In this document: positions 1 to 34,241 of the stretch, one piece after another
Layout: the number at the start of each line of letters is the position of its first letter
Position numbering within the stretch: the first letter of the stretch is position 1
Assembly (NCBI GenBank): GCA_009602725.1
Contig: WELB01000243.1
Coordinates: 121,622 to 155,862, forward strand
Reading direction: 5' to 3'
Length of the DNA stretch: 34,241 bases
Source: Spirogloea muscicola
Taxonomy: Eukaryota; Streptophyta; Zygnematophyceae; Spirogloeales; Spirogloeaceae
Made by a program: the position numbers and the translations under genes
Notes under the pieces: generated by a model
Told to the model about the DNA's origin: nothing
Seen by the model: only the letters and a program-made list of their open reading frames with translations
The model's database searches: none

Positions 1-380
1 CCCGGTCAAAGGGGAGGGGGGTGGCGCCAGGAAGGGAGAGGGGGGGACCGCGGCTACTTTATCTGGGGTGCTCCTTCAGGGTCAGTTGTATCATAACTGC
101 GACCACACTTGCGGTCCTCGTATTACTTGACGTCTTTATCAAGGCGAGGGTGCGGCCGGCGAAAAGCGCGGGGCCCCGGGCGCGCGCCGCGTGGCGCCTC
201 GGGAGGGGGGCACCTGCTGACGTGGCCGTCGCCGCCCTGGCCGGTAGCCGGCGCGAAGGCGCGCGGGCCCGCTCCCCCAGCGCCGCTGGAGCCGCCGCCA
301 GTTGCGGCCCGGCGCCGGCTGGGGCCCCCCCCTCTGGGCCGGCCACCAGCCCCGGTCTCGCGGTCCCTTCGCTCGCGCCA
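1..380. other. GC-rich contig start, no gene recognised
   Basis: Very GC-rich DNA open in several frames on both strands. The translations are Ala/Arg/Pro/Gly-rich with no family resemblance, as expected when stop codons are rare by composition. I see no start, splice pattern or motif that supports a gene. Confidence 0.5.
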
Positions 381-465
381 TTCTGGCCTCTTCGACCTTT
401 GCTCATTCTTTTCTTCTGGGCTAGCCAATCATGGCCATCGCCCTCTACTGGAAGCGTCTTCCTGC
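381..465 (+). repeat. Terminal-hairpin repeat, subfamily II
   Basis: The core reads GGGCTAGCCAATCATGGCC, then CTCTACTGGAAGCGTCTT, preceded by a T-rich run ending CATTCTTTTCTTCT. The same core occurs at 2478 and 4844. It lies immediately upstream of a retrotransposon C-terminal fragment, at the same protein position as the insertion at 27671–27808. Confidence 0.7.
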
Positions 466-484
466 CGTTCCCCTTCCTCTCTCG

Positions 485-848
485 AGCTGCTCAACCAGCT
501 CTCACGTCACGCCATTGCCCGCCGCTTCCATAGGGAGCCGGTGGACTTCCTTTCAGCCGGGTCGCTAGCGCAAGTGTACCGCATGCGCTTGGCCGTCTCG
601 CTGCAGAGGTCTAAGGCCCGCACGCTGCACCTGCGTGCCGTCAGAGCCCTCGCTTGTTGTTCTTCGTACTTCCCCTGGCCCCTTCTCGTCCTTTGTTCAC
701 TCTTTTCTAGGCTGGCTTTCTCCAGCCCCTATCCTCAATGGGCGAGCCCTTTCCCTCGCTGCTGCCTCTGGCTCTAGCCAGGGGACCCGCTTCCAGAAAC
801 CCAGTCTCTCTGAACCTGAGGCTGCTTAGCAGGTTAGCAGGGGTGTCT
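485..848 (+). mobile_element. Non-LTR retrotransposon ORF, C-terminal fragment 1
   Basis: Translation from about 490 gives a stretch with AGSLAQVYRMRLAVSLQRS, which aligns with the copies at 3710, 27809 and 28900. This is the helical C-terminus that follows the endonuclease domain in this element. The reading is interrupted between RALA and AASG by a hairpin unit (655–760), resumes at 758, then is frameshifted before the degenerate LRLLSR terminus near 835. The 5' part of the element is missing. It is not functional. Confidence 0.75.
647..760 (+). repeat. Hairpin repeat (subfamily III) inserted in retrotransposon ORF, 8-bp TSD
   Basis: A 98-bp unit (655–752) is flanked by perfect copies of CCCTCGCT at 647–654 and 753–760. 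Removing the unit and one copy restores the uninterrupted reading A-L-A-A-A-S-G seen in sister copies. The core is GGCTGGCTTTCTCCAGCCCC followed by ATGGGCGAGCCC. A near-identical unit lies at 28266–28370. Unit plus duplication is 106 bp, not a multiple of three, and there is no GT–AG pair at the edges. Confidence 0.75.
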
Positions 849-879
849 AAGTGCTTTGTAGCTGCTTGGTTCTCTTAGT

Positions 880-975
880 GCTTCCCCTGGCCCCCTTTCA
901 TCCTTGGTTCCAGCTTTTTTGGGCTGGCTTATTCCAGCCCCTATCCTCAATGGGCGAGCCCGTCTTCCTCTCTCT
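880..975 (+). repeat. Terminal-hairpin repeat, subfamily III
   Basis: The core GGGCTGGCTTATTCCAGCCC is at 921–940, followed by the tail CAATGGGCGAGCCC. It forms the tail of fragment 1 and is fused directly to fragment 2. Confidence 0.7.
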
Positions 976-1099
976 GCTGGCTTGGCTGCTGCCTCCGTGT
1001 TCCGACGTGGCGGTGCTTTTCCGCCCTCTACTTATGCGGAGTGCTTCTTTCCCAGCTTCGAGTTATTCTGACTTGCTGTTGCTCACCCGTGGATATTGA
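976..1099 (+). mobile_element. Non-LTR retrotransposon ORF, C-terminal fragment 2
   Basis: Only the last ~40 codons remain: a degenerate AAAS-like start, one frameshift, then SASFPASSYSDLLLLTRGY and the stop at 1097–1099. The ending matches the + copy that stops at 28066. It starts directly after the hairpin tail of the previous fragment, so the two 3' ends are stacked head to tail. Confidence 0.75.
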
Positions 1100-1240
1100 G
1101 CTTCCATCTGCATCGCTTCGTGTCCACTTGTGTAGGTTTTCCTTTTCGGCCCCAATTTGTGGACTTTGGATATTGTCCATTCTTTTGTGGGCTGGCTTTG
1201 CTAGCCCCTCTTCTTCTATGGGCGCGCACTTTCTAGTTAT
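1100..1240 (+). repeat. Retrotransposon 3' UTR with hairpin, subfamily IV
   Basis: The UTR resembles 28067–28200. It includes GGACTTTGGATATTGTCC, the core GGGCTGGCTTTGCTAGCCCC at 1189–1208, and the tail ATGGGCGCGCACTT. Confidence 0.7.
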
Positions 1241-1267
1241 GCCAATCTGCGCTTGCTCACCAGAAAG

Positions 1268-1322
1268 AAATTGGCTCTCCCAAAAGGGGGCAAGGGTTGT
1301 GAACCAGAATGGATGGACAAAG
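1268..1322 (-). repeat. Eroded hairpin repeat, reverse orientation
   Basis: Reads GGCTCTCCCAAAAGGGGGCA on +, the reverse complement of the subfamily I tail, followed by a decayed core and GGATGGACAAAGG. It faces the preceding + copy. Confidence 0.55.
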
Positions 1323-1640
1323 GAATGGGCAAGGTCCAAAGAACCGAAAGGCTAGCCTTTCCCAGCCGAAAGGCGCCTTAAGACCACACAAGACTAAAGC
1401 GGAGGGGAAGCTTAACAACCCCGTGTTAGCAGCAGCAATTGGAGTAATTGAAAAGGCCGGATGGCGCAAAAAACAGGATACTAGTCTCCAAGACGTCAGC
1501 AAGTGGGCTCAGATAGGCCATGGTGGCCTTTGCACAGCCGCTTGCACAGCGAGCACTCCAGTAGAACGGCCGGCTGCGTCTCTGGAATAAAGCAGAACCA
1601 AGTAAGCTGGTAGTACAGAAATCAAGAGATTATGAGCCGA

Positions 1641-1790
1641 CTCACACTATGTGATATCACTTCTCCTGCGGCAATGATTATAGAATCCAAAGGTGAGGGA
1701 TTTCCTTCCTGGAAATGGGAAATGACCATGCATCTACAATACTGCGATCTCTCTGGGATTGTTGATGGTTCGGATCCAGAACCATTGTAG
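1641..1790 (+). mobile_element. Copia-type gag N-terminal fragment (+ arm)
   Basis: Translates to a stretch containing FPSWKWEMTMHLQYCDLSGI, then a stop. The pattern xxWxxxMxxxLxxxxLxxxVDG is typical of the N-terminal gag/UBN2-like region of Copia retrotransposons. It matches the reverse-strand copy at 2232–2390 residue for residue over most of its length. There is no protease, integrase or reverse transcriptase nearby. It is a relic. Confidence 0.7.
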
Positions 1791-2109
1791 AATCATCCTA
1801 CGTAGAATATCTGATTCTTGCGCTGCGTGTAACTCTATGGGAAATTGAGCTTCAATCTCAGCCATGATCCTGAGCAAAACGACAAGCGTGAGTACATATG
1901 AAACTTAAACATCGAATGTGAGTAGAAGGTAAGTACAAACAGTCTTGCCGTGTGGAGTAGCCTTTGTAGCAGTAGGCTAGCTCTTTCTGTTGCAGTACAT
2001 AGCTATTTCTTCTTTCTGGACCTAGCCTTCACAGCTACTGTCCTCCTTGTGACAGAGCTACTTCTGCTGCTACAAAGGCTACTCCACCCGGCAAGGACTG
2101 TTTGTATTC

Positions 2110-2390
2110 ACCTTTTTCTCAGGTTTGGCACTTATAGTTAGGGCGCTTGTCATTCTCCTCAGGAGCATGGCTGAGATTGACGCTCCCGTTGAAGTTCCCG
2201 TTGAATAACCTGCAGCGCAGGAAGCGGATATTGTGTTTAGGTGATTCTCCAATGCTTCGAAATCCAAACCATCAACAACTCCAAAGAGATTGCGATGTTG
2301 TAGATGCATGGTCATTTTCCATTTCCAGGAAGAAAAGCTCTCACCAGTAATAATGAGTGCCACAGGAGAAGTGATCTCATATTGTGTGAG
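2110..2390 (-). mobile_element. Copia-type gag N-terminal fragment (− arm)
   Basis: The reverse-strand translation reads EITSPVALIITGESFSSWKW and then KMTMHLQHRNLFGVVDGLDF. It is the better preserved of the two gag copies and stays open to about 2082. The initiator and the rest of the polyprotein are absent. Confidence 0.7.
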
Positions 2391-2429
2391 TGGGCCCATA
2401 ACCTCCAGTGGCCACTTGAGTCGCTGTGT

Positions 2430-2525
2430 GATCCAACGCGTTTCTGGCCCCTGTACACTTCGTTCAATATACTTTCTGGGCTGGCCAATCACAGCCATCG
2501 CCTCTACTGGAAGAGTCTTTCTTCT
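2430..2525 (+). repeat. Terminal-hairpin repeat, subfamily II
   Basis: The core GGGCTGGCCAATCACAGCC (2478–2496) is followed by ATCGCCTCTACTGGAAGAGT. It is nearly identical to the unit at 4844. It abuts the gag inverted repeat and has no retrotransposon C-terminus next to it. Confidence 0.7.
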
Positions 2526-2559
2526 TTGATTTCTGATATTACTAAATTAGAAGTTCTGC

Positions 2560-3340
2560 CTTATTACACTAGACGTGATACGGACGGTGTGCCGAAGGGT
2601 GTGGCGGAGGCGGCAGCCACGACGGGAGCGGCAGTGGAGGAGTCGGCTCGGGCGGCGAAGGAGGGTGGATATTTGCAGGAGTGGCGACGGGCAGCGGAGA
2701 TGTGGAGGGCGGGGGGGGTGGCGCTGATGGAGGCAATGGCGGAGGTGGGGACGGTGGAGGGACGAGGGGCAGCGGGGATGGCAGAGCGGCGGAGGCGGCA
2801 AAGGAGGCTCGCATAGGGAGTGGAGGAGGGAGGAGAGGCGGACAGATGGAAGCAGCGGCTGCGGCGCTGGAGGCGGTGGCGGTGCAGATGGCTGCCGCTC
2901 CGGCCTCGTCCTTGGGCAAGGCTTCGAGACGGCCTGGCAGCCGTGCTTTGCGCATTTCGGCCCTTTCAGGCCTTGCACATTCCTTTGGGCTGGCCTCTCA
3001 CAGTCACTGCCATAGATTGAAACAGCTGTTTATTTGCCAGGGGGAGACCGGGGCTGCGACTGCGTCTGCGGCGCAGGGAGGGCGCGAGTGGGGCGACGGG
3101 GTGCGGGGCAGCGCGCTGGCGAGGGCGGCGTCGGCGGGCGTGCGGCAACCATGGGAGCTGTGGCGGTGGGTGCGGGGGCGCGGGCACGGAAGCTTGGAGT
3201 GCGGAGGGGAGGGGCGGCGCGGGGTGTTGGGGTGGCGGCGGCGGCGGCCGCGGCGGCGGCCCCTTCGAGGGGGGCCCACACAGCTGCCACTCCCCGCCGC
3301 CGCCCCAGCGCCAGCACCACGCTGTCTCGCGCGTCACGAC
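2560..3340. repeat. G-rich low-complexity block
   Basis: Purine/GGC-rich DNA with short GCG and GGA runs, densest near 3225–3265. It supports a 278-codon + frame from 2681 to 3517 (Gly/Ala/Arg-rich) and several antisense frames. No domain is recognisable. A hairpin repeat sits inside it. Confidence 0.6.
2957..3030 (+). repeat. Terminal-hairpin repeat within G-rich block
   Basis: The core GGGCTGGCCTCTCACAGTC starts at 2987, preceded by GGCCTTGCACATTCCTTT. The tail is degenerate. Confidence 0.6.
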
Positions 3341-3479
3341 TGCGTAACTTTACGCCGCTCTCAGCTCGAGGAAGAAACCACCTCCCCCAGGATATCAGTG
3401 ACCCCCTTAGCCAGCTCATTGCCCCGTTGCCAGGACTGTTGTAAGGCTTGGATTTGGCCTCCCACTGCATGCGCACCGC

Positions 3480-3517
3480 ACGCCTTCTCCCCCCAGCTGC
3501 TGACTCGTGGTTACTGA
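3480..3517 (+). mobile_element. Retrotransposon ORF 3' terminus, minimal remnant
   Basis: The frame ends AFSPQLLTRGY-stop (TGA at 3515–3517), the C-terminal signature seen at 1099 and 28066. Nothing upstream in the frame resembles the rest of the retrotransposon protein. No clear hairpin follows. Confidence 0.5.
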
Positions 3518-3699
3518 GCGGGTCAGCGTAGCAGCAGGTGATGTACATCTGTCAATGTGCTTGCCATGGTACTTGGGCTCACAGGCCCTCCATCACTTAA
3601 TGTGCACTCCCAGTCGTCAGCCTGGTGAAGCGTCCAGGCATCTGTGAGAAGTGCATCCCCCACCCCCCCACCCCCGGGGGTGGCGAATTTAAAGTACAC

Positions 3700-4019
3700 G
3701 GACCGCCCATGGGAGGACGAGTTCTTCCCGCTCGTCATCGACACTCACGGGGCCTTCGGCGCTCGGAGGCTCGAGCTGCTACACCAGCTCTTGCGTGGCG
3801 CTATCTCCCGCCGGTACCATGGGGAACAGGTGGATTTCCATGCAGCAGGCTCGCTCGCGCAGGTGTTATCGCATGTCCGTCTCGCTGCAGAGATCCATGG
3901 CACGCGCGCTGCATCTGCCTGCCGGTCGTGCCATAGCTGCAGCCTCAGGCCCTGGCCGGGGGACCCGCTACCAGCAGACCACTTTCTCCGACCTACGGCT
4001 GCTCAACAGGGGTCACTGA
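3700..4019 (+). mobile_element. Non-LTR retrotransposon ORF, C-terminal fragment
   Basis: From about 3712 it reads DEFFPLVIDTHGAFGARRLE, then LLHQLLRGAISRRYHGEQVD, FHAAGSLAQV, then (after a frameshift) MSVSLQRSMARALHLPAGRA and DLRLLNRGH-stop. This copy has no insertion at either of the two sites interrupted elsewhere, so it is the local reference for the intact C-terminus. It is 5'-truncated and frameshifted near 3867. Confidence 0.8.
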
Positions 4020-4140
4020 GTGATTCGTACCTACTCGGTTCCCTGTGAGCTTTAGCGCTTTCCCTGGGCCCCTCGAACGTTGTTCTATTCTTCTTCCTAG
4101 GCTGGCCTCTCACAGCCACCGCCCTCTCCTGGAAGCGTCC
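4020..4140 (+). repeat. Retrotransposon 3' UTR with hairpin
   Basis: Follows LLNRGH-stop directly. Contains GGGCCCCTCGAACGTTGTTC, then the core AGGCTGGCCTCTCACAGCC (4099–4117) and a CTCCTGGAAGCG tail. Confidence 0.7.
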
Positions 4141-4423
4141 TATTCGCCCCGCGGCCATCGCCTCCGTCTTTGACTTAGAGCGCACGCCCAGCACGATGAA
4201 TAAGGAAAAGTTGCAAAGAAGAGCCTTATATGTTTTCTTCTATGACGTGCCTTACATGTTGAGGTAGGACGGCGAGACATGAGACGGATGCAGGTGTATG
4301 CGATGATACTGTAACGTCCTGGAGTGTCATTGATTAAGAGCAGGAAGCTTGATCCCATTGGTTCGATACTTGAGTTAGATGCTCATCAAAAGTACGGTGG
4401 ATGTCCCTTTAAAGGCATCAGAG

Positions 4424-4506
4424 AGTGGCTGGGAGGCGACGGCCAGAAGTGTTGACAAGGTTAGCGCAACCTTGTCAACACTTCTGGCCGTCGCCTCCCA
4501 GCCACT
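4424..4506. repeat. Perfect palindrome, 39-bp arms, 5-nt loop
   Basis: Positions 4424–4462 and 4468–4506 are exact reverse complements around AGCGC (4463–4467). The arms begin AGTGGCTGGGAGGCGACGG. Flanks do not pair. A transcript would form a 39-bp hairpin. Confidence 0.9.
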
Positions 4507-4794
4507 GCAAGCAAGCAGTGCAAGCAATACTGGCAAACGAGGGGCATGTTCAGACCTGCTCAGTGCAAAGGCCTAGGTCTTCGTCCCTTCACGTGTCCCT
4601 AAACCTGACAATCCACCAGGGGGCTCATCAGATTGTGAGTGTTCCTGTGCACTCCATCAGGAGCTGACAAGGCCCTGGACAGCAGCCGGAGGGAATGACA
4701 TATATTCCACCGAGGAGGCCCAGACTGTGCTTAGAAATAGAGTGAGGCTCTTCGGAGAAGGCATGATACAATCTGCAACTTCAGTGCTGCTCGG

Positions 4795-4890
4795 TCAAGG
4801 GGCCTTTTCGGCACCCTAATCGCACAGATAGCATTATTTTTCTGGGATGGCCGATCACAGCCATCAACCTCTACTGAAAGAGTCTTTCTT
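4795..4890 (+). repeat. Terminal-hairpin repeat, subfamily II
   Basis: The core GGGATGGCCGATCACAGCC (4844–4862) is followed by CTCTACTGAAAGAGTCTTTC. It is a solo copy with no retrotransposon coding next to it. Confidence 0.65.
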
Positions 4891-4989
4891 CTGACTTGCA
4901 ATGAGGGCACTCTGTTGGGCGGGTCACAGGCAGCCACCTCGGAGAAGCCACATTGGCCAACGAGGAAATTGCCACTTCTGAAGCGCCAC

Positions 4990-5520
4990 TTAAGTAAAGA
5001 AAAAGAATGCGGCTGCTGATATTTAAAGATCTTAAGTGGGCTGTCAATCCACTCTGTTGCAGGTCACACAGGCGCATCCAGACACAAGCGCCTCAAAACA
5101 CGCAGCGTGCTCGCCTGGAGGCTGCCAAGGCAGGGCCTGTCTCCAACAATCTGAGGTCTTTCCCGAGGAGCGCCGTTGCGTCTGCCGCACACATCGGCCT
5201 TACCCGATTGCAGCACTGTCGGCCATTCGGAAGTAGCTCGCTGCTCGTCAAGAGCACATCGCAGGCTTCGCACTTCGCACGAGCAGGAGCATGTACTCCT
5301 CGGAGATACGAACGACGATCGAGGCGCGAAGCAGGTGGTGCAGGACCAGGTCGCCGCTTGTATCCGCAGTTGCCTCAGTCGACCACAAGACCAAGGACGA
5401 GAGGCTCGTTGGCAGCTAGCGCCTTGCTCCAGCCAACAGTGACAGAGCGCTGCCTGAGTGGGGATGGAAGACCGGTGCTCCTCGACCTCTTATTGTCTTG
5501 CATGCAAGTTATGCATTAAC
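4990..5520 (+). other. Open + frames upstream of the METTL21 gene, not recognised
   Basis: A 170-codon + frame (5007–5519) and two overlapping + frames lie here. A TTGCAG acceptor-like site is at 5057–5062. The peptides are basic, of low identity to anything I know, and no frame is clearly preferred. It may be a decayed exon or chance; I assign no function. Confidence 0.25.
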
Positions 5521-5610
5521 TTTGTAGATGCTTCATTGCTCAAACATATTTTGAGCAACTACCATGTTTAGGCACTATCAGGCACTACTTGCCTAGCTGG
5601 TGCTAATTTG

Positions 5611-7763
5611 ATGAGCAGTCTCTCATCTCGTGTCCTGGCTGCCCTCAGGATGAACACACAGCACAGCAACGCAATAGAGTTTGACGTTCTCGGCCACAAG
5701 CTTTTCCTGGTTCAGGTAATTTGGCACTCTGTCCTTGTTGAGGGACAGCTTCTGAAATCGGCAACTAGGCAGCGATGCTCCATGCTTGATATGTCAACGG
5801 GTGATTTGTCTGCTGCGCAGGACCCAAACTCCAGAAACCTTGGGACCACTGTTTGGGATGCTTCGATGGTACTCGTGAAGTTTCTGGTAGGATCATAGTT
5901 GACAGACTGCTTCTCTTACTCTTCAATGCTCTGACTTACTATTCAGTGCTCTAGGTGAAGATGAGTATGCATTGATGGGCCTCCAACAACGCATTTAGGT
6001 CTCACCTCGCAAATTTTATCAGGATGCCTTCTTCCGAGCATTTTGCGCAGCATGGAATATTGGTCGACTTGAACATCTCTGGCTCCTTGAGCAGGAGAAG
6101 CATTGCAGGAAAGGCGAATTTGCAAGGGAGAGGGTCTCAGGCAGCCGGGTTTTGGAGTTGGGAGCTGGTTGTGGCCTCGCCGGACTAGGTGGACGAGAAT
6201 CTCTGCTTCTGTGCTGTGAAAGTATACACGTACGTGCCAAGTCCCAAGTGGGCTCCTGTGCGGCACCAAAGTTTGAGAATTTACATATGAGGATATTGCC
6301 TGCACGACGCCTCCAGGTTTTGCCCTGCTTGGCGGCAATGTTCTGTTGACCGATCAAGTGGAGGTCCTTCCTATACTGATGCGGAATGCTGATCGGAACA
6401 GCACACGAGCCCAGATGACTGCGCAAGACGACGATTCCACAGGTGGTGAACCTCTCAGCCATTGATATCTTTGCAGCCCCAGCTAACATCTACCAGATAT
6501 CAGTCTAATTACTCTTATGTTCAAAGACCATCAATATACTGCGAAGTGGATGGTGTTGGACCCTTAGCTTCCCTTGGCTTACTTGTCTCCCCCTAAACCT
6601 TTGCACATGACAGTATGGTGCTTCCCACGATTCAGGTATGCCTGCTGTTTATGGCACCGCTTAGGATCGTGTTTCCGTTCAGATTTGCGAGGTGCTTGGT
6701 GCCTGGTCAATGTAGTAACCAAGACAGTAGACCGCTGCATGTCTGGGCCTGATTTGCAGCGTTTGATTGGTGCATGATACTGTTGCTGGTTCCTTGCAGG
6801 GCATGTCGGCACTGTGGCAGTTGCTGAGCTTCAGTGGGGAAATGAGAAGCACATTGCGGCTGCAAATGGGCCTTATGACTACATTGTTGCCACAGACGTC
6901 GTGGGTAGATCCAGTGCCAGTCACTTGTATAACGCGCAATGGGCACCTCTACATTGGGGGAGAAGCTGAGCTCGCTGTCAAGGACCCCATGGTTATCTTG
7001 ACTTTGCCTTGCGTACGTGCTCTTGCCTGCAGGCTTATGTTGAACAACTCGTTGAGCCTCTTGTTGACACCATCTTGGCGCTGTCCACAAGCAGTACCAC
7101 GATTTTGGTGGGTGACCCCTCGGCATTTAATCCATGGCTTGTGCACCCCATCTTCATTATGTTGCCCACATTTGTGCAGCAGCTGGGCGTGCATGCTCCT
7201 TCACCACGTCCTGTGCTGGATTCAGGGTGAGCCCTTGAAGCTGGTGCACGAGCATTAACTCTGCTAATACTGCTCTCATCGCATATGTACCTGCTAACAG
7301 CTTGGCCAAGAATCTCGCTCCACCATTGTTGATGCCCTCTTGCTGAAGAAGTGCAAGCAACACTTCACTGTGAAGAAAGTGTCACACAGCAAGGTCAGTA
7401 GTTGCTGAAATTGGCCTGCCTTACTGTTGATTATTAACTTGAAGGAAGCGGGTGCATGGAGCTCGTCCCTTCTTTGAGGTGCGTTTTGCACTGCATTCTG
7501 CGGAAAGCTGCTGATTGAACCAAAGGTTTAATGTACTTTGACTTACTGCTCATAGATGGACTGGTATTGTGCAATGACTGCAGCTCCATCCTGAGTATCA
7601 GCATCCTGCTATAGACCTGTTCATTCTCAAGCGCAGACTGAGCGAGGTACACAGATTGGCCTTGCTCTGGACTTGGCAGTCACACCTGAGGCTTGGTTCT
7701 GCTCTACAGAAGGCAGCAGAAGCCCTCAGCTGTCTGCGGTCAAACTTGCTGTTCTACATGTAG
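5611..7763 (+). CDS. METTL21-type protein-lysine methyltransferase (nine exons)
   Basis: Exons 5611–5715, 5821–5886, 6095–6188, 6317–6442, 6800–6900, 7033–7107, 7301–7393, 7584–7646 and 7710–7763 join in phase with GT–AG borders into about 258 residues. The fold is the seven-β-strand Methyltransf_16 family. It has the VWDASMVLVKFL lead-in, SAM motif I RVLELGAGCGLAGL at about 75–88, post-I NVLLTDQVEVLPIL, and the family DxxY motif (DVAY, about 163–166). The C-terminal part reads VEPLVDTILALSTSSTTIL and later YQHPAIDLFILKRR, as in plant members. The family transfers methyl groups from SAM to lysines of chaperones or translation factors; the substrate here is unknown. The start is the first in-frame ATG. 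The last exon (17 codons) is the least certain. TGTAA occurs at 8035–8039. Confidence 0.85.
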
Positions 7764-9035
7764 CTTGACCTTTTATTAGGATTGTCTTCTCCCCTGTTAC
7801 ATGTACCAATGTATGCTTCTTTTGAAAAGGTCCAAGTGGCAAGCCTGATATTGTGTTCTGGTCTCTCAGAAATGTTGTATAGATGTCCTCTCGTCAGTGC
7901 CATAGTTGCTTCATGTGCATGTACATGCGGAGATGCATCACGAAGCTGCCACCCTGTCTTGTGCAGCAGCAAAATGGTCATACAAGCCATGATGTCAACG
8001 TGGACGAGGAAAGTGAAGGTCACATATTGGCAGATGTAAGCATGCACACTGCTTTGTCATTTCCTCCTCATACATGAATCATTATCTTCACTTCTTTCCA
8101 CTATGAGCCACTTACAAACGACTAACCCTCCTGTTTGGGGGTAACCCTCCTTGTTGGGTTGCTCGCTGAAAGAGCCAGTCCTTCAGACCAAGCAAATGAA
8201 ATCATGAGGTTCATCTCTTTGACCTGAAGATGCATACACTCTAGATAGGGACGGCTTGTACTCACAACGCCCTGCAAAAATGTGATCAGCAGAGTGTGCA
8301 GTCGACCAGCGCCAAGGAGGCCTGCTGCAATGTGAAGGGTTGGGAGGCTCGACGACTTGGGTCAGAAGCTGCTCGTCTTGTTGCTGGCATACGGCTACCT
8401 GAGCAGTGACAGGAGTGCTGGCTGACTTTATAACAGGGGACAGGAAAACACTGCGAAATTTGCATCACGACGCGAAATTATCGCGTCGTGATGCAAAGTT
8501 GCACATGGCTGCATCATGTAGGAGCGTCAAGTCAAGCTGAGCTCACAAGTTGAGCATCAGCAGGGTGCACACCCCTTGGAAGCTTGCTTCTGTTGCAGAC
8601 AGCTAGTGTATTAATGGTCTCCATAAGGAGCCATTGATAGCAAGCACAGTGGCATCACCATGCACCGTCCTGGGCAAGTAGATTCTTGGGAGACAGAGGA
8701 ATCGACCAGCGCGGGCATTAAGATGCTTAAGCAGCAACACAGCCCTTAAGACAAAAGTTGAGAGGATGCTACAAATGGCTATGTTTAAGCACGGAACACA
8801 ACCAGAAGGGCTGTGCTGTGGCCTGTCCTCCCTCCATTAACAGCGCATCAAGAACTTATGAGCACAATCGTCCAAAGCCTGCGCTCCTTGTACCGAGGCT
8901 GGGGGCCTGCTAGCTTGCAGGCTTTATGGCTGAAGATTTCGAAATCAAAGGGTCCCATTCTACAAACACATACTGTGTTTACAAGGTCAAGACCCTGCTG
9001 AGAGACCTGACTTCATGCGCTTTTGTGGGCTTCTG
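7764..9035. other. Intergenic, convergent gene ends
   Basis: The 3' flanks of two convergent genes. It contains TGTAA on + at 8035–8039 and TGTAA on − at 8979–8983, a small hairpin at 8459–8497 and a short near-duplication around TAACCCTCC near 8125–8155. I see no supported gene. Confidence 0.5.
8459..8497. repeat. Perfect 16-bp hairpin
   Basis: TTTGCATCACGACGCG (8459–8474) is exactly complementary to 8482–8497 around a 7-nt AT-rich loop. It lies between convergent genes. Confidence 0.8.
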
Positions 9036-9039
9036 GCCC

Positions 9040-9120
9040 CAAAAAAAGAGACAGCTCTTCCAATGTAAAGCAATGGCTGTGAGAGGCCAGCCCAAACAAA
9101 TGGACAAGGCCCCCAAGAAG
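9040..9120 (-). repeat. Terminal-hairpin repeat in the phosphofructokinase 3' UTR
   Basis: On the − strand it reads GGGGGCCTTGTCCATTTGTT, the core GGGCTGGCCTCTCACAGCC (+ 9075–9093), then TGGAAGAGCTGTCTC. It starts within 40 bases of the phosphofructokinase stop and has the gene's orientation, so it is probably transcribed as part of its 3' UTR. Confidence 0.75.
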
Positions 9121-9155
9121 AGTTGACAAGGGTGGTGCGTGAACAACGACGAAGC

Positions 9156-12100
9156 TTAGACAGCAGCCTTTGAAGGCTGCGGGACGTGGGCCTTGGCAAT
9201 GCCGCCGTCATCCGGAGCGCGGAAAAAGTCGGGCTGGTTGTTGACCGATCGCACCCACGCCCATGTGCGGTCCTGTACATTCACAATGTTCTGGGTGTCC
9301 ACCACGCGCTGCAAGCACACAGAGCAACCGTGACAGCAATGCCGGTGATGAGTATGCTTGAGCACGGCCCCCCTCTTGAGCACCGCCGAGGGGGGGGGCT
9401 CAGAAGCCGCCTGGCTGCTTGAGTATCTCCCTCTGCACGGAACTTTCTCAAGAAATAGCCAGGCTACACGCTGAAGTGTTTGACTCGCATGCTGCATGTA
9501 TAGGAGGGAGAGACACAGGACATGGATAGCCCTGTAGCTTATGATTGTCAGGAGCCTCGTGCTTAGGCTTAATAGACAGGCGCCGGAGCTCACCTCCATA
9601 GGGATATAGCCTGGCACCAGCAGCCAGATGGGAAGACATGAAAGGGCAAACGCTCAAGGTAAGACAAATTTAGGGACGAGGCAGCGACCCAAATTGGCCC
9701 GCAGTCTTCAAGGGCATCAAGGCTGCGCAAGCAATTTTCCTCTATGTGGCGGTGCACTAGGTTCGGCCCTCAATCCTAACTCCTGGAAGCCAAGGTTGCA
9801 ACAGCACGAATGATGGCTGCAGGAAAGCCTCACAATAGTGATTGTTTACGGGCCCGCAGATGAATCCGGTGTAGCCAGCCATGGCACCATGCACTGCATT
9901 GTGGGCCAGCAATGTGCAGTAGATCGTGTCGGCTGCATTGCTGGGCACTGCACGAACCATGTACGTGGGGTCTGCTCCAACCCAACTCGCAAATGGCAGC
10001 ATGCCGTCAGCGCCTACTGGCAAGATGCGCAGGGGTAGGGCCCTGGCACAACGAGAATGCTGGACGCTGTCTAACATGCACCACTGGCGCATGTTGATGA
10101 GGACTTATAGCTCCAGGGTCAGCTGAAGGCGGTTGGTCAAGAATGCCAAAAAGCGATGGTTTTACAAAGCAGGCGGGCGAGCGCTGCTTACCAATGTACT
10201 TGAGGCTGAGAGCACTGTTGTGCTTGGCCGCCCACCGCGCCTGCGCAATTGCAGCGCACGCAAGAAGAGGGAGAGGGGGGTGGGGACAGCCAGGGCCATC
10301 AGGTGCAAGCTTGAGCATGAAGTGGTGGTAATCAAGTTGGTCGCAAGGAGGCGGTGGCGCAGCAGCGGCAGGAGCCGAACCTTGAGCTGCGTGCCGAGCC
10401 AGAGGCCAATGTCGAGCAGGAGACGGTTTCCGGAGGCATCGACGACCTCGACCTCGGGCAAGGCTGCAACGAGGTCCTGACCGGCGCCTTCGGCAACCAG
10501 GATGACACAGTGTCCATTCTCCGCCAGCTTCGCCTCCATGAACTCGGCCAGACCCCCCGGACCATCAATCCAGAATGGCACCTCTGGGATGAGAACGCAA
10601 TCTACGTCGCGGCTTGCCATGGTCGCCGCCGTCGCTATGTGCCCTGCAGCCAGCGAGGTGCACATGACCTGAGTACAGGGCATAGGACCTGAAGCTAAGC
10701 CCTACAGTATCCCCAATGAGGAGGGATGTGGAGGAGGAAGGTGGATAGAGGGGCGGTAGGGTGCGTACCGGCGTAGCGCCCCATGACCTTGACGAGCCCG
10801 ACGCCCATGGGCGTACTTTCGGCCTCCACGTGCGCCGCATTGATGGCCGCCTGCGCTGCCATCACCGCCGTGTCGAAGCTGCGGGCCTGCAGGCGTCAGT
10901 GCGGGGCCAGGGCGATGGCAGCAGTGGGCGGCGGCAGTGGCGGCGCTGGCGCTCACCCAAACGAGCGGTCAATGATGGCCACATCGTTGTCGACGGTCTT
11001 GGGGATGCCGCACACGACCACCTTGAGGCCGCGTGCAACAATCTCCTGCAGCAGCCGCAGAGGTTCAAAGGGGTCTGAGCGCCGGGGTCCACTACTGCGT
11101 ACCAACAAGGCTACAATCCTTCGTTCCTTACTTGGGTGGCTGAGACTCCTGTGGTAGGAAAGTTAGCAAGCAGAAGGAGAGGATCCATCAGGACTTCATT
11201 CCTAACTCAGGTGGCTGAGAGTCCTGTGTTAGTTAGGAATGTAAGCAAGCAGATGGAGAGGAAGGCTCCAGACCTGGTGGATCAAAATTGCGCCGCGCTG
11301 CGTGCCATCGCCACCGATGATGAAGACCTGCGGCAGGTGGCAGCAGCGGTGGTCAGGCAAACCCCTGGTCACGGCAGCAATGACAGAAGCGACCTCGCTG
11401 TGCAGATGGCGGAGGGTGGCCGGGGGTTGAGGGAGCGAGGAGAGACCATGTTGATGCCGCGGTCTTCAATTGAGTCGACAATCTTCTTTGTGTCATGGCC
11501 ACCTCGTGTGGTGCCGAGCATTGTGCCGCCGCGCTTGTGCCAGTCAGTCACCACACGTGGCATCAGCGGCACTGTGTTGTAGCTGTAGAACCCCCTGTAT
11601 CCGCCCTGCAGAGGGCAGATGGGCGGAGGGAGGTGGAGGTGGTGAGAGGCAGGAGCCAGCCCTGCAACTGGTGGTGGCAAAAGGGAGAGCAAGGACGGTG
11701 GCAGGACGGGAGGGACGGAGGGAGGAGGACTGAGGAGAGAGGAGGACGGGACATGGAAGAGTCAGATGACTGTGATGAGACAGGAGCAGCAGAAGGCGAG
11801 TGGAGGAGGAACGAGTGAGGGCAGAAGGCGGAGCAGCGCACGTGGATGCCCTCGATGTTGCGCACGCCATACTGGCGCCAGAGCGACATGACGAGCTCGC
11901 GGATGACGGTGTTGAGCCCGGGGCAGAGGCCGCCGCACGTCACGATGGCCGCCTTCACCTCGTCCGAGCGGAACATGACCTGCAGCGCCCATATGTGCCA
12001 GCACGGCGGAAACTTAAGGTAGGGAGATAAGATAAGATGAAAGAGAGAGATGAGATGGTAGGAAGTGAGAGGCCCAGGTGAGAAGGCAGGACATTGAAGC

Positions 12101-12887
12101 ACCTTCTGGCGGGGCCCGCCGCGACGGTAGTATGCCGTCTCAGTCTGTGCGCTGAGGTTGCCGACAACCTGCAAGGAGAGCGGCCGCTGTTGAAGCAGGG
12201 ACGCGGTGAAAGGGAGCACGGCCGCAGCATCGGCGAGCCAGAGGAGCGGCAGGGGAGGTGGGTGGGAGGTGCCCACGTCGCGCGCGATGACGTCGCAGTC
12301 GTGCGTGAAGTACTTCCTGCGGCAAGCAGTGCATTTGAGGGTTTCAGCTGCGGAGGGAGGAGGAGGAAGTTTAAGAGAGTGGAGCGAGGCGCTGAGGGCG
12401 CAATTGAGCACCGCGAGGCGTGACGGCGGCTGCTACGCTCACTGGATGGGGTGGAAGAACTTGTCGACGACCAGCGGGTTGTCGTACTCCTGCGCCGCGC
12501 GGGCAGCCGGCAGCCGTGGCCGTTAGATGCAGAGGCGCAGCGTCATGGAAGCGTTTCAATGGACGCCGCAACGAGAGGCACCGAACCGCAAGGCACCGAA
12601 CCGCAAGGCCGATACCTGCGCTACATTGGAGGGAGGGCAGGGAGGTGGGAGCGGAGGCGAGGAGGAAAGAGGGAGGAGGGAGGCATGGTGGATGGTGAGG
12701 CCGCGGCCACCTGGAGCTCGGGCAGGTAGTCCCGCAGGTGCGCGACGTCGTCCAGCTCGCCGCCGAAGCCCGTCCGCAGCGGACGCCCGTCGCCGGCGCA
12801 GCCCCGTAGACCGCCGCCGCCGCCGTCGCCCCAACCGTCATTGCCACTGCCGGCCGCCACGTCCAGGCTGACACGCCGCGCCGGCAT
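9156..12887 (-). CDS. PFK: ATP-dependent 6-phosphofructokinase, plant type (14 exons)
   Basis: The enzyme phosphorylates fructose 6-phosphate to fructose 1,6-bisphosphate in glycolysis. Exons, in + coordinates from 5' to 3': 12711–12887, 12443–12489, 12277–12316, 12103–12168, 11842–11979, 11447–11605, 11274–11327, 10957–11045, 10769–10878, 10381–10643, 10192–10240, 9834–9971, 9594–9610, 9156–9308. All phases fit GT–AG introns and give about 499 residues. Motifs are [13 protein letters not shown] (start of the conserved plant region), CGGLCPGLN (~125), GGDGTQRG (~214; Gly after GGD fits ATP rather than PPi as donor), PKTVDND (~242), MGRYAG (~289) and [15 protein letters not shown] (~396). The frame stays open upstream of the 12887 ATG to the N gap, so a longer N-terminus (e.g. 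a transit peptide) is possible. Exon 13 is only 17 bases. Confidence 0.93.
11118..11272. repeat. Tandem duplication inside a phosphofructokinase intron
   Basis: Two ~75-bp imperfect copies sit in the 11046–11273 intron. Each has a TTCCTNACT-like start, then GGTGGCTGAGANTCCTGTG, then AAGCAAGCAGA(A/T)GGAGAGGA-like sequence. They start near 11123 and 11200. The following exon (11274–11327) is not duplicated. Confidence 0.65.
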
Positions 12888-13042
12888 GCGGGAGGAGTGA
12901 GGCCGAGCAGCTCGGCTGACGATCTGCGGGCGTGGCCGAGCGCCAGGCGCGGGGGCTTTACCGGCAGGGCTTCGAGAGCCCCCGCCGCAGCGGCGGGCTG
13001 GCCGGGCCGAGGCGGCGCCGGAGCCGCGCCGCCACGGAGGCC

Positions 13043-13648
13043 NNNNNNNNNNNNNNNNNNNNNNNNNNNNNNNNNNNNNNNNNNNNNNNNNNNNNNNNNN
13101 NNNNNNNNNNNNNNNNNNNNNNNNNNNNNNNNNNNNNNNNNNNNNNNNNNNNNNNNNNNNNNNNNNNNNNNNNNNNNNNNNNNNNNNNNNNNNNNNNNNN
13201 NNNNNNNNNNNNNNNNNNNNNNNNNNNNNNNNNNNNNNNNNNNNNNNNNNNNNNNNNNNNNNNNNNNNNNNNNNNNNNNNNNNNNNNNNNNNNNNNNNNN
13301 NNNNNNNNNNNNNNNNNNNNNNNNNNNNNNNNNNNNNNNNNNNNNNNNNNNNNNNNNNNNNNNNNNNNNNNNNNNNNNNNNNNNNNNNNNNNNNNNNNNN
13401 NNNNNNNNNNNNNNNNNNNNNNNNNNNNNNNNNNNNNNNNNNNNNNNNNNNNNNNNNNNNNNNNNNNNNNNNNNNNNNNNNNNNNNNNNNNNNNNNNNNN
13501 NNNNNNNNNNNNNNNNNNNNNNNNNNNNNNNNNNNNNNNNNNNNNNNNNNNNNNNNNNNNNNNNNNNNNNNNNNNNNNNNNNNNNNNNNNNNNNNNNNNN
13601 NNNNNNNNNNNNNNNNNNNNNNNNNNNNNNNNNNNNNNNNNNNNNNNN
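13043..13648. other. Assembly gap (606 N)
   Basis: An unsequenced run between two divergent genes, flanked by extremely GC-rich DNA with CGG repeats on the right. It must contain most of the shared upstream region and may contain the N-terminus of the phosphofructokinase. Confidence 0.99.
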
Positions 13649-13688
13649 CGGCGGCGGCGGCGGCGGCAGCGGCAGCGGCGGCGGCGCC
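13649..13688. repeat. CGG/GGC trinucleotide repeat in 5' region of carrier gene
   Basis: Runs of CGG with a few CAG interruptions start at the gap edge, 45–85 bases before the carrier ATG. Such a repeat probably explains the assembly failure. Confidence 0.85.
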
Positions 13689-13732
13689 GCAACGATCGCC
13701 TGATCTGGACGCCCTCCCGCTCCGCTGCCGCC

Positions 13733-15330
13733 ATGAGCCTGTCGGCCGCGCAGCGGCCGCTGCCAGCGGCCGAGGTCAACTGGGACCGGTGCGTCCGCTT
13801 GAGCCCCATCCTAAGCCCCTCCTGTAACTCCTCCTCTCCTTCACCTTGCCTCGCCCTCTGGGACCTCTGCCGCTTGGTGGCTGCCAGCCCAAGCTGCGGC
13901 GGTGATAGCGGCGTCGCCATCGCCCAGCTGCGGCGGTGACAGCCCTTGCTGCGCTCGCAGGCTGGACAAGACCAAGTTCTTCGTCGTCGGCGCGGGCCTC
14001 TTCTCCGGCGTCTCCGCGGCGCTCTACCCCATCTCCGTCGTCAAGACCCGCCTGCAGATCGCCGGCGGCGGCGGCGGCGCCGCGGCCGCCACGGCCGTGG
14101 GGACGGCGCAGGCCATCCTGCGCGCCGAGGGCGTGGCGGGCTTCTACCGCGGCTTTGGCACGGTCGTCGCTGGCACCATCCCCGGCCGCGCCGTGTACAT
14201 GTCCACGCTGGAGCTCACCAAGGCCGCGGCGCTGCGGGCCACCGAAGGCGGCGCCCTGCCCGAGGCCACGCGCGCTGCGCTCGCCTCCTCTGCCGCCGGC
14301 ATGACCGCCTCGCTCTCCACGCAGGCCGTCTTCGTCCCCATTGACGTGGTGAGCTGTGGGTGCGGCCGGAAGGAAGCGCCGCCACTATTGCTGTGCTGTC
14401 GCCGACTCGCCGCCCAGCAATCTGCTCCTTAAATCTGAGACCCTCTCTCCCGCCTCCGTTGCCGGCTGTCGCAGGTCAGCCAGCGGCTGATGGTGCAGGG
14501 CGCTGGCGAGCCTGGCGGGACGCGCTACAAGGGCGGCGTGGACGCATTTCGCACAATCATTCGCACCGAGGGCGTCCGAGGCCTCTACAGGGGCTTCGGC
14601 ATGTCTGTTGTCACTTATGCGCCATCCTCTGCAGTCTGGTGGGGTTCTTACGGTGCCAGCCAGCGGCTCTTCTGGAGGTGCGCCTCATTGCGGCGAGCTC
14701 GGCGCAGTCGCCTCGAGGGCGCTGTGGCATTTAGGCGCTTGTGTGAACTGTGTCTGATCCCTCAAGGCTTCACAGCGACCCTGACAGCAGCGGCAGTGTT
14801 TGGGTGGGGCTGCAGCTGGCTGGGGTACAGCAGTGAGAGCTCTGCCACCCTGCAGCAGCCAGCACCGCCGTCGCATGCCATGGTCATGGGCGTGCAGGCT
14901 TTTGGCGGCACGTGCGCTGGCGGCGTTGCAGCCCTCGTCACCACGCCCCTAGACGTCATCAAGACGCGCCTCCAGGTATGCCCCAATTGACACACACATT
15001 ATGAATGATATTCGGATGATCCTCGACGCTCTGTACGCTGTCCGTCTGCTGATCATTTTTGCAGTTAGTAGCTGCTGCGACGCCTTCGCTGCATCTGAAC
15101 TATCATGCAGCGCCGCTGCGGCACATTGCCCGTGTCCAATACGTTGGCTGCCTGTTTCGCCAACAAGCAGGTGATGCAGCGGGAGGGGGGTGGGCGGCCG
15201 AGTGTCAGTGACACAGTGCGCCGGCTGGTGCGTGACGAGGGCCTCCGCGGCTTCTACCGCGGCCTTGGGCCGCGCTGGGCGTCCATGGCCCTCTGGGGAA
15301 CCGCCATGATAACAACCTACGAGTTCCTCA
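13733..15330 (+). CDS. Mitochondrial carrier, SLC25A44-like
   Basis: Exons 13733–13788, 13961–14348, 14475–14677, 14816–14975 and 15171–15330 join in phase to about 322 residues. Three carrier repeats are visible, with signature sites YPISVVKTR, VPIDVVSQR and TPLDVIKTR. Only the third has a canonical PxDxxK; the first has Ser at the acidic position, and plant SLC25A44-like carriers also depart from the consensus there. Further family marks are LDKTKFFVVGAGLFSGVSAA near the N-terminus, EGVAGFYRGFGT, EGVRGLYRGFGMSVVTYAPS and EGLRGFYRGLGPRW. SLC25A44 in animals transports branched-chain amino acids; the substrate here is not shown. The C-terminus is uncertain: either the frame reads on to the stop at 15446 (TGTAA at 15520–15524) or GTATGC at 15331 is a donor to a later exon. 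Confidence 0.9.
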
Positions 15331-15446
15331 GTATGCTGCTATCCCCTCTTCTCTCCGAACTTCTTATGCCTGCCCGAGTTGTGCACAGTGTGGCCCTGCC
15401 TGCCCTCGTCATGTCACCACCTTGTCAATCTGGCTGTTGGCTTTAA

Positions 15447-16119
15447 TTCTAGCCTGCCGTGCAAGTCCACTCGCAATATGGTGGCATCACGGTGCTTTCC
15501 TTGCCCTTGTCTGGAGCTCTGTAAGTAATTAGCACGGCTTGCTTGCCTGTTATCCAAATTCAGCATCTTGTAAGAGGTTGTCATTTACTTGTTGTGGGCT
15601 GTGCTATTCATCCTGTTTGCAGAGCGGTTGTCTGCAAAGCCCGAGATATAAGGTTGCCTAGTTTGCAGCTTGCAGACTTGGCAAGCATGGCGACGGCTCA
15701 CCGAGCGACTTTGTCCTGGCAGTGCGAGCTTCTTCAGCCACTCTCATTCTTTTGCGCCATTGCGCGAGCTAGGGTGCTACCAGAACCTGATGATGCGGGC
15801 TCCTCAATCTGACGTGCCCATTGGAGTCCACGTAGGAGCGGCGAGCTTCAAGCAATCTGTCTCTGGCAGTCTAGCTAACAAGCGAGAAAAGCAAGCCTTT
15901 GACAGCAGCACCATGCAAGCCCATCCGGTAGACAAGAAGGTCAATGATGGCGACATGAGAATGCATATCTTATGGTGTTTCCACCGCTCATCCTATTCCT
16001 ACCTGTGAGCTGCTATGCGCCCCTCCCTTGCCGTGCGTGATGGGCGAACAAGCTACGTGGTAGTATACATGCTTGTGATCTTGTCAGGAGCGGTGGTCCA
16101 CACAGGCCGCAGCTATCTG
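15447..16119. other. 3' flank of carrier gene
   Basis: TGTAA occurs at 15520–15524 and 15569–15573. A 112-codon + frame (15670–16008) could start with a final carrier exon after the AAG near 15689, but no alignment supports that. Otherwise I see nothing. Confidence 0.4.
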
Positions 16120-16437
16120 CTATAGACAACAACGCATACGACTGCGGTGTATGATCTGCATACTTACCTTGCATCGAACGGCACTGGCCAATGCCTGCCC
16201 TGCCTTGGATGCAGATACAGTGGGGTCGGCTCGATCAAATGCGTTTGTCATCACCACGTCCGCAGTCAGGCACGGTCCACCAGCCAGTGGAGTAACCAGC
16301 AGGTCGATCCGCCGGGCGTGAAAGCCGTCGCCCTTGTGCAGGAGTGGCATAAACGACATGTTCTTCGCAGCTACCATGAAGCCGGCCTCCAGGAAGATGC
16401 CGTGCACCTACTTGTTTCCAGCTTGGTAATACTTCCG
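16120..16437 (-). mobile_element. Retrotransposon endonuclease-region fragment
   Basis: The − strand reads MHGIFLEAGFMVAAKNMSFM, then ARRIDLLVTPLAGGPCLTAD and VVMTNAFDRADPTVSASKAG. It aligns with RRADLVAIPPGGGPRIIADV of the + copy at ~27440–27495, i.e. the restriction-like endonuclease core ((R/K)xD…D). It is the most diverged copy in the window and lacks both the reverse transcriptase and the C-terminus. Confidence 0.75.
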
Positions 16438-16539
16438 ACTTGCGGCTGCCTTAAGGGTTTAGTGTGCTCCCATTCGGTGTAGCCACTTTGTGGTCAGTGC
16501 AAAGTCGAGTTAGTAGAGGGCGGAAAAGCGTTGCCAAGT

Positions 16540-16760
16540 ATTCAGCGCCCCCAGGGATGCACATAGAGAGAAGTGCCTCACACAACGGGGGGGCAGGGGC
16601 TGCGAACAGCGAGCCCGAAAACAATTGACAAGGTCCAAAGGGGCCAAAAGCGCTGTCTCAGAGCTTAGGTAGGATGGATCAGTTAATTACCACGAGTGAG
16701 GAGCCGCAAATCCGCAATACTAGCAGCCGTAAAGCAATCCCAAAGTGCTCGCCCACAGAG
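16540..16760 (-). mobile_element. Retrotransposon 3' end with hairpin
   Basis: On − it reads ADLRLLTRGN-stop (TAA, + 16683–16685), then a 3' UTR with CCTTTGGACCTTGTCAATTG, then the hairpin core GGGCTCGCTGTTCGCAGCCC (+ 16597–16616). Together with the fragment at 16120 it looks like pieces of one or two old insertions. Confidence 0.7.
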
Positions 16761-16984
16761 AAGTGGAGCTGGCAAGCCGAAAGCCGAAGACTGCAGCTAG
16801 ATATTAAAAGGATAGGAGGAGGCTTCTGTGTATTTGAACTAATTGAAGGCCAAAATGGCCAATGATTAAGATGTGCGTGGTGTGGTGCGCATGAAATGAA
16901 AGGCAGGCCAAACCAAGCCAGTACACTATTTGTAAGAGTCACACGGAAAAGAAAGTGCTACGGTAACAGGAGAAGTGGCTCTCC

Positions 16985-17050
16985 CGAAGGAGAAGTGGTG
17001 GCTCTCCCAATGGGGGCAAGGGCTGTGAACAGCCAGCTCCGAAAAAACGG
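16985..17050 (-). repeat. Terminal-hairpin repeat, subfamily I, with duplicated tail
   Basis: On − the decayed core GGAGCTGGCTGTTCACAGCCC (+ 17020–17040) is followed by CCCCCATTGGGAGAGCCACC. The tail motif GGGAGAGCCAC occurs twice (+ 16982–17004). Confidence 0.65.
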
Positions 17051-17163
17051 ACAGGAAGACAAGCATGATGTCCACAATCGATCTCCCCATCACCGCGGTT
17101 GGTTACCTGGTCGGCCCCCTGGCCTGTTCTGGTAGGTGGCCCCACCACCCTCCCCCCTGCCCG

Positions 17164-17165
<2 letters not shown>

Positions 17166-17203
<38 letters not shown>

Positions 17204-17211
17204 GCTCGATC
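17166..17211. repeat. (CT)22 microsatellite
   Basis: An uninterrupted CT dinucleotide run, followed by a shorter CT run at about 17220. It lies ~320 bases upstream of the 17528 ATG, where a plant-like CT-rich 5' leader could be. Confidence 0.95.
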
Positions 17212-17527
17212 TCTCTCTCGGCCCTGCCACTCCGACACTGGCTGCGCCTCCCGCGCCACTCTTCCTCGCTTCGCCTACGATGGCAGACCGCGCAGCTGCG
17301 GGCCAGCGAGGCATCTGGTGACAGCGCCAGAGGCACGCGGGTTAGGCGGAGGCTGCTGCTTGGGTCTTGGCGCACGGTGTGGCGCTTTGTCGCAGCTCCT
17401 GGCATTCCTGACAGCAAAGAATTGCGCCATACTTTGCGGCCATGGTGGCTATACACGCGCCGCTGTGATGGGCACGCTCTGCTGACAGCGGCCGCAGCGG
17501 CCACGACCAGGCAGCGAAAGCTGCAGG

Positions 17528-20486
17528 ATGGTGTCGGCAGCCCCAGTGATCTCGATAGGCAGCCGCAAGGTCCCGCTCCCGGCGGGGCGGACGGTCGTCG
17601 CGCTTGCGGCGCTGTGTCTCTTCTATCTCGGCGTGCGGCAGATGAGTGCCGCTGTTGACGCTGCCGGCGCGCGCGCCAACCTCGCTGATGCGCACGCCCA
17701 GATCCAGGACCTCCATGCGCGCTACGTCGCGCAGGTACGCCAGGACGTAGCCGCCTGCCCCTGCCGCACCGGCAGCGGCGACAAGTCCCTGCGCGGCAAT
17801 GCCTGGCTGGAGAGCGGCGAGGGCGACGACTGGCTCAGCTCCGTGGACGGCCACTCCGGTGCTGCGCGACGGCGTGGCAGCACCGCCGCCCACCTGAAGA
17901 CGATGGACGGCCTTCTCCGCCGCGACGCCGAGACGCAGGTGCGGAAAGCAGGATCACCAGCCGGCCACGGCGATACTATTACATTGGCCGTACCTGAATG
18001 GCAGCCGCCCAATTGGGCGCGTGTGTCCTGCAGCACTATTTGTCTCAGGCACAGCGAGCAGCGCAGCACGCCGCCGAGCGCTGTGCCAACGTCACTGCCG
18101 GTGCCCGGCTCGACTCGGAGCGGCTCCGCGACGAGCTCCAGGCTGGTAAGCAGCAGATTGGTGCCGGCAGTGCTGTGACAGTGGCCACCAGCCTTCCACT
18201 GACCCAGAAGTGCAGTTGCCTTCGCTGCACAGCATTGGACGCGAACCGGCAGCTGAAGGAGGAATTGGAAGCAGCGGAGAAGGTCGGGGACATGGCAATG
18301 CAGCGCAACGCGCGGCTACAGCAAGACCGCGCTCGGCTTGAGCGCGAGCTCGCTGAGGCACGGCATGACAGCCGGGTGGGTGTTCGGCAGCGGGCCGGGC
18401 CACTTGAAGGCGACAGCGAGGAGGCAGGGGAAGTGACTGCTGCTGCCAGCGAGGCCTCAGTGCGGCTCCTTCATACTGAGATTGACCTCCTCAAGGCGCA
18501 GCTCGCTGCCTCTGGCGGCACTGCGGAGGAGTTGCCCACTGTGCGCGATGAGGCAGGGCGAGAGCATGCTACGCGCGAGGCTGCTGTGCGCCTGCGCGAC
18601 CCCTCCCTGGAAGCGGCCAATGCCGACACCGCTGGCGGTGGCGACAAGGACTGTCCACCGTGCCAGTGCGATTGCACGGACGTTGTCCGCAAGCTGGAGG
18701 AAGGCAACGGCGCCACTGGTGGCGGTGAGCCTGCTGTTGCTGTGCAACTGCTGCCGCCACTCGCCAGTGACGGGCGGTGCTGATGCCAGCTCTAAGCTTG
18801 CCATGTTGTGGCGGTGCTTTTGTTTCCAGGCGGCACGTGCCGCGCGTCGGCGGAAGATATGGAGGTCTACGGTGCATACACGCCCGGCGCGCCCTGCCCC
18901 GATGACTGGCTGTTTGTGCAGACGCTTGTATTTGATCGTGGCTGCGGCTCGCTGCCTCGCCGCCGCTGTTTCGCGCCTGTACCTGAGCGAGTTGCTGACC
19001 CGCTCCCACAGCCCCTCGCGTTCTTCTCGCCGGTGATTTTGCCACCTTAGCGTGCATCAATCTTTGCTGCACAGATCAAGTGCCTTTTACTTGATACAAC
19101 TTCCAAAAGACGCAAATGGATGCTCCTGCTTGCCACTGTTCTCTGTGTAAGCGAGCAATGTAATTGTAGCCTCAGGTCCTTTACAAGGACACGTTGACAT
19201 TGAAATGTGGGAGTGCATTCTTGCATGTAAGTAGCAGTAAGCTGCACATTCTTGCAGATCAGTAATGTCTAAATCCAATTCGAACGGCGCTGCTTGCTTG
19301 GGAGGGCCGCAGGCGGCGTTGCGGAATGGCAATGTCCGGTGGAACCACCACCGCTGCAAGAGCTATGACTGCCTTCGCAGGCGTGCCAGCGGTGATTGCC
19401 GTAACTGCTTCGACCTCGGCAAGGAGGCCAAGCGGTGGGAGATGAGCTACTACGGCACATTTGTCATGCGCGAAATCGTTGCTATGATGAACGGCACATT
19501 ACGCATCGGCCTTGATGCTGGCGGCGGCACCGGCACCTTCGCCGCCAAAATGGCCAGGTCAGGCCCCCTCCTCGCCCACTGCCAGTCCCTCCCTGTTATG
19601 TGCAATTCAGTCTGACATCTGACAGGATGTAGGCTCACAGTGATAAAACAAAACGAATACAGGTCAGAAGAGTGGGTTCCATCCTTTCTGTCCCCTGCCC
19701 TCACCTAGGGTGCTGGTGCTGGGACTGTGGCTTGGTCATCAAAAGGGCTGCCCACTGCAGTCCCCTGCCTCACTGTCTGTGCGCTGTCCTGCAAGTCATG
19801 TTCATTGCTTGGCCAGTCACGCTAAGCGTCAAGCCGTTGCTCGTGCCCTCCAATTGCTAAGGGTGGCTGGAATGCGGCAGTGGCGCTTGGGCTGAACTGC
19901 CAGCCCAAGTTGGCATCTTCTCGGCCTGCAGGTACAATGTCACCGTCGTCACTACGGCCATGAATATTGAGACAGGGGAGGGCGAGTATGGTGGCATCCC
20001 GTTCATGGAGACAATTGCACAACGTGGCCTCATCCCGCTGCATCTACCGCACAGTGCCCGCCTGCCATTCTTTGACAACACACTGGACCTCGTGCACAGC
20101 ACCAACAGGTAAGACTTCATCCCCATTGCCGAGCTCTTACTAATGACGCAGCCAGTTGGCCAGTTCTCCTTGGACCGATTGTCCTCTCAAGATTTGGACA
20201 GCTACTAACAGCAATTGGGTCTGGCAGCATCATTCGCCCAAGTTTTGACGACTTCGACGAGCTTTTGTACGAGTGGAATCGCGTCCTGCGGCCCGGAGGC
20301 ATTATCTGGATGGAGCTATTTACCGCCACAGTGGTGCAGATGAAGGAGTACATAACTAGGATTGAGGACAAGAAGTACGGGCAGCTATTATGGAATCTCC
20401 AGGATAAGCCATCCAAGGCGGGGAGAGAGTCGCAGCAGTATTTGAATTTTGTCATACAGAAGCCTCTCAAGGCAGTACTACGATAG
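17528..20486 (+). CDS. Membrane-anchored SAM methyltransferase, At1g29790-like (seven exons)
   Basis: Exons 17528–17938, 18049–18145, 18233–18724, 18830–19032, 19313–19557, 19932–20108 and 20228–20486 join in phase to about 627 residues. Residues ~20–38 are a hydrophobic segment (VVALAALCLFYLGV) fitting a type II membrane anchor. Residues ~140–320 are a long charged heptad-like coiled coil. Then come a Cys-rich block (CPDDW, LPRRRC, CKSYDCL, DCRNCFDL) and the methyltransferase domain: motif I IGLDAGGGTGTFAA, YNVTVVTTAMN, GLIPLHLPHSARLPFFDNTL, DLVHS, and WNRVLRPGGIIWMELF. This order matches the plant At1g29790-like family, which acts in the secretory pathway or is uncharacterised. The long coiled coil is larger than in land-plant members as I recall them. 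The substrate is unknown. TGTAA is at 20868–20872. Confidence 0.88.
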
Positions 20487-22800
20487 ATTCTTAAGCATTT
20501 CAGCTGCTAGGCTTGCATATGACATCTTAAGCGAATGCGACATAGGTCGATGCCAAAGAGATGGAGCTATTGCTCCAGGAGGTCCAGGTTGGACATCCTC
20601 TTTGCCTTCGACGGAGAGTTTACTGGAGTTGGACGAGACAGGCTCGAATGTCACAGGCCTTGGTGCTCAAGGACTGGTGGCTGATCGTGGGCCAGCACAC
20701 AAATCTTTGACGAGGGCGTATGAGGCAGTAAACACCGAGGTCTAAGTACGGTGACTGGCCAGCACACAACCAAGTAGAAGAAAGGTTGTAGCAGAGACGA
20801 TCAAGGCAACCAACAACACACGGGCTGGAGAACTCGCAGTAATGGCGAGTGTGGACATGTTGACAGGTGTAAAATGCTGTTGTCATAGGAAAGCAAGACA
20901 ATGTTTCTTACTAGGCGACTGTGGCCCTTCGCGTACACATGCTGTGCTCCCGGACTACTTGTGTGTACGAGGACCCCATCAAGTCGTAGAGAGATAGGGG
21001 TCCTGGAAGACACGGTGAAACTGTGGTGACACTCGAAACAAGGGAAATTGTCGTACCAAAACTCAACTGGTGTCCGATATCATAGGACTGCATGGGCAGA
21101 TCAGCTGACGCCTTTCACTCTGCAACATTAATCAACCTGATTCAGCCCGTACTTTCCATGGCTGCCACTTACGCTGAGCTGTCTTGAGGGCGTTGGCTCG
21201 TCTAAATTCTTTCCTGCATATACTAGCATTACGCTGCAGTGTTGGGCAAACATGATTAGGTAAACAGGTCATTGGCATATCCATAGGCTTGTGAAGTTGA
21301 AAAGTGGCTCACCAGATTGTAAGAAACTGGCGCTGCTCCTTCACAAGTGCAGTGTCTGCCAAACGGCAGGTCCAGGAAGCGACGTCACAAATGGTAGGCG
21401 AGATGGCCATAGTAAGGAGGACTTTCTTAAGGAGTTAGGCTGGGGTGAGCACCTAAGTGGAAAATGGCCATCATCGATGAAGCCATGAGGGCAATAGAAG
21501 GCCACTGTACCCAGCAAGCGATAGCAGCCTCTTCCACCTGAGGACTCGAAAACTGCACTCACCAGCCGCAGACAGGCGAGATGGCAGCGGAGACAATATC
21601 CAAAACCAAAGGATGATGCGGCACCCCCTGCTTGCTTGGGACATCAAGGCAAAGGCAAGGCCTGCGGCCGCAGCGTTACCGACAGCTGCGCAAGAGAAGC
21701 GCAATCGCAACGTTCACTGTTCTGATATTGCAAATTGCTCTGCTGTAAAGACAATTGCTCAAGGCTTACTTAGCCATCCCACTCTGCCCAATCTGATGCT
21801 TGGCCTCCGCATGCTCTTACAAGCCAGGTATTCAAGTCGATCGGCACACCTTGCCTAAGACGAGTACTTCCAGATTCTATTGTGCAGATATTTTGAAGGT
21901 TTTTATGAATCAATTAAGACCACTATATGCAGCACCTGAGCATTATCATGTCAAATAGCATTTGCATGTCAATACTCAATCTTGCCTATATCTACTTAGG
22001 ATGCAACCGTTGACTCCATGGCTACTCACAATCTATTAATGCTCTTGCTTGCAACTTGTCCCGAAAGCCGTGCCTTGACGCTTTGGCGGGTGCTGCCAGG
22101 CACTTAGCACTCCTGCATGCCTGAGGAGTACTTTGATCATTCATCAGCTTGACTTCAGCACAGATTGATCTGATATGTGGTGTGAAAAGCGGCTCAAGTC
22201 GGGCCTGCAAGATGCTCCCACGGCCTTGCAAGCATACCTGGCGTCCAAGTGAGAGAGTGACACCAAAGGGACATTGCAGCGAGGAGGCACCCGTAGCTAC
22301 TTCTCACAACGGATGCCTGGCCATGTAACAGAGCTTGTCGCCCCAGCTGTGCACTGGTGAAGTCGGTATGTGTCAATTTACAACTGCAGGCATGCCCACT
22401 GGTGACCTAGAACCTATCAAGTCAGGACGTTTGATCAATGTGATAACGTGTCTAGATGCAGACACTTACTCATCACAAATACTCAAAATAATTTCTTCGT
22501 CGCCTTGAATTCTGCTTGCAAGCAATGACGAGCCGACCAACTTCTTTCAATCACGGAGGATGCTACTAAGATCACATCGAAGTGCACATTGTGTCGTCCA
22601 AACTCCAGTCCAAGCCAGTCCAAGTTCCAAACTTATCAGCAATAGCTCAATTAAGGAGCATAGTGTGCAAGACGTGCGAGGTGATCATACGGCTGCAGCT
22701 GACTGCAGTTGACGATGGAGGGTCGCTAAGAAATCTAACGCCAGCAAATAGATTCCCCAGAGACATTGGCTAGCTTTGCAGCTTGCCTGGATGGCCTGAG
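20487..22800. other. Intergenic, no gene recognised
   Basis: About 2.3 kb near 47–50% GC with only short frames and no repeats of the families above. The first ~400 bases are probably the 3' UTR of the methyltransferase gene. A 98-codon + frame (20449–20745) overlaps the coding end in another frame and is probably chance. Confidence 0.5.
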
Positions 22801-22805
22801 AGCGT

Positions 22806-23026
22806 CAACAGTCCAACTGCTCCTCATCTTCTTCTTCGTCGTTTGACCCGGGCTTGCTTTGCACATGTGGCCGAGCCTCCCAGTCGGCCTCGTTCAGGAG
22901 GTCCAACCAGCCGGCAGGCATTCCGGTCATTCTTGTCTGTGTTCCCTGGCTGATCTCTTGACTGCCCCGCGGCTCTCCATCCGCATGATGATGACTCGCA
23001 GCATGTGTATCAACTGCTGCCCACAC
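22806..23026 (-). CDS. C-terminal exon of an unrecognised protein
   Basis: The − frame ends MPAGWLDLLNEADWEARPHV and then an acidic tail with DEEEDEEQLDC-stop. A Trp-rich amphipathic segment followed by a strongly acidic terminus is not typical of chance antisense translation. It lies just downstream of the 23047–23742 exon and may be spliced to it. I do not recognise the family. Confidence 0.4.
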
Positions 23027-23046
23027 CGTGCAATGCTACAAAGATG

Positions 23047-23742
23047 TCAGTGATTTGGTGTTAGTGCAATCCTGCAGTCCGTAAGAGATAGCAACAGCAT
23101 AATGTGAGGGAGTATGTGGCTGTAGAGATCACCGCTACCGCTTGCAGAGGGCCCTTGAGTGGTCGAAGTGAGCCCAGCACCTGCAGACGCATGGCCCGCC
23201 ACTGCATCGCCCTTGCAATCAGTGCTTTGGTCCTGCAGTGATATGGAGATACCAGGCCCTGCAGGATGAAAACTTGCTCCTCCAGCCGTGTCCGCACCTT
23301 GCGTAGCTGCGCCAAAAGGCATGCCCTCCTCATGATCCTCTTCCTCACACCCTTTCTTACGTGCACCATCTGGCTCGCTTATGTGGGTCCTCTCTGCTAG
23401 CAGCCTGGCTATCCAGTGTGGCATTGCCACAGCCTGCATTAGATCCTGGCAATCACTTTCAAAGCGGGAGCAGCTAGACTCGTTGCTCTCGAGCTCAGGG
23501 GCCTGCTCAAGTGCAGAGTCAGCAGGACTTGTGCCACAGGTGGGGTTAGCTGGTGCCCTCCATTTTTGGTCAGGCTGACACCGTGGCTCCTGTGATGAGA
23601 ACGCTGCCGGCATGCTCTCGCTCCTGCGTGTTTGCAGCTCCGTGTGCTCCTCCGTTGGCTGCCAGAATTTGGTCGGCATGCTCCCTGACCGTGGTACGCT
23701 TGCTTGCAGCAATCCACTTGCAGCAGTGCAACTTGCAGACAT
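23047..23742 (-). CDS. Exon of an unrecognised Ser/Glu-rich protein
   Basis: A 231-codon − frame: polar, Ser/Glu/Ala-rich, low complexity, with a central VAMPHWIARLLAERTHISEP and an acidic GCEEEDHEEG patch. It ends in a hydrophobic LYSHILPHIMLLLSLTD that may be read-through into an intron. A CAG acceptor-like site near its 5' end suggests an internal exon. No domain is recognised; disordered regulatory protein is the best description. Confidence 0.4.
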   Translation of the reverse strand: MSASCTAASGLLQASVPRSGSMPTKFWQPTEEHTELQTRRSESMPAAFSSQEPRCQPDQKWRAPANPTCGTSPADSALEQAPELESNESSCSRFESDCQDLMQAVAMPHWIARLLAERTHISEPDGARKKGCEEEDHEEGMPFGAATQGADTAGGASFHPAGPGISISLQDQSTDCKGDAVAGHASAGAGLTSTTQGPSASGSGDLYSHILPHIMLLLSLTDCRIALTPNH

Positions 23743-24489
23743 AGCCTGCCATCAGCACCCTCATCATTTCATATCATTGTGCCAAAACCGCAGGACACGG
23801 AGCAGCTCTTTAGAGGGCACCTTGCAACGTTGCTAAGCTTGAGTGATATGACACATCATGCACTACGTGTTCGTGTGATGACGCAAAGACAGACTTCTGC
23901 ACCTCAGGGAGTCCTTCACGAGCTGAGCCAAGCAACGGGAGGGCTTGGCATGATGAATTGACAGCCATCCAGAATTGTCGCCTATGACTTGGAGGAATAA
24001 AACGTGGTGTTGTTGGACCTTGAAAATCCCAATCTTGTTCCTGCCATTGCCATCGTTGTCTTCAGAGACGAATGTCATACTAACAAGATGACTGCCTGCT
24101 GTCACCTAGATACAGAGGATTACATACAGCTCGCAAATCTAGACAACGTGGGAGTCAAGGAGTTGGTCGGAAGTAAGGGTCGGAGACGTACACTAAGTGC
24201 TTGCAGGAAGCCTTCGGCCGCTTTCTGTAGGCGCTGACTCAATGGGGCAGCTGCAAGCATGGTTGACAGTGCAGCAAGCTGTTGAGTAGCCTCCTGCCAC
24301 GTCAATGGCGAAGCTGGCAGGCCTGGATCGTGTACCTTAAGTACAAGAGGTCTGTTATTGACAGGATCTCTTACGTCTTGTGTCACTGTTGTGGAGGCAC
24401 TCAAGCATCGTCATGAGTCTAAGGAATCCAGGAGCGCGCAGATAGTGCGCCAATCACAAGACTCGCTGCAGACTGAGCTGAAAGTAAGT

Positions 24490-25551
24490 CCGTACGCCAG
24501 GTGAGATCTTGATCGGAAGTACCTGTCGTGCTCGTTTGCGTTGTAACATTGTAGCTGCTGCGTCCTGTGCTTTCTGACTGTCCTCGATGACTTTGTCACC
24601 AGTTGCCCTCCTCTTTGACGATGACCTTCCTCCTGACGCGACCTGGCCTTGCTTGCTGGTCATTACTGCAGAAGTAGGTGGCAGTGGCACACTGCTCGCA
24701 GCAGGTTCGACCTCGGTGACAGTCGGCAAGTGGGCTGCTACCTCGACCTTCCTCCTCGTCTTCCTCGAGGTCCCCAGAGTGCCTCCTCGGCTGCTGGTGG
24801 TCGGAGCACCGCCGCTGTCTGAGCCCGACGAGCTGCTGCCCGTGCCAGCTGCCACATCCTGCTGAGCGCCTCCCGCCGCTTCTGGGTCCTCCATGACAGC
24901 CTTGCCCTTCTTCTCCCTCGCATGGAGCTTCAGCATCTGGGCGCTCCCCGCCCGCTGCTTGTGGCCTGACCGGTCGGCAAGCGCCTCTTCGACTCCCACC
25001 GCCATGTCTGCAACTCGTGTGGGGTCCTGTACGAGCTCGGGCTGGCGGCTCCCTCGCAAAGAAGCACGGCTCGGTCCAGAGTGGTCAGCCAGATCAGGCA
25101 AAGCTGTGGCTGTGGTAGACGGTAGGCCTCCCCCCGGCAAGCCGTCTACTCCCCCACTGACTGTGCCGACTACATTGGGCTGCTGGAGGCTTGTGCGCTC
25201 AAGTTCCTGGACCGGGCGGGGGTTTGCTGAGGCGTCCTCATCTGTGGCCCACGGGGCTTCGTGGACCGACTGGACTCCAGCGGTGGGTTGCCGATTGGAC
25301 TCGTTCGCCGGTCCTTGCGGCGGTGCGAGCTCGATCTCGCTCTGGCCCGAGGCGTCCAGCCCTGCTGCCAGCCGCCTGCCAGGGCTAGCGCCTGGCTCGC
25401 CCGCTCGCTCTCCCGCAGCGCAGTCACCCACAGGGGAGGACGCTGGTGTCACGGTCCCTCTCCAGGCGCCCGACGGGCGCTCGGCCAATGCAGCCCGATG
25501 GAACAGAGCTGGCGGCACGAGCCGCGCCGCGTCTCCATGCCGTCTTGCCAC
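24490..25551 (-). CDS. Large exon of an unrecognised Ser/Pro/Ala-rich, probably nuclear protein
   Basis: A 365-codon − frame begins after an acceptor-like GCTGTCAG at 25552–25559 and probably ends at the CGACAG|GTACTT donor near 24521. It is mostly disordered (Ser, Pro, Gln, Gly) with basic clusters resembling nuclear localisation signals: SRKTRRKVE, SSSKRRATGDK and QRKRARQ. There is no enzymatic motif. It may be part of the same − gene as 22806–23742 and/or 30832–33988, split by the retrotransposon block at 25.8–29.9 kb, but I cannot prove continuity. There is one ambiguous base upstream at 25705. Confidence 0.45.
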
Positions 25552-25753
25552 CTGACAGCGGCGGGCTTGCGCGACCGGCCTGGCGGGCTCTCGACGCCTG
25601 CAGCACCGCCAACGCCACGGCGCCGCCGGCGGTGGCGGGGCCGGACACGGCAGTGAGTGCCAGGGCGCGCCGCCGCCGCCAGCAAGCAGGGCAGCAGCTC
25701 GCGGNCACCCTCCCTCCTGGCGCGGCGCACGTCAGCGGGGCGTGGAGCCGCGG

Positions 25754-25764
25754 AGGCACTGCCT
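25754..25764. repeat. Palindrome AGGCACTGCCT, copy 1
   Basis: An 11-bp palindrome with one central base, 39 bases before copy 2. Confidence 0.9.
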
Positions 25765-25803
25765 ACATTCGCGAGGCTGGGCCCCGCACGCCCGCCGTCC
25801 CGT

Positions 25804-25814
25804 AGGCACTGCCT
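25804..25814. repeat. Palindrome AGGCACTGCCT, copy 2
   Basis: Context is CCCGT before and ATGTCATC after. It marks an abrupt change from GC-rich to AT-rich sequence. Confidence 0.9.
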
Positions 25815-26018
25815 ATGTCATCAGCTCAAAATTAATCAATTTCTTCATCGCCAGGTTTTCATCTACTATCGAAGAACAATGATGGGCCGCATCAGCCCGA
25901 CGGGCAGCACGCATTTGCGCAAGCTTTTGATTTGCACCCCCCCCCAGACGTAAGCGCCGCTTGTCGCCGCGGGCGCCCTGGGCGCGGGCCAACCAACGCG
26001 GCACCCCCTCCGCCGGAT

Positions 26019-26029
26019 AGGCACTGCCT
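26019..26029. repeat. Palindrome AGGCACTGCCT, copy 3
   Basis: It lies exactly where reverse-transcriptase homology begins; the in-frame stop TAG (26018–26020) overlaps it. Confidence 0.9.
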
Positions 26030-28066
26030 GTCCGGGGCGCCTTCTGCCGGCTGGGGTACGGTCAGCCCTGCGAGCTGCAGTGGCGGGCGGGGGGTGATGG
26101 GCTGGTGACCCTCCACTCCACCAGGGGCGCGCGCCAAGGGGATCCACTGGCGGGGTTCTACTATGCGTTGGCACACCACCGTGCGCTCCAGGCAACGGTC
26201 GCGGTTCACCCCGGCGTCCTCGTGCCGACTTACGCTGATAACACCACGCTGGTGGGGAAGCCAGAGGATGTCACAGCTGCCTTCGACACCCTCCAAGTGC
26301 AGCTGAACGCGATCGGCCTGGATATCCGGGCGGACAAGTGCAGCGCCTGGTCCCCTCAGGGCCTGCCAGCCCACCTGCGCCTGCCCGAGGGTTGCCAGAC
26401 ACCAGCCGGGGGCCTCACCCTCCTCGGCGTCCCCCTAGGCGCACCTGCCTTCATGACGGAGCAGCTGCAGGCGCGGCTGCAGGAACACCTCCGGCCAGCG
26501 GACCGTCTCCACGCGCTGCACGACATGCAGCTTGCGTCTGCGAAGCTGACTCGGTGCATTGCGCAGCGGCCACCATATCTGGCCCGCACCATCCCCCCCT
26601 CGTCGGCGGTGAAGGCAGCGTATGCGGCCTTTGACTCCGGCATCCTGGCGTCCGCGGCCACCCTGGTACAGCACCCCGTGTTCCTCACCACACCAGCAGC
26701 GCTGCTGCAGGCCAGCCTGCCGATCAGCCGTGGCGGCTTGGGATGCCGCTCAGTTGCCCGCGGCTGCGAGGCGGCCTACATGGGTAGCTGGGCTCAGGTG
26801 GCAGCCCCAATGAGCCAGAGGTTCCTCGTGGACGGCCAGCGCGTCCAGGAGCGGGTGGCAGCTGAGGTGGAGATCGGTCAGCTGCCTTTTCAGGTTGCCC
26901 TCCGCTCTGCCCGCGACGGGCTCCTGGCGGTCCACCCCCGCATGTCGGAACAGGCTGTTCCTTTCATCCACCTCGCCCACACCCCAGACCAGCGTGCCCA
27001 GGCACGCTTCTCGGCGTTGGTTAAACAAGTGGCCTCCGACCAGTTGGTGGAGCTTCTCCCCCCGGCTGACCTGCGAGGGCGCGCCCGGCTGCTCTCAGCC
27101 TCCTCCCCTGGGGCGGCGGCGTGGCTATCGGCGCTTCCACTCCACGCGGCGCTCACAATGCCTGACGAGGTCTTCCGGACGGCGGTCCGCCGGCTCTTGG
27201 GCCTCCTTCCCCCCTGCCTCGTGGGCGTCCCTCAATGCGAGTGCGGTGCCCGACACGATGATCCTGCGGAGCTGGCCGCCCACATGCTCCGTTGCGCCCA
27301 CGGGGGGGAGCGGACCGCTTCCCATGACCTCCTGCGCGACGGTATGCAGGGGGTGTTTTCGGAGGCGGGCTTCAAGGTTGCGGTAGAGAACTCAATCATG
27401 CCCATTCAGCTGGGCGCGGACGGCCAGCCCCATACGCGACGCGCTGACCTGGTCGCCATCCCTCCCGGCGGGGGTCCCCGCATCATCGCTGATGTGGTGA
27501 CAACAGACTGCATCGACTCCGCCAACCCCACCAGATCGGCGTCGTTTGCAGGGCACGCGGTCGGCCAGGCGGCCCGCGGCAAGGAGCGAAATACGCTGAT
27601 CACCCGGTGGGGGATGAATTCGCGGCCCTGGCGATGGATGTACACGGGGCTTTCGGCAGCCGCTGGCTGGATCCTCCCCCGTTCTGCCATAGCCTCTTCA
27701 GGCCCCGCAGTCGCTGCTTAGCTCGTAGTTTGGCCCCTTCGAACCTTGTCAATTTTTTTCGGGCTGGCTTCTCACAGCCCTTGCCCCCATTGGGAGAGCC
27801 ACTTCTTCGATCTCATTCAGCGGCTTGCTCGCCAGGCCATTGACCGGCGGCCGGGTCTGCCAGGGGCGATGCCCGGCTTCAACGCCGCCGGGTCGCTCGC
27901 ACAAGTCTTCCGCATGCGCCTGGCAGTATCGCTTCAACACTCCCTTGCCCACGCCGTCCATACGCGCGCAGGCCGTGCTATGGCTGCCGCCTCTGGGTCT
28001 CGGCGGAGCGCCTCTTTCCCTGCAGCGAGCTACTCAGACCTGATGTTGCTCACTCGTGGGTACTGA
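26021..28066 (+). mobile_element. Non-LTR retrotransposon: partial reverse transcriptase + restriction-like endonuclease (broken)
   Basis: The longest copy. It starts inside the reverse transcriptase: HSTRGARQGDPLAGFYYALA (motif with QGDP), then PTYADNTTLVG at the catalytic YADD position with Asn for the second Asp, then GLDIRADKCSAW and LLGVPLG. The C-terminal half has a CxC…HxxxC zinc-like cluster (QCECG … AAHMLRC) and the endonuclease core RRADLVAI…IIADVVTTD, as in REL-type non-LTR elements (R2/NeSL/CRE, also Dualen/RandI of green algae). The frame shifts by one base near 27590, is interrupted by a hairpin unit at 27671–27808, and ends in SDLMLLTRGY-stop at 28064–28066. The upstream half of the element is absent. 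It is a dead, 5'-truncated copy. Confidence 0.88.
27671..27808 (+). repeat. 3' UTR/hairpin unit (subfamily I) inserted inside the retrotransposon ORF
   Basis: Sister copies read WLD-LL-ARLA without a break; here WLD and LIQRLA are separated by ~138 bp. The insert matches the 3' UTR that follows the − strand stop at 28651: CTGCCATAGCCTCTTCAGGC, GGCCCCTTCGAACCTTGTCA, the core GGGCTGGCTTCTCACAGCCC (27761–27780), then CCCCATTGGGAGAGCCACTT. GAT occurs on both sides (27669–27671 and 27809–27811), a possible short target duplication. It is therefore a tail-only insertion. Confidence 0.8.
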
Positions 28067-28205
28067 GCTTTCCTCTGCATCGTTTCTGTGTTCTGCAGTA
28101 TGTTTTAGTGTAGTCCTTTCTCCGGCTCCTCTTGCTTTGGCTTTGGACATTGTCCATTCTTTTTTGGGCTGGCTTTGCCAGCCCCTCTTTTCTTTGGGCG
28201 CGCTC
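28067..28205 (+). repeat. Retrotransposon 3' UTR with hairpin, subfamily IV
   Basis: Follows the LLTRGY stop. Contains GGACATTGTCCATTCTTTTT, the core GGGCTGGCTTTGCCAGCCCC (28166–28185), then TTTGGGCGCGCTCTTCCCCC and GCAG, where the next module starts. Confidence 0.75.
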
Positions 28206-28370
28206 TTCCCCCGCAGGCCGCTTAGCAGGGCTTACTGAGTGCTTCGTAGCTGCTTCGCTTCTTTTCTGTGCTTGTTGTTCTTCGTACTTCCCCTGGCCCC
28301 TTCTCGTCCTTTGTACATTCTTTTCTGGGCTGGCTTTTTCCAGCCCCCATCCTCAATGGGCGAGCCCTTC
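28206..28370 (+). mobile_element. Stacked extra 3' end with hairpin, subfamily III
   Basis: Begins as a minimal C-terminus (PLSRAY-stop, TGA 28236–28238), then a UTR with TGCTTCGTAGCTGCTTCGC, then a unit nearly identical to the insertion at 655–752 (core 28327–28346), ending CTTCTCCCGCAG. It is a second tail placed directly after the first. Confidence 0.75.
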
Positions 28371-28401
28371 TCCCGCAGGGGCCGACCGTTGTGATAGAGG
28401 A

Positions 28402-28465
28402 GCAAGCGCGGCCAGATTAACTGGTGGCTGGGAGAGGCCAGCCCAAAAGAATGGACAAGGTCTGA
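28402..28465 (-). repeat. Hairpin repeat, subfamily V, copy 1
   Basis: A 64-bp unit, 62 of 64 bases identical to 29855–29918 and in the same orientation. The core on + is GGCTGGGAGAGGCCAGCCC, then AAAAGAATGGACAAGGTCTG. Confidence 0.85.
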
Positions 28466-28650
28466 TAGAGAAGTGCGCGCCCATAGAGAAGAGGGGCTGG
28501 CAAAGAAAGAAGTGGCTCTCCCAATGGGGGCAAGGGCTGTGAGAAGCCAGCCCGAAAAGAATTGACAAGGTTCGAAGGGGCCAAACTACGAGCTAAGCAG
28601 CGCCTGTGGGGCCTGAAGAGGCTATGGCAGAAGGGGGGAGGATGGACCAC
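28466..28650 (-). repeat. Retrotransposon 3' UTR with one complete and one truncated hairpin
   Basis: On − it follows the stop at 28651. A complete subfamily I unit (core + 28534–28553) is followed by the 3' half of a subfamily IV unit (+ 28471–28504, TATGGGCGCGCACTT on −), then the subfamily V unit. Three hairpin tails are stacked. Confidence 0.75.
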
Positions 28651-29628
28651 TCAGTAGTTACGAGTAAGGAGCCTCACATCCGACAGACTAGCTGCCGGAA
28701 AACTATCCCCCTGAAGAAAGCCGGAGGCCGCAGCGAGAGCACGGCCAGCACGCAGATGCAAGGCGTGGGCCATGGACCGCTGGAGGGAGACGGACAAGCG
28801 CATACGATACACCTGAGCCCACGAGCCAGCGGGCGTTGAAGTCAGCCGGCTCACCACGCCTGCGGGACACAGCGCGCCGTGCAAGCCTGGCCAACAGGTC
28901 GAGCCAGTGGGAGACGAGAGCCCCGTGCACGTCCACAGCCAGGGGGACGAACTCATCGGCAGCCGGGTGGTCGGCGTGTTTGGCCGCCTTGCTGCGAGCG
29001 GCCTTCGCCGCAGCGTGGCCAACCCGCGAGGCAGAAAGCCCCGGGTTGGAGCGGTCGACCACATCAGTGGTGACCACATCGGCAATGATGCGCCCGCCAC
29101 CGCCCGTCATGGACGCCACCAGGTCGACGCGGCGCGTGTGGAGTCCGTCGGCCCTCTGGAGGATGGGCATGACCGACGTATTCTCCATCGCAACTGTGTA
29201 TCCGGCCTCCTGGAAGATGCCGAACATTGCGTCGCGGAGGAGGTCGTGAGCGGCTGTGCGCTCGCCGCCAGTGGCGCAGCGGAGGATATGCGCCGCTAGC
29301 TCCGCCGGGTCCGTCGACCGCTCCCCACACTCACACTGCAGCACGCCTGGCCGCGCTTGCTCTCACGCCAAGCAGACAGGGCGGGGGAAGACCCAACAGG
29401 CGATGGGTGGGCCGTACGGAAGAGTTCGTCCGGCATCCTGAGGGCATCGTACAGGGGGAGCGCGGACAGCCAGGCTGCCGCGCCAGGGGAGGCGGCCGAC
29501 AGCAGCCGAGCATGGCCTCGCACGTCTGTGGGAGGGAGGAGCTGCAGCGTGGCCGTGAAGGACGCCTTGTCAACTGCCGCCATGTACCGCGCCTGCGCTT
29601 GCGAGTCGGTGGAGTGGGCAAGGTGGCA
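28651..29628 (-). mobile_element. Non-LTR retrotransposon fragment: endonuclease and C-terminus (broken)
   Basis: On − it begins LAHSTDSQAQARYMAAVDKA, through LLPPTDVRGHARLLSA and SPGAAAWLSALPLYDALRMP; a frameshift follows near 29375. It continues QCECGERSTDPAELAAHILR, THTRRVDLVASMTGGG-like (HTRRVDLVASMTGGG) and IIADVVTTDVV (endonuclease), then DEFVPLAVDVHGAL and SHWLDLLARLARRAV. A one-base insertion near 28843 shifts the frame before AQVYRMRLSVSLQRSMAHAL and DVRLLTRNY-stop (28651–28653). It lacks the reverse transcriptase. At its 5' end it is fused to the hairpin of another copy. Confidence 0.85.
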
Positions 29629-29755
29629 AAGCCAGCCCAAAAAAGAATGGACAATGTCCAAAGCCAAAGAAAGAGGAGCCGGAGAAAGGACTACACTACA
29701 AAACACTGCAGAACACAGAAACGATGCAGAGGGAAGCTCAGTACCCACGTGTGAT
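29629..29755 (-). mobile_element. 3' end of another copy fused upstream of the − fragment
   Basis: On − it reads CACGTGGGTACTGAGC (TRGY-stop), a UTR almost identical to 28067–28170, then half a subfamily IV hairpin broken at GGGCTGGCTTTGCC, where the coding of the next copy begins without a gap. Confidence 0.7.
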
Positions 29756-29766
29756 AGGCACTGCCT
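29756..29766. repeat. Palindrome AGGCACTGCCT, copy 4
   Basis: Sits between the TRGY terminus (− strand) and a + strand half hairpin, again at a junction. Confidence 0.9.
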
Positions 29767-29812
29767 GGCCATAAGCCAGCCCCTCTTCTCTATGGGCGCG
29801 CACTTCTCCCAT
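29767..29812 (+). repeat. Half hairpin repeat, subfamily IV (3' half)
   Basis: Reads AGCCAGCCCCTCTTCTCTAT then GGGCGCGCACTTCTCCC. The 5' half is missing; the break point is complementary in position to the truncated unit at 29627–29645. Confidence 0.6.
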
Positions 29813-29854
29813 AAGCCCGCCCCGCTCCCCCGGCCCCGACTGGACTAAAAGAAA

Positions 29855-29995
29855 GCAAGCGCGGCCAGATTAGCTGGTGGCTGGGAGAGGCCAGCCCAAA
29901 AGAACGGACAAGGTCTGAAGGAGCCGGAGTGCTAAGGACTGAGACAGCAGCAAGCGGACTCTCAGTAACCTCTAGTCAGTAGATGCAAGTCTGAA
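29855..29995 (-). mobile_element. Retrotransposon 3' end with subfamily V hairpin
   Basis: On − it reads DLHLLTRGY-stop (+ 29962–29964), a short UTR with GGCTCCTTCAGACCTTGTCC, and the subfamily V unit (29855–29918) shared with 28402–28465. Confidence 0.75.
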
Positions 29996-30831
29996 TACTA
30001 AGGAGTCCTCTTCTCGATTTTTAAATGTATTTTTCTTTTCACATTCACAGCGTGCAGATTTATGGCTTCCAACATTCAACGAGCTACGGTATCAAGATGA
30101 AGCTTTTGCATGTACAACAGCAGAACATCCTGGAAGACTTGAGCTCATGGCCACTTGCTCTACAAAACTTTGAAGTGGAAACATGGAAGGTCTTCTAAGA
30201 GGCCCGCAGGCCATCAGCTCTGAGCACAACTCGTGAGCCATTACCTGCGAAATACTAGATCAAATGTCTAGCTTGAGGAATCTCAGAGCACATAAGTGCA
30301 CAGTCGATCCTTCTGAAGACGTTCATCTCCCTGCTACATTTGAAATCTCATGGGAGCTATTATTCAAGAGTAGGCTGCTAGCCTATTCAAATGACCAAGT
30401 GGCCGTTATGCAAATAAACCTGACGCCTAGCAGCAAGAAGACCTGCAGCCAAGTATGGCTGATGAAATGTGTGTTGAGGTTTGCAACACGCATATAGCTT
30501 GACCTCCTTCCATAAGGTGCAAAAATAGATCGAGCTAGTTGCTGCAGCTTTGAGCAACTTCGAGCTGTTGCTGCAGCTGTTAGAAGCTTTACTACGAGCG
30601 GTGTAGATGGCAGCTTCAATTGCCCTCTACCTCAAAGACCCAACGAGCTACTGTCATCATTGATAGGAGCCCCTGGATGGTTGTGATGGCGCCATGCTTT
30701 GTCATCAGGCTAAGGAGTAATTCACATTCCAGCAAGCATCGTGGGCGCCGAGGACGACCGAAGTAACGTGAAGCAACTGATGTTGCCGCATCACGGGACG
30801 AGCCTTGCTGCAGACCAATCCTCTGCTGGGT
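29996..30831. other. No gene recognised
   Basis: About 830 bases of AT-richer DNA with only short frames (77 codons + at 30264; 78 and 90 codons −). A TTGCTGCAGCT-type motif repeats near 30537–30580. I see no repeat of the retrotransposon family here. Confidence 0.45.
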
Positions 30832-33800
30832 GTTAGAGGCCAGTGAAGCCGCCATGGAAGCGACGACGCTTTGCCACGGCCTCCTCATCCTGCAGACTCT
30901 TCAGTGCACGCTCACGTGCCTCTTCCTCAGTCAGGGGCGCCTGTTGTGTTGAAAACAGCTGCGGTACAGCACTTGGCTCCTCACTGCTGCACAAGGACAG
31001 TCATGGACCATGTCAGCTGCGTAACGACGCCAGCGAAGGGTATATCCATTGCCATAGTCGTGCATGGAGGTCAGGACGACACATCAGTGAGGTTGCGTAG
31101 AAGCATAAGGCTGCAGGATGACCGGCAAACCACCTGAAGGGCAGTGCCCCAACAGCAGCAAGTGATGCAGCAACTGGTGGTGGAGGCCAGCCTGCTTGCT
31201 CTTGCTCATGCTCCTCAGCAGTCCCGCCCAGCTCTCCCTCGAAGATACTGCTGTGTCGTCCTTCCAGCACCTCACCCGCTGTTTGTTGTCCCCCTACTTC
31301 CTGGGTCTCTTCTTCCTCTGCATGCCTTTCTTCCCCGGCCACAGTGGCCAGCTTAGCCTGCTGGCTGTCTTCAGGGTCCATCTCTGGCAGGTCCAGGATG
31401 GTGTGGTCAACGTCCAGCGGCAGCAAGCTTGCCAGCTCCAGTGGCAGCGTCGGTAGTTGTGGCTGAGCTCCGACCTCCCCCCCGTTGTGGCTGCCTGAGC
31501 TACTGGTGTCCTCCTGGATCTCCGGCCGGGCACGACCCAGTTGGCCTGCCACGGCGGCAGCAGCGACAAAGCTCCCCGCTCGAAGCTGCCGCTCTGCTCT
31601 CGTGGCCTGCTCTTCCTCCATTGCAGCCGCGGGCAACATCCCTGTGAAGCCATTACCATGGAGATTCCCTGTCGGTAAGGTCTGATAGCAGCCACATTCA
31701 TACCCACGTCCATGCTGGCTTGGCTGCACAGTGCACCCACTTCTTCTCGTCGCACATTTCTTGCATGCGAACATTGTTACACCGCAGCCCGCTGGTGAAT
31801 TCACTCTACCTGCATAAAGCGCTTGCAGCACGCCTGCCTGGACTGTGCCCTGTGCAGGGGCCTGGTCTTCAACATAGAGAAGAGGGGCCTGGTCTTCAAC
31901 CGCCTCCCTCGGATCACCTTCCTCAGTATCTGGTACAATCTGAGATCCTGGAGCTACCTGCAGCAGTGAGTGCCACCAGTCTTCGTCCTCAGCTTTGTTG
32001 CTGAAGACGCTTGGAGCCATGACCGAGTATGATCCTGCATGAAGGCAACCGGAAACGTGAGCACGCAAGACCACGAAGCCTCGTGATGACGTTGCAGAGG
32101 GTCCGCTCATCGTGCGCTCATGAGTGACAGCTTGTCGAGCAAATGTGAAGGATCGCTTTAGCACCATCGTGACTTATTCGAGAACCTCACACAAACATGG
32201 CACGAACGGCCAAATGTAGAGGATTTGTGTATCGACGTACTTCTTGATGGTCCAACAACCATCTGGTCTTCCGCTTGCTTGGCCTCAGACTGCACTGCTG
32301 ACAGGACCTCGCTCAGAGCTGGTAAGCGCGGCGGTGGCAGGGACAGCTCCATGGGCCGCAATGCGGATGGCAGTCTGGGGTCTGCATGCATGCGAGGAGA
32401 GGCTTCGGGGGTCAACTTGGCCACCATGTTCTGGGACCACCTTATGATTTCCGCGAACGGCTGCTTGGTGTCTGGCGGAAGAGCGGCAGCAACGGCCAAC
32501 TCGGGAAGCGGCTCCAAGATTTCCCACAGCGGCCCTCTCTCCTGCCCGATGGGCGGCTCGGACTGCGAGCGCGGCTCCAGCACGACTCCACGGCTCGGGC
32601 GCAGAGAAGGTGCTGACGTGCTCCCTGCCTGTGACGGCCTCTGCGCTCCTGAAGCCTCTCGGACGGCCGCTGAGCGTCCGCGCATGGGAATGAGGGGCGG
32701 TTTGCCGGCCTGGCCGTAGGAGCGCATCGGCCCCACTTGACTGGCGGGAGTGGTCTGACGGGCCGTCGGAGAGGCGCTGCCAAGGCCCACTGGCTGCAGA
32801 CTTGGAGCGGGCCTCCGTGCATCCTGAAGTCAAGAGGAGACGGAGACGTTGAGATCTTAACATCGATTGCATGACGGATCAGCTTGTTAGCCATGACTCG
32901 GCCGCGGCGGTCAGCGTCGCGTTTCATTGGTCAAGGCAACTCGTCCTTGCATCAGCAGAAGGCATGTCGGATGTCAGCACATTAGCCGAGCAGCGTCAAG
33001 AAGCACACTACATGGCTGCGTGCTCTTACGCTTCGCAAGGCCTGCAGGAGGCCAACAGCGGCCGCTCGGAGGCGCGCGCTGGGGCACAGTGCCATGCTGG
33101 CTTCGCACTCGTCTAGCGTCCTCGACGAGAGCTGGAAGGGGAGGCCCAAGGCAGCAGGATTCGAGGCTGGCGCCCTCGGGGCCGTAGCACGAGCTTCCTG
33201 CTTTCCGGTGACATTCAAGATCAGAAAGCAGTTAGCGAATGTAAGAGGCTATACAGCTCTGCCGTGCGCAACCCAATTGGCGCGTTGGGCTTGTGCCCGA
33301 CATTGCGAACGTACTGACTGGGCGCATATGCGGCGCCACATGCGTAAACAGAGAGCACATGATACGGGGCAACGATGATGCCAATGAACGACGAATCCAC
33401 ACACTGCATCCCCCCCAAAGCGCCTGAACAGTAAGCATGAATGTAGGGGCCAAGAGGTTGCTGGAGACGCTACCGCCTCGGCTGCAGCTCGTTGGCCGGC
33501 CACGTCTTCCGCTCCTGCAAGCGGAAAGCGGGCAGGGTTCACGGGGAAGAGCTGGACCGTCCCCACGCCGCCCGGGCCCGGCAGCATTGCCGCAACCTTC
33601 TCCTCCTTGACGGCAGCACCGCCGCCGGCTTGCAGCAGCAGGAGCTGGAGGTCGGCGAGCTGCTCGAGCTGCGGCCCGCGGCCGGCGTCGGCGTCCTGCT
33701 TGGCGGCGGCGGCGTCGTGCGCCTGCGCGGCGGCGCGGGCATCGCCCTGCTCCCGCCGCACCTTGAGCAGGTCCCGCAGGCTCTGCTTGCCCTGCCACCG

Positions 33801-33988
33801 CCGCCGCAGCGAGGACGCTCAAAAATGTGAGCGCAGAGGCAGCCCGCGCACCAGGCTCCAGTGACTGCGAGCGTTGGAGCCGGCTGCGGGACTCGAGCGG
33901 CGATCGAGCTGGGGCGCACGCTCACGCTCACCCGCTCCTTGCCGGGCCCGTCGGGGTCGTCGGGGGGCTCGAGGTCCTTGTACGCCAT
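30832..33988 (-). CDS. Unrecognised multi-exon protein (at least six exons)
   Basis: The proposed start is ATG at 33988 (MAYKDLEPPDDPDGPGKER). Exons 33932–33988, 33597–33791 and a short one near 33500–33540 follow; then ~33030–33195 (ending GLLQALRS), ~32231–32826, and from ~32031 down to at least 31940. A good GT donor follows CTGCTGCAG at about 31962, but the frame also stays open to about 31013. A possible last exon near 30832–30952 reads PLTEEEARERALKSLQDEEA and KRRRFHGGFTGL-stop. Phases fit for the joins 33932/33791, GLLQALRS/DARRPAPS and PSR/RSYSVMAP. Content: charged helical N-terminus, Pro/Ser-rich centre, a conserved-looking LWEILEPLPELAVAA and FAEIIRWSQNMVAKL segment, EDEDWWHSLLQ. 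I know no family with this order. Confidence 0.45.
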
Positions 33989-34226
33989 CCTTGGTCGACG
34001 TTCTCAGCTCGCTTGCCCGCGTCGCCGTCCTCAGCTCGCGGCCGAGTACGCGGCAGCTCGCGGCGGTGCTCGCGCTGTGCCGCAGCTGCTGGCCGAGCTC
34101 AGCCCTCACCCGGCGGCCCCGGCGGCCCAACCCCGCCGCGGCGGCGGACGCCACGCACGGCGCCGCGTCGGGCGGGCGCGGGAGCGGCGCGGCGGGCCAT
34201 GCGGTGCGCGCAGTGCCTCCCGGATG

Positions 34227-34241
34227 AGATCGGAAGAGCAC
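34227..34241. other. Illumina adapter remnant at contig end
   Basis: The last 15 bases, AGATCGGAAGAGCAC, are the start of the standard Illumina TruSeq adapter. They are sequencing artefact, not genome. Confidence 0.93.

Follow-up and report, generated by a model that had tools for sequence, protein, structure and literature searches.

The window analysed here, a stretch of 34,241 nt from Spirogloea muscicola, carries a short hairpin in many copies on both strands, which raises the question of whether the hairpin is a mobile unit in its own right or belongs to the retrotransposons that it often accompanies. A scan of the window with covariance model R1 (full scoring, cut-off E<1e-3) gave 19 hairpin matches, 14 of which belong to the 28 rows on which the model was built; those independent of the build rows start at 2452, 4819, 16996, 29598 and 1269. 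All 17 positions listed in a preliminary description of this DNA lie inside R1 matches at E<1e-3, and two copies were absent from that list: 29598–29662 (minus strand, E=9e-7) and a decayed one at 1269–1340 (minus strand, E=8e-5). A crude pattern for the core, with at most three mismatches allowed and both strands counted so that one palindromic place may score twice, matched 47 times; 13 matches were expected, and all of 100 shuffles stayed below 47. Twenty preset 4 kb stretches of the same genome gave 9 matches in 80 kb, within 3 of the 20 stretches, and because of this the window is regarded as a dense patch of hairpins. Neither the window nor the 80 kb control set had an Rfam match at the gathering score. 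Across the 153 Mb genome, a strict pattern found 10,520 copies (5259+5261), and the same pattern reversed, used as a control, found 0. The hairpin is real and numerous; its kind is already known, and its scale is striking.

According to the preliminary description the hairpin belongs to the 3′ end of non-LTR elements, and this position was borne out: among 20 LINE copies fetched by their RT match, 19 have the hairpin at the 3′ end, and one (L020) lacks it at the expected place. In seven LINEs with an intact C-terminus, covering five hairpin groups, the hairpin begins 64–98 nt past the stop codon. The 3′ end of the LINE RNA consists, in order, of a T-rich leader, the hairpin, a tail rich in G and, last, a short stretch rich in CU.

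Within the window, copies with and without the coding part are both present, as had been described, and for 6 of the 19 hairpins a LINE C-terminus lies immediately upstream (the position in the preliminary list is given in brackets after each hairpin). On the plus strand, C-termini ending at 1096, 4016 and 28063 precede the hairpins at 1165–1232 (1189), 4072–4142 (4099) and 28142–28208 (28166; E=3e-16, about 100 nt past the stop). On the minus strand, a C-terminus ending at 28654 precedes the terminal hairpin at 28510–28576 (28534); the hairpin at 16571–16639 (16597) follows a weak match at 16763–16689 (54% identity, E=9e-5), and that at 29854–29919 (29879; E=2e-13) follows a match of 11 amino acids at 29997–29965 (E=0.007). 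Further R1 matches on the plus strand are found at 391–461 (418; a GGCUA/UGGCC stem variant, E=3e-9), 685–752 (710; E=2e-14), 897–964 (921; E=2.5e-13), 2452–2521 (2478; E=1e-8), 2965–3030 (2987; E=1.5e-10) and 4819–4887 (4844; decayed, E=6e-4), and on the minus strand at 9050–9115 (9075; E=7e-12, with no LINE C-terminus match nearby upstream) and 16996–17062 (17020; E=3e-7).

The fetched LINEs fall into five hairpin groups, and a sixth LINE 3′ end is more divergent with the same core, in agreement with the earlier count of at least five subfamilies. The core, GGCUG/CAGCC, is almost fixed, and the loop differs by subfamily. Several retrotransposon tails do share the hairpin, as had been proposed, but because the hairpin type agrees with the branching of the LINE protein tree, these tails come from sister subfamilies within a single LINE lineage, not from unrelated elements.

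The view that the fold is conserved held in part: pairing of the core is kept, but mainly owing to the conserved core sequence itself. The check for compensatory changes suggested in the preliminary description turned up few, the core being nearly invariant. Double changes affected one stem pair among 28 copies and two among 127, and a genome-wide pair test estimated about 9 A-U pairs against 4.5 expected, so compensatory change in the stem is weak. All six representative 3′ ends (66–91 nt) were predicted to form the hairpin; three of them folded better than their shuffles (z −4.2, −2.8 and −4.1), and the other three gave z −0.6, −0.6 and +1.8. Two additional structures were considered and set aside. 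For a leader hairpin, GGAC...GTCC, 70.5% of cells pair, and a structure including it was not clearly above shuffles. An outer stem between leader and tail (UUGUCCAUU with AAUGGGCGA) was predicted in three of the six representatives; with both stems counted jointly, pairing was no worse in 454 of 500 shuffles, and cognate leader–tail pairs in eight subfamilies were not clearly above swapped ones (permutation p 0.065). We keep the outer stem as an idea.

One hairpin copy in the window interrupts a LINE open reading frame. The host coding region at 26040–27673 (plus strand; open frame 26105–27721) runs from within the RT to the RLE-like domain, has 84% DNA identity to a LINE copy (L045) and yields 84 protein matches in the genome. 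A 5′-truncated 3′-end copy follows at 27671–27808 (plus strand, 97% identical to L014), with its hairpin at 27738–27804 (27761), and the host LINE picks up again at 27809, its remainder running to 28063 on the same strand (97.8% to L001, with a C-terminal peptide match to 28063) ahead of the terminal hairpin at 28142–28208. Host reference bases 276–279 (GATC) are found on both sides of the insertion as a 4-nt duplication; the added DNA is therefore 27674–27808 plus the duplication. A hairpin inside an open reading frame, together with the commonness of solo copies, could be read as the work of a separate MITE-like or intron-like mobile element that inserts into LINE tails. Against this, the hairpin occupies the same terminal place across the LINE subfamilies, with a type that agrees with the protein tree, and the copy in the frame brings with it, ahead of its hairpin model start, 67 nt of sister LINE sequence, besides the flanking duplication. 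We consider this reading extremely improbable.

The ends of the solitary copies bear on how they arose. In a set of 24 copies from one young subfamily, with an exact hairpin match and all on one contig (C1), the distance from the 5′ end to the hairpin ranged from 3 to 258 nt; solitary copies, which were located by their hairpin, have a fixed 3′ end and ragged 5′ ends. Of 22 copies, 6 had a string of at least 8 nt in common between the 5′ flank and the 3′ flank, compared with 6 of 462 mismatched flank pairs; this search in the young subfamily came after an unclear result in a mixed-age set of 113 matches, in which target duplications gave no clear signal (score of at least 9: 10 observed, 6.3 in the control). 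In one subfamily, 25-mers with up to two mismatches were counted 3799 times for the hairpin, 755 for the UTR and 99 for the coding part, a steep drop in copy number. The window offers two neighbouring examples: the hairpin at 28303–28370 (28327; plus strand) of a truncated LINE 3′ end, whose flanks, CTTCCCCCGCAGG and CTTCTCCCGCAGG, agree at 12 of 13 positions, and a solitary hairpin at 28401–28466 (28426; minus strand), cut at the leader, with 65 nt identical to the 3′ end of another LINE (L016). Given the fixed 3′ end, the ragged 5′ ends and the short duplications in the young subfamily, the solitary copies look like 5′-truncated LINE insertions.

The preliminary description had instead favoured an independently mobilized, SINE-like unit. 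True SINEs would be independent short RNAs with the LINE tail as their 3′ half, mobilized in trans, and there is precedent in Chlamydomonas, where SINEX families with tails of RandI and L1 LINEs are described (PMC3747384). Among 106 tail-aligned matches here, 49 end within the model or no more than 20 nt ahead of its start, as SINEs might. Against this, the raggedness of the 5′ ends, which fall within the LINE 3′ UTR and leader, extends to the hairpin itself. In a search for a SINE body that sampled the best 118 of many thousands of matches, no family-wide non-LINE sequence was found upstream of 116, and collinear upstream sequence outside the LINE references amounted to 8 match pairs, 4 of them in one locus, with no larger family. 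ARAGORN detected no tRNA gene in the window. The data from this sample do not support a SINE-like unit, and SINEs proper are very improbable. Of the same 118 matches, 12 had no LINE-tail alignment, and a minority of hairpin copies of other origin is possible.

Copies cut close to the hairpin could also have come from a short template, free 3′-end fragments of LINE RNA (about 45–75 nt) being copied so that units of the hairpin alone come to be in excess. Of 33 exact-hairpin copies examined on contig C1, 13 start at most 70 nt upstream, some of them right at the hairpin, which fits such a template; an early stop of the RT on full-length RNA predicts the same ragged pattern, and we give the hairpin RNA as template little credence. 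The related idea that the genome has near-minimal tails of about 45–75 nt in large numbers and that these move as 'micro-SINEs', LINE 3′-end fragments being efficient templates, is a long shot that we rate only slightly higher; if it were true, the hairpin would in effect be a self-sufficient mobile unit with neither promoter nor body of its own.

The LINE encodes an RT, a CCHC motif and an RLE-like domain. RVT_1 was matched in four LINE proteins (E 1e-13 to 2e-17), and the CCHC and RLE motifs, judged by eye, are conserved in eight sequences. In a PDB profile search, R2 proteins were the only credible matches (E 1e-6 to 2e-5, at low sequence similarity); single-sequence PDB searches gave no match. 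Structure models of the protein had mean pLDDT of 46 and 60 (60 for the RLE-like domain), and with these low-confidence models Foldseek placed R2 proteins at ranks 1–6 for both the RT-to-RLE model and the RLE-like stretch. At E<=0.001 the RLE-like domain (the model with pLDDT 60) matched only R2 proteins; the RT-to-RLE model also matched LINE-1, group-II-like and other RTs at E<0.001, with TM-scores of about 0.2. The translated open frame of one LINE (L041) has, by eye, two CxxC...H...C motifs near its N-terminus, where Pfam found no match, and Pfam detected no endonuclease in this frame or that of L043. The LINE appears to be an R2-like non-LTR retrotransposon; its RLE is putative, being assigned from motifs read by eye and from models of low pLDDT. 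The flanks of 22 mapped copies share no common site of the kind that R2 has in rDNA.

Taken together, the hairpin is very probably the 3′-terminal structure of an abundant R2-like RLE non-LTR retrotransposon, and its solo copies the product of early RT stops. The LINE protein would recognize the hairpin 3′ end, the RLE would nick the target, and target-primed reverse transcription would begin at the 3′ end and often halt shortly past the hairpin, so that 'solo' copies of the hairpin alone remain. The copies, in their thousands, alike in the 3′ end and scattered in the 5′ end, would then form a dense natural record of how reverse transcription by an RLE-type LINE begins and is aborted. With five or six subfamilies that have a common stem core and loops in step with their proteins, it becomes possible to test which part of the protein reads the loop. 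For RNA-templated gene insertion, R2-type proteins are under development (PMC11331408, PMC12222951), and there a short natural 3′ tag is useful. By analogy with the stringent LINEs and with R2, we infer that the hairpin is recognized by the LINE RT.

Dualen elements have a second endonuclease, of the APE type. The RandI/Dualen and L1 LINEs of Chlamydomonas, with SINEX, are like the LINE studied here in that their 3′ tails recur on short elements (PMC3747384), whereas no SINE body was found here among the 118 matches sampled. In R2 (R2Bm, R2Tg, R2Pm), a single open frame carries N-terminal CxxC...H...C fingers, the RT, the CCHC motif and, at the C-terminus, the RLE, an arrangement that this LINE appears to have too. 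However, R2 uses one rDNA site and this LINE is inserted at many different places, with a 3′ end that, unlike that of R2, is built around a single short hairpin whose core is nearly fixed. For R2Bm, a small core of the 3′ UTR is reported to be needed and a 43-nt 'R2 tag' to be enough (PMC10499050). RLE LINEs that have no single fixed target are known from the HERO clade, which includes many non-specific families (PMC4640811), and from the R2-like elements of the cockroach (PMC7650587), and in this respect they are alike to the LINE of Spirogloea. The stringent LINEs UnaL2, ZfL2-1 and ZfL2-2 belong to another clade, L2; they too end in a 3′ stem-loop, of which the stem is described as recognized generally and the loop specifically (PMC4176376), a division similar to that seen here between a fixed core and loops particular to each subfamily.

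A covariance model was built from 28 copies of the hairpin, 14 from the window and 14 at LINE 3' ends or neighbouring them. At E<1e-3 it detected 19 window copies, which cover all 17 positions listed in the preliminary description. In the 28-copy alignment, a T-rich leader precedes the hairpin and a G-rich tail follows it, and all six invariant columns lie within the hairpin. Across the assembly (153 Mb, 471 contigs), the strict pattern TCTTTTN{0,3}GGGCTGGCN{3,7}CAGCC had 10,520 matches and its reversed control had 0. Twenty preset 4-kb stretches of the same genome (80 kb) contained nine hairpin matches, all in 3 of the 20; given this clustering, the extrapolated genome total of ~17,000 copies is very uncertain.

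The window ORF at 26105-27721 has at least 84 matching places in the genome (scoring covered 80 of the 7250 first-look candidates). A diverse set of 20 of these LINE copies was retrieved together with the DNA flanking them on the 3' side. The hairpin was at the expected place, ~600 nt into the stretch, in 19 of them, L020 being the exception. Where the C-terminus is intact (seven elements), the hairpin starts 64, 70, 76, 78, 90, 97 or 98 nt after the stop codon and is followed by a tail and then a CU-rich end. The element is ~4.3 kb long, as its 5' end is defined by two copies of the same subfamily that are 99.9% alike across 2,450 nt. Eight aligned sequences (seven being 67-98% identical to the first) keep the protein's RT motifs, its CCHC motif and an RLE-like C-terminus; at the N-terminus, two CxxC...H...C motifs were read by eye. 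In a PDB profile search, three proteins of R2 retrotransposons scored E 1e-6 to 2e-5, and the one other chain listed, an unrelated one, had E 2.9. When a predicted AlphaFold model of the RT-to-RLE part, of low confidence (pLDDT 46), was searched with Foldseek, R2 proteins took ranks 1-6, with 726-775 aligned columns and TM-scores of ~0.2, followed by LINE-1, group-II-like and other RTs (19 matches in total at E<=0.001). For a second low-confidence model, of the 220 C-terminal residues (pLDDT 60), all six matches at E<=0.001 were R2 proteins, with query TM-scores of 0.36-0.46.

Judging from a tree of 17 C-terminal stretches (L002, L003 and L018 were too short and left out), the hairpin type tracks the LINE protein, since protein-tree groups share hairpin types; tree support is uneven and some forks were drawn open. 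L007/L008/L019 carry GGGUUGGC UUU, L001/L004-L006 carry GGGCUGGC UUU (mutated in the L005 copy), L012/L013 a UUGUU loop, L014/L015 UUCUCA or UUUUCG, and L009-L011/L016/L017 CUCCUC, CCUUUC or CCUCUC. L012 and L020, the latter with no hairpin to score, form long branches. UGGCUG...CAGCCG occurs in a sixth type of 3' end, which is more diverged and has a similar C-terminus upstream when read by eye.

The preliminary description had suggested that the fold itself is conserved, with compensatory changes as the check; stem pairing is kept, whereas strong compensation did not emerge. The six pairs of the stem were 90.5% paired across 127 distinct copies (shuffles, 90.0), with three double-change cells versus 1.1 in shuffles, a count of at least 3 being reached in 37 of 500. 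Genome-wide, one inner pair is G-C in 10,520 copies, G-U in 397 (largely one subfamily, judged from the listed places) and A with C or U in 128. A-U was present in 7 of 100 listed A-bearing copies, or an estimated ~9 overall, where ~4.5 would be expected if both sides changed independently; this excess makes no strong case for compensation, as the G-U subfamily's loop is found in four of the seven. Conservation of the core seems to involve sequence and stem jointly, with change between subfamilies falling in the loop. Fold prediction gave the hairpin in all six representatives, with the 3' end more stable than shuffles in three.

The window and fetched DNA (94 kb) held 134 model matches at E<=0.1, of which the best 118 were retained. 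A LINE 3' end aligned to 106 of these; 20 run on for at least 560 nt, and 49 end inside the model or no further than 20 nt upstream of its start. With two of the 118 set aside for too short a segment, the remaining 116 revealed no larger family sharing an upstream body, and collinear upstream sequence outside LINE coverage linked only eight pairs, four within one locus. For one young subfamily, the 25-mer of the hairpin matched 3799 times with <=2 mismatches, that from 70 nt upstream 755 times and the coding one from 1 kb upstream 99 times, the hairpin and coding 25-mers also admitting sister subfamilies; exact matches listed to the same point on contig C10 numbered 100, 48 and 1. On contig C1, 34 exact hairpins were among the matches listed, 12 of them preceded at 65-152 nt by the exact upstream 25-mer. 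All but one of the remaining 22 were fetched; of these 21, 13 start <70 nt upstream of the hairpin, and the shortest starts at the hairpin itself. Near-minimal copies are therefore 13 of the 33 examined on C1. Mapping the ends of solitary copies, which had been proposed to be mobilised without the coding part, revealed a fixed 3' end and ragged 5' ends, 3 to 258 nt upstream of the hairpin in 24 young copies; the value of 43 for L029 reflects an internal-insertion break, because the upstream 25-mer is present 87 nt away.

The 5' and 3' flanks share at least 8 nt in 6 of 22 copies with usable flanks versus 6 of 462 mismatched pairs, the string in one of the six (L031) being just CU-rich. At least 7 nt are shared in 9 of 22 (mean 2.4 and maximum 6 in 300 permutations); among these nine, L055 and the two tandem L067 copies again share nothing beyond CU-rich strings. 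In the window, an L014-type tail piece (27671-27808, 97% identity to L014) splits an L001-type LINE (99.3% identity before it, 97.8% after), with host reference bases 276-279 present on both sides. The open frame of another LINE copy (L053, contig C95) ends near the position at which the window LINE has this nested insertion. The longest open frame of LINE copy L052 (C433:21100-24100) starts with residues resembling translated hairpin, suggesting in-frame insertion of a solitary copy ahead of the RT.

The 8.9 kb surrounding 21 young copies held 18 more hairpin matches. Of these, 14 reached >=26 bits, which is the lowest score of the nine matches in the 80-kb set; that set would predict ~1. Copies therefore occur in nests, which may reflect target choice or region. 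At L067, L073 and neighbours of other young solitary copies, insertion at or near another copy's tail left tandem hairpins.

Elsewhere in the window, a long inverted repeat at 1626-2405 (arms 1692-1795/2242-2345 and 1626-1681/2350-2405, 84% complementary; more arms lie inside) resembles a fold-back element, or one repeat present as two opposed copies. A perfect 39-nt inverted repeat at 4424-4506 (5-nt spacer), whose inner ends AACCTTGTCAA resemble the hairpin leader, may be a pair of opposed element fragments, or else an artefact. Mitochondrial carrier protein exons (Pfam Mito_carr) lie at 13902-14990, just after a long run of X (= N) in ORF translations at ~13000-13700, and a weak minus-strand phosphofructokinase match at 11563-12411 (E 0.0046, below the Pfam cut-off) is perhaps an exon.

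The best-supported proposal is that target-primed reverse transcription (TPRT) starts at the hairpin-bearing 3' end and frequently stops early; the observations behind it are short duplications and copies with a fixed 3' end and ragged 5' ends. The hairpin would, by analogy, be bound by the element's own protein, and a putative RLE-like domain would nick the target. Among the related papers listed, titles and abstract openings contained no account of this hairpin, and an earlier one may still exist. Parallels are found in the ZfL2 LINEs, where the stem is recognised generally and the loop specifically (PMC4176376); in R2, where a 43-nt tag is sufficient (PMC10499050); and in Chlamydomonas, where LINEs and SINEs have common tails (PMC3747384).
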